Part shown: positions 1-64,000 of the stretch, piece after piece
Numbering within the stretch: the first letter of the stretch is position 1
Layout of the letters: each line of letters opens with the position of its first letter
Assembly (NCBI RefSeq): GCF_003207895.1
Contig: NZ_NKUB01000003.1
Span: forward strand, 124,001-188,000
From: Komagataeibacter swingsii
GTDB taxonomy: Bacteria > Pseudomonadota > Alphaproteobacteria > Acetobacterales > Acetobacteraceae
Length of the DNA stretch: 64,000 bases
Reading direction: 5' to 3'
Notes under the pieces: generated by a model
Database searches by the model: none
Told to the model about the DNA's origin: nothing
Seen by the model: only the letters and a program-made list of their open reading frames with translations
Translations under genes and position numbers: made by a program

Positions 1-10
1 TGAATTTGTA

Positions 11-171
11 AGAAACTGTTTGAAAAGTCAGCTCATGATAGCGCTTTAAAATTAAAAGAAGTTTTTGGTGAAGCTTTTGCAAAAGCTTCGAAAGAACGCT
101 GCCTTTTTGAAAAAAGGCAGCACCTGAAAACTTTTATTATTTTTATCAACGCGTTGTTTTCAAACAGTCTC
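11..171. repeat. Nested-palindromic intergenic repeat, copy A (complete)
   Basis: AT-rich block bounded by an outer inverted repeat (ACTGTTTGAAAA at 15-26, TTTTCAAACAGT at 158-169). Inside are two hairpins: GAAGCTTTTGCAAAAGCTTC at about 70-89, and GCTGCCTTTTTG / AAAAAAGGCAGC at about 100-122. They are flanked by an AGTTTTTGGTG / CACCTGAAAACTTTT pair. It aligns end to end with the copy at 38083-38246. It lies just downstream of smpB (minus strand), where its hairpins followed by T or A runs could also act as a terminator. No coding capacity. Confidence 0.85.
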
Positions 172-240
172 GAATTTGTTTCATGGGCAGGCTTCTGAAG
201 CAGCCTTTAAAAACATGCCCTGTCCCAAGGGGGTGGCGGA

Positions 241-735
241 TCAGTAGTCGCCACCCTTGTTACGGATCAGCCGGGCCTTGTCGCGCTGCCAGTCGCGGTC
301 GGCTATGGCCTGCCGCTTGTCGGCTTTCTTGCGCCCCTCGCCCACGCCCAGCGTCAGCTTGGCAAGGCCACGGCTGTTGAAGTGGATGTCCAGCGGCACA
401 AGGGTCACGCCATCGCGCGCGACTTCCCCCAGCAGCCTGTCCACCTGCTTCTTATGCAGCAGCAGCTTGCGGGGCGCGCGCGGTTCGAACCGCGACAGCA
501 CGCCGCCCTGGTATTCGGGGATATAGCTGTTGATCAGCCATATTTCCCCATTGCGTTCACCGGCATAGGCTTCGTTTATGGTGGCGCGGCCCATGCGCAG
601 GCTCTTGACCTCGGGGCCTTTCAGCACAAGGCCGGCCTCCACCGTGTCAACGATGGTGTAGTTGAAACGGCCCTTGCGGTTCTGGGCTGCGATCCCGGTC
701 GAGATCATGCCGCTGCCCTTGTTCCTGGGTGCCAT
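241..735 (-). CDS. smpB: SsrA-binding protein SmpB
   Basis: SmpB is the RNA-binding partner of tmRNA and is needed to deliver SsrA to stalled ribosomes in trans-translation. The 164-residue protein has the usual length. It shows the N-terminal beta-barrel signature (NRKGRFNYTIVDTVEAGLVL from about residue 19, then GPEVKSLR), the NSYIPEY motif, and the basic C-terminal tail containing KADKRQAIADRDWQRD that inserts in the decoding centre. The start at MAPRNKGSG lies 3 bases past the dapA stop, so the two genes form one minus-strand unit. Downstream is repeat copy A. The ssrA gene is not visible in the window. Confidence 0.97.
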   Translation of the reverse strand: MAPRNKGSGMISTGIAAQNRKGRFNYTIVDTVEAGLVLKGPEVKSLRMGRATINEAYAGERNGEIWLINSYIPEYQGGVLSRFEPRAPRKLLLHKKQVDRLLGEVARDGVTLVPLDIHFNSRGLAKLTLGVGEGRKKADKRQAIADRDWQRDKARLIRNKGGDY

Positions 736-738
736 GGC

Positions 739-1617
739 TCAGTCCAGCAGCCCGACGGCGGACAGGGCGGCCTTGACCTTTTCCCGGCTGGCGTCGCTCA
801 ACGGGGCCAGCGGCAGGCGGCATGTTTCCCCCATCAGGCCCAGCACGCTTGCGGCGAATTTGACCGGCACGGGGTTGCTTTCGCAAAACAGCGCGTCATG
901 CAGCGGCAGCAGCCGGTCCTGCAGTTCCATGGCGTCCATAACATGCCCGTCATTCCAGCTCTGCTGCACCTGCGCGCACAGGGCGGGGGCGACGTTGGCG
1001 GTCACGCTTATGCATCCGTCGCCACCGGCGGCCAGGAAGGACACGGCGGTGCCGTCCTCGCCCGAAATCTGGTTGAACGGCTTTTTCACCGCGCGGCGCA
1101 CCAGCAGCGGGCGCAGCAGGTTGGCGGTGGAATCCTTCACCCCGATGATGTTGGGATGCTGCGCCAGCCGCGCCATGGTCTCGACCGAGATGTCGATGAC
1201 CGACCGGCCGGGAATGTTATACAGGATCAGCGGGATGTTGATGGCGTCCGCGACAGTCATGAAGTGGCGGTACACCCCTTCCTGTGTAGGCTTGTTGTAA
1301 TACGGCGTCACCACCAGCACGCCCGCGGCCCCCGCCTGCTGCGCCTGTTGGGCCATGGCCACCGCTTCCGCCGTGCTGTTGGACCCGGCGCCTGCAATGA
1401 CGGGCACGCGCCCCGCCACGGATTTTATGGTGAATTCCACCACCTTGGCATGTTCTTCATGCGTCAGGGTCGGGCTTTCGCCCGTCGTGCCGACCGGCAC
1501 CAGGGCGGACGCGCCCTGCTGGACCTGCCAGTCGATGAATCGGCCCATGGAGGGCAGATCCAGCGACCCGTCCTCGTTCATGGGGGTAATAAGGGCGGTA
1601 ATGGAACCCTTGAACAT
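739..1617 (-). CDS. dapA: 4-hydroxy-tetrahydrodipicolinate synthase
   Basis: DapA condenses pyruvate with aspartate semialdehyde, the first committed step of lysine and diaminopimelate synthesis. The start chosen is MFKGSITALITPM, giving 292 residues, the usual length; a longer frame to 1674 adds an unconserved Pro/Arg-rich leader. Visible catalytic residues match the family numbering: Thr44-Thr45 in GTTGES, Tyr107 in VTPYYNKP, Tyr133 in LYNIPGR, and the Schiff-base Lys161 in IGVKDST. It is followed directly by smpB. Confidence 0.97.
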   Translation of the reverse strand: MFKGSITALITPMNEDGSLDLPSMGRFIDWQVQQGASALVPVGTTGESPTLTHEEHAKVVEFTIKSVAGRVPVIAGAGSNSTAEAVAMAQQAQQAGAAGVLVVTPYYNKPTQEGVYRHFMTVADAINIPLILYNIPGRSVIDISVETMARLAQHPNIIGVKDSTANLLRPLLVRRAVKKPFNQISGEDGTAVSFLAAGGDGCISVTANVAPALCAQVQQSWNDGHVMDAMELQDRLLPLHDALFCESNPVPVKFAASVLGLMGETCRLPLAPLSDASREKVKAALSAVGLLD

Positions 1618-1770
1618 GGTTGTTTCCACCTGGATCCTGTGTCGTGGCTGTGCTTGCGCCGGTGGGTCCGGCACGTTGTGTCCTGTGGCCGGCCCCGGGG
1701 CGTGGGGCGGACAATACCGTTATATAGACAATGGCACGGGGGGCAAAACATGCCCGCCATGCCCGCCCCA

Positions 1771-2616
1771 TCAGGGTTTTCGCCGGAAGGGCGATGCGGG
1801 ATAGACGCCCAGGATCTCCTGCTGTTCCGAAAAGAACGAAAGTTCGTCCAGCGCGCGCGCCAGCGGCGGGGCTTCGGGGTGGCCTTCCACATCCATCAGG
1901 AACTGCGTGGCGGAAAATGATCCTTCCAGCATGTAGCTTTCCAGCCGCGTCATGTTCACGCCCGCCGTGGCAAGGCCGCCCAGCGCCTTGTACAGCGCGC
2001 CGGGCTGGTTGTTGACGCGGAACAGCAGCGTGGTCATGAACCCCGGCCCGGGCGGTGGCAGGGCATCGGGCCTGCGGGACGCGATGTAGAAGCGTGTGGT
2101 GTTATGGGCGGCGTCCTCCACATTGCGGCGCAGGATTTCAAGCCCGTTCAGTTCGGCCGCCAGGGCCGATGCCACGGCCACATCTTCCTTGCGCCCCCAC
2201 CCGCGCACCATCTCGGCCGCGCCGGCGGTGTCGAATTCCACCACCGGGTCCAGCCCCAGTTCGGTAATGATGCCGCGTACCTGCGCCATGGCGACGGGAT
2301 GGGTATGGATGCGGCGCGCATCGGCCAGCGTGCTGCCGGGTATGCCCAGCAGGCAATGCTCGACGCGCTGGAAATGTTCCCCCACGATGAACAGCCCCGC
2401 CTGCGGCAGCAGGGCATGGATGTCGGGCACCCGGCCCGCCAGGCTGTTTTCACATGCCAGCATGGCCAGTTCGGCCCGCCCGTCATGCACGGCGGTGATG
2501 GTCTGGGCGAATGTCTGGCATGGCAGCGTGGTCCAGCCGGGCCGCGCCTGCCGGCACGCAAGGTCCGAATACGCGCCGGGCCGGCCCTGGAAGGCGATGA
2601 TGCGTTCCCCGTTCAT
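1771..2616 (-). CDS. pheA: Prephenate dehydratase with ACT domain
   Basis: Converts prephenate to phenylpyruvate in phenylalanine biosynthesis. The 281-residue monofunctional form has no chorismate mutase domain. It begins IAFQGRPGAYSDLACR, carries the catalytic NTTRF motif (in AHNTTRFYI, about residue 170), and ends in an ACT domain starting TTLLFRVNNQPGALYKAL, the usual phenylalanine-sensing module. Its ATG overlaps the stop of kdsB by four bases (ATGA), so the two are translationally coupled. A kdsB-pheA pair beside a membrane cytochrome c is a familiar alphaproteobacterial arrangement. Confidence 0.96.
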   Translation of the reverse strand: MNGERIIAFQGRPGAYSDLACRQARPGWTTLPCQTFAQTITAVHDGRAELAMLACENSLAGRVPDIHALLPQAGLFIVGEHFQRVEHCLLGIPGSTLADARRIHTHPVAMAQVRGIITELGLDPVVEFDTAGAAEMVRGWGRKEDVAVASALAAELNGLEILRRNVEDAAHNTTRFYIASRRPDALPPPGPGFMTTLLFRVNNQPGALYKALGGLATAGVNMTRLESYMLEGSFSATQFLMDVEGHPEAPPLARALDELSFFSEQQEILGVYPASPFRRKP

Positions 2617-3350
2617 GCCCCGCCCCCCAGCGTGGCGCGCGCGCGTTCAAGGTCGGCGGGCGTGTCAACGCCAAAGGGCGCGGTGGCGATCCGCGCGCAG
2701 CCCACGGTCATGCCGGCTTCCAGCGCGCGAAGCTGTTCGAGCTTCTCACGCTTTTCCAGCCCGCTTTCGGGCAGGCCGACAAAGCGGGCCAGCGCCGCGC
2801 GGCGATAGGCGTAGATACCGACATGGTGCCATAGCGGCCCGTCCCCCCACGGTATGGGCAGGCGGGAGAAATACAGCGCGCGGGCCACCTGCGCATCCGC
2901 CCCGAAGGTGCAGGCGACCTTGACCACGGATGATGCCCCCGCTTCCGCCTGATCGCGTACCGGGGCGACAAGGGTTGCGATATCGGTGCCGGGATCCGCC
3001 AGCGGGCGCAGCACGTCACGCAGGGTTTCGGGTTCAACGCCCGGCAGGTCGCCCTGCAGGTTGATGACGGTGTCATGCGCCCCCTGCGGGTCCAGATGCT
3101 GCAAGGCCTGCCATATGCGGTCGGACCCCGACGGCAGGGCGGGATCGGTCAGGACCGCCGTGCCGCCCGCGCGTTCCACCACATCGGCAATTTCACGCTC
3201 CGCCGTGGCGACGGCCACGGGGCCGATACCTGCGGCACGCGCGCGGTCCAGCACATGGACGATCATGGGGCGGCCGCCAATGTCGGCAAGCGGTTTGCCC
3301 GGCAACCGGGTCGAGGCCATCCGGGCCGGAATCAGGACAATGGGATTCAT
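2613..3350 (-). CDS. kdsB: 3-deoxy-manno-octulosonate cytidylyltransferase
   Basis: Activates Kdo as CMP-Kdo for lipopolysaccharide core assembly, in the cytoplasm. The start MNPIVLIPARMASTRLPGKP was chosen because this nucleotide-binding signature is at the very N-terminus in the family; it gives 245 residues, the usual size. The frame could open upstream to 3458, but that leader is low-complexity. NLQGDLPGVEPE is the second substrate motif, with Leu-Pro where Glu-Pro is common. It overlaps pheA by four bases and is divergent from the cytochrome c gene. Confidence 0.95.
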   Translation of the reverse strand: MNPIVLIPARMASTRLPGKPLADIGGRPMIVHVLDRARAAGIGPVAVATAEREIADVVERAGGTAVLTDPALPSGSDRIWQALQHLDPQGAHDTVINLQGDLPGVEPETLRDVLRPLADPGTDIATLVAPVRDQAEAGASSVVKVACTFGADAQVARALYFSRLPIPWGDGPLWHHVGIYAYRRAALARFVGLPESGLEKREKLEQLRALEAGMTVGCARIATAPFGVDTPADLERARATLGGGA

Positions 3351-3487
3351 GGGATCTGGGTCTGGGCCATCCGTATCTGTGGCGGCGGCGGGGGCCGTCC
3401 GCTGCCGTGCGTGCTTCACACAGGGCGCGCGGCAGTCTAGGTAAGGAGCGGTTTTCATGCAACCGTATGGGAAGGACGCCCGATTTC

Positions 3488-3991
3488 ATGGACAGTGTAC
3501 GCCTTAACCAGATCGGGGCCGCCTGCCTCTGTGCAGCACTCGCGGTCGGGGCCAGTTGGGGCATCGCCCATACCGCCGTGCCGGAACAGGTCCCGGCAAA
3601 GCCCGGCGTGGCCATTCCCCACCCGGCGGCCGCCGCGGGCGCGTCCATTGACGATCTGGTGGCCAGGGCCAGCGTTGAAAAGGGCCACGCCATAGCCGAC
3701 CGGCAATGCGCCATGTGCCACAGCATGGCTCCCCAGGGGCCGGCCATTATCGGGCCGGGCCTGTTTGGCGTGGTCGGCACGCATGTGGGCGATATCCCGG
3801 GTTACGAATTCTCGGACGCGCTGAAGGCGCACAAGGACGAGACGTGGACCAACACCACCCTGTCCGCGTGGCTGAAATCCCCTGCCGAATATGCATCGGG
3901 CACCAAGATGTCGTTCCCCGGAATCACATCGGAAACCGAACGCGCGGATGTGATCGCCTACCTCAATTCCCTCAGGCCGGAGGCGCATTGA
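3488..3991 (+). CDS. Membrane-anchored class I c-type cytochrome (CycM-like)
   Basis: Electron carrier of the respiratory chain, anchored to the periplasmic face. The 167-residue protein starts at MDSVRLNQ after a GGAAGGA ribosome site. It has an uncleaved-looking hydrophobic segment (about residues 10-29), an Ala/Pro linker, a CAMCH haem site at residues 74-78 and an axial Met141 in SGTKMSFPG. Its final TGA overlaps the ATG of the next gene (TGATG). The resemblance is to CycM/cytochrome c552 of alphaproteobacteria; the exact redox partners cannot be read from the sequence. Confidence 0.9.
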   Translation: MDSVRLNQIGAACLCAALAVGASWGIAHTAVPEQVPAKPGVAIPHPAAAAGASIDDLVARASVEKGHAIADRQCAMCHSMAPQGPAIIGPGLFGVVGTHVGDIPGYEFSDALKAHKDETWTNTTLSAWLKSPAEYASGTKMSFPGITSETERADVIAYLNSLRPEAH

Positions 3992-4800
3992 TGGCCGCCC
4001 TGCCCGCCGGGTTTCCGCGTGATGCGGTGCTGGAAGCGGCACAGGCCGCAGCCGATGTCGCGCGCAGCGTGGTGCTGCCGTTCTTCCGCCGGGGCGTGCG
4101 CGCGGATGACAAGAATGACGCAAGCCCCGTCACCATAGCCGACCGCACGGCGGAACGCGCGATTCGGGCCGTGCTGTCCGAGCGCCTGCCCGGTTTTGGC
4201 GTGATGGGGGAGGAATTCGGGCTGGAAGGCGGCGACAGCCCTTACCGCTGGGTGATCGATCCGGTAGATGGCACGCGCGCCTTCCTGACCGGGCGACCGA
4301 CCTTTGGCACGCTGATCGCCCTGCTGCATGACCATGTCCCGGTTCTGGGCGTGATCGACCAGCCCGTGACAGGGGAACGGTGGATCGGCCTGCGTGGCGA
4401 GGCCACGCGCTATGTCTCCACCCTGCCCGGCACGCCGGTCACGCGGCCCTGCGCCGATGTCGGGCGGGCGGAGCTGTCATGCACCGCGCCCGAAATCCTT
4501 GATGCTCTCCACCGGCCCGGTTTTGACGCGCTGGCCGCCGCCGCCAAGCGCACGAGCTGGGGTGGGGACTGTTACGCCTATGGCCTGCTGGCGCTGGGGC
4601 AGATCGACATCATTGCCGAATGTACCATGAAGATATGGGACTGGGCCGCCCTTGTGCCGGTGGTGGAAGGGGCAGGCGGCCGCATGACCGACTGGGCTGG
4701 ACAGCCGTTGCGCGCCGATGGTGATGGCACGGTCCTGGCGGTGGGGGATGGCGGCCTGCTGCCCCGTGTGACGCGGCTGCTGTCGCCGCCATTGCCATAA
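3991..4800 (+). CDS. hisN: Inositol-monophosphatase family protein, probable histidinol-phosphatase
   Basis: Mg2+-dependent phosphatase of 269 residues. Metal and substrate motifs are visible: EEFG, IDPVDGTRAFLTGRPTFGT and, near the C-terminus, KIWDWAALVPVVEGAGG. The spacing and the phrase WGGDCYAYGLLALGQIDI resemble the IMPase-type histidinol-phosphate phosphatase (HisN) of alphaproteobacteria and actinobacteria, so a role in histidine synthesis is inferred; a more general inositol or sugar phosphatase role remains possible. Translation is coupled to the upstream cytochrome gene through a TGATG overlap. Confidence 0.85.
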   Translation: MAALPAGFPRDAVLEAAQAAADVARSVVLPFFRRGVRADDKNDASPVTIADRTAERAIRAVLSERLPGFGVMGEEFGLEGGDSPYRWVIDPVDGTRAFLTGRPTFGTLIALLHDHVPVLGVIDQPVTGERWIGLRGEATRYVSTLPGTPVTRPCADVGRAELSCTAPEILDALHRPGFDALAAAAKRTSWGGDCYAYGLLALGQIDIIAECTMKIWDWAALVPVVEGAGGRMTDWAGQPLRADGDGTVLAVGDGGLLPRVTRLLSPPLP

Positions 4801-4896
4801 AGTAACGGTCGTAATTGATCTTTCCCCCTAGCGGGGGCACGGCCAATCGGATAGGGACGGACCCATCTTGACCGTACAGAAGCGGGAGCACGCGAC

Positions 4897-6162
<1,266 letters not shown>

Positions 6163-6188
6163 GGCGCGCCTGACTGCATCGGGTCGAT

Positions 6189-6225
6189 AAAAAGGGGGCA
6201 TGCCGGTTGGGTGTGCCCCCTTTTT
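6189..6225 (+). terminator. Rho-independent terminator of serA
   Basis: Perfect inverted repeat AAAAAGGGGGCA / TGCCCCCTTTTT with a short loop, 27 bases after the serA stop, ending in a run of T. A strong factor-independent terminator for plus-strand transcription; the A run on the left arm makes it potentially bidirectional. Confidence 0.93.
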
Positions 6226-6285
6226 CGTCCTGCTGTCCGGGCTTTTGGCGCGAGCGCATCGGGAAATTCCGTCTTTGGGCCATCA

Positions 6286-6362
6286 TGCAAATTGAAAGAA
6301 GTTTTTGGTGAAGCTTTTTTCAAAACGCTTTGAAGAACGCTGCCTTGTTTAAAAAAAGGGTC
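6286..6362. repeat. Nested-palindromic intergenic repeat, copy B (left half)
   Basis: Matches the left half of copy A (AAGTTTTTGGTGAAGCTTTTTTCAAAA...GAAGAACGCTGCC...), but the second hairpin arm is lost and the sequence runs into the 3' end of the minus-strand membrane protein gene at 6363. The right outer arm is absent, so this copy is truncated. Confidence 0.75.
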
Positions 6363-6689
6363 TCAGGGCACGCTCAGGAAGGTTGCCGGTTCGCTGCGCC
6401 GCAGCCGGGCATGGCGCTGGGTGTCGGTTTCCATCATGCACGCCATGAGCAGCGCAATCACCCACCCCACCCCGGTCATGCCGGTGGTGCAGTTCACCAC
6501 CGCCACCACCGCCGCGTTATGCACCCTGCGCCGGCAGGCGATGAAGGTCGGCAGCAGGAACACCGCCATGCCGCCGGCCAGCCCGAGCGCAAGGACAAGG
6601 AACACGGCCGTGCCGATTTCCAGCCCGGTCCCCTGGATGGACTGCCAGCCGCGGTAGACCTCATAGGTGGAGGGAACATGGATATTCAT
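6363..6689 (-). CDS. Small membrane protein, superinfection-immunity (Imm_superinfect) family
   Basis: About 108 residues with two hydrophobic helices (GTAVFLVLALGLAGGMAVFL and VGWVIALLMACM). The text LLPTFIACRRRVHNAAVVAV, then VNCTTGMTGVGWVIALLMA, fits the pattern LLPTxIAxxRxHxNxxxIxxLNxxxGWTGxGWxxAL of the Imm_superinfect family. That family is named for a T4 phage immunity protein but is widespread in bacteria with no proven function. A Met at either 6692 or 6689 can start it. It ends directly against a truncated repeat (copy B), so its C-terminus may have been altered by repeat insertion. Confidence 0.7.
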   Translation of the reverse strand: MNIHVPSTYEVYRGWQSIQGTGLEIGTAVFLVLALGLAGGMAVFLLPTFIACRRRVHNAAVVAVVNCTTGMTGVGWVIALLMACMMETDTQRHARLRRSEPATFLSVP

Positions 6690-6838
6690 CACACTTCATG
6701 CTAACCCTGAATGCAGGCGTGCCACCATACCATATCGCGCGCCGGGCCTTGGCAGCAGTGTGAACAGGCCGGCCCGTTATCCAACTTGTCAGGGTTCTTT
6801 GCAGTGCGCAGTCATGTGTGCCCCAATGGGGACAACCT

Positions 6839-7345
6839 GTGATCTGGGGTGATTTCCAGGCGGTGATCCAGCTATCAGCGGGTCTGAATGTCGCCATCCT
6901 CAGCTTTGTCGATATCAGCCTGCCCGCCATCAAGGAACGCAGGCGTGTCTTTGCCAAGGCCCGGCAGGAACTGGAACTGCATCGCGGTGGCACGGACCAC
7001 CAGCATCCGGATGACGCGGAGGACTATGCCGCGGCCGTGCAGGCAATGGACCGCAAGCTGTTCCTGTTATGGCAGGAATCCTCCACCTTCATCCGCGAGG
7101 AGGAATCCCTTATCCGCTCCACCGGCGTGCTGGGGGTGTTTGGCGCGGTGCTCAGCCTCGGGCTGCTGTGGTACTCGGCCGTGCATTATGGCGGGATCAT
7201 ATCGCTGATGGGACGGGTGCTGATCATCCTGTCCTTCTGTTCGCTGCTGGGGGCGTTCCTCATCAATTTCATGACCGCGTCGCAGGCGGGCGTGTTTACA
7301 AAAAAATGCAATGCCATCCGTGACGAAATGCACAAGCGGCTATAG
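6839..7345 (+). CDS. Conserved membrane protein of unknown function (DUF2721-like)
   Basis: About 168 residues starting at a GTG preceded by GGGGA; an in-frame GTG at 6818 is also possible. It has a hydrophobic N-terminal segment (GDFQAVIQLSAGLNVAILSF), a charged middle (ERRRVFAKARQELELHRGG), and two C-terminal membrane helices (STGVLGVFGAVLSLGLLWY and LMGRVLIILSFCSLLGAFLI). The layout resembles the DUF2721 family; the assignment is tentative. It is convergent with the MATE gene, 13 bases apart. No catalytic motif is seen. Confidence 0.7.
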   Translation: MIWGDFQAVIQLSAGLNVAILSFVDISLPAIKERRRVFAKARQELELHRGGTDHQHPDDAEDYAAAVQAMDRKLFLLWQESSTFIREEESLIRSTGVLGVFGAVLSLGLLWYSAVHYGGIISLMGRVLIILSFCSLLGAFLINFMTASQAGVFTKKCNAIRDEMHKRL

Positions 7346-7358
7346 CCTGCGGACGCGT

Positions 7359-8720
7359 TCATTCCATTCTGCCAGCCGGGCGCATCCGCCATACGATGCG
7401 CGCCGCCAGCAGCACGAATACCGCCACCAGCCCGATCCCGTTGCCGCACCACAGTCCCGACGGTCCCATGCCGTGGCGGAAGGCCAGGTAAACCCCACCC
7501 GGAAATCCGATGCCCCAGTAACCCAGAACGGCCAGCACCATGGGGATCGCGGTATCGCCCTGCCCGCGCAGGATGCCGGTGGCGATGACCTGTGCCGCAT
7601 CGGGGATCTGGAACGCCGCCCCCACCAGCAGCAGCCCCAGCGCAAGGCTGACCGCCTGCGCGTTCTCCGGCAGGGTGACATTCAGGTAGAGGCTGATGAT
7701 GGCATGCCGCCCCAGCGCCAGCACCAGTGTCATGACACATGCGACGGCAATGCCCAGCACCATGCTGGCCCATGCGGTGCGTCGCATCATCACCGGGTCG
7801 GCCCGGCCGGTCCAGTATCCCACGCGGATGTTGCACGCCTGCCCCAGCGCCATGTATACCACGAAACACTGTACTCCCATGCCCAGCATGATCTGGAACG
7901 CCGCCAGCGCGCTGTTGCCCATCCGCGCGGCCTCCAGGCTGTTGGCCTGGAACAGCGTGACCTCCGCCATGGCGGCCGCCATCATGGGCAGGCCCGTGCG
8001 CAGCAGGGCAAGTGTCGGACCCCATTCATGCCCGCGCGGGCGCAGCGCCGTGCGCAGTTCTGGCCTGCGGGCCACGAACGCCAGCATGATGAGGGGCATG
8101 CACCATAACGTCACGACCGTGGCGGTGGCCGATCCGTACAGGCCCAGCGCGGGCAGGCCGAACCACCCATGGATGAGTGTCGCGTTCAGCACCCCGTTGA
8201 CCACCGTGATGCAGGGCATGACGCGCATGAGGATCCCCTGCGCCCCCATGACCGGCAGCGCCGTGGTCAGGATTCCCTGCCCCAGCAGCGCGGGTGGCAC
8301 GGCCCACATCAGCATGTGCACGAAATGGGTGACGGGCGCGCGCAGGCTGGCGGGTTCGTGCATCCATACCAGCAGCCGGTCCACATGCCACAGGCAGAAC
8401 AGTTCGGGCACGCACAGGGCCAGCGCCACCGCCAGCATCGAGGTCATGATGGTGCCCAGGCTGGCATGGTCCTGCCGCCCGCGGGCCTGCGCCAGCAGGA
8501 TGCCGCCTGCCTCGATCATGGCGGCAAGGATGGCGTTGAGCGTGAAGAACGTGCCGGTTGCAAGCCCCCCGATCGCCAGCGCCGACGCCCCCAGCCCGCC
8601 CAGGAGTATGTCATCGGTCGCACCCATAAGCATCTGGACGAACTGTGACAGGGCCATCGGCCCCGCAATGGCAAGGATGGAGCGGAATTCCGCCCCGAAG
8701 GCTTGTGTTGGACGCGTCAT
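7359..8720 (-). CDS. MATE family multidrug/toxin efflux transporter
   Basis: A 453-residue integral membrane protein with about twelve hydrophobic helices in two similar halves, as in MATE cation-antiport exporters. Typical text includes GPMALSQFVQMLMGATDDILLGGLG near the N-terminus in place of the common NxxDxxxxG helix-1 pattern. The substrate cannot be told from sequence. It is transcribed alone on the minus strand, divergent from hsdS with about 190 bases between them. Confidence 0.9.
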   Translation of the reverse strand: MTRPTQAFGAEFRSILAIAGPMALSQFVQMLMGATDDILLGGLGASALAIGGLATGTFFTLNAILAAMIEAGGILLAQARGRQDHASLGTIMTSMLAVALALCVPELFCLWHVDRLLVWMHEPASLRAPVTHFVHMLMWAVPPALLGQGILTTALPVMGAQGILMRVMPCITVVNGVLNATLIHGWFGLPALGLYGSATATVVTLWCMPLIMLAFVARRPELRTALRPRGHEWGPTLALLRTGLPMMAAAMAEVTLFQANSLEAARMGNSALAAFQIMLGMGVQCFVVYMALGQACNIRVGYWTGRADPVMMRRTAWASMVLGIAVACVMTLVLALGRHAIISLYLNVTLPENAQAVSLALGLLLVGAAFQIPDAAQVIATGILRGQGDTAIPMVLAVLGYWGIGFPGGVYLAFRHGMGPSGLWCGNGIGLVAVFVLLAARIVWRMRPAGRME

Positions 8721-8908
8721 GCAACCCTGCTGTCAGCCATGGTCGGGCATGGCCATGTCTGCCGTATGGTAACAGGGTGGGCTTTTATATCATTCCGCTA
8801 CATGCCGCCAGTGTCGGCCATGATTGACATGTCGTGTTTTTCCCGCCACCCGTACCCCATGACGCGCGACTGCTGGCAGGGGATGGCTGGTTTCAGGGGG
8901 GACTGGCC

Positions 8909-10087
8909 ATGACGGCGCCATGCTGGCCCATGGTCCCGCTTGGGGCGCTGGTGGACTGCCTTGATGCGCGGCGGGTGCCGCTCAACCGCGCGCAGCGCGC
9001 CGGCCGGCCGGGGAGCGTACCCTATCACGGGGCCAGCGGTGTTACGGGATATGTGGACCGGGCGCTGTTTGACGGCCCGCTTGTCCTGCTGGGGGAAGAC
9101 AGCGCCCCCTTTTTCGATCCGCTGCGCGATGTCGCATTTTTCCATGACGGCCCGTTATGGGCGGGCAACCATGTGCATGTGCTGCGCCCGCGCGCGGGCG
9201 TGGATGGCCGTTTTCTGGCGCATGCGCTCAATACCGTATCCCTTGGCGCGTTTGTGGAAGGTACGACCCGCCCCAAGCTGACCCGCGCGTGCATGAACAG
9301 CCTGCCCGTGCCCTGCCCGCCATTGCAGCGCCAGCACATGATCGCCCGGACGCTGGACCAGCACATGGACCGTATTGACCGGCAGTTGCATGAACTGGAT
9401 GCACAGGCAGCGGCGGCGGATGAATACGCGCGGGCAATCATTCATCACGCCATCCTGCCCGATGGCGCGGCCTGGCCCGGGCCGGTGCCCACGCGCGGGG
9501 TAATGCGGCCCGTGGGCAGCGTGTTTGACATTGTGGGCGGCGGCACGCCCGCCACGGGCAACGCGGCCCACTGGGGGGATGATGTGACGTGGCTGACCCC
9601 GGCCGACCTGCCCGCCGGACCGCCCGCACGGGTGGGGCGTGGCGCGCGCGGGCTGTCCGCCGCGGGGCTTGCGGCGTGCCGGGCCACGCGGGTGGAGGCG
9701 GGCGCGCTGGTCATTTCCACCCGCGCGCCGGTGGGGCGTGTCGGCATGGCAACGGTACCCGTGGCCGTAAGCCAGGGCTGCAAGGCCCTTGTGCCGCGCG
9801 GGCAGGATGTGGACCTGCGCTATGCCGCCCTGCTGCTGCGCGTGGCGGGTGCGGAACTGCGGCGGCGCGCGGGGGGCAGCGTGTTCCCCGAAGTGGATAC
9901 GCTGACCCTTGCCTCGCTTGAATTATGCCTGCCCCCGTTGGAACGGCAGCGCGCGGTGGCGCAAACGGTATGGGACAGGCTGGACCGGCAGGCCCGGCAG
10001 GCGTATGCCCGCGGGCAGCTACGTGCCGTGCTGCGTGAATACCGTCCTGCCCTGCGGCTGGCCTGCGTCAGCGGGCATGGCATGTAG
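8909..10087 (+). CDS. hsdS: Type I restriction-modification specificity subunit (HsdS)
   Basis: Target-recognition subunit that would dock on HsdM. The start MTAPCWPMVPLGAL follows an AGGGGGG site and gives 392 residues. Two target-recognition domains are visible. The first (about residues 8-155) ends in PPLQRQHMIARTLDQHMDRI. The second (from about residue 205, SVFDIVGGGTPATGNAAHWG) ends in PPLERQRAVAQTVWDRL. Each is followed by a charged helix, the usual HsdS repeat plan. The nearest HsdM is 1.7 kb downstream, beyond two unrelated genes, and no HsdR is in the window. Confidence 0.88.
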   Translation: MTAPCWPMVPLGALVDCLDARRVPLNRAQRAGRPGSVPYHGASGVTGYVDRALFDGPLVLLGEDSAPFFDPLRDVAFFHDGPLWAGNHVHVLRPRAGVDGRFLAHALNTVSLGAFVEGTTRPKLTRACMNSLPVPCPPLQRQHMIARTLDQHMDRIDRQLHELDAQAAAADEYARAIIHHAILPDGAAWPGPVPTRGVMRPVGSVFDIVGGGTPATGNAAHWGDDVTWLTPADLPAGPPARVGRGARGLSAAGLAACRATRVEAGALVISTRAPVGRVGMATVPVAVSQGCKALVPRGQDVDLRYAALLLRVAGAELRRRAGGSVFPEVDTLTLASLELCLPPLERQRAVAQTVWDRLDRQARQAYARGQLRAVLREYRPALRLACVSGHGM

Positions 10088-10131
10088 GTGCGGATGATTG
10101 CGCGGCGGCGGCCGCGACGGGAAAGAGTGGA

Positions 10132-10626
10132 ATGAATACAACAGGCGAATGCAGCGCCCGCATGCCGGGGTCATCCGGTGTGGACACGGACGTGGATATT
10201 GCCATCCTGCCCCGCCCCACCCGGGCGGATGAGGATGCGGTGCTAGCCATCCTGCGTGATTTCACGCGCGGCGTGGTGGGCTATATCGACAACCACGACC
10301 TTGTCATCGTGATCCGTGACCGGGCGGCGGGCACGATACGCGGCGGGCTGGTGGCGCAGTCACGCTGGGGGGAGATGCATATCGACATGCTGGCCGTCTC
10401 GCCCCGCCTGCGCGGGCGCGGCATGGGACGCAGGCTGGTTGACATGGCTGAACGCGAGGCCCGCAGGCGGGGCTGCACCCATATGTGGCTTGATACCTAT
10501 GCGTTCCAGGCGCGCGCCTTTTATGAAAAGGTGGGGTTCGAGGTATTCGGGCAGCTTGACGGGCCGCCGCCTTTCTTTCCGCGTTATTTCATGCGCAGGC
10601 TGCTGTCGGGGCCGGACGGGCGCTGA
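10132..10626 (+). CDS. GNAT family N-acetyltransferase
   Basis: 164 residues with the acetyl-CoA binding motif A (VSPRLRGRGMGRRLVDMAE, about residues 87-105) followed by DTYAFQARAFYEKVGFEVFG, the typical motif B. Its substrate is unknown. It lies between hsdS and an AI-2E-type transporter gene, same strand, 44 bases after hsdS; there is no evidence that it is part of the modification system. Confidence 0.85.
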   Translation: MNTTGECSARMPGSSGVDTDVDIAILPRPTRADEDAVLAILRDFTRGVVGYIDNHDLVIVIRDRAAGTIRGGLVAQSRWGEMHIDMLAVSPRLRGRGMGRRLVDMAEREARRRGCTHMWLDTYAFQARAFYEKVGFEVFGQLDGPPPFFPRYFMRRLLSGPDGR

Positions 10627-10756
10627 ACTGTCCGGTGGCGGCCATCATGAAATTGCGCGGATGGGGAAAACATGCGGCCACCTGCCACGCAGGGCGTGCT
10701 AGGGTGCCTGGTCTTTACGCCGAGCCTTGGAAAACAGCAGGAACAGACCACGCCAT

Positions 10757-11806
10757 ATGGATGAAAACCGGAGCCGGACCCAGTATATCGGGACCTTCAT
10801 ATTTGTCTGCGCGGTCGTGCTGTTTTCCGCGTGGATCGAACAGTCGTTCCTGTTCGCCTTTGTCTGGGGGGGTATCCTTGGCATCACGACCTACCCGCTG
10901 TATCACCGGCTGGTCGGGCGTGGCATGGGCAACCGGGTTGCGGCGGGGCTGATCGCGGCGGGGATTTTCGCGCTGCTGGCCGTACCCATGATCGCCATGG
11001 CGGTACGGGCGGGCATGGAACTGCCCTCGCTCATGGCATGGGGGCGCGGGGCGCTGCATGATGGCATTCCCGTTTCGCCGCAGATGGGGGAAATCCCGCG
11101 CATTGGCCCGCGCCTGTCGGCCCTGTGGCAACGTTACCTGTCCGACCCCGATGAACTGCGGCACTGGACCGGCGTCGCGTCGCGCATGTTCGCCACCGGC
11201 GACGGACGCGAACTGCCGCACCGGGTGATGGAAATGACGGAAACCTTCGTCATCGCAACGCTGTCGGTCTATTTCTACCTTGCCGCGTCACATGCGCTGG
11301 TGGCCGATATCCGTGCGGTCGGCCGCCGTTTCCTTGGCGAGCGGACGGGCGATGTCATGCGCAATACCGTGGGTGCGGTGCGCGGCACGGTCGCGGGGCT
11401 GGTGCTGGTGGGGCTGGGTCAGGGCGTGCTGGTGGGGGCTGGCTATTTCATCGCCGGCACCCCCCATCCCGCATTGCTGACGCTGCTGACGGCGGTGGTC
11501 AGCATCATTCCCTTCTGCGGGCCGATCCTGCTGTGCGCGACCACGCTCATGACCTTTGCCGCCAATGGCGTCACGCAGGCGATCATCGTGGCCGCGCTGG
11601 GCACCGTCGCCTATGGCGCGGGGGACCATTTTGTCCGGCCCAAGCTGATCAGCGGCAGCACCAGCATCCCTTTCCTTGCGGTGCTGACGGCCATTCTGGG
11701 GGGCTTGCACATGTTCGGGCTGCTGGGGCTGTTCATGGGGCCGACGGTCATTGCGGTCGCCCTGTCGCTGTGGCGCACGGCGGCGGCGGAAGAACAGGCG
11801 CGTTAA
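10757..11806 (+). CDS. AI-2E family (PerM/TqsA-like) transporter
   Basis: A 349-residue integral membrane protein of the AI-2E transporter superfamily (PF01594 type), with hydrophobic pairs at the N-terminus and a C-terminal group holding the family phrases LTLLTAVVSIIPFCGPIL and LIAVLTAILGG-like text (FLAVLTAILGGLHMFGLLGLFMGPTVIAVAL). Members export autoinducer-2, Na+ or other solutes; the substrate here is unknown. The start MDENRSRT is preferred over one ten codons upstream because of an AGGAAC site. Its 3' end is separated by only 13 bases from the GTG of hsdM. Confidence 0.85.
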   Translation: MDENRSRTQYIGTFIFVCAVVLFSAWIEQSFLFAFVWGGILGITTYPLYHRLVGRGMGNRVAAGLIAAGIFALLAVPMIAMAVRAGMELPSLMAWGRGALHDGIPVSPQMGEIPRIGPRLSALWQRYLSDPDELRHWTGVASRMFATGDGRELPHRVMEMTETFVIATLSVYFYLAASHALVADIRAVGRRFLGERTGDVMRNTVGAVRGTVAGLVLVGLGQGVLVGAGYFIAGTPHPALLTLLTAVVSIIPFCGPILLCATTLMTFAANGVTQAIIVAALGTVAYGAGDHFVRPKLISGSTSIPFLAVLTAILGGLHMFGLLGLFMGPTVIAVALSLWRTAAAEEQAR

Positions 11807-11819
11807 GGTCCGTCCGGTC

Positions 11820-13481
11820 GTGGCTGGCGCCGCCCGTCCACTGTTTTCGGCCGCCGCCATCTGGCGTGTGGCCGACCTGCTGCGTGGCGGCGTGGCGCCA
11901 GCGGAATACGGGCCGGTCATACTGGCGTTCACCATGTTGCGGCGGCTGGAACTGTCACGCGCCCGCCCCGCGCGCGGGCTGGATGCGGTGGCGCGCGCGG
12001 CCGACCCGCTGGCCTGCCTTGACCGCCTGATTGGCCGCCTGCCCGCCAGCGTGCGGGATATCACCGCCCAACTGGAGGTCATGCCCCTTGCCCGGCATCT
12101 GGCGCGTGCGGGCATGCTGGGGACGGTGGCGGCGCATTTCGCGGCCCTTGACCTGTCCCCCGCCCGGTATGGCACCGAGGCGATGGCCCGCCTGTTTGAG
12201 GAACTGGTCCACCACTTCGCCACCAGCCAGCGCACGGGCGCGCATTTCACCCCGCCGGAGGTTACGGACCTTATGGTGGACCTTGTCTTCGCCCCCGATG
12301 GCCCCGGCGCGCATCATGCCCTGTATGACCCGGCGGCGGGCACGGGCGCATTGCTGGGCCGGGCCGCGGACCGCCTGCTGGCGCGCGGGGTGACGGCCGA
12401 CCTGTTCGGCCAGGAAATCAGCCCCCGCGCCTGCGCCCTGTGCCGCGCGGACATGCTGCTGCGCGGGCATGCGCCGGGGCATGTCGCCAGTGGCGACACA
12501 CTGGCCCATGACGGGCATGCGGGCCGCCGCTTTGCCCGCATGCTGTCCAATCCGCCCTTCGGTCTGGACTGGCGGCATATCCGCGATGCGATACAGGCTG
12601 AACATGCCACAGGTGACGCCGGGCGTTTTGCCCCCGGCCTGCCCCGCGTGTCGGACGGGTCCATGCTGTTCATGCTGCATCTGGTCGCCCACATGCGCGG
12701 CAGGCGGGCTGGTGGCGCGCGCATCGGCGTGGTGACGCATGGGGCGGCGCTGTCCGGCGGGGGGGCGGAATCCGGTGAATCCGCCATCCGGCGGTATCTG
12801 GTGGAACATGGCCTGATCGACACGATCATTGCCCTGCCCACGGATCTGTTCGTCAATACCGGTATCGCGACCTATGTGTGGATACTGGATAACAACAGGC
12901 CCGCTGCATGGCGCGACAGGGTCCGCCTGGTTGACGCCACCGGCCTGTGGCAGCGCGCCACGTCCGGCAGTGGTGAAAAGCGGCGCGAGATGACACAGGC
13001 CCATGTTGCCGCCGTGGTGCAGGCCTGCATGGCCGATACGGCAATGGACATCATCCAGCGCGCCGGGCCGGATGGCGCGCCGGCATCATGGCAGGTACTG
13101 GCGCACGACATCCCCACCCCGGATGACGCGACGGACGGGCGCCGCGCCGCGTTTTCACGTATCCTGCCGGGGCGGGAATTCCTGTACCATGGCCTGACGG
13201 TGACGCGGCCCGCGCGTGATGGCGCACCGGCGCGCACCACCTTCCGCGTCGGGATAGAACATGACCCGCAGGCATGGTTCAGCCGGATGGTCCAGCCATA
13301 TGACCCTGAAGCCCGGCTGGATGCCGCCCGCACCGCCATGGGCTGCGCCATTTCCTTCGCGCGGTATTTCAGCCACGACGCCGCGCCGCGTCCGCTGGCG
13401 GAAATCGAGGCGGAACTGCGCCGGTCCATGGCGCGTCTGGTGGCCCTCATGCCCGGTGGGGATGAAGGGAAACGGGCATAG
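11820..13481 (+). CDS. hsdM: Type I restriction-modification DNA adenine methylase (HsdM)
   Basis: N6-adenine methyltransferase of about 553 residues, started at a GTG just after the previous gene (TAAGGT as a possible ribosome site); a longer ATG frame from 11751 would overlap the transporter. It has the SAM motif I YDPAAGTGALLG and the catalytic motif IV SNPPFGLDW, with an N-terminal helical HsdM domain and a C-terminal helix (LAEIEAELRRSMARLVALM) like those that contact HsdS. It probably methylates DNA together with the HsdS encoded at 8909. Without HsdR nearby it may be an orphan methyltransferase. Confidence 0.88.
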   Translation: MAGAARPLFSAAAIWRVADLLRGGVAPAEYGPVILAFTMLRRLELSRARPARGLDAVARAADPLACLDRLIGRLPASVRDITAQLEVMPLARHLARAGMLGTVAAHFAALDLSPARYGTEAMARLFEELVHHFATSQRTGAHFTPPEVTDLMVDLVFAPDGPGAHHALYDPAAGTGALLGRAADRLLARGVTADLFGQEISPRACALCRADMLLRGHAPGHVASGDTLAHDGHAGRRFARMLSNPPFGLDWRHIRDAIQAEHATGDAGRFAPGLPRVSDGSMLFMLHLVAHMRGRRAGGARIGVVTHGAALSGGGAESGESAIRRYLVEHGLIDTIIALPTDLFVNTGIATYVWILDNNRPAAWRDRVRLVDATGLWQRATSGSGEKRREMTQAHVAAVVQACMADTAMDIIQRAGPDGAPASWQVLAHDIPTPDDATDGRRAAFSRILPGREFLYHGLTVTRPARDGAPARTTFRVGIEHDPQAWFSRMVQPYDPEARLDAARTAMGCAISFARYFSHDAAPRPLAEIEAELRRSMARLVALMPGGDEGKRA

Positions 13482-13491
13482 GCGTTCTGGA

Positions 13492-13522
13492 AGAGGCCTG
13501 ATCCTGGCTGAAAAAGGCCTCT
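13492..13522. terminator. Hairpin after hsdM (possible terminator)
   Basis: Perfect 8-base inverted repeat AGAGGCCT / AGGCCTCT around a 15-base loop, 10 bases after the hsdM stop. There is no run of T after it, so it is at best a weak or factor-dependent terminator. Confidence 0.35.
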
Positions 13523-13543
13523 CCGGAAACCTTTGTCGGCAGG

Positions 13544-13858
13544 TCATTCCAGGGCAGCCATGGCCATGGTTTCCCTGTGCTGGATCCGTTGCGACTGGCA
13601 GTCCGAATAGGCATGGGAACCCTCAGGGAGCCGTTGCCGGCATCGCTGCTTGAACGCATCATATGCCGCCGTCGCGTCGGGGCTGGCGCGCAGATCGTTA
13701 CGAAAGGCCGCATGGCGGGTGATTTCGGGTGAACTCTGCCGGTAGCCGTGCAGTTGCACCCGCCGGATGCCGGCAATGGCGGTGGAGCCTATGTGTTCGA
13801 CCGCGGCGATCACGCCGGGGAAAGCCCTGTGCAGCTTTTCACCCTTGGCTGTCGCCAT
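13544..13858 (-). pseudogene. GrpB-family (UPF0157) nucleotidyltransferase-like protein, internally deleted
   Basis: The 104-residue frame holds two ends of a GrpB/UPF0157 protein but not its middle. The N-terminal half has AAVEHIGSTAIAGI, the family's nucleotidyltransferase signature. It then jumps directly to RRVQLHGYRQSSPEITRHAAFRNDLRAS, which corresponds to the IHLHVxxxxSPEWxRHLxFRDYLRA block normally about 60 residues further on, and ends in the family's YDAFKQRCRQRLPEGSHAYSD. The AKPxxDI segment and the leading YDPxW are absent. Family length is about 170, so this is probably a decayed copy. Confidence 0.7.
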
Positions 13859-13920
13859 GTCGTGCCAGCGTGGGTCACATGGGGTGGCATCGTGTCTCTC
13901 CCGCGGGCCGGATCACCCGG

Positions 13921-15153
13921 CTACAGGCCGACCTGTCCCTGTTCATCAAGATAGTACAGGAAATCATTGATGGCGTGGAATTCGCCCAGGTGGTCCAGTA
14001 CATGATAGGCGAAGGCCAGCGCCCCGGCCCGGCATGCCGCACGCTGCTTCGGGTCGGCTATCATGTCGAAATCCGCCGTATGGGCGTAACCGATGATGCG
14101 GCGGATGATCTCTATCCCCGCAAAACCGATGGTGTCGCCCATGACTTCATCCATGAACGCATGCTGGGCCACATGGGCTGCGGGGCCATAGGCCAGCGGG
14201 CGCAGCGTGCCCGGCGGCGGGGTCTCGTTGCCCTTCCATAACCCCATGAACTGTTCATGGAAACTGCCCCAGAAGGCCGCGATATCGCGCAGCGCGGCCT
14301 TGCGCGCCGCCCGTTCGGGCGTTGCGAAGTAATGCAGCACCAGGTTGCCCACGAACATGCCGCAATCGAACCCGATGGGGCCGTATATCGCGAATTCCCC
14401 ATCAATCACGCGGGTGTCGTCCGCCGTACTCATGATCGAACCGGTATGCAGGTCGCCATGCAGCAGCGCCTGTGGCTGCGACAGGAAACGCCGGCGCAGG
14501 TTTTCAACCGCCAGCAGGGTCGCGGCGCTGGAACGGATATCCAGCACGATGGGGGTCAGGATGGGGTCGTGCCAGTGGTTGCGCGGGTGGTCGCGGTACG
14601 GGTCATCCAGCACAAGGTCCAGCGTGATGCGGGTCAGGGCAACGTTGGCGGCAAAGGTGCGCCGCGTGGTGAACACCTCCTCGAACGGACGGGCGAGCAG
14701 CGATGTGCCAAACGCGGCATGCGCGATGAAGGTGCCGATGCGCGGTGCCACCCCGGGCCAGTCCGCGCCCTGCATCAGCGCCGTGCGCAGCACGGTATGG
14801 CCTGACAGGCTTTCGACAATCAGGACATACAGGCCGGGGTCGAAATACAGGCATTCCGTCGTAAGCCCGCCCACCAGCGGCAGCACCGCGCGCAGCCATG
14901 CGGCTTCGAAAAACGTGCGGTCCAGCGGCATCTTCCATGCCGGGTCCACGCGCACATGTGGCAGGGACTGCTTCAGGCAGACCTCCCCCGCAGGCCCGCC
15001 GACCAGGAAGACGTTGTTGAGGTTGCCGTCACTGACCTCGCGCACCCGCCACTGCGCGGGCGCGCCACCAAGGCGCGTGGCCACGTCCGGCAGGCCCGCG
15101 ATCAGGTCACGTATGCCGTTCGCGTCCAGCGTGTGGTAGGGGGTCTGGGTCAT
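13921..15153 (-). CDS. mtnK: S-methyl-5-thioribose kinase
   Basis: Phosphorylates methylthioribose in the methionine salvage pathway. The 410-residue protein has the kinase text GNLNNVFLV (ATP loop), the catalytic LLHGDLHTGSI, and the DGEFA metal motif (VIDGEFAIYGPIGFDCGMF), all diagnostic of MtnK among APH-like kinases, and ends near the usual 400-residue length. No other salvage gene (mtnA, mtnB, mtnC) is in the window, so its pathway partners must lie elsewhere. It is divergent from bfr, 158 bases apart. Confidence 0.92.
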   Translation of the reverse strand: MTQTPYHTLDANGIRDLIAGLPDVATRLGGAPAQWRVREVSDGNLNNVFLVGGPAGEVCLKQSLPHVRVDPAWKMPLDRTFFEAAWLRAVLPLVGGLTTECLYFDPGLYVLIVESLSGHTVLRTALMQGADWPGVAPRIGTFIAHAAFGTSLLARPFEEVFTTRRTFAANVALTRITLDLVLDDPYRDHPRNHWHDPILTPIVLDIRSSAATLLAVENLRRRFLSQPQALLHGDLHTGSIMSTADDTRVIDGEFAIYGPIGFDCGMFVGNLVLHYFATPERAARKAALRDIAAFWGSFHEQFMGLWKGNETPPPGTLRPLAYGPAAHVAQHAFMDEVMGDTIGFAGIEIIRRIIGYAHTADFDMIADPKQRAACRAGALAFAYHVLDHLGEFHAINDFLYYLDEQGQVGL

Positions 15154-15311
15154 GCGGCTCTCCTCATGCCATGCGCCGCGTGCTGCGGGGTTACGGGGCG
15201 TGGCAGGGTCGCGCGCAGTCGGCGGTTATGCAACGCTTTTTTATAATTGAGCGCGGGCAGGCGCCGCAGTAACCCGGATGGATAAACATTGAGCAGGAGA
15301 GGAACGCGCAC

Positions 15312-15800
15312 ATGCCGATCAAAGATCCGAAGGTGATCGAACACCTGAACACGCAACTGACGAACGAACTGACGGCCATCAACCAGTATTACCTGCACGC
15401 CCGCACGCTGCGCCACTGGGGCGTGACGCTGCTGGGCAAGAAGGAATACGCGGAATCGATCGAGGAGATGAAACACGCCGACTGGCTGATCGAACGCATC
15501 CTGTACCTGGGCGGCCTGCCCAACGTGCAGCGCTACAACCAGATCCTGGTGGGGCAGGACGTGGAGGAAATCCTCAGATGCGACCTGAAGCTTGAGGAAA
15601 AGGCCATTGGCGACCTGCGCGCGGGCATCGCCTATTGCGAAAGCGTGCGTGACTTCGTCTCCCGCGACCTGCTGCTGAAGATTCTGGTCAACGAGGAGGA
15701 GCACGAGGACTTCCTCGACCGCCAGTTCGACCTGATCCGCCAGGTGGGGATCGAGAAATACATCCAGCTCAATTCCGCTCCCGCCCCCGATCAGGACTGA
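15312..15800 (+). CDS. bfr: Bacterioferritin
   Basis: Iron-storage cage protein with ferroxidase activity. At 162 residues it is the standard length and starts MPIKDPKVIEHLN after an AGGAGAGG ribosome site. Ferroxidase and haem residues are in place: Glu19, Glu52 and His55, with haem-ligand Met53 in EEMKHADWLIERILYLGGLP; a later Glu pair lies in NEEEHEDFLD. It lies about 1 kb from fur, forming an iron-homeostasis neighbourhood. A TATAAT hexamer at 15242-15247 could be its -10 element. Confidence 0.96.
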   Translation: MPIKDPKVIEHLNTQLTNELTAINQYYLHARTLRHWGVTLLGKKEYAESIEEMKHADWLIERILYLGGLPNVQRYNQILVGQDVEEILRCDLKLEEKAIGDLRAGIAYCESVRDFVSRDLLLKILVNEEEHEDFLDRQFDLIRQVGIEKYIQLNSAPAPDQD

Positions 15801-16031
15801 CCATCTTACGGCTGGCGCCACGCGGCCCCGCCTGCCCGTGGGGGCGGGTGGATGGCGGTGGCGCCGCGCCTTCCTGCCACGCAAGGATGTCGAGCAGTTC
15901 AAGGAATGCGTTTTCCACGAACATGCAGGCGTGGCGCATGGACAGCCGGGGTGATGGCATGGCGGGTCATCCTGTTATCATGCGGCGATGCGCGACCGGC
16001 CGGCGCGCGTTCCCCCTTGTTTTGATCGGTC

Positions 16032-16643
16032 CTACGGACCGCTGCTCCGTGCGACGGTGGCGTTGCCGGGCCACATGACGTGGGCTGTGTCCATGTCGGC
16101 GCCATGCCAGCGCAGGGCCGCAAGGCAGCCCGCGCCCACGGGCTGCGGTACTGCGGCGGGCATGGCGGGGGCGACACCATGCATGCCGGTCGTCGCGGCG
16201 GCGGGTGGCCGCGTCCAGCGCAGGCTGCCGCCCCCGCCATTATGGCCCCGGCGCGGCAGCCAGTATCCCGCGCCCGCCATGCAGGCCCCAAGCTGGGTGA
16301 CGGCGGCGGCAAAGGGGGCGAGGACGTGATGGTGGGTGAAAACCGGCCGCAGCGTGCGGCGTACCTCGGTCTCGCGCCCTTCCTGCGCGGCGGCGGCGGC
16401 GATGAGGAAGCGGTTTTCCGTGCCCGTCAGGTGCGTCGCGCTACAGATCGCCACGTCCATCGGGCCGTTGTGGTAGGCGCGCAGCCGCTCCAGCGCCATG
16501 TGGAAGGCATCGGCCACGGCGGCGAAATCCGACCGGAAGCACGGCAGGGCCAGGCCGGGCATATGGCCCGCCCCCCCGCCCGCGCCGCTAAGGCGGCGTA
16601 CGCACCAGACCAGCAGGCGTTCGCTGCACGAAAGATCATTCAT
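16032..16643 (-). CDS. Hypothetical protein divergent from fur
   Basis: A 203-residue frame from MNDLSCSERLLVW. The first 120 residues look like a real folded helical protein (ERLLVWCVRRL, DFAAVADAFHMALERLRAYH, TGTENRFLIAAAAAQEG). The last 80 are Gly/Pro/Ala-rich and could be a frame that has run on. I do not recognise the family. It sits between bfr (convergent) and fur (divergent), and the shared upstream region carries a Fur-box-like palindrome, so iron-dependent expression is plausible. An alternative Met lies seven codons upstream. Confidence 0.5.
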   Translation of the reverse strand: MNDLSCSERLLVWCVRRLSGAGGGAGHMPGLALPCFRSDFAAVADAFHMALERLRAYHNGPMDVAICSATHLTGTENRFLIAAAAAQEGRETEVRRTLRPVFTHHHVLAPFAAAVTQLGACMAGAGYWLPRRGHNGGGGSLRWTRPPAAATTGMHGVAPAMPAAVPQPVGAGCLAALRWHGADMDTAHVMWPGNATVARSSGP

Positions 16644-16716
16644 GAAAACTGTCGTGTTGGTCATTATCCGCTCGGGCCTTGGCGAAGCCCGCTCCCTGTT
16701 ATGTCGGTGGGATGAC

Positions 16717-16735
16717 GATAATGAGAAAGATTATC
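16717..16735. promoter_or_regulatory. Fur-box-like operator upstream of fur
   Basis: The 19-base site GATAATGAGAAAGATTATC has perfect 6-base arms (GATAAT / ATTATC) and matches the classical 19-base iron box at 16 of 19 positions. It lies 80 bases before the fur start and 74 bases before the divergent hypothetical gene, so it could serve autoregulation of fur and iron control of the neighbour. Confidence 0.65.
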
Positions 16736-16814
16736 ATTTGCAATTAAAATCGACGCGCGGAACGCCCTATCCCTACTGGACCGCGGTGGTCGGTCTGGAT
16801 TACGTTACAGAACG

Positions 16815-17264
16815 ATGAAAGAGCCGAATTCCCCCGATTCTCCCCTGGCGGACCTATGCCGCCAGCGCGGCCTGAAACTGACAGGCCAACGTCGGACGAT
16901 TGCCTTCGTCCTGTCTGATAGTGATGACCATCCGGATGTGGAGGAACTGTACCGCCGCGCGGTTGAAGTGGACCCACGCATTTCAATCGCGACGGTGTAC
17001 CGCACCGTGCGCCTGTTTGAGGAAAACGGCATCCTGCAGCGCCGTGACTTCGGCGGCGGCCGCGCGCGGTACGAAGTGGCGGATGGCGACCATGGCGATC
17101 ACTATCACCTGATCGACGCCGATACCGGCAAGGTCATTGAATTCGAGAATACCGAACTGGATTCCTTGCTTGAGGGTATCGTGCGCCAGATGGGCTACGA
17201 CCTTGTCACGACCCGCCTGTCCGTTGTCGGCCGCAGGACGGTGAAGCCGCGCACACGCGGCTGA
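16815..17264 (+). CDS. fur: Fur family ferric uptake regulator
   Basis: Iron-responsive repressor of 149 residues. It has an N-terminal winged helix (CRQRGLKLTGQRRTIAFVLSDSDDHPDVEELY, ISIATVYRTVRLFEENGI) and a C-terminal dimer/metal domain with ADGDHGDHYHLIDADTGKVIEFEN. The CxxC structural zinc pair of enterobacterial Fur is missing (the text is LIDADTGK where LICxxCG is usual), as in many alphaproteobacterial Fur/Mur proteins. Fur is preferred over Irr or Zur because of the GKVIEFEN text and the iron neighbourhood, but the metal specificity is inferred. Confidence 0.88.
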   Translation: MKEPNSPDSPLADLCRQRGLKLTGQRRTIAFVLSDSDDHPDVEELYRRAVEVDPRISIATVYRTVRLFEENGILQRRDFGGGRARYEVADGDHGDHYHLIDADTGKVIEFENTELDSLLEGIVRQMGYDLVTTRLSVVGRRTVKPRTRG

Positions 17265-17323
17265 TCCCCGCATCCCACCCGGCATCATCCCCCTGCCCTG
17301 CCTTATGCCGCGCCCCGTGGCGG

Positions 17324-17671
17324 TCAGGGCGCGGGGTCTGGCGCCATCCATTCGGGGTGGCGGCGTTCGACCCATTCCAGCATGCGCGCGGTCAGCCTGC
17401 GCAGCGCGGGCACGTCCTCCGCCAGCAGGATAAGGCCCAGCGGCAGCATCCATACCCCCAGCACCGGCAGGAAGCTCAGCAACCCGCCCACGATCAGCAG
17501 GCTGCCCAGAATGGCCCGCAGCCATGCCCGCCCCGGCTGCAAAAGCCCGCGCATGGCCTGTTCGCCCCGCGCGGGCAGGCGGCGCAGCAGCCGTTCCAGC
17601 CGCTGGCGGCGCAGTTGTTCAGGGTCCATGTCTGCCGACACAGGGCCATTGGGCGGGTGGGCGCTGTCCAT
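17324..17671 (-). CDS. Small membrane protein (PGPGW-like)
   Basis: 115 residues: a basic N-terminal half (EQLRRQRLERLLRRLPARG), a hydrophobic hairpin (AILGSLLIVGGLLSFLPVLG, then VWMLPLGLILLAED) and a charged tail (RRLTARMLEWVERRHPEWM). The hairpin with a Pro-Gly turn resembles the PGPGW family of putative transmembrane proteins, although the PGPGW turn reads PVLGVWM here. Function unknown. It is convergent with fur, 59 bases apart. Confidence 0.75.
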   Translation of the reverse strand: MDSAHPPNGPVSADMDPEQLRRQRLERLLRRLPARGEQAMRGLLQPGRAWLRAILGSLLIVGGLLSFLPVLGVWMLPLGLILLAEDVPALRRLTARMLEWVERRHPEWMAPDPAP

Positions 17672-17958
17672 GAACGTATGATGGGGTCATTCCCCCGGCC
17701 CTGCAACCCATGCGCGGGAACGTGATGGAGGGACAGGAAGGCGGAAAAGGCCCGAATTTTGATATAGTTCAATGCCTGTATCGCACCTCACGCGCCAGTG
17801 TCCGGGCATGATGCATGTCCTTTTCCGTCCCATGCACCGTTATCCGCGCGGGGTGCCCCCATGCGTGGGGGTGGTTTGCGGGTGGACGCTGCCTGTATCG
17901 GGCTGTAAGGGAATTTGTAGAATATGCGCTTTTTCATATCGTATTTTGGGAGCAGTCA

Positions 17959-19626
17959 ATGCCCAGCATAAGCCCATTTGCCGGCAAGCCGGTCGATCCG
18001 GACCGTCTTGTCAATATCGACGCCCTGCTTGACGCCTATTACACCCGCAAGCCCGACCCCGCCATTGCAACGCAGCGCGTGGCGTTTGGCACGTCGGGGC
18101 ACCGTGGTTCCTCGCTGACCACCAGCTTCAACGAAAACCACATCCTGTCGATCAGCCAGGCGATTGCCGACTACCGCAAGGGCGCGGGCATAACCGGGCC
18201 GCTGTTCATCGGCATTGACACCCACGCGCTTTCCCGTCCCGCGCTGAAATCCGCGCTGGAAGTGTTCGCGGCCAATGGCGTGGAAGTCCGCATCGATGCA
18301 AAGGACGGCTATACCCCCACGCCGGTCATCTCGCACGCGATCCTGACCTATAACCGCGATCGCAGCACGGACCTTGCCGATGGCGTGGTGATCACCCCGT
18401 CACATAACCCGCCGGAAGATGGTGGCTACAAGTACAATCCCCCCCATGGTGGCCCGGCGGATACCGACATCACCAAGGTGGTGGAAAACGCGGCCAATGA
18501 CTACATGGCCAAAAAGATGGAAGGCGTCAGGCGCGTCAGCCTGGAGGACGCGCTGAAGGTCCCCACCACGAAGCGCCATGATTACATCACGCCATACGTG
18601 GATGACCTGGCCGCCGTGGTGGACATGGACGTGATCCGTGAATCCGGCGTGTCGATCGGCATTGACCCGCTGGGTGGGGCGGCGGTGGATTACTGGCAGC
18701 CGATCATCGACAAATACGGCATCAACGCCACGATCGTCAGCAAGGAAGTGGACCCGACCTTCCGCTTCATGACCGCCGACTGGGACGGGCAGATCCGCAT
18801 GGACTGTTCCTCCCCCTACGCCATGGCGCGCCTTGTCGGGATGAAGGACAAATTCGACATCGCCTTCGCCAATGATACCGATGCCGACCGCCATGGCATC
18901 GTGTCGGGCCGGTACGGGCTTATGAACCCCAACCATTATCTGGCCGTCGCGATTGAGTACCTGTTCAACAACCGCGAGAACTGGAACCCCAGCGCGGGCG
19001 TGGGCAAGACGGTGGTCAGCAGCAGCATGATCGACCGCGTAGCCAGGGAAATCGGCCGCAAGCTGGTGGAAGTGCCGGTCGGGTTCAAGTGGTTTGTCGA
19101 TGGGCTGTACAACGGCACGCTGGGCTTTGGCGGGGAAGAAAGTGCTGGCGCGTCCTTCCTGCGCCGTGCCGGCACGGTGTGGAGCACGGACAAGGACGGC
19201 ATCATCCTTGGCCTGCTGGCAGCCGAAATCACCGCCCGCACCAAGCGCACCCCGGGGGCTGCGTACGAGGACATGACCAAACGCCTGGGCACGCCGTACT
19301 ATGCGCGGATCGACGCCCCGGCCGACCCGGAACAGAAGGCCATCCTGAAAAACCTCTCGCCCGAGCAGATCGGCATGACCGAACTGGCGGGTGAGCCGAT
19401 CCTCAGCACCCTGACCAACGCACCGGGCAACGGGGCGGCCATTGGCGGGCTTAAGGTTTCGGCCAAGGACGGCTGGTTTGCCGCCCGTCCCTCCGGCACG
19501 GAAAACGTCTACAAGATCTACGCCGAAAGCTTCAAGAGCGAGGCGCACCTCAAGGCCATCCAGACCGAGGCACAGGATGCGATTTCCGCCCTGTTCGCCA
19601 AGGCTGCCCAGAAAAAGGCTGGCTGA
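17959..19626 (+). CDS. pgm: Phosphoglucomutase (alpha-D-glucose phosphate-specific)
   Basis: Interconverts glucose 6-phosphate and glucose 1-phosphate, the precursor of UDP-glucose for cellulose and other exopolysaccharides; the equivalent gene of cellulose-making Komagataeibacter is known as celB. The start [16 protein letters not shown] after GGGAG gives 555 residues, the family length; an upstream extension to 17815 is unconserved. Motifs: TSGHRGSS, the phosphoserine loop [11 protein letters not shown], the metal loop NDTDADRHG, and sugar-binding [11 protein letters not shown] good hairpin terminator follows. Confidence 0.95.
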
Positions 19627-19670
19627 TCCGTAATATGACCCATGTCCCGTTACCGGGGCATGGGCTGGCG

Positions 19671-19703
19671 CCGCCCGCCCGTCTTGGGCAGGCGGATTTT
19701 TTT
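19671..19703 (+). terminator. Rho-independent terminator of pgm
   Basis: Ten-base arms CCGCCCGCCC / GGGCAGGCGG (one C-A mismatch), loop GTCTT, then ATTTTTTT. It lies 45 bases after the pgm stop and just before repeat copy C. Confidence 0.88.
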
Positions 19704-19723
19704 GGAATTGCTGCTGGAAAACC

Positions 19724-19911
19724 GGAAGAAAGTTTTTGGTGAAGCTTTTTTCAAAAAGCTTCGAAAGAATGCCGCCTTATTTAAGAAAAAGGTGACACTC
19801 AAAAACTTTTATTGTTTTTTATCAATGAGTTGTTTTCAAACAGCTTCTCAAGGAACGCCGCCTTTTTGAAAAAAGGCGGCACCCAAAAACCCTTGTTCCT
19901 TATCAATCAGT
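19724..19911. repeat. Nested-palindromic intergenic repeat, copy C (with a second hairpin module)
   Basis: Carries AAGAAAGTTTTTGGTGAAGC..., the GAAGCTTTTTTCAAAAAGCTTC hairpin, a decayed second hairpin (GCCGCCTTATTTAAGAAAAAGG), the CTCAAAAACTTTTATTGTT arm and the GTTTTCAAACAGCTTC outer end at about 19832-19847. Directly after, a second copy of the GCCGCCTTTTTG / AAAAAAGGCGGC hairpin plus ACCCAAAAACCCTTG is appended, giving a tandem or mosaic structure. It ends inside the 3' end of the minus-strand yaiI gene. Confidence 0.8.
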
Positions 19912-20406
19912 TGTGGTTGAAGGCGGGATGACCGGCGGCGTGCGCCCATGGCCCGCGGCCTGCCTGCGTGCCCTGACCACCGCCGTGTCCAGTGCGGACA
20001 GGAATGTGGAACGGTCGGCGCGGGTAAAGCCACGGCTGCCCTGCATGATCGCGCCGGTATCACGCAGGTCCGTCATCAGGTTGCGCATGGCCAGCGCCAT
20101 GCCAATCGCATCCTGGTCCAGTATCCGCCCGCGCGGTTCCAGCACGCAGGCCCCGTTCGCGACACAGCGCGCGGCCAGCGGGATATCAGCGGAAATGACA
20201 ATGTCATGGGCCGCGGCATGGTCGGCAATCCAGTCATCCGCCACATCCATGCCCTGTGTCACCACCACCCGTTCAACCAGTGGCGTGTCAGGCACCGCGA
20301 TCATGCGGTTTGACACCACGTAGGTCCGCAGCCCGTAGCGCAGCGCCACGCGATAGGTCTCGTCCCGTACGGGACAGGCATCGGCATCAATGAAAATCCG
20401 GGTCAC
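19903..20406 (-). CDS. YaiI/YqxD family protein (DUF188)
   Basis: 167-residue cytosolic protein of the UPF0178/YaiI family. It starts MTRIFIDADACPVRDETYRVA, the conserved metal-binding-like N-terminus, with VSNRMIAVPDTPLVERVVV, DDWIADHAAAHDIVISADIPLA, and PRGRILDQDAIGMALAMRNL further on, all family text. No reaction is established; the fold is related to PIN-like nucleases. Its last codons overlap repeat copy C by a few bases, suggesting that the repeat supplied the present C-terminus. Confidence 0.88.
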   Translation of the reverse strand: MTRIFIDADACPVRDETYRVALRYGLRTYVVSNRMIAVPDTPLVERVVVTQGMDVADDWIADHAAAHDIVISADIPLAARCVANGACVLEPRGRILDQDAIGMALAMRNLMTDLRDTGAIMQGSRGFTRADRSTFLSALDTAVVRARRQAAGHGRTPPVIPPSTTTD

Positions 20407-20655
20407 TGCATGCCGCCCCCGGATGGGAAGGCGGGCAGGCTGTAACCAGGCTTGGACACGTATAACAACATGCCGACTGTACTAGGCCCGCATCCAGCCT
20501 GTTGGCAAGGTGACGGGGCCGGATTCATGATCCGCGCCCCGCCCGTACGTGCGGGGGCGAAATGTAATCGTGAAGCATGCACCGTGCGTTTTTGCTTTTG
20601 ATTCCGGGGGGAATACGTCACTATATTCCCTAACAAGTCAGAGGAGGAGGCTGCC

Positions 20656-20757
20656 ATGCGTTACCTCATCGATCATGCGCGCGAGGGCTTTGGCGTCGCG
20701 TTGTTACTGGGCATGCTGGCTGTCGAACGTTTTTTCCGAAAGCAGGCTGTCCGTTAG
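20656..20757 (+). CDS. 33-residue small protein with a strong ribosome site
   Basis: Short frame starting MRYLIDHAREGFGVALLLGM, continuing LAVERFFRKQAVR and then a stop. It is preceded by GAGGAGGAGG with 5 bases to the ATG, one of the best Shine-Dalgarno sites in the window. The middle (FGVALLLGMLAV) is hydrophobic and flanked by charged residues, so a short membrane-associated or amphipathic peptide is likely. I do not recognise a family. It stands alone between yaiI (divergent) and a small lipoprotein gene. Confidence 0.55.
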   Translation: MRYLIDHAREGFGVALLLGMLAVERFFRKQAVR

Positions 20758-20953
20758 GGCAGCCCCGAAACACGGGTCGCACCGGATGGAATATCCTTCC
20801 TTCCAGTACCGTCATCGCTGCTGCGTACGGATGCGTGAAATGGCATGTGTGGCGTTGCTTGCCAGGCGCTGCCCTGTTCTGGCACGCAACCGTGGCGCGG
20901 TACGGCGGTTATCCCCCCCTTGAAGGCCAGAATAGCTGGAGGGGAGAAAACCA

Positions 20954-21094
20954 GTGCGAAACCTTGCGCGGATGATGGTGGTAACGGTCCCTGGCTGTCT
21001 TGTCGGGTGTGACAGGCCAAGGCCCGCCGGTGGCGGGTCGGACGGGGGTGGTGGCCCCGGTGTCAGCACCCATGGCGGTACCGCGCCGCAGTAG
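20954..21094 (+). CDS. Small predicted lipoprotein (46 residues)
   Basis: A GTG start after GGAGGGGAG (about 9 bases spacing) opens the frame VRNLARMMVVTVPGCLVGCD. The N-terminus is a compact lipoprotein signal: Arg2 and Arg6, a short hydrophobic stretch MMVVTVPGC, and the lipobox LVGC with the lipidated Cys at residue 19. The mature part is only 28 residues and Gly-rich (RPAGGGSDGGGGPG). In-frame ATGs at 20972 and 20975 would leave too short a signal. No family recognised; it lies antisense to nothing recognisable. Confidence 0.5.
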   Translation: MRNLARMMVVTVPGCLVGCDRPRPAGGGSDGGGGPGVSTHGGTAPQ

Positions 21095-21247
21095 CAGGCA
21101 CCATAATTCAGGCGGAACCGGGTTACCTGCCCGGGCAGGCGGTCGGCTGGAACATGGCTGGGCGGGTGCAAAAGCAGGTGGTCGCATGATCCATGTCTTT
21201 CCTGCATATGGGTCCGTGCTGTATGAGCGCGGTCCCAGAGAGTGAGG

Positions 21248-21601
21248 ATGATGATGGAAGCTGACATGACATGCCCCCAGTGCGGGTGCGAACACGTCTA
21301 TCCCGATGGCAGCCTGTGGAACTGCCCCGAATGCGGGTATGAATGGAACCCGCAGGATGCCGCCCCCGCGACGGAAGGCACGGCGGAAATACGCGACGCC
21401 AACGGCAACGTACTGGCCGATGGGGACAGCGTGACCGTTATCAAGGACCTGAAGATCAAGGGTGCGTCCTCGGTCATCAAGGGCGGGACGAAGGTCCGCG
21501 GCATCCGGCTGGTCGATGCGACGGATGGGCACAACATCGCCTGCAAGATCAGCGGCGTGGGTGCGATCAACCTGAAATCGGAATTCGTGAAGAAGGCCTG
21601 A
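21248..21601 (+). CDS. YjdM/PhnA family zinc-ribbon protein
   Basis: 117-residue cytosolic protein. It has an N-terminal zinc ribbon ([13 protein letters not shown], then CPECGYEW) followed by a PhnA/YjdM beta domain ([43 protein letters not shown]). Despite the old name it is not a phosphonate hydrolase; its role is unknown. The start is uncertain: three adjacent ATGs at 21248, 21251 and 21254, another at 21266 after GGAAG, and a GTG at 21242. Repeat copy D follows immediately. Confidence 0.9.
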
Positions 21602-21604
21602 GCG

Positions 21605-21696
21605 AATTTAAAGGTTTTCTGGTGAAGCTGTTTCCAAAAAGCTTCGGGAGACGCCGCCTTCCTTGAAAAAAAGGCGGCGCCCGGAAACTGTTTCCG
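21605..21696. repeat. Nested-palindromic intergenic repeat, copy D (short)
   Basis: Reduced copy with AAAGGTTTTCTGGTGAAGC, the hairpin GAAGCTGTTTCC / AAAAAGCTTCG, the hairpin CGCCGCCTTCC / AAAAAAAGGCGGCG, and GCCCGGAAACTG as the closing arm. The outer ACTGTTTGAAAA arms are missing. It directly follows the yjdM stop and precedes the convergent dhaKL gene, where the hairpins may serve as a shared terminator. Confidence 0.75.
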
Positions 21697-21751
21697 GATG
21701 ACTTTGGCGGGGACAGGAAAAAAACAGTCACCTGTCCCCTGCCCTGTCGGT

Positions 21752-23386
21752 TCAGCCAGCCGCCAGCCCTTCCAGCAGGCGCGCCACGGCCTCGGCCCCC
21801 GGGTCGGGCACGTCGCGCACCTGCGCGCTGGGCACATAGGCGGCGCGTCCGGCACGCGCGCTTTCCATCGTGGTGGTGGACTGCGCGCCCTGCCGTGCCG
21901 CCAGCGCCACATCGGGCAGGCTGCCGCCGGTCGCCAGCACTTCCAACGCGGGATACAGCGCGTCGATCATGGTGCGGTCGCCCGGCTTCGCGCCGCCGCA
22001 TTCCATCATGTGTTCCAGCCCGTCGCGCAATGCCTGCCGCCAGGGTTCGGGGCTGCGTCCGGCCGCCGAGAACATGATGGCGAACAGCACGCCACTCGAC
22101 CCGCCCGCATGCTGGGTCAGGATGTTGCTGATGGTCGTCATGAGGTGATGCGGATCGGCCAGCGGCAGGCGGTCGAGCGCCGCCGTGATCTCACGCGCGG
22201 CCCCGGCGAAGGTGGACCCGGCATCCCCGTCCCCGATCCGGCCATCCAGTTCGTTCAGTGCCGCTTCATTGGCGACCAGGACCTCCGCCCCGCGTTCGAT
22301 CACATGCCGTAGCGCGGGGTTGGGTGTCGCCGGATACGGGAAGGCATCGGGCATAGGCGGCATGGGCACGACGGCGGGGCTGCCCAGCGGGGCAATGCCG
22401 GGCCATGCGCGCGGCTGCGCCGGGGCCTCCAGCGCCGTGGTGATGGCTTCATCCAGTTCGATCAGCGTGAACGAAAAACCGTTCATGTCCAGCGCGGTCA
22501 TAAGCGGCGCCGGGCCGATGACGTGCGATACCCGGCGGGCCAGCGGCGTATGGCTGAAGGCTTCCAGCAGCAGCGCCATCTCCACCTCCGGCACCGTGCC
22601 AAGGTTGTTCAGCACCAGCGCGAAACGGGTGTTGCGGGCCGCCGCAGGCAGGCTGGCTTCCAGCGTGTCGGCGGCGATGCATACAAGGTCGCGGGCACTG
22701 GCCATGGCAATGCGCTGGGCGCCGGGTTCGCCATGAATGCCAAGGCCCAGCTCGGCCTGGTCGGCTGCAAGACGGCTGGCGCGGCCGGATTCATAGGGAT
22801 TGCAGTCTTCCAGCGCCAGACCGATGGTGCGCATGCGCTTCACCCCGTCGCGCACGAATTCCGTCAGGCGCGCCAGAGGCCAGCCCTGTGTCGCGCCATG
22901 GCCCGCCAGCTTGTGCGCCAGCACCGTTCCCGCCACCCCACGCGGCGTTGTGGAACCCGGCAGGGCGATATCATCGCCCACAATCACCACTTCCACCTGC
23001 TTGCCCAATGCGCGCGCGCGTTCCGCCGCCAGGCCGAAGTTCAGGCGGTCGCCAGTATAGTTCTTGACCACCAGCAGGCAGCCCGCCTCCCCCGTTGTGG
23101 CCAGGATGGCGGCCACGATCGCGTCCACACAGGGCGATGCAAACAGTGCGCCACAGACCGCCGCCGTCAGCATCCCGCGCCCGACAAAGCCCGCATGGGC
23201 GGGTTCATGGCCCGACCCGCCACCGGAAATGACCGATACCTGCGCACGGTCCGGTTCGCGCTGCATGATGACGCAGGTATCGGGGTAGCCATCCAGCCGG
23301 CACAGGTGGTTGCCCGCGGCCGATCTCAGGAACCCGTCCAGGGCCTCGGTTACGATGGTGTCGCGCGTGTTGAAAAAACGCTTCAT
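21752..23386 (-). CDS. dhaK: ATP-dependent dihydroxyacetone kinase (DhaK-DhaL fusion)
   Basis: Phosphorylates dihydroxyacetone to DHAP, feeding DHA formed from glycerol by periplasmic oxidation into central metabolism. The start MKRFFNTRDTIVTEAL gives 544 residues, the size of single-chain kinases. The N-terminal DhaK domain has SGGGSGHEPAHAGFVGRGM and VKNYTGDRLNFGLA; the C-terminal DhaL domain has the ATP/Mg site DGRIGDGDAGSTF and GGSSGVLFAIMFSAAG. The next gene upstream on the same strand is an aquaporin, suggesting a paired uptake and kinase function. Confidence 0.94.
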   Translation of the reverse strand: MKRFFNTRDTIVTEALDGFLRSAAGNHLCRLDGYPDTCVIMQREPDRAQVSVISGGGSGHEPAHAGFVGRGMLTAAVCGALFASPCVDAIVAAILATTGEAGCLLVVKNYTGDRLNFGLAAERARALGKQVEVVIVGDDIALPGSTTPRGVAGTVLAHKLAGHGATQGWPLARLTEFVRDGVKRMRTIGLALEDCNPYESGRASRLAADQAELGLGIHGEPGAQRIAMASARDLVCIAADTLEASLPAAARNTRFALVLNNLGTVPEVEMALLLEAFSHTPLARRVSHVIGPAPLMTALDMNGFSFTLIELDEAITTALEAPAQPRAWPGIAPLGSPAVVPMPPMPDAFPYPATPNPALRHVIERGAEVLVANEAALNELDGRIGDGDAGSTFAGAAREITAALDRLPLADPHHLMTTISNILTQHAGGSSGVLFAIMFSAAGRSPEPWRQALRDGLEHMMECGGAKPGDRTMIDALYPALEVLATGGSLPDVALAARQGAQSTTTMESARAGRAAYVPSAQVRDVPDPGAEAVARLLEGLAAG

Positions 23387-23523
23387 TATTATGGTCTCTC
23401 CCTCGACGGCCATGCCGGGCATGGCGGCTGGCGACTATGGCCGTTAATGCCGCCCGAACAAAACAACGGAATATGTCATTCGTGGGTTGCGCCAGATGCG
23501 GGCCAGCCCGCTGGCCTGGTCCC

Positions 23524-24453
23524 TCAGGCCGGACCCGCGCCGGGGGGCATGTGGTCGGGGTCGTCGGGATGGTTGAGCTTGCGGTGCGGGTCATCCAGTC
23601 CCGGCACACGGCCATGGTGGCCGAAATTGACCAGTCGCGCCTCCAGCAGGTGCAGCTTGCCCAGCAGGTTCATGCGGATGGCCATGACCGCAAGCGACGC
23701 CCCCGCGAACGGCCCCACCACATAGATCCACAGCCCCGTCCACTGCCCCGCGAACAGCGCGGGCGCCAGCGTGCGCGCGAAATTGACGCTGTTGCCCGAC
23801 AGCCATGCCGTGATCGGGTTCATGACCAGGAAGAACAGCCCGCCCGACCATGGCGTGATGAACTTCCATTTCGGGTGGGCCGCCAGCCAGTACAGCATGG
23901 CGATCAGGGCGGCGGTCACGAACATTTCCGACCACATCGCCCACCAGACCGAAATCTGACCATATGGTACCGTCGCCCCATAGCGCACGGCCACCGCCAT
24001 GTTACCCCACCATGCAATCAGCCGGCCCGCTTCATAAACCACGGCCGTGCCAAGGAAGGCGCCGATGACCTGCGCGATCATGTAGTTCAGCGCGTCCACG
24101 CCCCCGATGCGCTTGGCCAGCGAGAACGCAAGGGTCACGGACGGGTTGATATGCGCCCCGCTGACCTTGCCGAACGGCGTCATGGCGGCCGCCGTGCCCG
24201 ACAGGCCAAAGCACAGGCCGCATAGTGCGGTCTGGATATAGGGATGGCGCATGAGCGGCGATGAAAGCGGGCTGCCCGGCGCCGTCAGCAGGATGACCGC
24301 GCTCAGGCCGAGAATCATGAGGATGGCGGTGGCGATCGCCTCGCAGAAATACAGCTTCCAGTGGAAGGGGTTGTGCGGGTGCGGGTCGCCTGCCAGCGGG
24401 CGGTCATGCACATGGACGTGCAGGTAGGGCAGATGCAGGTGCGGCAGGCGCAT
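23524..24453 (-). CDS. MIP family channel (aquaporin/glycerol facilitator) with His-rich N-terminus
   Basis: 309 residues with six membrane helices of the MIP fold. The two pore motifs are unusual: the first reads GAHINPSVTLAF (NPS for NPA), and the second reads SGNSVNFARTLAPALF (NFA for NPA). The first 30 residues carry nine or more histidines (HLHLPYLHVHVH, then DPHPHNPFH), which could bind metal or sense pH, and the C-terminus is also long and charged. It lies upstream of dhaK on the same strand (137 bases), so glycerol or dihydroxyacetone passage is a fair inference, but the pore motifs make the substrate uncertain. Confidence 0.85.
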   Translation of the reverse strand: MRLPHLHLPYLHVHVHDRPLAGDPHPHNPFHWKLYFCEAIATAILMILGLSAVILLTAPGSPLSSPLMRHPYIQTALCGLCFGLSGTAAAMTPFGKVSGAHINPSVTLAFSLAKRIGGVDALNYMIAQVIGAFLGTAVVYEAGRLIAWWGNMAVAVRYGATVPYGQISVWWAMWSEMFVTAALIAMLYWLAAHPKWKFITPWSGGLFFLVMNPITAWLSGNSVNFARTLAPALFAGQWTGLWIYVVGPFAGASLAVMAIRMNLLGKLHLLEARLVNFGHHGRVPGLDDPHRKLNHPDDPDHMPPGAGPA

Positions 24454-24599
24454 GGCCGGTATCCTTGTTTATGCAACATGGGTCCGGCGGAAAAAGGCAT
24501 AGGGGGAAGGATCACCTCCCGGTGCGCGCCGGTGGTAGAAACCACCATAGCAGTCCCCGCACCGCGTGGGTCCGGTTTTGGCACAATCCAGTCATGCCA

Positions 24600-25091
24600 T
24601 CACGAATTCGAAAACGCCCCTTCCCGTGGGGGGATCGAGGCATCAAGGGCCGCCTGCAATATGTAGGCCGCCGCCATCTGGTCCACCACCTCGCCCCGGC
24701 GCTGGCGGGTCATGTCGGCTTCCGCGATCAGGAAGCGGTTTACGGCGGATGATGACAGCCGTTCATCCCACATCGCCGCCGGCAGCCCCGTCATGTCCGA
24801 CAGGTTGCGCGTCCAGTCCCGTGCCGCCTGCGCCGCCGGGCCAAAGCTGCCATCAAGCGACAGCGGCAGGCCGACCACCAGCCCGCCCACGTCCTGCATG
24901 CGGGCGATCTTGCTGATTTCGGCGGCGTTGACCGACAGTTTCGCACGTTTCAGGCCCATGTGGGGGGACGCCAGCATAAGCCCCACATCCGACAGGGCGA
25001 CGCCAATCGTCTTCTTTCCGGGGTCAAGGCCAAGCAGGCGCTGGCCGGGGCGCAGGGCAGCGCGCAGATCGCATATGTTGAACAGGGGCAT
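24600..25091 (-). CDS. ruvX: Putative pre-16S rRNA nuclease / Holliday junction resolvase-like protein RuvX
   Basis: RNase H-like nuclease of the YqgF/RuvX family, acting in 16S rRNA 5'-end maturation in some bacteria. The start [13 protein letters not shown] gives 163 residues; the upstream frame to 25553 is an antisense shadow of gatC/gatA. Motifs: [17 protein letters not shown] (catalytic Asp), VGLPLSLDG, and [14 protein letters not shown], with a final Asp in [14 protein letters not shown]. It is divergent from gatC, 75 bases apart, a common alphaproteobacterial layout. Confidence 0.92.
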
Positions 25092-25166
25092 GGTCGGGGG
25101 TATGTTCCTTCTCGGTCCTGCGCCGCAGGATATTCTTCCCCTGTTACGATGGAAAGTTATTGCTTC

Positions 25167-25454
25167 ATGTCGCTTGATCCCGCGACCGTCCGCCGCATTG
25201 CCAGACTGGCACGGATTGGTATTGACGAGTCTGATCTTCCTGCCCTGCAAGGGGAGCTTAACGGGATCCTCGGCTGGGTCGAGCAGCTGAACGAGGTCGA
25301 TGTCGAAGGGGTCACCCCCATGGTCGGCACGGGCCACGCCGCCCTGCGCACCCGTGACGACGTGGTGACTGACGGCAACTGCCGCGACGCCGTGCTGTCC
25401 AACGCGCCCGATGCCGTTGGCCCCTTCTATACCGTGCCCAAGGTTGTTGAATAA
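25167..25454 (+). CDS. gatC: Aspartyl/glutamyl-tRNA amidotransferase subunit C
   Basis: Small scaffold subunit of GatCAB, which converts Glu-tRNA(Gln) and Asp-tRNA(Asn) to Gln- and Asn-tRNA. The start [20 protein letters not shown] gives 95 residues, the family size; C-terminal text is typical ([29 protein letters not shown]). It is followed after one base by gatA, then gatB, as a three-gene operon. Confidence 0.95.
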
Positions 25455-25455
25455 G

Positions 25456-26940
25456 ATGAGCCTGACCGAACTGACGATTGCCGATGCGGCAGCGGGCCTG
25501 CGCGCGCGCAAGTTCAGCGCCACCGAACTGGTGCGCGCGCATACGGACGCCATCGCCGCGCTGAACCCGCGCCTGAACGCCTACATCACCACCACGCCGG
25601 ACGCGGCGCTGGCGGCCGCGACCCATGCGGATGCAGCGCTGGCCAAGGGCGAGGCAAAGCCCCTGACCGGCATCCCGCTGGGGATCAAGGACCTGTTCTG
25701 CACCAATGGCGTGCGGACCACGGCGGCCAGCAATATCCTGAAAAATTTTGTCCCGCCCTATGAAAGCACGGTGACGGCCAACCTGCTGCGCGATGGCGCG
25801 GTGTTTGTGGGCAAGACCAACCTGGACGAATTCGCCATGGGGTCGGCCAACATCACCTCCGCCTTCGGCCCGGTGGAAAACCCGTGGAAGCGCAAGGGTG
25901 ATGATGCAGCACTCGTGCCCGGTGGCTCGTCGGGCGGGTCGGCCGCCGCCGTGGCGGCAGGACTTGCCATGGGGGCGACCGGCACCGATACCGGCGGGTC
26001 CATCCGCCAGCCCGCCGCCTATTGCGGTATTGTCGGGCTGAAGCCGACCTATGGCCGGTGCAGCCGCTTTGGCACCATTGCCTATGCCTCCTCGCTGGAT
26101 CAGGCCGGTCCCATGGCGCGCAGCGTGCGCGACTGCGCGATCATGCTGCAGTCCATGGCGGGCTTCGATGTGCGCGACAGCACCAGCGTCAACCGTGACG
26201 TGCCGGATTATTCCGCCGCCGTCGGCCGCAGCCTGAAGGGGCTGAAGGTGGGCATCCCTGCCGAATACCGCGCCGAGGGCCTGTCCGCCGAGATCGAGGC
26301 GGCGTGGCAGCAGGGCATCGAATGGCTGAAGGCCGCAGGGTGCGAGATTGTCGATGTCTCCCTGCCCCACACGAAATACGGCCTGGCCACCTATTATATC
26401 GTGGCCCCTGCCGAATGTTCGTCCAACCTGGCCCGTTATGACGGCCTGCGTTTTGGCGAACGGGTGGAAGGTCCGACGCTGGACGCCATGTACGAAGCCA
26501 CCCGCCGCGCGGGCTTTGGCCCCGAGGTGCGCCGCCGCATCATGATGGGGACGTATGTGCTTTCGGCAGGCTATTACGATGCCTATTACCTGAAGGCGCA
26601 GAAGGTCCGCAGCCTGATCCGCCGCGACTTTACCGAAAGCTTCCAGAAGGTTGACGTATTGCTGACCCCCACGGCGCCGACGCCCGCGTTCGCGCAGGGG
26701 GAAAAGACGGATGATCCGGTCCAGATGTACCTGAATGATATTTTCACCGTGCCGGCGTCCATGGCCGGCATGCCCGCCATGTCCGTGCCCGTCGGGCTTG
26801 GGGCCACCGGCCTGCCGCTTGGCCTGCAACTGATCGGACGCCCGTTTGACGAGGAAACCCTGCTGGCCGCAGGCAGCGCGCTGGAAAGCGCCGCGGGCTT
26901 CACCCACCGGCCTGCCATCCGTGCGGAGGGCGCGAAATGA
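25456..26940 (+). CDS. gatA: Aspartyl/glutamyl-tRNA amidotransferase subunit A
   Basis: Amidase subunit that releases ammonia from glutamine. The 494-residue protein starts [20 protein letters not shown]. The amidase-signature catalytic triad is visible: Lys in [12 protein letters not shown], a cis-Ser in [15 protein letters not shown], and the nucleophile Ser in [15 protein letters not shown]. It starts one base after the gatC stop and overlaps the gatB start by four bases (ATGA). Confidence 0.97.
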
Positions 26941-28385
26941 GCTACACACTCGAAGGCAGGACCGGCACGTGGGAAATCGTGGTGGGTCTGGAAGTCCATG
27001 CACAGGTCATCAGCCATTCCAAGCTGTTTTCCGGTGCCTCCGCTTCCTACGGCGGGGAACCCAACACCCATGTCAGCCTTGTTGATGCGGGTTTCCCCGG
27101 CATGCTGCCGGTCCTGAATCACGAATGCGTGGCGCAGGCCATCCGCACCGGGCTGGGGCTGCGCGCGCGCATCAACCTGGAAAGCCGGTTCGACCGCAAG
27201 AACTATTTCTACGCCGACCTGCCGACTGGCTACCAGATCAGCCAGTTCACCCACCCCATCGTGGGCGAAGGCACGGTCGAGATCGAGCTGGGCGACGGCA
27301 CGGTACGCCATATCGGCATAACCCGCCTGCATATGGAACAGGATGCGGGCAAGTCCATGCATGACCAGGACCCGACGCGGTCCTTCATCGACCTGAATCG
27401 CGCCGGTGTCGCGCTTATGGAAATCGTGAGCGAACCCGACATCCGCAGCCCGGAGGAAGCCGGCGCCTACCTGCGCAAGCTGCGCCAGATCCTGCGCTAC
27501 CTTGGCACATGCGACGGTAACATGGAGGAAGGGTCCATGCGTGCCGACGTGAACGTGTCGGTGCGCAAGGCGGGCGAGCCGTTCCGCACGCGCTGCGAGA
27601 TCAAGAACGTCAACTCCATCCGCTACGTCATGCACGCGATCGAGGTCGAGGCCACGCGCCAGATCGCAGTATGGGAGGACGGTGGCGAGGTCGATCAGGA
27701 AACCCGCCTGTTTGACCCGTCCCGCAATGAAACCCGTTCGCTGCGCAGCAAGGAAGACGCGCACGATTATCGCTATTTCCCCGATCCCGACCTGCTGCCG
27801 CTGGTCGTGGAACAGGCATGGGTGGATGAACTGGAGCGCGCCCTGCCCGAACTGCCTGATGACAAGCGTGACCGCTTCGTCAAGCAGTATGGTATCCCCC
27901 GCTACGACGCCAGCGTGCTGGTGGCCGAGCAGGCCATTGCCGATTACTATGAGGAAGTGGCCAAGGGCCGGGACGCCCGCCTTGCCGCCAACTGGGTCAC
28001 GGGCGACCTGTTCGGCGCGCTGAACCGCACGGGCCGCAGCATTCAGGACAGCCCGATCTCGGCGCAGGCGCTGGGCGGGATGCTGGATCTCATGGCCGAC
28101 AAGACGATCAACGGCAAGATTGCCAAGGAAGTCTTTGAGGACATGCTGGAAACCGGCGACAGTGCCGCCGACATCGTGGACCGCAAGGGCCTGAAGCAGG
28201 TCACCGATACCGGCGCGATCGACGCCGCCGTGGCCGACGTGCTGGCGCGCAATGCGGACAAGGTGGCGGAATACCGGGGTGGCAAGGATCGCCTGTTCGG
28301 CTTTTTCGTAGGCCAGGTGATGAAAGCCATGGCCGGCAAGGCCAATCCGGCCATCGTGAACGAAGCCCTGAAAAAAGTTCTGTAA
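26937..28385 (+). CDS. gatB: Aspartyl/glutamyl-tRNA amidotransferase subunit B
   Basis: tRNA-binding and kinase-like subunit of GatCAB, 482 residues. It shows the family start [20 protein letters not shown], the N-terminal metal and ATP site ([40 protein letters not shown]), and the C-terminal YqeY-like helical domain ending [13 protein letters not shown]. It is the last gene of the operon; tRNA-Ser lies 100 bases downstream. Confidence 0.97.
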
Positions 28386-28411
28386 AAACGGGGTTTAGTG
28401 CATTTTGGGGC

Positions 28412-28452
28412 TTTGCAGGGTTGCGGCAACACGCTAAAAGCAGCCCTGCAAA
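28412..28452 (+). terminator. Hairpin between gatB and tRNA-Ser
   Basis: Inverted repeat TTTGCAGGG / CCCTGCAAA with a 23-base loop, 27 bases after the gatB stop. No T run follows, so termination at this site is uncertain. Confidence 0.35.
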
Positions 28453-28464
28453 CGCCGTGTTACT

Positions 28465-28470
28465 TATAAT
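28465..28470 (+). promoter_or_regulatory. -10 element of the tRNA-Ser promoter
   Basis: Perfect consensus TATAAT ending 14 bases before the tRNA 5' end, with GC-rich sequence (GCGCGCTC) after it, as expected for a stable-RNA discriminator. No clear -35 hexamer could be picked out. Confidence 0.6.
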
Positions 28471-28484
28471 GCGCGCTCTTCGGC

Positions 28485-28574
28485 GGAGGGGTGGCCGAGT
28501 GGCTGAAGGCGGCGGTTTGCTAAACCGTTATACGATGTCAAGTCGTATCGAGGGTTCGAATCCCTTCCCCTCCG
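28485..28574 (+). tRNA. tRNA-Ser (anticodon GCU)
   Basis: A 90-base class II tRNA. Acceptor arms GGAGGGG / CCCCTCC, D-loop sequence TGGCCGAGTGG, anticodon GCT at 28519-28521 inside TTTGCTAAA, a long variable arm, T-loop GGTTCGAATCC, then discriminator G and an encoded CCA at 28575-28577. It reads AGC/AGU serine codons. Its 3' end is followed by an integrase fragment and an accessory region, the usual sign of an integration site. Confidence 0.97.
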
Positions 28575-28607
28575 CCAGAACTTCTTGTAAATAAACAGGA
28601 AATTGCC

Positions 28608-28640
28608 AAGCGCCCTTTGGGGCGCTTTGGTCGTTTCTGG
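28608..28640 (+). terminator. Hairpin terminator after tRNA-Ser
   Basis: AAGCGCCC, loop TTT, then GGGGCGCTT followed by TGGTCGTTT; the stem is strong but the T tract is broken. It lies about 30 bases beyond the encoded CCA. Confidence 0.5.
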
Positions 28641-28749
28641 GTGGTTTTTCAGGCTGGTGTGGTGGACGCTGCAAAAATCCGTCCCGCCAGGAACGCGACG
28701 CGCCTGTTTCTTGGTGATCAAGCAAGCCCGGATGATTCTGTTCGGCCGC

Positions 28750-28830
28750 TGTCACGGAACTGTGTCCAAGGTGGCGGGACAGGCGATAGATATTTTCAGC
28801 CATGGTGCCGTGAAAGCCTGTCGCTGGCAT
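28750..28830 (-). pseudogene. Tyrosine recombinase (integrase) C-terminal fragment
   Basis: Minus-strand frame from 28830 reads ENIYRLSRHLGHSSVTAAE at about 28739-28797. This is the hallmark block before the catalytic Tyr of phage and island integrases (xIYxLSRxLGHSSVxxTE). The preceding text FHGTMA could be a broken RHTxA motif, and no continuous upstream domain or downstream Tyr block follows. It lies 0.2 kb from the 3' end of tRNA-Ser with its C-terminus pointing to the tRNA. It is interpreted as the remnant of an integrase that used this tRNA. Confidence 0.5.
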
Positions 28831-29572
28831 AAAAGGAGATCAAAGCTGGCATATGCCATGGATACGCTGGGGGCACTGGCTGGCCCTGCATGTTATGTCA
28901 GGCAGTCGGGATAATCGCGTCGGGGTTGGACATCTTGCCGCCGCCATTCAGGCTACGACAGACGGGCGCATTGGACTGGCGTGTATCGACACAGGGCCAT
29001 GCGGGCGAAAAGCCTGTCGAGGCAGTAAGGACATTGGGGCTTGCTTGCGGGTTGTCAGGTTATCCAGGGTCAGACGTGGGATCGTTCTGCCGCCACGCCA
29101 ATAGGCTTTCGGGCGATTTTTGCATGGATCATGTGATGCGCGTAAGCGCGCCAGGGATCACGGGCATCATGCTTCAATACGCGCAAGCCGTCATGTTAGC
29201 GCATTCGCATGTTTTATGCTCAGGAACGCCGCTACATGCGCGCAGGGTATATAACACCCTCCGGATATTTATCTGGATAAAAGTATAGGTCCCAATCCTA
29301 AGTATTGATGCAGATGTCAGCTTGAAACCGATCTTGACAGGAAAGAACTCCAAGCCGGTTTCCAGGTCTGATCAATCGTTACAACAAAAAAATGAAATGA
29401 CAGGCCATGCGGCAAAAATTTGGGTTTTTGATCCGTTCGTTTACTTCATCCTGTATTTCAAGGCTTTTTTACAAAAATCTGATTGTTGAATGATCATAAC
29501 AATTATGTTTATTATCATCAGTACCTAGTCAGCCTCTTAATATGATTTTTAGTTCGGAACAGGGACGTGAGA
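28831..29572. other. Intergenic region with no recognisable gene
   Basis: No reading frame here looks like a protein family on either strand. The GC content falls from left to right, and the last 200 bases before the MocR gene are AT-rich. An ATTGTT - TGATCA - AACAAT arrangement at 29482-29503 is a possible regulator site for the gene that follows. Confidence 0.5.
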
Positions 29573-31045
29573 ATGGATATCGGGTGGAGAAAAATTTTTG
29601 CCTCACACTCGAAAGATGAGAAAGAAACACTTCAGGAAAATATCCGCAAAAAACTCGTTGCTGCCATTGAAAGCGGCAAGATCCGTTCCGGCACCCGCCT
29701 TCCCTCAAGTCGCCAACTGGCGGATTTCCTTGGCATTGCCCGCATAACGGTGGTCATGGCCTACGAACGGCTGATTGATGACGGGTATATCGTCAGCCGC
29801 TTGCGTAGCGGTATGTATGTTAAAGACGAAGTCAGCCGTCATCTTGCCAGACAGGAAGATGAACAGGCGGCACGCCCTGAAAATCTGGTTAACTGGGACA
29901 AGCACATAAAATTGCAGGTATCAAACCTGAGGAATATTTCAAAACCAAGGAATTGGCAGGACTATAAATACTGTTTTTTATTCGGGCAGCTTGATTCAAG
30001 CCTTTTCCCTACAAGGGAGTGGCGGGAAAGCATGAAAAAAACCGTTAATCTCAGGGGGCTGGGTCTTTGGGTTGGCGACATGATTGATGAAGATGACCCC
30101 GACCTTCTTGAACAGATATGCCTGCAAATCCTACCCCGACGGGGCATATGGGCGTCGGAACAGGAAATTATCATTACAGTCGGGGCACAGCATGCCCTTT
30201 TTATGGCGTTGAAAATACTCGTATCATCATCAACAGATTTTGGTATTGAAGACCCTTCCTATACTGACGCGCGCAATATGGTCCAGCTTCATACCTCCCG
30301 GATAAAAAATCTGAAGATGGACGATCAGGGGGTCATACCCGATGATGATTTCAGCCAATGTCAGGTTGTACTCCTTACTCCGGGGCACCAATGCCCAACT
30401 ACCGCCATCATGTCCCCACAACGCCGTATGGAAATACTGGAAGTCGCCCAAAAGAAAGACATGGTCATTATAGAAGATGACTATGACGCAGACCTGTTTT
30501 CAGAAGGGCAGGCCGGATCAGCCCTGAAAAGCATGGATACGCAGGGACGTGTCATCCATATCGGGAGCCTGTCCAAAATACTGGCGCCGGGCCTGCGGAT
30601 TGGTTACATCGTGGCGTCCCCTGCCATAATACGGGAATTGCGTGCCCTACGTCGGCTTATGCTCCGTCATCCCCCACGCAATAACCAGAAAACCCTGAGC
30701 GTGTTTATCGCCTTGGGCCATTACAGATCCCACTTGAAAAAAATGGGCGCGCAGTTACATGAGCGTGCAATATTAATGGATAAATTGCTGCCCCATTACC
30801 TGCCGAACTATAAAATCATGCGATCTGCCGGTGCATCCAGTTTCTGGATTCAGGGGCCTGCCCATCACGATGCGACAAAACTGGCCCATGAGGCCAGAAA
30901 ACATGATGTATTAATCGAACGGGGCGATATATTCTTCAGTAACCCGAAAGCCGGGCAATCATGCTTCCGCATGGGGTTTTCCTCCATTCCCTATGAACGG
31001 ATCGAAGACGGACTGAAAATACTGGGGTCACTTATTCCATCCTGA
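29573..31045 (+). CDS. MocR-type PLP-dependent GntR transcriptional regulator
   Basis: 490-residue fusion of a GntR winged helix (residues about 18-80: LQENIRKKLVAAIESGKIRS, GTRLPSSRQLADFLGIAR, VVMAYERLIDDGYI) to an aminotransferase-fold domain (from about 130). The PLP lysine is expected in IGSLSKILAPGLRIGYI. MocR proteins sense PLP-amino-acid adducts; TauR, PdxR and GabR are members. Codon use is more AT-rich than the core genes around it. The ATG at 29573 with an AGGGACG site is preferred over a GTG six bases earlier. It is convergent with a DMT transporter, a pairing often seen for MocR proteins. Confidence 0.88.
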   Translation: MDIGWRKIFASHSKDEKETLQENIRKKLVAAIESGKIRSGTRLPSSRQLADFLGIARITVVMAYERLIDDGYIVSRLRSGMYVKDEVSRHLARQEDEQAARPENLVNWDKHIKLQVSNLRNISKPRNWQDYKYCFLFGQLDSSLFPTREWRESMKKTVNLRGLGLWVGDMIDEDDPDLLEQICLQILPRRGIWASEQEIIITVGAQHALFMALKILVSSSTDFGIEDPSYTDARNMVQLHTSRIKNLKMDDQGVIPDDDFSQCQVVLLTPGHQCPTTAIMSPQRRMEILEVAQKKDMVIIEDDYDADLFSEGQAGSALKSMDTQGRVIHIGSLSKILAPGLRIGYIVASPAIIRELRALRRLMLRHPPRNNQKTLSVFIALGHYRSHLKKMGAQLHERAILMDKLLPHYLPNYKIMRSAGASSFWIQGPAHHDATKLAHEARKHDVLIERGDIFFSNPKAGQSCFRMGFSSIPYERIEDGLKILGSLIPS

Positions 31046-31161
31046 CCAGAAATATTATTTGGCCAGTATTCGTCATGGTTCTTATCTATTGTGAAAATAA
31101 TATGACATATGCCTTAACAGTCCCGCATGGATGCGCTGTGTGTCCAGCGCATAACCCGATG

Positions 31162-32103
31162 TCATGTTTTTCTGTGGGCGGCAATGCATGAAAGTACGCT
31201 GCTGACCACCAGCAGGAATGCCATCACTTCCAGGGGATGCGGCGCCCTTTGTTCCCACAGAAAGCCATAGAGCAATGCAAACAGGGTTTCAAACAGGATC
31301 ATCTGTCCGACCATGGTGAGAGGAAGGAGACGACTCATCCGGTTCCACAGGGCATTGCCACAGATTGAGGCAAGGAACGCGATCCCGACCGAAACGGATA
31401 TGAAACGCTCCCATCCCTGCGCGGTATGATGGGTATTGGCCAGCAGCCAGGCCATGGGGGCAAGCAGCACGGCCTGGGCGCCAGTCATAACGCCGGTAAG
31501 CAGGTTCCATTCATGTCCTGAAATATGATGAAGCCGCCCGAGGCAACGGCTGTTCCACACCACATAGGTACTCCATGATGTCAGCGCGGCCAAGGCGCAG
31601 AACAGTCCGGATATGGATGATCCCGAAGGTGTCGCCACAAGAATGGCCTGACCGCCGATACACAACACGCCTGCGCCGCATAGGACCAGCGATGGGGCAA
31701 GCGCCCTGAGGGAGACAGCACCAGCCTCACGGCTTCCGATCAAGGTTACGATGACGGGAAGGAAGCCGGTAATAAGCGAAGTCAGGGCTATGCCGCCTAG
31801 CTGCACGGCCATGGAAAGCAATATATAGTAAAGGACATTGCCCAGGAGCGCGAGCCAGAACAAGGCCAGCCAGTCCTGCCGTGTCACGGTGCGGGAAAGT
31901 ACAGGCCAGCGGGGCGCTATCAATACGCAGGCAAACACGCCATAGGCCAGATAACGGCCGACCGCGAGTTGCATCGGCGTAAAGCTTCCCACCAGTTCCG
32001 GCGCCAGGAAAACCAGTCCCCACAAGGCCCCTGCCCCGGCGCCACATAAAACGCCAAGGGGAACCTGCCGGGGGGGCACCAGAAGTGTCTTTGTCGCGCT
32101 CAC
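31162..32103 (-). CDS. EamA/DMT family transporter
   Basis: 313-residue inner-membrane protein with about ten helices in two EamA repeats (GAGAGALWGLVFLAPELVG at the start; ALAALTSWSTYVVWNSRCLG opening the second half). DMT proteins mostly export amino acids and related metabolites; the substrate is unknown. Its gene is convergent with the MocR regulator and about 240 bases downstream of phnX on the same strand. Confidence 0.85.
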   Translation of the reverse strand: MSATKTLLVPPRQVPLGVLCGAGAGALWGLVFLAPELVGSFTPMQLAVGRYLAYGVFACVLIAPRWPVLSRTVTRQDWLALFWLALLGNVLYYILLSMAVQLGGIALTSLITGFLPVIVTLIGSREAGAVSLRALAPSLVLCGAGVLCIGGQAILVATPSGSSISGLFCALAALTSWSTYVVWNSRCLGRLHHISGHEWNLLTGVMTGAQAVLLAPMAWLLANTHHTAQGWERFISVSVGIAFLASICGNALWNRMSRLLPLTMVGQMILFETLFALLYGFLWEQRAPHPLEVMAFLLVVSSVLSCIAAHRKT

Positions 32104-32338
32104 TCTATTTTTCCCTTCGTGGAGCGTGACATATTATTACGTTCCTGAATTTTGTAATCCCGATTATGACTTAAAATGCAACAAAAACGCGTTTATGATG
32201 AAATCCGGCTTTATGCTGGCCGACCCCTCAATACCCGTACCCGGATAATCCTGCCGCCCGGGGTTGATATTTCCGGGCTGTTGCCCCTGCCCTGCGTGCC
32301 CCCTTTCCGCCACGCGCAGGTATTCCTGTGGATGGCCC

Positions 32339-33151
32339 TCAGGGATATTCGCCACGGGCCATGCGGCCGTCGAATGCCCATAACACAGGCAGGAGGTCCG
32401 CGACCGAATCAATAACCACATGCGCGCCCGCCGCGGTCAACTGGGCGTAAGCCGCTGCACGCCTTGCCGCGAATTCCGTGGCTGGCAGGGCCGCCATTTC
32501 GTCCGATGCGCAGCCAAGGGCGTTGCCACTCAGCGCCACGCCGACCGTCCATGCGCCTGCGTTGAGGCCTTCACCGATCCCCACGGGGGTATCGTCAACC
32601 TTTACGGTGGCACGGGTGGGCCAGACGCTCATCTGCGCCAGGGCATGCCAGATCATGAAGGGGCTGGGTCGGCCTTCCGGCGTTTCCCCCGAACAGACAA
32701 GGCTGTCGACATCAACCCCCTGCCGCGCGGCGACAGGCTGGATTTCGTTCATGATTTCGCGTGTGTAGCCCGTCGTGGACCCGATCTTCAGCCCGCCCTG
32801 CCGCATGGCCGCCAGCACGTCCGCCGCACCGGGGATGATATCGGCGTGCCTGCTGGCGACCGAGATGTTTTTGGGCACGAAGACGGCATATATCGCATCG
32901 ATGTCCTGCTCGGTTGGGGGGCTGCCATGGCGCTGGCGCCATGCCGCGTGAATACGCGGCTGGGCCAGCAGGGCCGCGATATGCGGACGCTTCGCCATGC
33001 CCATCGGCAACCGCGCTTCCTCGATCGTAATGGCCACGCCGAATTGCGCGAAGGCTTCGACAAAGACCCCCATCGGGGCGCGTGATCCGTAATCGACCAG
33101 CGTGCCGGCCCAGTCAAAGATGACGGCCCTGAGATGCCTGAATGACTGCAT
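32339..33151 (-). CDS. phnX: Phosphonoacetaldehyde hydrolase (phosphonatase)
   Basis: Hydrolyses phosphonoacetaldehyde, the PhnW product, to acetaldehyde and phosphate. The start MQSFRHLRAVIFDW after AGGAAA gives 270 residues, the family length. HAD nucleophile Asp13 is in VIFDWAGTLVDYGS, and the Schiff-base Lys54 in PMGMAKRPH sits where Lys53 is in the Bacillus cereus enzyme; this lysine separates phosphonatases from other HAD enzymes. Later HAD motifs: GSTTGYTREIM and VKVDDTPVGIGEGLNAG. The phnW stop is 28 bases upstream; the two form an operon. Confidence 0.95.
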   Translation of the reverse strand: MQSFRHLRAVIFDWAGTLVDYGSRAPMGVFVEAFAQFGVAITIEEARLPMGMAKRPHIAALLAQPRIHAAWRQRHGSPPTEQDIDAIYAVFVPKNISVASRHADIIPGAADVLAAMRQGGLKIGSTTGYTREIMNEIQPVAARQGVDVDSLVCSGETPEGRPSPFMIWHALAQMSVWPTRATVKVDDTPVGIGEGLNAGAWTVGVALSGNALGCASDEMAALPATEFAARRAAAYAQLTAAGAHVVIDSVADLLPVLWAFDGRMARGEYP

Positions 33152-33179
33152 TTTTAAAATTTCCTGCTCGAAAAACGGT

Positions 33180-34412
33180 TCAGGCCAGGGCGGCGGCATC
33201 GCGCGCCGCCAGGCTGGCGGTGGACGGCGCGGCATGGGGAACGCCCAATACCGCCAGGGATTCCTGTGCCGCGCTAATGACCCTTTGCATGACATCCGGC
33301 CCGAAATGGCCAATGCAGCCGATACGGAAACTGTCGACACGTGTCAGTTTTCCGGGGTAAATGATGAAGCCTTTTTCTTTCATCAGGTCATAAAAATTCC
33401 TGAAATCAAATAATTCATGCCCCGGCGTAAGAAACGTAACAATAATGGGAGACAGCCATTGTTCTTCCAGCAATGTCTCGAAGCCCAGCGCCTTCATGCC
33501 GGCAACCAGCGTGTCACGGTTGGCGGTATAGCGTGCGAGCCGGGCAGGCTGGCCCCCCTGGGCCATATACAGCCGCAAGGCTTCAACAAAGGCGGCCACG
33601 ACATGGGTGGGGGGTGTAAAGCGCCATTGCCCCGTGGTGTTCATGGTGCGCCACTGTTCGTGCAGGTCCAGGCTCAGGGAGTGGCTGCGTCCCTTCGCCT
33701 GCTCGAACGCCGTCTTGCGGGCAATGATGAATCCAAAACCCGGCACGCCCTCGATGCATTTATTGGCGGATGAAACCATGGCTTCGTACTGCAGGGTTGC
33801 AATGTCAAGGTTGACGGCGCCGAATGCGCTCATGGAATCAATCAGGAACCTGCGGCCGTGCGCCGCCGTAACCGCGGCGATTTCCTCTATCGGGTTCAGG
33901 ATGCCGGAACTCGTTTCGCAATGCACGACAATGACATGGGTAATGGCCGTATCTTCCGCCAGTATCCGGGCGACTTCCGGCCCGCGCGGCGGACTGAAAT
34001 CCCCCTTGTCCAGCACCCGGCATGCGCGGCCCAGATAGCCAAGTGTCCTGGCTATACGCTGCCCATAGGCGCCATTGGCAAGCACCAGCACCTTGCCGTC
34101 ATGCGGGACAAAACTGCCAAGCATGGCTTCGACACAGAAGGTGCCGCTTCCCTGCATCGGGATACAGTCATAATCGGTGGCATTGCCCGCGATTTCCAGC
34201 ACGGTACGCCGCAATTCAGCGGTCAGGTCGCGGAATTCCTGATCCCACGATCCCCAGTCCCGCATCATGGCCGCACGTGTTCGGGGCGCGGTTGTAAGGG
34301 GGCCGGGGGTCAGGAGATAATGGTCGGGTTCCGCCCGCAGGTCGTGCGGGTCAAGGGAAGCGCGCTCGATTGTATCTGACATGTCACCACTCGCCTGATT
34401 GGGAATGGACAT
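33180..34412 (-). CDS. phnW: 2-aminoethylphosphonate--pyruvate transaminase
   Basis: PLP enzyme that moves the amino group of 2-aminoethylphosphonate to pyruvate, yielding phosphonoacetaldehyde and alanine. The protein has the family opening YLLTPGPLTTAPRTRAAMMRDWGSWDQEF (read in two blocks), PMQGSGTF, and the PLP lysine in SSANKCIEGVPGFGF. The frame from 34412 gives 410 residues; a Met at 34382 would be closer to the common 370-400. It forms an operon with phnX and is divergent from a LysR gene (80 bases), which probably controls it. Confidence 0.94.
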   Translation of the reverse strand: MSIPNQASGDMSDTIERASLDPHDLRAEPDHYLLTPGPLTTAPRTRAAMMRDWGSWDQEFRDLTAELRRTVLEIAGNATDYDCIPMQGSGTFCVEAMLGSFVPHDGKVLVLANGAYGQRIARTLGYLGRACRVLDKGDFSPPRGPEVARILAEDTAITHVIVVHCETSSGILNPIEEIAAVTAAHGRRFLIDSMSAFGAVNLDIATLQYEAMVSSANKCIEGVPGFGFIIARKTAFEQAKGRSHSLSLDLHEQWRTMNTTGQWRFTPPTHVVAAFVEALRLYMAQGGQPARLARYTANRDTLVAGMKALGFETLLEEQWLSPIIVTFLTPGHELFDFRNFYDLMKEKGFIIYPGKLTRVDSFRIGCIGHFGPDVMQRVISAAQESLAVLGVPHAAPSTASLAARDAAALA

Positions 34413-34492
34413 AACAGAGCGGAATGATTTAGATTTGTAAAATCGATAAAATTGATCCTTTCAACGATTTTTCTTATACGGCAGTCAAGCCA

Positions 34493-35401
34493 GTGCAATA
34501 TGTCCAGCTTCGCGCTTTTCATGCTGTCGCCGAACATGGCAGCTTTTCCCGTGCAGCCGGGGCGCTGGGCCTGACGCAGCCCGCGATTTCCGATCAGGTG
34601 CGGCGTCTGGAGCAGGAATTTGGCGTCACCTTGTTCAACAGGCGGGGCCGTGTGGTAGAACTGACCGATCTGGGACGACGGCTGTTACTGACCACACGGC
34701 AGATGTTTACTTATGAACGCAATGCACGCCAGTTACTTTCGGCAGAAGGCGCATTGGATGCGGGCAGCCTGCTGATGGTAACGGACGCGCCGGATCTGGC
34801 CGTTAAGATAATAGCAGCTTTCCGCATACATTATCCCAACGTCATCATTTCCCTATCCATTACGAATGCGGAAGCCTGCCTGGCCCGTGTGCTGGATAAT
34901 ACGGCGGATATGGCCGTATGCGCCATCTATCCATCGGATTCCCGTATTCGTGGCCAGGAATTGCGGCGTGAAAAATTGATGGCCATCGTCCCCGATACCG
35001 ATGACTTTGATGAACATGGCCTCACTTTTTCAGAATTCGTACAATATGGCCCCATTTTCCGCGAAGCCCAGTCTATTACGCAACGCCTGCTTTCCAAAGA
35101 ACTGAGCCGGCGCGGCATCCAGGTTACCCCTACCCTCCTGATTGATGGCCGTGAAGGCATGATTGAGGCCGTGGCCCATGGCCTGGGCGTCGCCGCCATA
35201 TCCCCCAGCGAATTCATAGGTAATGACCGGGTCCGTCTGGTGCCCCTTATCGGGGCAGAGGAAGAAATGATCGAATATATCGTCTCCCTTGCCGATCGCC
35301 CGCCATCAAACCTGCTGGACGCCCTTCACGCCATTGCGCCTGAAATGGAAGCATCATCCGTTTCCTCTCCTGCGCAGGCAACATCACGGCGCAAGTCATG
35401 A
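34493..35401 (+). CDS. LysR family regulator of the phnWX operon
   Basis: 302-residue LTTR. The N-terminal helix-turn-helix is clear: [49 protein letters not shown]. The effector domain follows. It starts at a GTG and is divergent from phnW; the 80-base AT-rich gap holds ATCGAT- and ATTGAT-like half sites around 34441-34455. Divergent LysR genes typically activate their partner, so control of 2-aminoethylphosphonate use is inferred from position. Confidence 0.88.
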
Positions 35402-35488
35402 TGAACAGCCGCAATAGGATCATGTAATCCGCCGCATGGCTTGCGATGGCGGTCCGTTAGCCGGGCAATCCATGGACTTCACGCCGCA

Positions 35489-36346
35489 TCATAATTTGGG
35501 CAGCGTGTGGCGGATATGCGCGGCAAACCGTTCGGCCAGGTCGTTGCCTGCAACCTTGTCAAACGCGATGGTTATCCCCAGTTGTGGCAGGCCCGGCAGG
35601 CTGGCGTCCGGCCCCAGTTCCAGCAGGTCAGCCGGCACGGCGGGACGGGTCAGCACGGCCACGGCCTGGCCGGAACGGACAACGGCCGTCAGCCCCGCCA
35701 GGCTGGCGCTGGCATAGGCGATCCGGAAATTCCTGCCATCATGCTCCAGACTGTTCAGGACAGCCTGATGGTCAAACGTGTCCACTTCCGTCAGGGCAAG
35801 GGGGAGCGGCGTGCTGTTCCAGACCGGAAAGCCCGCCCTGCCCACCCATACCAGTGGCTCCACACGGATAACATCATCGTTTGCATGCGGGTTGACGATG
35901 GAGACAAGGGCCAGATCCAGTTGGTGCCGTTCCAGCATCCTGTTCAGTCTTTGCGTTGACCCGCAAACGATTTCAATCAGCACATCCGGATGCGCACTGG
36001 TAAAGCTTCCGACCAGGCCCGGCAGGAAAGCGGCTGCATAATCATCCGGACAACCAAAACGCACGCTGCCGGACAGGCCCCGCCCTGTCAGGTCAGCCAG
36101 CGCGCGGTCATGCGCGCGCAGGATGTCACGCGCATGCGCCAGCAGGCGAAGGCCATGCGCGGTCAGTGTCACACCACGCCCACCCCGGTTGAGCAGGCAA
36201 CGACCCGTCAGTTCTTCCAGCCGTTTGACCTGCATGCTCAGGGCGGACTGGGTTTTGGCCAGCCGCAGGGCAGCCCGGCTGAGCGATCCGGTATCGGCTA
36301 TGGCGCTGAAGGACCGTAAGAGGTCAATTTCCAGATTATAGGACAC
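35489..36346 (-). CDS. dgdR: LysR family regulator, DgdR-like, next to dgdA
   Basis: 285-residue LTTR with IDLLRSFSAIADTGSLSRAA, LRLAKTQSALSMQVKRLEEL and CLLNRGGRGVTLTAHG in its DNA-binding part. It is divergent from the dialkylglycine decarboxylase gene with about 110 bases to the chosen dgdA start. This mirrors the known dgdA/dgdR pairing of Burkholderia cepacia, where DgdR is a LysR-family regulator of dgdA. The name rests on this position, not on residue identity. Confidence 0.75.
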   Translation of the reverse strand: MSYNLEIDLLRSFSAIADTGSLSRAALRLAKTQSALSMQVKRLEELTGRCLLNRGGRGVTLTAHGLRLLAHARDILRAHDRALADLTGRGLSGSVRFGCPDDYAAAFLPGLVGSFTSAHPDVLIEIVCGSTQRLNRMLERHQLDLALVSIVNPHANDDVIRVEPLVWVGRAGFPVWNSTPLPLALTEVDTFDHQAVLNSLEHDGRNFRIAYASASLAGLTAVVRSGQAVAVLTRPAVPADLLELGPDASLPGLPQLGITIAFDKVAGNDLAERFAAHIRHTLPKL

Positions 36347-36375
36347 GATATCAATTTTTCTTATGCCTTGTATAA

Positions 36376-37779
<1,404 letters not shown>

Positions 37780-37896
37780 AAGACTGTTTGAAAACAACTT
37801 ATTGATCAAAGAAAATAAAGGTTTTTGGGCGCCGTCTTTTTGAAAAAAGGCGGTGTTCCTTGAAGCTTTTGCAAAAAGCTTCACCGAAAACGTCCT
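37780..37896. repeat. Nested-palindromic intergenic repeat, copy E (inverted orientation)
   Basis: Runs in the opposite direction to the other copies: outer arm AAGACTGTTTGAAAACAACTT, then the AAAGGTTTTTGGGCGCCG arm, the GCCGTCTTTTTG / AAAAAAGGCGG hairpin, the GAAGCTTTTGCAAAAAGCTTC hairpin and CACCGAAAAC. It begins at the dgdA stop codon and may end its transcript. Confidence 0.8.
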
Positions 37897-38082
37897 TATG
37901 ACTGCAAGATGTTTCCGGGAAGACTGTTTCAAGCAGTCCTTGATGGCGGCATAAATATTTTCCGCAGTCAACCAATCGATGCCGCCTGACAGTTCAAAAA
38001 TATTAAATACGTTACTTGTTACGCCTGTTTCCAATATATCATTTAAGAACAATAAAAGTTTTTTTGGTGCCACCATTTTATA
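37897..38082. other. Spacer between two repeat copies, no assigned gene
   Basis: About 185 bases between repeats E and F. The minus strand is open across it and reads protein-like text (SNVFNIFELSGGIDWLTAEN), which may be a relic of a gene destroyed by repeat insertion. Too short to assign. Confidence 0.4.
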
Positions 38083-38246
38083 AGAGACTGTTTGAAAAGT
38101 CAGTTCATGATAGCGCTTTAAAATTAAAGGAAGTTTTTGGTGAAGCTTTTTGCAAAAGCTTCGAAAGAATACCGCCCTTGTAAGAAAAAGGCGGCACAAA
38201 AAAACTTTTATTTTTTTTATCAATGAATTGTTTTCAAACAGCTTCT
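38083..38246. repeat. Nested-palindromic intergenic repeat, copy F (complete)
   Basis: Near-complete match to copy A over its full length: AGAGACTGTTTGAAAAGTCA, TCATGATAGCGCTTTAAAAT, AAGTTTTTGGTGAAGC, the GAAGCTTTTTGCAAAAGCTTC hairpin, a decayed GCCGCC hairpin, AAAAAAACTTTTATT and GTTTTCAAACAGCTTCT. Differences from copy A are mostly single bases and short T-run length changes. Confidence 0.85.
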
Positions 38247-38725
38247 AAAAAAGGCAGCGTTTTTTGAATCCTTTCAAAAATCCGCGTAAAATTTATTTTT
38301 AATTTCATGGTAATATTATCAATAAAAATATCGTTCTTCTATGGTGCTTTTATATTTGAAATAATATTTCAGGCTCAATCAATATGCGATCCAGCCAGCC
38401 ATTGCAGCGCTAGGGATCAAGGAACCATCACTTTGTGGCGCAATAAAACGAGTTGGAAACCAGGGTGCCGTGATTGATGGCTCTGTTCGATGGCTTGTTC
38501 CCCTTATGCCGGTGCTGGGTGGCGGTACTTGCATTCTGATTGTCTGTAACGGCGGCATTGATCGTTGCAAGCAGGGAAAAGCCATGGATTGATCGCCCCG
38601 GCCGGACCAGGCAAGCCATTTACCCGTATCCCGGCTGCGTCATGCCGCTTTCCCTATCAGGGCATGGAAGATGAAATCGTCGAGACCCCCTTAAAACCAA
38701 GGGTTTCTAGATGAGGACTGAACGC
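38247..38725. other. Intergenic region with no recognisable gene
   Basis: About 480 bases between repeat F and the amino-acid permease stop. The first 130 bases are AT-rich. The rest has short open frames on both strands (for example minus 38379-38585) that resemble no family. Confidence 0.5.
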
Positions 38726-40126
38726 CTACCCAATACCGGGTTTTTCATGGACATCCTGCCGGATGATACTTCCGTCATTTGGTTTCATACCCGAACACCT
38801 GCTGCGCAAAAGCGAAATGCTGGTGATCACGATGACAATAAAGGAGCTGAATTCTATCTCAAAACGTGTCTGTGCCTCGAACATCATGATAACCAGAACC
38901 AGCAGAAAGGAACCAGCCGTCAGGTAAGACAGGGTCGGGAACAGCCACATGGGGCAGTCCGGCGTCTGGTTCTGGCCGATCATTTTCTTGCGTAGCCTGA
39001 TCTGCGCCAGGGCCGCCAGAAAATAATCAAACAGGATCAAGGCACCGCTTGCACTTAACAGGAACGTAAAGATACCCCCCGGCGACAGGGTTGAAAACAG
39101 CGCGACAATCGCTTCGACGCCGGCCGCCATGATGATTGCCGCGGTTGGCACGCCCGTGCTGCCCCGCCGTGCCAGAAAGAACGGGGCATCGCCAAAGGTC
39201 GCCATTTCCATCATGACGCGGGATGTCACATAAATTGCTGAATTAAGGCATGACATGACCGCAATGAACATGACAAAGGCCATCGCCGTCGTCGCATAGG
39301 GAATATGTAACTGGTTCAGGGCGGCCAGAAACGGGGAAAAGCCGCTATGGACCTCATTTACAGGCAGGATATATAAGATGAGCGCGACTGAAATGACATA
39401 AAAAAGCAGGATCTTGATCGGCACGGAGTTGGCGGCGCGCGCGACACTCGCGCTGGGATTGCGCGTTTCCAGGGCGGCGACAGTCGCTATTTCCGATCCG
39501 GTCAGGGACATCATGATGGTCGGGATGATGGTGATGACGGCCAGGACGCCATGCGGCAGCACGTTCCGCATGGTCACGGCCGACTGGATCGGGGCGGTAT
39601 TGATAAACCCGAAAATAGACAGGATGCAGACTGTTATAAAAATACAGACCGCGCTGATTTTCATGAAGGACAGCCAGTATTCGAATTCGCCATACCCACG
39701 GACCGAAAACAGGTTGCTGGCCGTCATGATCGCGATCAGGATGCCTTCTATCGCCACCCTGGGCAGGCCGATCCAGTTTTCGATCAGGCCAGACCCCGCG
39801 ATCACTTCCGTACCGGCGATGATGGCCCATAATATCCAGTAGGCCCAACCCGCGACAAAGGCGGCATGCCCGCCCAGGCCGCGACGGATCTGGATAATGA
39901 ACGATCCGGATTGAGGGGCGTTCAGAACCATTTCCCCCAGCATCCGCATGATCATCATGGTCTGGACACCTGCAAAGACATAGGCGAGCAGAACGGCGGG
40001 ACCGGCACGGGAAATGGCGGCGGAAGAACCGACGAACAGGCCCGCCCCGATGACGCCGCCAATCGCGATCATGGAAACATGCCGTTCGCGAAGTTGCCCC
40101 GCCGTATTGTCGTTTTCATCAGCCAT
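38726..40126 (-). CDS. Amino acid permease (APC superfamily, AAT type)
   Basis: 466-residue inner-membrane transporter with about twelve helices. The start MADENDNTAGQLRERH leads into the family signature SMIAIGGVIGAGLFVGSSAA. Other APC text: GGHAAFVAGWAYWILWAI, MMSLTGSEIATVAALETRNP, and FVMFIAVMSCLNSAIYVTSR, close to GabP/AnsP-like permeases. The real substrate is unknown; its position 0.9 kb from dgdA and 0.2 kb from the next DMT gene suggests import of an unusual amino acid used by neighbouring PLP enzymes. An upstream Met at 40180 is less likely. Confidence 0.88.
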   Translation of the reverse strand: MADENDNTAGQLRERHVSMIAIGGVIGAGLFVGSSAAISRAGPAVLLAYVFAGVQTMMIMRMLGEMVLNAPQSGSFIIQIRRGLGGHAAFVAGWAYWILWAIIAGTEVIAGSGLIENWIGLPRVAIEGILIAIMTASNLFSVRGYGEFEYWLSFMKISAVCIFITVCILSIFGFINTAPIQSAVTMRNVLPHGVLAVITIIPTIMMSLTGSEIATVAALETRNPSASVARAANSVPIKILLFYVISVALILYILPVNEVHSGFSPFLAALNQLHIPYATTAMAFVMFIAVMSCLNSAIYVTSRVMMEMATFGDAPFFLARRGSTGVPTAAIIMAAGVEAIVALFSTLSPGGIFTFLLSASGALILFDYFLAALAQIRLRKKMIGQNQTPDCPMWLFPTLSYLTAGSFLLVLVIMMFEAQTRFEIEFSSFIVIVITSISLLRSRCSGMKPNDGSIIRQDVHEKPGIG

Positions 40127-40367
40127 CAACGCATAACCTTGCATATATATTTGCAAAATTCCAACATGGACCACGATCATTCTTTATGGGGAAGGAAAAA
40201 GCAACAGGTTCTTTTTAACGAAAAATCATGTGTAACAATCACGTAAATTTACAGTATGCCAATCAATTCATTCCCAAACATCGCCGTATTATTTATGGCA
40301 TATTATGAAACCCTGACTGGGGCACCCCACCGCCATGCGGGATGACCCGACAGGCCGATACCGGCCA

Positions 40368-41234
40368 TCAGGCCATGCGTAACATCATGGCGCCGGCAAG
40401 AATGATACAGACGCCCGTCACACGGCGCGGTGTCGCCGGTTCCTTGAGGAACACCCATGAAATCAGGGAGCCGAAAAGAATGGATGTCTCACGTAATGCG
40501 GCAATCATGGCAACGGGCGCGACCGTCATGGCCCATAATGCCAAGCCATATGATGCGGTCGTTCCCCCGCCCCCGATCAGGCCCTGCATCCAGTAATGAC
40601 GGATATAGTGCTTGAATCTGCCCGGCATGGTACAGAACGCGCCGATCCCCATGGGCAGGCCGGTCAGCAGGAAAATCCACAGGGTATAGGTAATCGGGGC
40701 GCCAGAGCGGCGAACGCCAATACCATCCACCATCGTATAGGCCGCGATGATGATGGCGGTAAACAATATCAGGCGTAGCCCATCCCTGTTTTCCTCATGA
40801 TGGCCATCCAGCGCCATGCTCAGTATGCCTAGGCAGATCACACCGATACCCAGCCAGGCCGTTAGGGATAGGGATTCACCCAGCAGGGAAGCGCTTAGAA
40901 TGGCAACGATGAAGGGCGCGCTGCCTCGCATCAGCGGATAGCCCAGGCTCATGTCAACAAGATGGTAAACCCGTGCGATCAATATGTAATATATGACCTG
41001 CAGCATGGCGGACACGCATATGAACATCCAACTGGCTGGCAGTGGCTGCTTCAAAAAAGGCAGGATCAGCGCGGAAATCACGGCCGCACTACTTGTAACC
41101 AGAACGGTTATAAGGATTTTGTCCGTGTTTTTCTTGACAATGGCGTTCCATGTCGCATGCAGCAGCGCGGCAAACATCACCACAAGAAAGACAGAAAGCG
41201 ACATCACCGCGAACCCTGGAAATCCATCAGACAT
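40368..41234 (-). CDS. EamA/DMT family transporter next to the taurine-aminotransferase-like gene
   Basis: 288-residue inner-membrane protein of the DMT superfamily: MFAALLHATWNAIVKKNTDK at the first helix, PLMRGSAPFIVAILSASLLG and, in the second half, LRETSILFGSLISWVFLKEP, all typical. It lies 71 bases downstream of the Tpa-like gene on the same strand and has an AGGG ribosome site, so it is likely part of a SDR - aminotransferase - transporter operon. A role in exporting the product or importing the amine is an inference. Confidence 0.85.
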   Translation of the reverse strand: MSDGFPGFAVMSLSVFLVVMFAALLHATWNAIVKKNTDKILITVLVTSSAAVISALILPFLKQPLPASWMFICVSAMLQVIYYILIARVYHLVDMSLGYPLMRGSAPFIVAILSASLLGESLSLTAWLGIGVICLGILSMALDGHHEENRDGLRLILFTAIIIAAYTMVDGIGVRRSGAPITYTLWIFLLTGLPMGIGAFCTMPGRFKHYIRHYWMQGLIGGGGTTASYGLALWAMTVAPVAMIAALRETSILFGSLISWVFLKEPATPRRVTGVCIILAGAMMLRMA

Positions 41235-41305
41235 CCCTGTCAGGCGCAGGAAACCCCGCGGCGCCTGACAGGATTGAATTATTCATGTATTTATATCAAA
41301 TACGC

Positions 41306-42688
41306 TTATCCGAAAACAGTGGTCAGCGCCCTGTCAAGCGTATCCATGATCTGTTTTACTTCATCCGCATTGATACTGAGCGCGGGGCTGAAGCATAACG
41401 TGTTATTCATGCCCGGCAGTGAACGGTTGGTCATGCCAATGATGACACCGTCTGCCATGCATTGCTTTACAACGGCCTGGACAAGTTTCTCGTCCATGGG
41501 TTCCTTTGTTATCCGGTCCTTGACCAGTTCCGCGCCGCAGAACAGCCCTTTGCCCCGCACGTCACCAATGACCGGGTGCTTCGCCATCAGTTCATGCAGG
41601 CCGGCCATGAAGCGCTCGCCCATCACCAGCGTATTTTCCAGCAGTCCCTCATCCTCGATAATCCGCATGTTTTCCAGTGCGGCGACGGGGCCAGACAGGC
41701 AGCCGCCAAATGTGGAAATATCCCGGAAATAATTCAGCGGGTCATCAGGGTTGTCCTTGAACAGGTCGAATACGGCCTCGGTCGTGATCATGCAGGAAAT
41801 GGCGGCGTATCCCGATGCCACGCCCTTCGCGACGGTTACAAAATCCGGCCTGATGTCGTAATTCTGGTAGCCAAACCACCTGCCTGTACGGCCGATCCCG
41901 CAGACGACTTCATCTATATGGAGCAGAATATTGTATTTCTTGCATATTTCCTGAACGCGCGGCCAGTAGCCGACAGGCGGGGTTATGACCCCTCCCCCCG
42001 CTGTGATCGGCTCCAGGCAGAGTGCGCCGATCGTATCGGGGCCTTCGCGCAAAATGACCGCTTCAATGGCATTGGCGGCCGCCACGCCATAATCCGGGGC
42101 ATCGGGGTACTGGTTGCGGTATTCCAGGCAATGGGGCACCTCGACAAAACCGGGCGGGAAAGGACCGTAATCCGCGCTGCGCTGCGGCTGGCCGCATGCC
42201 GCCAGCGTGCCAAGCGTCGTGCCATGGTAGTCGCGTTCGCGGAACAGGATCTTCCATTTGCGCCCCCCATGATGGCGGGCCGAAATCTGGCGCACCATCT
42301 TGAAGACCTTTTCGTTCGCTTCCGATCCTGAATTGGCATAGTAGACCCGGCTCATGCCGGGCATTTTTTCAACCAGCCGCTCGGAAAACAGGGCCGCGCC
42401 GACCGATCCGGCCGATCCGGCAAAATAGTTCAGCCTTACCAGTTGGTCGCGCACGGCATCGGCAATGGAAACCCGGCCATAGCCTACATTCACTGTCCAC
42501 ACACCGCCGGAAACGGCATCAAGATATTCCCGTCCCCTGATATCCCACAGCCGCAGCCCCTTGCCTTCCACCATGATGGGCGGGTCCACGGTCTCGTACT
42601 GCTTGTGCTGTGACAGGTGGTGCCAGACGTGGTTCCTGTCCGCCTCGATGATGTGGCGGTTGTCGTTGCCATCATGCATATGGTTCAT
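41306..42688 (-). CDS. tpa: Class-III aminotransferase, probable taurine--pyruvate aminotransferase
   Basis: 460-residue PLP enzyme. Its text matches taurine:pyruvate aminotransferases closely: MVEGKGLRLWDIRGREYLDA, VSGGVWTVNVGYGR, LNYFAGSAG, EKMPGMSRVYYANSGSEANE, FRERDYHGTTLGTLAACGQP, HIDEVVCGIGRTGRWFGYQ, and the PLP lysine in VTVAKGVASGYAAISC. Tpa deaminates taurine to sulfoacetaldehyde with alanine formation. The usual next enzyme, Xsc, is not here; instead a short-chain reductase gene lies 38 bases upstream. Start among three close Mets is uncertain; substrate should be treated as probable. Confidence 0.82.
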   Translation of the reverse strand: MNHMHDGNDNRHIIEADRNHVWHHLSQHKQYETVDPPIMVEGKGLRLWDIRGREYLDAVSGGVWTVNVGYGRVSIADAVRDQLVRLNYFAGSAGSVGAALFSERLVEKMPGMSRVYYANSGSEANEKVFKMVRQISARHHGGRKWKILFRERDYHGTTLGTLAACGQPQRSADYGPFPPGFVEVPHCLEYRNQYPDAPDYGVAAANAIEAVILREGPDTIGALCLEPITAGGGVITPPVGYWPRVQEICKKYNILLHIDEVVCGIGRTGRWFGYQNYDIRPDFVTVAKGVASGYAAISCMITTEAVFDLFKDNPDDPLNYFRDISTFGGCLSGPVAALENMRIIEDEGLLENTLVMGERFMAGLHELMAKHPVIGDVRGKGLFCGAELVKDRITKEPMDEKLVQAVVKQCMADGVIIGMTNRSLPGMNNTLCFSPALSINADEVKQIMDTLDRALTTVFG

Positions 42689-42726
42689 GATCATTTTTCC
42701 CTGTTTGTGCTATTTTTTTGGAAAAT

Positions 42727-43488
42727 TCAGCCTTTGCCGATGCCGCGCCTGACCGCCATGCCACCAGCGGACTGACAGACCGGCATCATTTCGATTTCAT
42801 TGATGTTTACATGGGAAGGCAGGCTGATGACCCAGCTTATGGTCTCGGCAATATCATCTGGCACCAGCGGGAAGGTATCCGCATAGACCGCGGCTGCTTT
42901 TTCATCATCCCGCAGGCGTACGTTGCTGAACTCGCTGCCCCCACACAGGCCGGGCGCGATATTGGTCGCCCGTATGTGCGTGCCCAGCAGGTCGCAGCGC
43001 AGGTTGCGCATGAACTGCGCCACAAATGCCTTCGTGCCGCCATACACGTTCGATCCCTGATAGGGATACCGGCCGGCCGTGCTGCCGATCGAGATGACAT
43101 GCCCCTTGTTCCGGGCCACCATTCCGGGCAGGAAGGCGCGCGTCATGTGCACAAGCCCGGTCACGTTGGTCTGGATCATTTCATCCCAGTTTTCCAGGTC
43201 GGCATCCTGTGCGCATTCCAGTCCCCGGGCCAGTCCCGCGTTATTGACCAGGACATCGACCGCGCGCCATTCCGGCGGCAATGTCTCTGGCAATGCCTTG
43301 ACGGCGGCTGAATCGGAAACGTCCAGTTGTACGGGAAGAAGGTTTTCCCCCAGTTCGGCCTGCAGTTCCTCCAGCCGTTCAATGCGGCGGCCCGTTGCGA
43401 TGACACGGTAACCATCCGCCACCAGCCGTTTTGCAATCGCCCATCCGAACCCTGCCGTGGCACCTGTAACCAGAACCGTTCCCTGCAT
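42727..43488 (-). CDS. Short-chain dehydrogenase, YdfG/IsfD-like (possible sulfoacetaldehyde reductase)
   Basis: 253-residue SDR. It has the cofactor motif VLVTGATAGFGWAIAKRL, the basic TGRRIERL that favours NADPH, LVNNAGLARG, and the catalytic Ser/Tyr/Lys in IGSTAGRYPYQGSNVYGGTK, with the YdfG C-terminus SHVNINEIEMMPVCQS. YdfG reduces 3-hydroxy acid semialdehydes; IsfD is a related SDR that reduces sulfoacetaldehyde to isethionate in taurine-nitrogen assimilation. Being first in an operon with the Tpa-like gene makes the IsfD role attractive, but the sequence alone cannot separate the two. Confidence 0.85.
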   Translation of the reverse strand: MQGTVLVTGATAGFGWAIAKRLVADGYRVIATGRRIERLEELQAELGENLLPVQLDVSDSAAVKALPETLPPEWRAVDVLVNNAGLARGLECAQDADLENWDEMIQTNVTGLVHMTRAFLPGMVARNKGHVISIGSTAGRYPYQGSNVYGGTKAFVAQFMRNLRCDLLGTHIRATNIAPGLCGGSEFSNVRLRDDEKAAAVYADTFPLVPDDIAETISWVISLPSHVNINEIEMMPVCQSAGGMAVRRGIGKG

Positions 43489-43797
43489 TATTTCTCTCCA
43501 CTTGCATCAGGCAGTAAAAACATGATGGTGCCAGTAGTGACCGCGCGCGTCGTGAATCATAGAGCCAGTTGGGACAAAAGAGCGTGCCAATGCCGCCCGC
43601 GGGTAATGTTCGGGCGCATGGCGTCTTGATCAAGGGCGCGATCGGAAACGAACCGGGTGATTGCGGCCGGCCATCATGATCCGTGGGGCGTGACGTCAGG
43701 CCGGGACGGCCCCCTTCCCCGCCCTCGCTATTGCCCGCGGGAGTGTGTACATTGGGCGCCAGTCATTGAGCATGATCGTCATGAAAGGCTGGATCTG

Positions 43798-44472
43798 GTG
43801 ACGGGACTAAAAAAAATCGGGCGGCAGAGCCTGGAGGCCCAGGCGACGACGGCGATTGAACAGGCCATCATCAATGGTCACTTCAAGCCGGGGTCCCGCC
43901 TGACGGAAGTGACGTTATCTGAACAACTGGGCCTGTCGCGCGGGCCGATCCGGGCTGCGTTGGCCAAGCTGTCGACTGCGGGCCTCATTGTGCAGCATCC
44001 CTATGCCAGTTGGGAGGTCATTGCCTTTTCCGACAAGGACATATGGGAACTGTTCACCCTGCGGGCCTCACTGGAATGCCTGGCGATCGAACTGGCCATG
44101 CAGCGCTTTTCCCCCACGGTAAACCAGCGTTTGCAGGACGCCTTGGAAACGCTGCGGGACGCCTGCGCTAGGGATGATTTCGCAGCCACCACCAGCAGCG
44201 ATTTCGCATTCCACAAGACGATTGTCGAACTGTCGGACCATGGGCTGCTGGTGGAGCATTTTGAGCGCGTGGAAATGCGCATCAAGATGCTGATCAGCTC
44301 CTCCAACCTGCGCCTGCCCTCCTCCGCCGAACTCCTCGCGCAGCATGTGCCGATTGCCGATGCCTTTGCCCGGCAGGACACTGTTTTGAGCCAGCAGGCC
44401 CTGCGCGCGCATATCCTGGGTGAAGGCCGGGCGCTTGTTGACGATTATGAAAGGGCGCATCTGGCCGCCTGA
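43798..44472 (+). CDS. GntR family (FCD) transcriptional regulator
   Basis: 224-residue regulator. It has a winged helix (ATTAIEQAIINGHFKPGSRL, EVTLSEQLGLSRGPIRAALA) and an all-helical FCD effector domain with metal-type residues (ELFTLRASLECLAIELAM, SDFAFHKTIVELSD). The start is taken at a GTG that leads to the usual length; an in-frame ATG at 43657 would add an unlikely Pro/Arg-rich leader. It is divergent from the SDR-Tpa operon (309 bases) and 187 bases upstream of the kinase gene, so it may control either. Confidence 0.82.
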   Translation: MTGLKKIGRQSLEAQATTAIEQAIINGHFKPGSRLTEVTLSEQLGLSRGPIRAALAKLSTAGLIVQHPYASWEVIAFSDKDIWELFTLRASLECLAIELAMQRFSPTVNQRLQDALETLRDACARDDFAATTSSDFAFHKTIVELSDHGLLVEHFERVEMRIKMLISSSNLRLPSSAELLAQHVPIADAFARQDTVLSQQALRAHILGEGRALVDDYERAHLAA

Positions 44473-44659
44473 GCCATCATAGGGTTTTTGGGTTTTTTCC
44501 ATTGTTATCAGGACCTGCCGGGGGCGCCGGGGTGTGCATTCATGCACCGCAATGCGAATGGGAGATTGTAGACAACCTACAACCCTGCGTATGCTGCCCG
44601 GACATTCCGATTCGGATAAGAAATAAAATCATTCAAGACAAAGGTCAGGCAAGATACCC

Positions 44660-45742
44660 ATGGCTCCTTCCAGATCATATGATCCACCCCCCACACTCAT
44701 GGGGGATCTGGCGGCCGATTTCGTAAGGATGCCCGAAGCGGAAGCCGGACAGGTCGGCCTTTCCCACTACGGGATACGGGGAACGGCCGAACGGCTTTCA
44801 ACGGAAAAGGACGACACGTTCCGCCTTGCGACGCCGGATGGCCGTCATTACATCCTCAAGATTGCCAATCCGGCTGAACCGGAAGATGAAATCGCGGCAC
44901 AGGTCGCGCTGCTGGAGCATCTGGCGCTCGGGGCGCCGGCATTGCCGGTGCCGCGGGTCATTCCCGATCATGGGGGGCAATCCCTGCCGGTCTTTACCGA
45001 CGCGGCAGGACAGGTCCGCCGCATGCGGCTCATGTCCTATCTGGCTGGCAGGCCGCTCGACAGCACGGATACGAATGGCCCCGAACGCGAAAAGGTGGGG
45101 GAACTCGAAGCTGCCCTGCGCCTGGCATTGGCGGATTTTACACATCCGGGCTGTAACCGGACCGTGTTGTGGGATGTGCGCAACCTTGCGCTGCTGCAGC
45201 CCCTGCTGGATGAAACAGGCAATGCCAGCCAGCGCGCGGCGCTGTCGGATGCGATGGCCCGCTTCCTTGACATGCAGCCGGAAATCGACCAGTTGCGGAT
45301 GCAGGTTGTGCATAACGATTTCAGCCGGTCCAATATCATCGTCGATCATGACGCCGGACAATTCGTCACGGGCGTTATCGATTTTGGTGACGCCGTCCAC
45401 ACGGCCATTGCCATAGATGTTTCGACAGCCCTGCTTAACCAGCTTCCCCCCCGCGTTGATGATCCCGCGCGGGAAAACATCTTTACGCAGGGATACGACC
45501 TGTTGCGCGGCTACCTGCGCGTTGCGGACCTGACCGAAGCTGAAATGCGGCTGCTTCCGCATCTGGTCATGGGGCGCATTGTCGCCCGTACCCTGATTAC
45601 GTTATGGCGTGCGCGCCTGTTCCCCGATAACGAAACCTATATCATGCGCAATACCCATCAGGGCTGGGCACAGCTTGACTGGTTTCTCATGCGTAGTCCG
45701 GATGAAGTTTCGCGGACATTCGTTTCAGGCTTTCAACAGTAA
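44660..45742 (+). CDS. APH-fold kinase, hydroxylysine-kinase (HYKK)-like
   Basis: 360-residue aminoglycoside-phosphotransferase-fold kinase. Visible motifs are the ATP-lobe lysine in HYILKIANP, the catalytic loop VVHNDFSRSNIIVD, and the metal motif GVIDFGDAVHTAIAIDVSTA. The ending GVIDFGD is typical of the hydroxylysine kinase (AGPHD1/HYKK) family rather than antibiotic kinases. It is followed after 23 bases by a class-III PLP enzyme of the phospho-lyase type. The two together would phosphorylate an amino alcohol and then eliminate phosphate and ammonia. Substrate unproven: 5-hydroxylysine or an ethanolamine-like compound. Confidence 0.8.
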   Translation: MAPSRSYDPPPTLMGDLAADFVRMPEAEAGQVGLSHYGIRGTAERLSTEKDDTFRLATPDGRHYILKIANPAEPEDEIAAQVALLEHLALGAPALPVPRVIPDHGGQSLPVFTDAAGQVRRMRLMSYLAGRPLDSTDTNGPEREKVGELEAALRLALADFTHPGCNRTVLWDVRNLALLQPLLDETGNASQRAALSDAMARFLDMQPEIDQLRMQVVHNDFSRSNIIVDHDAGQFVTGVIDFGDAVHTAIAIDVSTALLNQLPPRVDDPARENIFTQGYDLLRGYLRVADLTEAEMRLLPHLVMGRIVARTLITLWRARLFPDNETYIMRNTHQGWAQLDWFLMRSPDEVSRTFVSGFQQ

Positions 45743-45765
45743 ATCCCGCCAAAAAGGTGCCCCGT

Positions 45766-47112
45766 ATGACAACGCCCCCCAAACACGCCACCATGGTCAA
45801 CGCCTTCAGCCCGGACAACATGGCGTCGCTTGACCCGGCAATGCAGGATTCCGTCAAGAAGCGGCTGCGCCTGCTTGGCCCGGCCTATCGCCTGTTCTAC
45901 CAGAACCCTGTCCAGGTAAGCAGGGGGTCCGGGGTGCATCTGTATGACCGTGACGGGCATGAATATCTTGATGCCTACAACAATGTCGTCTCGGTTGGCC
46001 ATGCCCATCCGCGCGTTGCCGACGCCATCTGCAGGCAGGCCCATACATTATGTACGCATACCCGTTACGTGCAGGATGGCATCTTACGGTATTCCGATGA
46101 AATCCTGGGCACATTTGGCGGGAAGCTCGGGGCGACCGGTCACATGATGTACACCTGCACCGGGTCGGAAGCCAATGACCTGGCCTTGCGGATCGCGCAG
46201 CATCATACCGGCAGGCGTGGCGTCATCATCACGTCCGAAGCCTATCATGGCAATTCGTACCTGACGGCCGGGCTGTCCCCCTCCCTTGGCGCGCGTTCCC
46301 CGCTGGGCACATGGGTCCGGCGCATACCCGCGCCAGATTCCTACCGCCCGCCCAGCAGCGACATGGGCGCATGGTTCGCCGACTGCGTGCGCAGGCAGAT
46401 CCACGACCTGGAACGCCATGGCAACGGGCTTGCGGCTTTCATTGCGGATTCCATTTTCTCGTCCGATGGCATCTACGCCCACCCGACCGACCTTCTGGCG
46501 CCCGTGGCGGAGGTCGTGCGTGAAGCCGGCGGGGTGTTCATTGCCGATGAAGTGCAGTCCGGCTTTGGCCGTACCGGGGACAAGATGTGGGGCTACCAGC
46601 GCCATGGCGTCGATCCGGATATTGTCTCCATGGGCAAGCCGATGGGAAATGGTTTTCCTGTCGCCGCCATTGCCGTCCGCCCCGAAATTGTTGCGAAATT
46701 TGGCGGCGACATGCGTTATTTCAATACATTTGGCGGGAATTCGGTTGCGATCGCGGCAGCGCAGGCGACCCTTGATGTGATCCGCGATGAACAGCTTGTC
46801 GCCAACGCGCAACGTGTTGGCGCCTTTTTGCGCAAGGGGCTGGGGGAACTCCAGGCACGTTATCCGCAAATGGGCGATATACGCGGCGCGGGTCTGTATA
46901 TTGGCGTCGAGATGGTAAGGGACCCGGTTGGCAGGCAGCCGGATGCGGCGCTGGCGTCCGCCATCGTCAATGGCCTGCGCGAACGTCGGGTCCTGATTTC
47001 CGCCACCGGATTTTATGCCAATATCCTGAAAATCCGGCCTCCGCTGGTGTTTTCTGAAGGTGACGCCACCCGCCTGCTGGAAGAACTGGATCGCGTGTTA
47101 TCCAGTCTCTGA
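45766..47112 (+). CDS. Class-III PLP enzyme, probable O-phospho-amino-alcohol phospho-lyase
   Basis: 448-residue PLP enzyme with the class-III fold. It resembles phosphoethanolamine / 5-phosphohydroxylysine phospho-lyases (ETNPPL/PHYKPL) more than ordinary transaminases: NNVVSVGHAHPRVADAICRQ, THTRYVQDGILRYSDE, CTGSEANDLALRIAQHHTG, YHGNSYLTAGLSPS, EAGGVFIADEVQSGFGRTGD, the PLP lysine in VSMGKPMGNGFPVAAIA, YFNTFGGNSVA and LKIRPPLVFSE. In animals and some bacteria such enzymes are paired or fused with HYKK-type kinases; here the kinase gene is directly upstream. Confidence 0.82.
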   Translation: MTTPPKHATMVNAFSPDNMASLDPAMQDSVKKRLRLLGPAYRLFYQNPVQVSRGSGVHLYDRDGHEYLDAYNNVVSVGHAHPRVADAICRQAHTLCTHTRYVQDGILRYSDEILGTFGGKLGATGHMMYTCTGSEANDLALRIAQHHTGRRGVIITSEAYHGNSYLTAGLSPSLGARSPLGTWVRRIPAPDSYRPPSSDMGAWFADCVRRQIHDLERHGNGLAAFIADSIFSSDGIYAHPTDLLAPVAEVVREAGGVFIADEVQSGFGRTGDKMWGYQRHGVDPDIVSMGKPMGNGFPVAAIAVRPEIVAKFGGDMRYFNTFGGNSVAIAAAQATLDVIRDEQLVANAQRVGAFLRKGLGELQARYPQMGDIRGAGLYIGVEMVRDPVGRQPDAALASAIVNGLRERRVLISATGFYANILKIRPPLVFSEGDATRLLEELDRVLSSL

Positions 47113-47419
47113 AATGACGATATGCCGTATTTTCCACACATGTTCAGGCGCGCCACATAAAATTGCGAATTCGGTACAATGACGTTAAAGAAACGATAGA
47201 CATAAAATATCGAATCGCGACTTTCTGTGGCATATAGGGAAGACCTCATCGGTTATTTTATTTATTCACCATTCCGTGATATTGGTGATTTATTATTGGA
47301 TGGTTGTTTTGTTTGAGTGCGCAATCAGTTACGGTGTGGGAACGTGCGGTGCGTTTCTGGCGGGCATGGCCATGCCAGAAACGGTGATGCACCAGATTGA
47401 TGGCTTTTTGGGAAAAATC

Positions 47420-47719
47420 ATGACTACAATGTACGTTACTTACCCTGGCAAATCTGACGCATGGTTCGATCGCGACTATTACGTGGCGCACCATATGCCA
47501 CTGGTCATGGAAGCATGGGGCAGTATCGGCCTGAAATCCGCCACGGCCTTTTTCCCGACGGATACCGGCAACGGGACAGTCGCGATCTGTGAATGCCAGT
47601 TCCGGGATGAAAGCGCTCTTCAGGCTGCCCTCGCCTCCCCTGAAACCCCCCGGGTTCTGGCTGACCTGAAGAATTTCACAAAAATTGAGCCGGTTCTTCA
47701 GCGTGGCGTTAACATTTGA
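47420..47719 (+). CDS. EthD family protein
   Basis: 99-residue ferredoxin-like fold protein. The text YVTYPGKSDAWFDRDYYVAH, HMPLVMEAWGSIGLKS and GTVAICECQFRDESALQAAL is the EthD pattern (Y-x2-H-x-P-L-V). EthD-type proteins accompany some oxidases and monooxygenases, and their reaction is often unknown. The start MTTMYVTYPGK after GGGAAAA is preferred over an upstream Met at 47276 that adds a hydrophobic leader. A strong terminator follows. Confidence 0.82.
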   Translation: MTTMYVTYPGKSDAWFDRDYYVAHHMPLVMEAWGSIGLKSATAFFPTDTGNGTVAICECQFRDESALQAALASPETPRVLADLKNFTKIEPVLQRGVNI

Positions 47720-47772
47720 TATTTTGATATACAGATACTGAATTTGCCATTCCGGGCCTGGAATGGTCAGGC

Positions 47773-47815
47773 AGGCCATATGACGCATGTAACCGCGCGT
47801 CATATGGCCTGTTTT
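47773..47815 (+). terminator. Rho-independent terminator after the EthD gene
   Basis: Perfect 14-base arms AGGCCATATGACGC / GCGTCATATGGCCT with a 10-base loop, followed by GTTTTCATTT, 53 bases after the EthD stop. Confidence 0.9.
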
Positions 47816-48352
47816 CATTTGTGGAAACCTTCTGGCAGTTGTCCTCCATTTTGAATGGTGGCCTGTTCTCCCGCCTCATGCGCCTTGTGCCCGGATGCAT
47901 GCCGCTGGCCATGCATGGTCGGCTGCCCCGGTCCATTCGCCTGCTGCCTGGTATCTGGCATTATAAAATGTGGAAATTGGCGTTGGCGCCATAAAGATAT
48001 TTACGTTACGAATTTATAGTAACGTAGCAATTTGTGCTTTCATTCCTGTAAAATTTACTCGCTTGGCCTCGGCCACAGGCTGATGTCGAAACGGCGTATA
48101 TTACAGAAAAAGAATGTTAACAGAAATCATGTTGTAATTTTGCCATATCCCGGACTGTTCAGCATCCAGCATGTTTGAGCGTTTGACAGATCATTGTTCT
48201 GAAAAATAGGATCGATAACGAAATTATGGTTCACAAGAAACAATATGAAATAACAACCAGGCAGCAACGGCCTTGTTCGTATGCATGCACTTCCTATAGG
48301 TATTTCTTCGCGCTGGGGCCAATATCTGTTCCGCATTCGACGTGAGAAAAAA
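47816..48352. other. Upstream region of the TonB receptor gene, no gene seen
   Basis: About 540 bases, AT-rich in its right half. It holds an 8-base inverted repeat TACGTTAC / GTAACGTA at 48002-48009 and 48019-48026 with a 9-base spacer, a possible regulator site, and several A/T runs nearer the gene that could be promoter elements. No convincing frame on either strand. Confidence 0.5.
48002..48026. promoter_or_regulatory. Possible operator palindrome upstream of the TonB receptor
   Basis: Perfect inverted repeat TACGTTAC - 9 bases - GTAACGTA in an AT-rich context, 327 bases before the receptor start. No known factor is recognised. Confidence 0.35.
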
Positions 48353-50806
48353 ATGACAAGATCCCGATTTTTTTGCTCCCTCCTCGTTACGACGGCTTTT
48401 ATTTCTGCGTTTTCGGAAACAGGCCGGGCAGCACCTGCCAGTAGCGGAAAAACTGTTCACCCCACCGCGAAACCCGTCCGTACGGCTGCCGCAACCCCGT
48501 CTGCCCCCCCGGCGCCAAAGGTTGAAACGCTGAACGCCGTCGGCATCCGCAGGCGTTCGCATGGCACCCAGATCAGCATGGGGCAACAGGTGCTGCGCAC
48601 CATGGTGCCCGGCACCAACCCGCTGAAGGCGCTGGCCCAGACCCCGGGCGTCGTATTCCAGTCGGACGACCCGCAGGGCGTGGATACCTATTCCGTCAAC
48701 CTGTACATGCATGGTTTTGCCCAGAACGAAATCGGCATGACCATGGATGGCATCCCGCTGGGTGAGCCGGTCTATCGCGCCTATAACGGCCTTAACCCCG
48801 TACAGGCCATTTCGTCCGAAAACGTCGAGCGGCTGGATGTCACCCAAAGCGCCGGCGCGGAAGGGGCCGCCAGCACCAACAACCTTGGTGGTTCCATCAA
48901 TTATGTCAGCAGCGACCCGAAAGACCGCATGGGTGGCCAGGCGGCCCAGACTTTCGGCAGCAACAAGATGTACCACACGTTCTTCCGCTTCGACAGCGGC
49001 GCGCTGAACAGGACGGGCACCAAGTTCTACGCATCCTACATGCGTAACGAGACCGGAAAATGGAAAGGCGGCAGCGACCAGTTCATGCAGCAGGTCAATG
49101 CCAAGATCGTGCAGCCCATCGGGCAGGACAGCAAGATCACCGCGTTCTTTGACTGGGATAACCTGCAGCAGACCAACTACCAGGATTATTCGCCTTACTG
49201 GATGCAGCATAACGGCACCGGCCTTGATAACTTCATCGGCACGCCGAATGGTTACCAGAACGCCTATAACTATGCCGTAGGCCATGGCCTGCCATCGAAT
49301 GTCTATGATGCGCGTGATTCGTCCTATTACGACAGCACCTCCATGTCATATGACTATTTTGGCGGCCTGACGGCGGACCTGGCGCTGACGAACCATGTCC
49401 GCTGGAAAACGACCATCTACGGACATGAGGAACTGACCCGCGGCACCTATACCAACCCCTATGGGTGCGGTTCGAACTATTATATCGCCGATCCCACCGG
49501 TACAAGCGCCGATGCGGCGTACTGTTCCAACAACCGGGTCGGCCTGAACGGCAACCCGATGTTTGAACAGACCAAGCGGCCCACGGACCACCGTTACGGC
49601 ATCCTGTCATCCGTGACCTATAATGTCGCCCATCACCAGATCACGGGCGGGGTCTGGTATGAAAACAACAAATACGTCTCAGACGAATATGGTTATGCCG
49701 TCCCCTTCCCGAAGGAAGGGCAGATGTGGGACCAGTATGGCAACCTGCCATCGGGCGGCCGCGAGCTGTGGGGCCAGACGTATAACACCAATACATTCAC
49801 TGCCTTTGTCGCGGATACCTACCATCCGGTCCACAACCTGGCGCTGCATTTCGGATTCAAGTCGATGCTGAATACGACCCGCGTCGGCCAGGATGGCAAT
49901 TACGAACCGTTTACGGGCGTCAGCGCCATTACCGGGGGCGAAAGCCTGACAACGGCAGAAGCCTTCATGCCGCATATCAGCGCGGACTGGACCTTCCTGC
50001 ACAATCATGAACTGTTCTTTGATATTTCAAAGAACGCCCATGCCTATTCCCAGTCGGGCTATAACCTGACGGCATCGCCCATGGCCGTGTCACAGGCCGC
50101 GTTTAATGACGCCAAGAGTTCGCTCCGGCCGGAAACGGCCTGGACCTATGCCGTCGGCTACCGTTACCACGACCGTCTGGTGCAGGGTTCGATCTATGCC
50201 TACCGCACCAATTTCAGCAACCGCATGCAGCAGATCGTGACCGGCGGCACGGTGTCCAGCCTGCTGTCCGAAGTGCGTAACGTTGGCGGCGTTACCATGA
50301 ACGGCGTTGATGCCGGTGTGACCCTGACCCCGGTTCGCGGTCTGGCGATTACGAACAGCATCAGCTACAATCATTCCACGTATGATAGCGACATGACGGC
50401 TTCCGGCGTCACATACGGAACGCACGGCAAGCAGGTGGTTGATTATCCCCGCCTTATGTACAAGGCGCGGGCGGCCTATAACTGGCGCAATGCCGAGTTC
50501 TATGTCGATGCCCAGTATATGGGCCAGCGCAGCTATTCCTATACGGGCGATTACCAGCTACCCAGCTACTGGCTGACCAATGTTGGCGCGCGCTATGTGC
50601 TGGGTGAGATGGGTCATTACAACAAGCACCTGTCTTTCATGCATAACGTGACCTTCGCCTTCAACATCTACAACATTACCGATACGAAATACGCATCGAC
50701 TGTTGGCCAGAATGGCTTCCTGATGAGCGATCCGAAGGGCCAGAACCAGTCCATCCTGCTTGGCGCGCCGCGTCAGTTCTTCGGCAGTGTGAAGGCTGAT
50801 TTCTAA
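48353..50806 (+). CDS. TonB-dependent receptor
   Basis: 817-residue outer-membrane receptor. A signal peptide (MTRSRFFCSLLVTTAFISAF, cut near GRAAPAS) leads into a Pro/Ala linker and a TonB-box-like ETLNAVGIRR. The plug domain follows (ALAQTPGVVFQSDDPQG, GMTMDGIPLGEPVY, NNLGGSINY), and a 22-strand barrel ends in aromatic QFFGSVKADF as outer-membrane proteins do. Ligand unknown (siderophore or another large nutrient). An upstream Met at 48281 is not followed by a signal peptide. It lies alone between two terminator-like regions. Confidence 0.92.
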   Translation: MTRSRFFCSLLVTTAFISAFSETGRAAPASSGKTVHPTAKPVRTAAATPSAPPAPKVETLNAVGIRRRSHGTQISMGQQVLRTMVPGTNPLKALAQTPGVVFQSDDPQGVDTYSVNLYMHGFAQNEIGMTMDGIPLGEPVYRAYNGLNPVQAISSENVERLDVTQSAGAEGAASTNNLGGSINYVSSDPKDRMGGQAAQTFGSNKMYHTFFRFDSGALNRTGTKFYASYMRNETGKWKGGSDQFMQQVNAKIVQPIGQDSKITAFFDWDNLQQTNYQDYSPYWMQHNGTGLDNFIGTPNGYQNAYNYAVGHGLPSNVYDARDSSYYDSTSMSYDYFGGLTADLALTNHVRWKTTIYGHEELTRGTYTNPYGCGSNYYIADPTGTSADAAYCSNNRVGLNGNPMFEQTKRPTDHRYGILSSVTYNVAHHQITGGVWYENNKYVSDEYGYAVPFPKEGQMWDQYGNLPSGGRELWGQTYNTNTFTAFVADTYHPVHNLALHFGFKSMLNTTRVGQDGNYEPFTGVSAITGGESLTTAEAFMPHISADWTFLHNHELFFDISKNAHAYSQSGYNLTASPMAVSQAAFNDAKSSLRPETAWTYAVGYRYHDRLVQGSIYAYRTNFSNRMQQIVTGGTVSSLLSEVRNVGGVTMNGVDAGVTLTPVRGLAITNSISYNHSTYDSDMTASGVTYGTHGKQVVDYPRLMYKARAAYNWRNAEFYVDAQYMGQRSYSYTGDYQLPSYWLTNVGARYVLGEMGHYNKHLSFMHNVTFAFNIYNITDTKYASTVGQNGFLMSDPKGQNQSILLGAPRQFFGSVKADF

Positions 50807-51781
50807 CCGGCAAGGACGCGCCCGACGCGAAAATGGATAACGCATTTCCCGGCATTGCATTCCTGTATATGCCGGGAAACGGGTTTCCGGGGCGCCTTTC
50901 GCCGTAAGCCCCGGTCCCATCCATGGGGTGCCGGTCGCATGGCTTTGAAATCCCCGGCCGCACTGTCCGCCAAAGTCATGCCGCATGCGGGACAGGCTGC
51001 CCGGACAGGGCCGCGGCACGGCAGGACACATGGCCGGAAAGATGTGACCTTCGGCCAGCAGTCTTGAAGGCGCCGGGTGGGCATCCCTGCCTGCCGGTCA
51101 TGGCGTAAGGCCGCATGTCCATGTGGCCTTGATGCGGCTGATCAGCCAGATGGCGTCCCTCCCTTTTCCTACCTTCAGGCAGGGTGTGTCAGCCAGACCG
51201 TTTGCGGTACGGCCGTCATGCCCGCCCGGTCTTTCATGATCCGGGCAAAGGCCCGTCTTTCCGGCTTTTCCGGTGCTTGCAAGACGCCTTGCCTGGAGCA
51301 GTTCCACTGAACTCTGGCTCAGTGAAATTGCTCTAACTCATTGTTTACCGGGCATCTTCACCAGTTCGAATGTGTCCATTCAAACTGGATCTGCTCTGGC
51401 GGTGACATGCCAGGGCGGGCCATGGCGGCTGGCGAAGGTCACGCCGTTCGGCATATGATGGGCTGCGTCACCAGGGTGGCGTCACGCCACAAAAAACGGG
51501 CCGGAGCCAATGCCGCCCCCACAGCCGGTCCCGGCACGGAATTCACTCCATATAATCGATATCGTAATATAGGATCGTGTTTTTCCGTGCTGGCGATCGG
51601 CGGGCTGAATTCCTTGGTCATGATCTGTATTGCGGCCTATGTTCCGGCGATGATTGTCCGTAACTGTCCGGCCCTGGCCTTCCCACGCTATTTTTAATGG
51701 CCTGATATTCAATAGCAGCCCTTAAACGCCTATACGTGTGGGGAATGTGATGCGCCATCCGCAGGAAAGGATAGAAACCGT
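50807..51781. other. Intergenic region with a palindromic element, no gene
   Basis: About 975 bases after the TonB receptor. GC-rich short frames exist on both strands, but none resembles a protein family. It contains the palindromic element at 51295-51399. The last 100 bases would hold the promoter of the following GntR gene. Confidence 0.5.
51295..51399. repeat. RIME-like double-hairpin palindromic element
   Basis: Two hairpins in tandem: GGAGCAGTTCCACTGA with TCAGTGAAATTGCTC (51295-51333), and ACCAGTTCGAATG with CATTCAAACTGGA (51360-51389), then TGCTCTGG. The layout and the GAGCAxTT / AATTGCTC edges resemble palindromic mosaic elements of the RIME type seen in alphaproteobacteria. Unrelated to the A-F repeat family. 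Confidence 0.55.
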
Positions 51782-52474
51782 ATGTTGCCATCTTCCATTT
51801 TCGATGCAGGCAGCGGGCAGAAACGGGGAGCCGCCTCGGTCATGGTCAGTGCGGCGTTACGGACCTCCATCCTGTCGGGCATATTGCCCGCGGGCCAGCC
51901 TTTGCCGCAGTCGGAACTGGCGACGGGGTTCGGCACCAGCATCATTCCCGTGCGTGAGGCGCTGAAGCAACTGGAGGCCGAGGGGCTGGTCACCTTCATG
52001 CCCAACCGGGGGGCCATGGTCACAGGCATGTCGGAACAGGATATTATTGAATATTCCGAAATCCGTGCCGCGCTGGAAGAAATGGCGGCCCGCCATGCGG
52101 TCAGCCGGATGTCGCGCGTTGACCTTGCGCGGGTGGAAGATGCCTATGACGCCTTTGTGCAGGGTGCGGCCCAGGCAACGGGCCGGCATCATTCAGGCGA
52201 CCTGAACCGGGCTTTTCACAACGCGATCTATGCCGCTGCCCAACGCCCGCGCCTGCTGGAAATGATCGATGACCTGCACATACGGCTTAACCGCTATATT
52301 CGCAGCCATCTGGAAATCGAAGGCCGCAAGGAAGTCACGGATATCGAACACGAAGCCATCATGCAGGCCTGCCGCCGCCGCGATGCGGAAGAAGTCGCCC
52401 GCCTGACAAAACGCCATATCCTGGAAGCTGCCGATATTTCCCTGCAGGTCATTCGCGGGCGCGTGCCGGACTGA
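51782..52474 (+). CDS. GntR family (FCD) transcriptional regulator near putA
   Basis: 230-residue regulator. Its winged helix includes VMVSAALRTSILSGILPAGQ, LPQSELATGFGTSIIPVREA, and LKQLEAEGLVTFMPNRGAMV. The FCD domain follows (YSEIRAALEEMAARHAV, FHNAIYAAAQRPRLLEMIDD). It is convergent with putA, 188 bases apart, so it may control putA; the ligand is not known. Confidence 0.85.
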   Translation: MLPSSIFDAGSGQKRGAASVMVSAALRTSILSGILPAGQPLPQSELATGFGTSIIPVREALKQLEAEGLVTFMPNRGAMVTGMSEQDIIEYSEIRAALEEMAARHAVSRMSRVDLARVEDAYDAFVQGAAQATGRHHSGDLNRAFHNAIYAAAQRPRLLEMIDDLHIRLNRYIRSHLEIEGRKEVTDIEHEAIMQACRRRDAEEVARLTKRHILEAADISLQVIRGRVPD

Positions 52475-52662
52475 CGCAGGCTCCCTTGGGGGGCACATAT
52501 CGCAAGGGCGCTAATGACGGGACATGACGGCCTGCGCCACGGTTCGCCCTGCAAGGCAGGCAGAAGCAGGGCGGACACGACGCCACCAGTGAACAGGCCA
52601 GCGAGAGGAAGCACGGGACCGGCCCAACGTCACGGATGGGCCGAACAGGGACAGGCGGCGGC

Positions 52663-55600
52663 TCAGCCCAGCGTCATCAGGCTGGCGTTGCCACCGGCGG
52701 CCGTGGTGTTGATGCTGATGGACTGTTCCTCCACCACGCATTCGGCATGGGGCAGGCCGCCGCCCGTCAGCCATGCGGAAACGATCGGCCGGTTTGCGTC
52801 ACACAGCGCCTGACAGGCGGCGGCAAAGGCCGCGTCATCCGTTTCACTCAGGATAACGGCGCAGGATTCCGCCGTGGCGCTGTCCACTGGCCTGACCCTG
52901 GCCCGCACGGCATCAGGCAGGGCGGCATACCATGCGGCCGGCATGGCATGGCCCGGCACAAGGGCGGTATTCCCCCCCGACAGCGCAAGGGATATCTGGT
53001 CATACAGCGCCGCCCTGCCGGTCGCCAGACACAGGACATTGCCGCGGCCTGTCAGTTTATAAAGGTTTTCCTCCCCTACCGGGCCGGGCAGGGTCAGCGT
53101 CCCCCCGGTCAGCGGCCTGTCACGCAGGGTTATGGCTTTATTGGCCGCAGCCGTTTCCCCCTGCCCCCGCAACCAGTCTGTCCATACGGACATGGCCACA
53201 GGTGCCTGTCCCTGTACCAGTCGGGGCAGGACCGGCGCCTGCGCCAGCAGCCTGCGCAGGATAAGCGGCCCGCCCGCTTTCGGGCCGGTCCCCGACAGGC
53301 CACGCCCGCCAAAGGGCTGGACGCCCACTACCGCCCCGATCGTATTGCGGTTTACATACAGATTGCCCGCGTCCACCCGGGACAGCACGTGTCTCACCGT
53401 GGATTCAATGCGCGTGTGCAGCCCAAATGTCAGGCCATAGCCGGTGGCATTGATATCGGCCAGTACCTGGTCAAGGTTGCGGCGGGAATACCGCAATACA
53501 TGCAGGACCGGGCCAAATACTTCCTTTTCCATCTCCTGCACGTTCAGGATTTCGATCAGGGTGGGGGAAACAAAGCTGCCGGCGGCACAGGATTCCGGCA
53601 TGGGCGGGGCAAAGACGGGCGCCTTTTTCTGGCGAAACGCCTCGATATACCGGGTAATGTCCTGAGCTGCCCGTGCCGTAATGACCGGGCCGACATCGGT
53701 GGACAGCAGGGCCGGATTGCCCATGGCCAGTTCCCGCATGGCGCCGCGCAGCATGGTCAGGACATGATCCGCGCACTCTTCCTGCACACATAGCAGCCGC
53801 AGGGCGGAGCAGCGCTGCCCGGCGCTGTCAAAAGCCGATGCCACGACATCCGCCACCACCTGTTCCGCCAGTGCCGATGAATCAACGATCATGGCGTTCT
53901 GGCCCCCCGTTTCCGCAATCAGCGGTACAGGCTGGCCGGTATGCGTGCGCCGTGCCACAAGCTGGCGGTTGATGGCCTGCGCCACGGCGGTGGACCCGGT
54001 GAACATAACGCCCGCGATCCGGTCATCGCCCACCAGCAGCGCGCCGATATCCCCCTCGCCGGTCAGCAGTTGCACGACATCCGCGGGCACCCCGGCTTCA
54101 TGCAGGACCCCCACGGCCATGGCCGCGACCAGCGGGGTTTCTTCCGCCGGTTTGGCCACAACCACGTTGCCCGCCGCAAGGGCCGCCGCAATCTGGCCCA
54201 GGAAAATGGCCAGCGGGAAGTTCCATGGGCTGATACACGCCACCGTGCCAAGCGGGACATGGGTGGCGTTATCAAAATCCCGGCGGATGGTGGCGGCGTA
54301 ATAGCGCAGGAAGTCCACGGCCTCGCGCAGTTCGGCAATGCCGTTTGGCAGGGATTTCCCCGCCTCCCGCGATAGCAGGGCCAGCAGTTCATCGCGGCGG
54401 GATTCCAGCAGGTCGGATGCCTTTTCCAGAATGCTGGCACGGGTCGCGGGCGGCGTGCCGGCCCAGCCGGCGCACGCGACCCCGGCCGCGGTCAGGGCCT
54501 GTTTTACGATTTCCGGTGTCGCCACAACGACCGTCCCGACCTGATCGCGATGATCGGCGGGGTTGGTCACGGGCATGGCCGCGCCATCAGGCCGCGCGCC
54601 GGCAACAAGGGGAACGGCTGTCCAGCTTTCCGGGGCCTTTCCCAGCCCGGCGGCCAGTTCGGACAGGACCCGGTCATCGGCCAGGTCCAGCCCCGCGGAA
54701 TTGCGGCGTTCCGTGCCGAACAGGTCGCAGGGCCTGCGTATTTCCGGGTGGGGCGCGCCATAGGGAACAAAACCGCGTGCGACGGCCAACGGGTCTTCCA
54801 CCAGCTTCGCAACCGGAATGGCGTCATCGCCGATCTGGTTTACGAAGGACGAGTTCGCACCATTTTCCAGCAAGCGCCGCACCAGATAGGCCAGCAGGGT
54901 TTCATGCGTGCCAACCGGGGCATAGATACGGGTCGGGCGGCCAAGTTTGTCCGGACCGACCACCTGCCTGTACAGTGGTTCCCCCATGCCATGCAGGCAC
55001 TGGAATTCATACGATCCGACTTCAAACGGTTCGCCAGCCAGCGTGTGGATGGTCGCCAGCGTGCGGGCATTATGCGTGGCGAACTGGGGAAAGATCACAT
55101 CGCGCGCCGCCAGCAGCTTGCGTGCGCAGGCGATATAGCTGATATCGGTGTGGCATTTGCGCGTAAAGACGGGAAAGTCGGGCAGCCCGTCAACCTGCGC
55201 TTTCTTGATCTCGCTATCCCAATACGCCCCTTTGACAAGGCGGACCATCAGGCGGCGGTTGCTGCGGCGCGCCAGGTCGATGATGTAATCCAGCACGTAG
55301 GGACAACGCCTGCCATAGGCCTGCACGACAAAGCCGATGCCGTTCCAGCCTTCCAGCCCCGGCGTGTGGCATAAGGCTTCCAGCAGGTCGAGCGACAGGT
55401 CGAGCCGTTCGCTTTCCTCCGCATCGATATTGATGCCGATATCGTAGCTGCGCGCCAGCAGGGTCAGTTCCCGCACCACGGGCAGCAGTTCGGCCATGAC
55501 CCGTTTGCGCTGGGCGCGGGCATAACGGGGGTGCAGGGCCGACAGCTTGATGGAAATGCCCGGGCGTTCATAGACGTTGGCGCCACGGGCGCTGCGCCCG

Positions 55601-56361
55601 ATGGCATGGATGGCGTGAAGGTAGTCCTGCCGGTAGCGGCGGGCGTCATGCGCGGTAAAGGCAGCCTCGCCCAACATGTCGTAGGAATAGGAAAAGCCGG
55701 CTTCTTCCAGCCTTACGCTGTTTTCGCGCGCCAGTTCGATCGTCTCGCCCAGCACGAACTGCTCCCCCATAAGCCGCATGGCGGCATCGACCGCCGAGCG
55801 GATGACAGGCTTCGTACTGCGCGAGACAAATCCCAGCAGGGCGGATTTCAGGGTCCCTTCGCCATGCCGGGCAACGATCACCCCCGTAAGCGCCAGCCCC
55901 CACGCGGCGGCATTGGCAAAAAGCGGCCGGTCGCGCGATACATGCGCCAGCCAGTCGCCATCGCCGATCCTGTCCTGGATCAGCGCATCGCGCGTGGGCA
56001 TGTCGGGAATGCGCAGCAGCGCCTCGGCCAGGCACATAAGCGCCACGCCTTCAGCCGAGGACAGGGCGAATTCCTGCACCAGCGTTTCCACAAGGCCGGG
56101 ATGGCGCTTCGCGCGCAGTCCCGTCGCAAGCCGGGTCGCCAGGGCGTCGGTCCGCGCGTTTTCGGTGGGATCAAGCGTTGCGGCGGGCGTCAGCGCCGCG
56201 ACACACTCGGCTTCCGGTCTGCGGATCGCCGCCATGACGGCCTGGCGCAGGGGGGAGCGGGATGAAAACGCGGGAGCGAACGTGTCATGAAAAGACATGA
56301 GTGCCTGTTCCGGTATGTAAGACGTTGCCCCTCCGGCGCGTGGCGCGGAAGGTTCTGGCAT
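52663..56361 (-). CDS. putA: Bifunctional proline dehydrogenase / L-glutamate gamma-semialdehyde dehydrogenase
   Basis: Oxidises proline to glutamate. At 1232 residues it is a long PutA without the N-terminal ribbon-helix-helix DNA-binding domain of E. coli PutA. The FAD-barrel proline dehydrogenase part runs to about residue 540 (ISIKLSALHPRY, VRLVKGAYWDSEIKKAQ, QCLHGMGEPLYRQV). The NAD aldehyde dehydrogenase part follows (SPWNFPLAIFLGQIAAALAAG, catalytic Cys near residue 851 in DSAGQRCSALR). About 190 extra C-terminal residues are probably the ALDH-superfamily tail of type B PutA. The start has a GGAGGGATC site; an internal Met at 56298 is the alternative. Confidence 0.94.
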   Translation of the reverse strand: MPEPSAPRAGGATSYIPEQALMSFHDTFAPAFSSRSPLRQAVMAAIRRPEAECVAALTPAATLDPTENARTDALATRLATGLRAKRHPGLVETLVQEFALSSAEGVALMCLAEALLRIPDMPTRDALIQDRIGDGDWLAHVSRDRPLFANAAAWGLALTGVIVARHGEGTLKSALLGFVSRSTKPVIRSAVDAAMRLMGEQFVLGETIELARENSVRLEEAGFSYSYDMLGEAAFTAHDARRYRQDYLHAIHAIGRSARGANVYERPGISIKLSALHPRYARAQRKRVMAELLPVVRELTLLARSYDIGINIDAEESERLDLSLDLLEALCHTPGLEGWNGIGFVVQAYGRRCPYVLDYIIDLARRSNRRLMVRLVKGAYWDSEIKKAQVDGLPDFPVFTRKCHTDISYIACARKLLAARDVIFPQFATHNARTLATIHTLAGEPFEVGSYEFQCLHGMGEPLYRQVVGPDKLGRPTRIYAPVGTHETLLAYLVRRLLENGANSSFVNQIGDDAIPVAKLVEDPLAVARGFVPYGAPHPEIRRPCDLFGTERRNSAGLDLADDRVLSELAAGLGKAPESWTAVPLVAGARPDGAAMPVTNPADHRDQVGTVVVATPEIVKQALTAAGVACAGWAGTPPATRASILEKASDLLESRRDELLALLSREAGKSLPNGIAELREAVDFLRYYAATIRRDFDNATHVPLGTVACISPWNFPLAIFLGQIAAALAAGNVVVAKPAEETPLVAAMAVGVLHEAGVPADVVQLLTGEGDIGALLVGDDRIAGVMFTGSTAVAQAINRQLVARRTHTGQPVPLIAETGGQNAMIVDSSALAEQVVADVVASAFDSAGQRCSALRLLCVQEECADHVLTMLRGAMRELAMGNPALLSTDVGPVITARAAQDITRYIEAFRQKKAPVFAPPMPESCAAGSFVSPTLIEILNVQEMEKEVFGPVLHVLRYSRRNLDQVLADINATGYGLTFGLHTRIESTVRHVLSRVDAGNLYVNRNTIGAVVGVQPFGGRGLSGTGPKAGGPLILRRLLAQAPVLPRLVQGQAPVAMSVWTDWLRGQGETAAANKAITLRDRPLTGGTLTLPGPVGEENLYKLTGRGNVLCLATGRAALYDQISLALSGGNTALVPGHAMPAAWYAALPDAVRARVRPVDSATAESCAVILSETDDAAFAAACQALCDANRPIVSAWLTGGGLPHAECVVEEQSISINTTAAGGNASLMTLG

Positions 56362-56514
56362 CAGAATGATCCCTCCATTGCACGATCATATACGATTTGC
56401 AATATAATATATAACGTGGCCACAGCCACCGGGACGCGCCATGAAAACACCGGAAATGCTCGCAGGCGCGGGGGCTGCCGCCGGGGTCAGGACCACATGG
56501 CGCCGCGCGGCGCG

Positions 56515-57855
56515 TCAGTCGGTCGTGCCCGTCACGCGCCATACGACGCCGCCGACATCATCAGCGACCAGCAACGCCCCGGAGCGGTCAAGCGCCAGCC
56601 CCACCGGGCGGCCATGCACATGCGCCTCGTCGGGTGTCAGGAACCCGGTCAGCGCATCAACCGGCGGCCCTGATGGCTGCCCATTGGCAAAAGGCACGTA
56701 AATGACCCGGTAGCCGCTTTTGGGGCGTCGGTTCCACGACCCGTGCTGGGCCACGAACAGGCCATGGCGCCATGCCTCCGGCAGCAGGGCCGCGTCTTGG
56801 GAAAATGCAATGCCAAGCGAGGCCGTGTGGGGACCAAGCGCATAATCAGGCGCGACCGCCTCCGCCACCAGGTCCGGGCGCTGGGGCGCGACACGGGTAT
56901 CGACATGCTGGCCGTAATAACTGTAAGGCCAGCCATAGAATGCCCCCTCCTTCACGGCTGTAATGTAGTCGGGCACGAGATCACTGCCGATTTCGTCCCG
57001 TTCGTTGACGGCGACCCAAAGCGCGCCACTTTCCGGTTCAAGGGCCAGTCCGTTCGGGTTGCGCAGCCCCGTCGCATAGGGCGTGAGCTTTCCTGTCGCC
57101 AGGTCGAGCCTGTCTATCCGCGCGCGCCCTTCCTCGACCTTCATCCCGTTATCGGCGACATTGCTGTTTGACCCCACCGTCACGTACAGGAACTGGCCGT
57201 CCGGGCTGGCGAGCAGGTTTTTCGTCCAGTGATGATTATACCCCGCCGGCAGGTCCGCGACCTTTGTGCCCGGCGTGGCGATCCGCGTGTCACCGTCATG
57301 ATAGGGAAAGCGGAGGATTGCGTCGGCATTGGCGACATACAGGTCATTGCCGACCAGCGCCATCCCGAAGGGCGAATAGAGATGGTCGAGGAAAACCGTG
57401 CGGCTATCCGCCACGCCCCTGCCCGTCGTGTCGCGCAGCAGGATGATCCGGTTCGGGCTGGGCGCGCCCGCGCCCACCTTTCCCATCACGAACCCCGCCA
57501 CGCGGTTCTTGAGCGTCGAGATATCCGTTTTCGGCGAGTTGCTTTCCGCGACAAGGATATCGCCGTTGGGCAGGCGGTAAAGCCATCGTGGATGGTCGAG
57601 GCCAGTCGCGTAAGACGCCACCGCAAGCCCCGTGGCGGGCAAGGGTTTCTGTTCGCCCGACCAGCCGACGGGCGTGGCCACATTAACGGTCGGGAACAGG
57701 GTCCTGTCCGGCTGGGGCAGGTCCGGATGGGGGCCGGTCCCGGCCATGACGGGCAGCGTGGCCACTTCCGGGCGCGCCACGATTTTCCATGTGACGGCAC
57801 CGAGCACCGCAAGGCCGATCACGCCGGCGCTGCCCCAACGTCTCCATGTTTTCAT
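56515..57855 (-). CDS. PQQ-type L-sorbosone dehydrogenase family protein
   Basis: 446-residue periplasm-facing protein anchored by an N-terminal helix ([17 protein letters not shown]). It forms a six-bladed beta-propeller of the soluble glucose/sorbosone dehydrogenase type, with repeated [80 protein letters not shown], and [40 protein letters not shown]. The family includes the acetic acid bacterial L-sorbosone dehydrogenase. Its substrate here is not established. The start is after GGGAGAAC. Confidence 0.85.
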
Positions 57856-58105
57856 GATGTTCTCCCGCTTCCGTGTTGTCGTCAGAATTCTGGCAACCAG
57901 TATGACGCGTCTCCGCCATCGTGCGACACAATAAAGCCCGGAAGCCTTGAAAGATGCGCCCGCCCGCCCGATCGGTGGCGGGCGCGTCCCTGACGGCCGT
58001 AGCACGACAGGCCGGGCGCGGGCCTGTTTCCAGTGACCGACCGGCCGCGCGGGGGCGGGCCATGGGCCATATCGATGGCCTTTGCCCGCAAAGAACGCCC
58101 CGGAC

Positions 58106-58146
58106 ATAAAAAATCCCCGGGCCACGGAACCACCGTGGCCTGGGGA
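58106..58146 (-). terminator. Rho-independent terminator of the prp-acs operon
   Basis: On the minus strand CCCCAGGCCACGG, loop TGGTT, CCGTGGCCCGGGG, then ATTTTTTATG. It is a strong GC-rich stem with a T run, 77 bases past the acs stop, so the sorbosone-dehydrogenase gene downstream has its own promoter. Confidence 0.92.
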
Positions 58147-58222
58147 CGCCTGAAAGGGGGACGCCCGAAAGGGGAATGCCCAAAAGCCGGTCCCCGCCCT
58201 TCTGGCGCAGGCCCGGACCGGA

Positions 58223-60205
58223 TCAGGCGCAGACGCGGGCGGGTTCATCCCCTGCGAACGCCATCTCGCCCCAGACCCGGTTGCATATCATCCCCACGAC
58301 CGCGGTATCGGTCAGCGCCGACAGGTCGCCCAGGTTGCCTGTCTCGCCCGATGCGATCTTGCGCAGCAGGCGACGGACGATCTTGCCGGAGCGGGTGCGC
58401 GGCAGGTCGGGCACGATATAGACCGCCTCGGGCGCCGCGTACCGGCCCAGGCGCTGGCTGATCAGGCGCGCCACCCCCTCCCCGGTCAGCCCCGCCGCAT
58501 TGTCGCCACGTGGCATGATGAACACCACCAGCCCCTCGCCCTTGACCGGATGGGGCACGCCAACCGCCGCGCTTTCCAGTATCCGGTGGTCATCCCCCAG
58601 CACGTCCTCGACTTCGGCCGTGCCCAGCCTGTGCCCGGCGATGTTGATGACATCGTCCATGCGGCCGGTAATCCAGTAATATCCGTCACTGTCACGCCTG
58701 GCCCCGTCACCCGTGAAGTAAAACCCCGGCACCTTGCTGAAATAGGTCTGGCAAAAACGTGCATGGTCCCCCCATATCGTGCGGGCCTGCCCGGGCCAGG
58801 AACGGGCGATGCACAGGCTGCCCTCCGCCGCGCCGTGGAGGATGCGCCCCTGCGCGTCGGCTATCGCCATTTCGATCCCCGGCAGCGGCCGGGTGGCCGA
58901 ACCGGGTTTGAGCGGCTGCACGCCGGGGACCGGACCAAGGACGATGCCGCCCGTTTCCGTCTGCCACCATGTATCCGCCACGGGGCAGCGTTTCCTGCCC
59001 ACCACGTCGTGATACCACAGCCAGGCGTCGGGGCTTATGGGTTCGCCCGCGATCCCCAGAAGGCGCAGGGAGCCGAGGTCGTGGCGGTTCACGACATCAT
59101 CGCCATCCGCCATCATGGCGCGTACCGCCGTGGGCGCGGAAAACAGCATGGTTACCCTGTATTCATCCACCAGGTCCCACCACCGCCCCGGATGCGGATA
59201 GGCTGGCAGGCTGTCGGAAATCATGGTCGTCCCGCCATTGGCCAGCGGTCCGTACACCACCGAGCTGTGCCCGGTGATCCACGCGACATCGGCCGTGCAC
59301 CACAGCACGTCCCCCGGGCGGTGGGTGTAGACCATGTCCATCGTATAGGCCGCCCACACGATATAGCCGCCACACGCATGCACGACCGCCTTGGGCTTGC
59401 CGGTGCTGCCCGAGGTGTACAGCATGAACAGGGGGTCTTCGGCCTTCATGATGACGGGCGCGAAATCCGCGTCGCACCGATCGACAAAATCATGATAGTC
59501 ACGGTCCCTGCCGGGCAGCATCGGCACGGCGTCATCGGCGGTGCGCACCACCAGCACCGCACGCACCGCGCTGGCGGCCCCGGCCCTGGAAAGGGCTGTA
59601 TCCATCGTTTCCTTGAACGGGACCCGTTTCGTGCCCCGCCAGGCGACACTGGCCGTAATCACGGCCACCGCCCCGCTATCGACCAGGCGTTCGGCAATGC
59701 CGTCGGCCGAAAAACCGCCGAACAGCACGACATGCACCGCGCCAATCCGCGCGCAGGCCAGCATGGCCACCACCGCTTCGGAAATCATGGGCAGGTTGAT
59801 GGCCACGCGCTGGCCCTTTTTCACCCCCAGGGCGGTCAACGCATTGGCCAGGCGGCAGACACGTTCGTGCAGCATGGCGTAGGTCAGCCTTTCAGCCTCG
59901 CCATGGCCCTCACGGTGCGCGATCAGGGCGACCTGGCCGGCCCTGTCGGCCAGGTGGCGGTCCAGGCAACTGGCGGATACGTTCAGCAGCCCGTCCGCGA
60001 ACCACGCGATGGAGACATTGCCTTCAAAACTGCCCTCAAATCCGCGGGTCGGCCTTTCGTGCCACTGCACGCGCCCGGCCTGTTGCAGCCAGAAGCCATC
60101 GGGGTCCTCGCGGGCCTGCCGGGTCATGGTGTCCAGGGCCGCCTGCGTCATGATGGCGGGATAGTGCCCGTAATGGCCGGGCTGTATGACTGTGGGGTCC
60201 GACAT
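58223..60205 (-). CDS. acs: Acetate/propionate--CoA ligase (acetyl-CoA synthetase type)
   Basis: 660-residue AMP-forming ligase, started at [20 protein letters not shown]. It contains the ATP loop [60 protein letters not shown] and, near the C-terminus, the acetylated lysine in [13 protein letters not shown]. The WWQTETG pair is typical of acetyl-CoA synthetases, while PrpE propionyl-CoA synthetases have a smaller residue next to W. It is the last gene of the prpDCB operon (52 bases after prpB), so it may accept propionate as well as acetate. Confidence 0.9.
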
Positions 60206-60257
60206 ATTTCCGTTTCCCTGTATTTTGTGGTGTTGGGGGGGGACAGCAGGGACAGGG

Positions 60258-61190
60258 CTACGCCGCGTCGCGGCCGCCCCGGCCGATATGGGGCAGCACG
60301 GTCGCGACAATGCCCGCGTCAAGGGCTTCGTAGTCGTAATACCGCAGGGTGCGGTACAGCTCCTCACGCGTCTGCATCCGGTCCAGCATGTCCCGCGTGC
60401 CGCCCGTGCGGGCTATGGTCCTGTACAGCTCGTCCTGCGCCTTGTTGGCGACACGCAGCGAACTGACCGGCCATATGACCATGGCGTATCCCAGTTCCTC
60501 GAACGCGCGGTCCGTAAGGTACGGCGTGCGGCCGAATTCCGTCATGTTCGCAAGCAGCGGCACATCGGGCAGCCTGCGCGCGAATTCCCTGAACATGTCT
60601 TCGGAAATCAGGGCTTCGGGAAAAATGGCGTCGGCCCCCGCCTCATGATACAGCCGCGCGCGGGCCACCGCCCCGTCCAGCCCTTCGGACCCCGCCGCGT
60701 CGGTGCGGGCGATAATGACCATGTCGCGCCGCGCCCGGGCGGCGGCGGCGACCTTCTGGGCCATGTCGTGTGGCGAGACGAGTTTCTTGTCGTTCAGGTG
60801 GCCGCATTTCTTGGGCAGGACCTGGTCCTCGATATGCACGGCGGCGGCCCCTGCCTCCTCAAAGGCGCGCACCATGTTCATGACGTTCAGGGTCTCGCCA
60901 TAGCCGGTGTCGCCATCGACCAGGAGCGGCAGGCCGGAGGCGCGCACGATCTGGCGGATGAAGAAGCAGACCTCATCCACCGTGATGATGCCCAGGTCCG
61001 GCAGGCCCATGCTCGCCGTCATGGCCGCGCCCGACAGGTACAGGGCCTCGAACCCGTTATCGCGCGCCTGAAGGGCCGCCTGACCATTATGCGCGCCGGG
61101 CATGCGCAGGATGCCCCGGCCCGCCATCATGTCCCGGAACCGCCGGCCGGCGGGTGTCGCGGGCAGGTCCCGCCCTACGAGATACGTCAT
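60258..61190 (-). CDS. prpB: 2-methylisocitrate lyase
   Basis: Cleaves 2-methylisocitrate to pyruvate and succinate. The 310-residue protein has the PEP-mutase/isocitrate-lyase fold with [38 protein letters not shown], the active-site [12 protein letters not shown] and [18 protein letters not shown]. The Cys of KKCGH is the catalytic residue. The start codon overlaps the prpC stop by four bases. Confidence 0.95.
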
Positions 61191-62353
61191 GCCGCGTTCT
61201 CCAGTCCGTCCCGCTCACGCAGGGAAATGAAGGGCCGGGCGTCCGGCCCGGTATAATTGGCCGAGGGGCGGATGATCTTGCCATCCCTGCGCTGTTCCAT
61301 CACATGCGCACACCAGCCCGTAACGCGCGAGATGACGAAAACAGGCGTGAACATGGCGGTCGGGATTCCCATCGCGCTGTAGGAGACGGCGCTGAACCAG
61401 TCCAGATTCGGGAACATCTTCTTCTGCTCGGCCATGACCCGCTCGATGCGTTCGGCAACGTTATACAGCCGCATGGACCCGTTGCGCCGTGACAGGTTGC
61501 GCGCCACGTCCTTGATGATGTCGCTGCGCGGGTCGGCCCTGGTATAGACCGGGTGGCCGAAGCCGATGACGACCTCCCTTTCCGCCAGGCGGCGGCGGAT
61601 GTCGGCCTCGGCCTCGTCGGGCGTGCGGTAGCGTTGCTGGATATCCAGCGCCACCTCGTTCGCGCCGCCATGCTTGGGGCCGCGCAACGCGCCGATGCCG
61701 GCCGTTACGGCGGAATACATGTCCGAACCCGTGCCCGCCACCACGCGGGCGGCGAAGGTGGAGGCGTTGAATTCATGCTCGGCATACAGGATGAGCGAGG
61801 TATGCATGGCCTGTACCCAGTCCTCGGGCGGGGGCGCGCCATGCAGCAGGCGCAGGAAATGGCCCCCCGTGCTGTCATCATCCGTATGGGTTTCGATCCG
61901 GCGGCCATGGGTGGCGTAATGGTACCAGTACAGCAGCATGGACCCCGTCGAGGCCACCAGCCGGTCCGCGATCGCGCAGGCGCCCGCATTGGGGCAGTCG
62001 CTCCGTTCAGGCAGGGCGCAGCCCATTACGGATACGGCCGTGCGCAGCACGTCCATCGGGTGGGTGGCGCAGGGCAGGCGCTCAAGCGTGGCGCGCACGA
62101 TGTCGGGGATGTCGCGCAGGCCGGCCAGGTGGCGCCTGTAGCTGTCCAGTTCCGCGCTGCCCGGCAGGTAGCCGTGGATGAGCAGGTGCGCGACCTCCTC
62201 GAACGTGCTGGCGCGCGCCAGGTCCCTGATGTCATAGCCACGGTAATGCAGGTCGTCCCCGCTGTGCCCGACGGTGCTCAGCGCCGTGTTGCCTGCAACC
62301 GTTCCCGAAAGTGCGACGGATTTTTTTGCTTTTTTATGCAGTTCGGTTGTCAT
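61187..62353 (-). CDS. prpC: 2-methylcitrate synthase
   Basis: Condenses propionyl-CoA with oxaloacetate. The 388-residue citrate-synthase-family protein has [74 protein letters not shown] and [17 protein letters not shown]. The His of GFGHPVY and the context place it as a methylcitrate synthase. It is the second gene of the operon, 52 bases after prpD. Confidence 0.94.
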
Positions 62354-62405
62354 GGTTCCTCTCCTTGATCGACGGGTCCGATCCTGGAAATCTGGTTGGT
62401 CTGTT

Positions 62406-63968
62406 TCAGGACATCACTTCGGCGGATTGCCTGCCCATGCCTGTCGCGGCCTGCGCCTGGCCGAAATTGAAAATGCCCCCGGCCGTGTTCTGCTGAAGGT
62501 CCTGGCGCGGGATCTGGATTTCGAGGTCATGCAGTTCCCCCGCCCTGAGGTCAGGCAGCGACTGCACGACCTGCACGAAGCGCTCGATCTCCGGACCGGG
62601 TACGACACCGTCGGCCAGCATGCGGAATTTGCCGATGTAGTCGGCCCGTTTCCATGGCGTGGCCCCCAGCGTGTGCGCGTTGGCCACCGCCAGTTCATCC
62701 GCGATGACCGAGCCATCCTTCATGCGGATGATGATCCGCCCGCCAAACGCCTTCCTGTCCGGGTCCGTCTCGTGGTAACGCGCGGTCCATTCCGGCGTTT
62801 CGACCGTGTGGATCTTGCGCCACAGCCGCACCGTGTCGGGCCTGCGTGCCCGTTCGGGGGCGTAGGATGCGACCTGGTGCCATGCGCCGTCCTGCAGCGC
62901 CACGGCCACGATATACATGATGGAGTGGTCCAGCGTCTCACGCGTGGCGTTGGGGTCGAACTTCTGCGGATCGTTGGAGCCGGTGCCAATCACGTAATGG
63001 GTGTGGTGGCTGGTCTCGATCAGCACATCCTCCACGTCATCCCAGTTGCCGACCCGCCTGCCCATGCGGAACGCAAGGTCAATTAGCGCCTGGCTCTGGT
63101 ATTCGGCCGAATGCTCCTTGGTAAAGGACGACAGGATGGCGCGCTTGGGTTCGCCCGCCCCGGGCAGTGCGACGCGGTACCGCGCGTCCTTGCCGTCCAG
63201 CATCCAGGCGATGACGCCATCCTCGCCTTCATAGATGGGGGTGGGCGAGGTCTCGCCCATCATGGCGCGGTCGACCGCCTCTATCGCCATCTTGCCCGCA
63301 TGGGCCGGGGCGTAGGCCTTCCAGGACGAAATTTCACCCTTGCGGCTCTGTCGCGTGGCCGTTGTCACGTGCAGCGCCTGGCCTATGGCCTGATAGACGA
63401 TGGCGGGCGGCAGGCGCAGGAGTGTGCCGATCCCCGCCGCCACCGACGGGCCGAGATGGGCGACATGGTCGATCTTGTGCCGGTGCAGGCATATCGCGCG
63501 CGCCAGGTCGATCTGGATTTCATACCCCGTGGCGATGCCCCGGATCAGGTCGGCCCCGCTGCGCCGGCATTGCTGGGCCACCGCGAGGATACCGGGTATA
63601 TTGTCCCCCGGATGCGAATATTCCGCTGCAAGGAAGGTGTCGTGGTAGTCCAGTTCACGCACGCAGGTCCCGTTGGCCCAGGCCGCCCATTCCGCGTGGA
63701 CCCGCACATTCGGCCCCATGCCGAACAGGGTCGCCCCGCCCGGGCGGGCATGGGCCAGCGCCTCGGCCCGCGCGCTCATGACCGGGTGGCGGTTCACCGA
63801 TGCCATGGCGACGGCCGCGTTGTCGATCATGCGGTTGATGATCATGTCGGTGATATCGTCTTCCACCCCGACAGGGTCCGTCGCAACCTGCGCGATTTTC
63901 CACGCCAGTTGTTCGGTGCGGGGCAGGCGATCGCTTTCAGGGTGTACGCGCACGTCATAATACTGCAT
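62406..63968 (-). CDS. prpD: 2-methylcitrate dehydratase
   Basis: Dehydrates 2-methylcitrate to 2-methyl-cis-aconitate. At 520 residues it is slightly longer than the usual 480-490. It starts [20 protein letters not shown] and has [39 protein letters not shown] and [20 protein letters not shown], all MmgE/PrpD text. It is first in the operon prpD-prpC-prpB-acs; only 32 bases upstream are in the window, so no regulator can be seen. Confidence 0.94.
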
Positions 63969-64000
63969 TGAACCAACCCTTGTTCCATTAGGTGTGTGGG

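Follow-up and report, generated by a model that had tools for sequence, protein, structure and literature searches.

Described systems that take nitrogen from unusual amines provide close counterparts for each part of the locus analysed here. The 2,2-dialkylglycine decarboxylase DgdA of Burkholderia cepacia, with DgdR, which we take to be its regulator, and the hydrolytic PhnW-PhnX pathway for 2-aminoethylphosphonate (AEP) correspond to two of its cassettes, and the phospho-lyases ETNPPL (6tor) and 5g4i, together with the fused family PRK06148, correspond to a third. For the remaining cassette we compare the Chromohalobacter-type taurine system, which uses a Tpa-type aminotransferase and an SDR. 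PMC3368415 cites that system for the assimilation of taurine nitrogen with isethionate as the released product. The yeast DGD1/DGD2 segment, which the available text of PMC10169451 describes as horizontally transferred and conferring use of 2-aminoisobutyrate nitrogen, likewise combines a dialkylglycine decarboxylase with its own regulator, in that case in a eukaryote, with a zinc-finger regulator and a single pathway.

The window, a stretch of 64,000 nucleotides from Komagataeibacter swingsii, contains an island of ~22 kb (29.4-51.3 kb) beside a tRNA-Ser hotspot that probably stacks four separately regulated amine-salvage cassettes, with chemistries assigned from protein families and context. 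As far as sequence can tell, the composite salvage island is real; each of its pathways is ordinary and it is the stack that is rare. From the same evidence we infer the substrates, induction and nitrogen use of the cassettes. The family assignments and the stacking proposed in the original prediction are borne out, and all the genes that it named (PhnW/PhnX, DgdA, an aminotransferase with a reductase, a kinase with a phospho-lyase, and the regulators) were recovered at their predicted positions by profile and PDB matches. Its count of four or five PLP enzymes comes to four, plus a MocR regulator, which contains a domain of the aminotransferase type; PutA, which it had listed, is not a PLP enzyme.

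Borders and composition of the block

The left border is a tRNA-Ser(GCT) gene on the forward strand (28485..28577; ARAGORN, Rfam), apparently an integration hotspot. Overlapping its end on the reverse strand is an ORF (28528..28830) that probably preserves the C-terminal remnant of a tyrosine integrase. Its translation contains IYRLSRHLGHSSVT, a stretch recognised as integrase-like by eye; a Pfam search of the ORF gave zero matches. In three other genomes (G135, G164 and G165) the conserved stretch at tRNA-Ser overlaps, at its end, with a match to a Pfam integrase model. Of 11 other genomes searched, 9 show an integrase near this tRNA among the matches listed, in one case as a weak remnant. 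A multi-copy repeat (28831..29261), which resembles an IS remnant and has many copies of 68-74% identity throughout the genus, lies next to the ORF. Synteny with the window breaks at 28577-28827, no more than 250 bp past the tRNA-Ser end, in 18 of the 18 other genus genomes, a count that includes G160, whose break is a contig end.

Base composition changes at the same side, from 60-69% G+C before the island to 50-60% within it, and GC3 is 0.53-0.74 in the 16 island genes versus 0.81 in two measured left-flank genes. The block is thus apparently a genomic island acquired horizontally. A second tRNA 3' end was present in 2 of the 15 genomes scanned past tRNA-Ser; no such repeat, which would mark a right border, was found in the window and the next 19.9 kb. 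Because no intact integrase was seen at the island, only the apparent remnant, and the tRNA end is single, we call it an island and not an intact integrative element. The tRNA linkage had escaped the original prediction.

To the right of the four cassettes the block contains genes for an EthD-domain small protein (47420..47719, forward strand; PF07110) and a TonB-dependent receptor (48353..50806, forward strand, trimmed from an ORF start at 48281; PF00593, PF07715). The part shared with K. diospyri reaches to ~51.3 kb and not to 56.4 kb, where the original prediction had drawn the limit by including PutA (52663..56361, reverse strand; profile search). We rejected that inclusion and treat PutA as a separate module, since in five further genomes of the genus putA and its GntR gene are found elsewhere, and since the G+C of PutA is 0.65. 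Its GC3 of 0.76 is intermediate, however, and its linked GntR is island-like (G+C 0.61, GC3 0.71), so composition alone cannot decide membership. Just past the island lie 2-methylcitrate genes, which had been overlooked.

Four cassettes and their predicted chemistry

The phosphonate cassette is read from the reverse strand and contains PhnX, a phosphonoacetaldehyde hydrolase (32339..33160; TIGR01422 335.1 bits, cut-off 220), and PhnW, an AEP:pyruvate aminotransferase (33180..34412; TIGR02326 486.2 bits, cut-off 400.8). PhnX was trimmed from an ORF at 32339-33340; homology begins at residue 70-71, which places the true start probably near 33160. It keeps the Asp of the DWAGT motif and a Lys aligned with the Lys of the solved enzyme, both of which we take to be catalytic. 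A LysR gene divergent from phnW (34493..35401, forward strand) has as its best NCBIfam match TIGR03339, the AEP-associated LysR, at 233 bits, below the cut-off of 341. PhnW would pass the amino group of AEP to pyruvate, and PhnX would then release phosphate and acetaldehyde. The cassette resembles the known hydrolytic pathway in having both enzymes above curated cut-offs and a divergent LysR gene, and differs in lying within an amine island with no recognised adjacent importer. An EamA/DMT transporter is encoded nearby (31162..32103, reverse strand; PF00892); in profile searches no transporter of the block scored as a phosphonate or AEP importer. The cassettes have their own regulators, and the prediction of transporters of their own therefore holds only in part.

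DgdA (36415..37779, forward strand) matches the solved 2,2-dialkylglycine decarboxylase (PDB 1d7r) at 757.8 bits and has 6 of the 6 active-site residues (Q52, W138, M141, S215, K272 and R406) in the list taken from the available text of PMC10169451. A LysR gene (35489..36346, reverse strand; profile searches) diverges from it in a DgdR-like position. The locus thus shares enzyme, active site and divergent LysR gene with Burkholderia cepacia, the present copy being in an acetic acid bacterium. Among 299 genomes sampled from the family, 19, the source genome counted, have a DgdA at E<=1e-150. The enzyme would convert 2-aminoisobutyrate and pyruvate to acetone, CO2 and alanine. A class III enzyme near phnWX might instead be PbfA acting on hydroxy-AEP, and the available part of PMC8154272 reports PbfA in 13.49% of phnWX clusters. 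However, the PbfA model NF049939 reaches only 265 bits where its cut-off is 525, and together with the DgdA score and the complete DgdA active site this makes PbfA so improbable that we ruled it out.

The next cassette, on the reverse strand, pairs a Tpa-type class III aminotransferase (41306..42694; profile and PDB matches) with a YdfG-type SDR (42727..43488; PRK10538 357 bits, below the cut-off of 411), beside a GabP-like APC amino-acid permease (38726..40180; TIGR01773 364 bits, cut-off 678) and a second EamA transporter (40368..41234; PF00892), whose best match is TIGR03340, a phosphonate-associated membrane protein, at 183 bits, below its cut-off of 288. Judged by the gene neighbours of its relatives, the aminotransferase is best read as taurine:pyruvate aminotransferase, with TauA or Xsc near related genes. 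TauA lies in 24 of the 80 aminotransferase loci: nine matches, counting the one at the query's locus, are close at 66-100%, and the other 15 are distant and TauA-like at 25-29%. Where a locus has no TauA, 59 neighbour ORFs were scanned, and 3 of them match Xsc models. Together, MocR, Tpa and the YdfG-type SDR co-occur in 12 of 79 loci, K. diospyri excluded.

The probable regulator of this cassette, a TauR-like MocR protein, is encoded at the left edge of the island (29567..31045, forward strand; profile searches), a link that had also been missed. In 12 of the 12 genomes compared its best match is the MocR gene linked to tpa, so that the taurine module seems to be split around other cassettes; the protein scores 333.7 bits with the PdxR model NF052282, above the cut-off of 320, and its orthologues are tpa-linked. 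A TauR box (CTGGACYTAA) was not found above chance, with 1 one-mismatch match versus 2.05 expected. Under control of this MocR gene, the permease would import taurine, Tpa would use it to aminate pyruvate, the SDR would reduce sulfoacetaldehyde to isethionate, and an EamA protein may export the product. The Chromohalobacter-type system likewise combines a Tpa-type aminotransferase with an SDR; here the SDR is YdfG-like, an APC permease replaces TauABC and the regulator is displaced to the island edge.

The reductase is a possible IsfD-type sulfoacetaldehyde reductase by genomic context. In the PDB comparison its closest solved relative is not a sulfoacetaldehyde reductase, with 312.8 bits to the YdfG-type 3asu versus 220 to 6ixj, and a second YdfG-like gene (69-72% DNA identity) is present in 19 of 19 genus genomes, so the SDR may be an ordinary YdfG. 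As YdfG is a 3-hydroxypropionate dehydrogenase, these two observations also suit an alternative in which the enzyme pair handles beta-alanine or GABA instead of taurine, with malonate or succinate semialdehyde reduced to a hydroxy acid. The GabP-like permease points the same way, as does a malonate symporter (MadM), which would suit beta-alanine, as one of the 59 scanned neighbour ORFs. Against it stand the close and distant TauA genes and the Xsc genes near relatives, and a Rhizobiales locus in which YdfG-type SDR, MocR and Tpa lie alongside TauABC. That 15 of the 24 TauA matches are distant weakens the taurine reading somewhat. We consider the beta-alanine or GABA alternative unlikely and retain taurine as the probable substrate.

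The last cassette, on the forward strand, comprises a GntR/FCD regulator (43657..44472; profile searches), an APH-fold kinase (44660..45742; PF01636) and a PLP phospho-lyase of the ETNPPL/5g4i type (45766..47112, trimmed from an ORF start at 45757). The adjoining kinase and phospho-lyase match the N-terminal and C-terminal parts of PRK06148, respectively, the difference being that here each has a gene to itself and the central section of the fused profile is absent. The best solved relatives of the second enzyme are phospho-lyases (5g4i 353, ETNPPL 6tor 342, next 190 bits), and a PDB search with the kinase returned a single weak match, to homoserine kinase. The kinase would phosphorylate an amino alcohol, from which the phospho-lyase would yield ammonia, phosphate and an aldehyde. 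Gene neighbours in other Acetobacteraceae did not settle the substrate: near the closest pair are genes for a GntR/FCD regulator, an aldehyde dehydrogenase and a DAO oxidoreductase, with another that weakly resembles TonB receptors, and among other phospho-lyase loci a peptide-type binding protein is near two and an M20 peptidase near one.

Distribution and readings of the stack

Two of 19 Komagataeibacter genomes, the source genome and K. diospyri (G150), hold the block, and PhnX exceeds its cut-off in 2 of 19, in line with the predicted rarity. K. diospyri keeps all four cassettes together in the same order, and between the two species the 16 island genes all have dN/dS of 0.042-0.155 at a synonymous divergence of 0.34-0.65, so the set looks maintained by purifying selection. 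The contig that carries the block in K. diospyri is not the one with tRNA-Ser; we dropped the idea of relocation to another locus, since contig breaks permit no such claim. The original prediction had named separate occurrence of the cassettes in relatives as evidence against it, and this was found in part: across 80 loci with the aminotransferase, surveyed over <=10 kb on each side and many of them cut by contig ends, other cassettes occur in K. diospyri only, apart from distant single-gene matches. On this comparison the island looks like separate cassettes brought together rather than an ancient unit. No PLSDB plasmid carries the whole stack (0 records with 80% coverage of either query), and the best plasmid DNA matches differ by cassette, with Paraburkholderia for dgdA and Roseomonas and Azospirillum for tpa.

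These plasmid matches, the differing sequence beyond tRNA-Ser in every other genus genome and the integrases listed nearby would all fit a merely fortuitous accumulation, at an integration hotspot, of cassettes that follow no common nitrogen programme, and no shared operator is known. Such an accumulation is possible but falls short of being probable, because two species that have diverged synonymously in these genes to the extent given above keep all four cassettes together and in order, with purifying selection acting on them, and all four appear to be amine salvage. The cassettes might also mainly supply phosphorus or detoxify amines such as 2-aminoisobutyrate, since PhnX and the phospho-lyase would each release phosphate. 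LysR control is usually by substrate, which counts against a role in phosphorus supply or detoxification, and the taurine and dialkylglycine routes would give no phosphorus. On the other side, 2-aminoisobutyrate inhibits yeast growth and DGD1 counters this, according to the available text of PMC10169451. We regard this alternative as distinctly unlikely.

If the stack serves nitrogen, known PhnW, DgdA and Tpa chemistry implies convergence on alanine, as originally proposed; nitrogen would be retained as alanine or ammonia and the carbon skeleton largely discarded. In its fullest form this is a 'nitrogen-skimming' island, an idea that we hold as tentative and rather doubtful as a whole. Four chemistries would strip amino groups from non-protein amines, three with pyruvate as acceptor, discarding isethionate, acetone and acetaldehyde, which would suit a sugar- and ethanol-rich but nitrogen-poor bacterium. 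The taurine module would be split, with MocR on one side of the phosphonate and dialkylglycine cassettes and its enzymes on the other, and the phospho-lyase aldehyde may feed the 2-methylcitrate genes. If true, a cellulose or vinegar bacterium specialised on sugar and ethanol would gain nitrogen from animal, fungal or phosphonate amines through ready-made cassettes in nitrogen-poor habitats. The cassettes predict four directly testable growth traits, expected to be absent from most of the genus, and the context offers an assignment of the MocR regulator to taurine use.

Three of the genome's seven class III aminotransferases (PF00202, E<=1e-20) fall within 10.6 kb, for which a hand estimate of the random-placement probability is ~1e-3.

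Gene content of the amine block and its place beside tRNA-Ser

Profile searches, refined by sequence search of solved structures, recovered every gene that the original prediction had named at this locus. The block of about 22 kb (29.4–51.3 kb) opens on the left with a MocR regulator (29567–31045, plus strand), followed by an EamA transporter and the phnX–phnW pair, with a LysR gene diverging from phnW. To the right of this group, another LysR gene and dgdA are divergently oriented. The stretch between 38.7 and 43.5 kb is a minus-strand group that, in its reading direction, starts with a YdfG-type reductase (SDR, 42727–43488) and continues with a taurine:pyruvate-type (Tpa) aminotransferase (41306–42694), an EamA transporter and an APC permease. 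To the right of this probable taurine cassette lie a GntR/FCD gene, a kinase and a PLP phospho-lyase, then genes for an EthD protein and for a TonB-dependent receptor and, past these, a GntR gene and putA. The proposed stack of PLP enzymes holds for four enzymes, plus one PLP-type regulator, but not for PutA, a flavoenzyme/aldehyde dehydrogenase. Of the seven class III aminotransferases in the genome, three fall within 10.6 kb. An AT-rich dispersed, MITE-like repeat (~165 bp) occupies 38080–38249 in an inverted-repeat region (37784–38241); the genome carries no fewer than 12 close copies of it.

The amine block is an island rather than a native cluster. In 2-kb steps (finer steps were also run), G+C is 50–60% at 28–52 kb compared to 60–69% outside, and third-position G+C is 0.53–0.74 across the 16 island genes, 0.81 in two upstream genes (gatB and the amidase-family gene at 25411) and 0.76 in putA. 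Its left edge is tRNA-Ser. In nine of the 18 other Komagataeibacter genomes the DNA match to the window runs to the last base of the tRNA (28577) and no further; in the remaining nine it stops at 28627–28827, in one of these (G160, 28640) because the contig ends there. Among the matches listed, only one of these 18 genomes, G150, which we take as K. diospyri MSKU 9, has long, strong DNA matches to the block; TonB-receptor-like genes (65–74%) occur in many genomes of the genus, again among the matches listed. Integrase matches (PF00589), counted if within ~8 kb of the tRNA end or overlapping the conserved piece, were found in at least nine of the 11 other genomes searched, among the matches listed; in one of these genomes the match is a weak remnant. 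Of 15 genomes scanned past the tRNA, two (K. diospyri and G156) have its end in a second copy; the scan for such copies found none in the window, which retains only an apparent integrase remnant lacking a Pfam match. This tRNA-Ser is an integration hotspot, and we infer that the island entered by an integrase.

No account of this cassette stack was found among the open-licence papers searched. One paper names Komagataeibacter together with 2-aminoethylphosphonate, in passages that treat phosphonate biosynthesis in the family, and in the main text of a 2026 Komagataeibacter mobilome paper a word search did not return "genomic island", "tRNA", "nitrogen", "taurine" or "phosphonate".

Conservation in K. 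diospyri and the right flank

For each of the 16 island genes, the alignment with the K. diospyri counterpart covers 97% or more of the gene (counted from a trimmed start for PhnX), with dN/dS of 0.042–0.155, and the set has therefore been retained in working form. Early stops in the K. diospyri phospho-lyase (residue 3) and TonB receptor (residue 12) both precede downstream start codons, which suggests only overlong ORF calls. Island-gene dS (0.34–0.65) mostly exceeds that of the two upstream genes (0.26, 0.32), and its range overlaps putA and its GntR (0.38 and 0.40). The stretch at 67.2–74.6 kb from the window start is also matched in K. diospyri (L154, G150:C6:7082-14499), inverted and on the island's contig, so that the shared accessory region may reach past the window.

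Inclusion of PutA in the cluster was not borne out. The putA gene and its divergent GntR (51782–56361) lie at other loci in five genomes of the genus (G135, G159, G162, G164 and G165), and thus form a separate accessory module. TonB-receptor-like matches adjoin the pair in G135, G162 and G165, and a ~105-bp repeat with many genus-wide copies (51289–51397) lies close to where the conserved block ends on the right. Past putA are a GSDH-like gene and then prpE/B/C/D-like genes (58223–63968; 2-methylcitrate route), for which the only strong DNA match among the 19 genus genomes is in the genome itself. One could speculate that propanal from amino-propanol phosphate feeds the prpE/B/C/D-like genes.

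The probable taurine cassette and the edge regulator

The best 79 relatives of the aminotransferase besides that of K. diospyri are 73–78% identical to it. A MocR (at least 48% identity) and a YdfG-type SDR (49–54%) are both nearby in 12 of these 79 loci, and three further loci have the SDR without such a MocR. In one Rhizobiales locus (L017), MocR, Tpa, SDR, TauA, TauB (identified by eye) and TauC form one group; its TauA scores 340 bits against TIGR01729 (cut-off 304) and its TauC 313 bits, under the cut-off of 342. With the L017 TauA as query, TauA was found in 24 of 80 aminotransferase loci, nine at 66–100% (L017 itself included) and 15 at 25–29%; TauC was likewise found in 24 of the 80. 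In 22 loci that lack TauA, a scan of 59 of the 160 candidate ORFs neighbouring the aminotransferase gave three matches to sulfoacetaldehyde acetyltransferase, two to TauE and two to DctP, whereas one matched a malonate symporter, which counts against the taurine reading. The reductase is no more than a candidate sulfoacetaldehyde reductase: it is closer to YdfG than to the solved sulfoacetaldehyde reductase, and a YdfG-like gene lies elsewhere in all 19 genus genomes, its own included (69–72% DNA identity to the island copy, 42743–43473).

Comparing the gene places of MocR matches with the contig ranges of the aminotransferase loci, we found that 12 genomes have a MocR of at least 48% identity linked to tpa, and that in every one of them the window MocR matches this protein best (49–52%), no other match there exceeding 39% among those listed. 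Two genomes have a linked MocR of 37–38%; in one it is the sole match, and in the other it ranks second by a margin of ~1 bit. Six genomes lack a linked MocR: at 1e-60 nothing matches in five of them, and the sixth has a match at another place. The edge MocR therefore most likely controls the Tpa operon, from which it is separated by ~8 kb that includes the phosphonate and dialkylglycine cassettes.

Phosphonate, dialkylglycine and kinase/phospho-lyase cassettes

PhnW and PhnX both score above curated cut-offs, and PhnX retains the sequences around what we take to be its nucleophile and Schiff-base lysine. PhnX scores over its cut-off in two of 19 genus, nine of 41 other family and five of 40 class genomes. 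The six active-site residues that PMC10169451 lists for DgdA are all present. The kinase and phospho-lyase match opposite ends of one fused family, which argues for a single pathway; neighbouring genes in other loci pointed to no single substrate. At E ≤ 1e-40, 21 of 150 family genomes have a match to the kinase, its own genome among them. Upstream of the TonB receptor gene, an inverted repeat at 48002–48026 (TACGTTAC/GTAACGTA) is kept in K. diospyri and is a possible operator.
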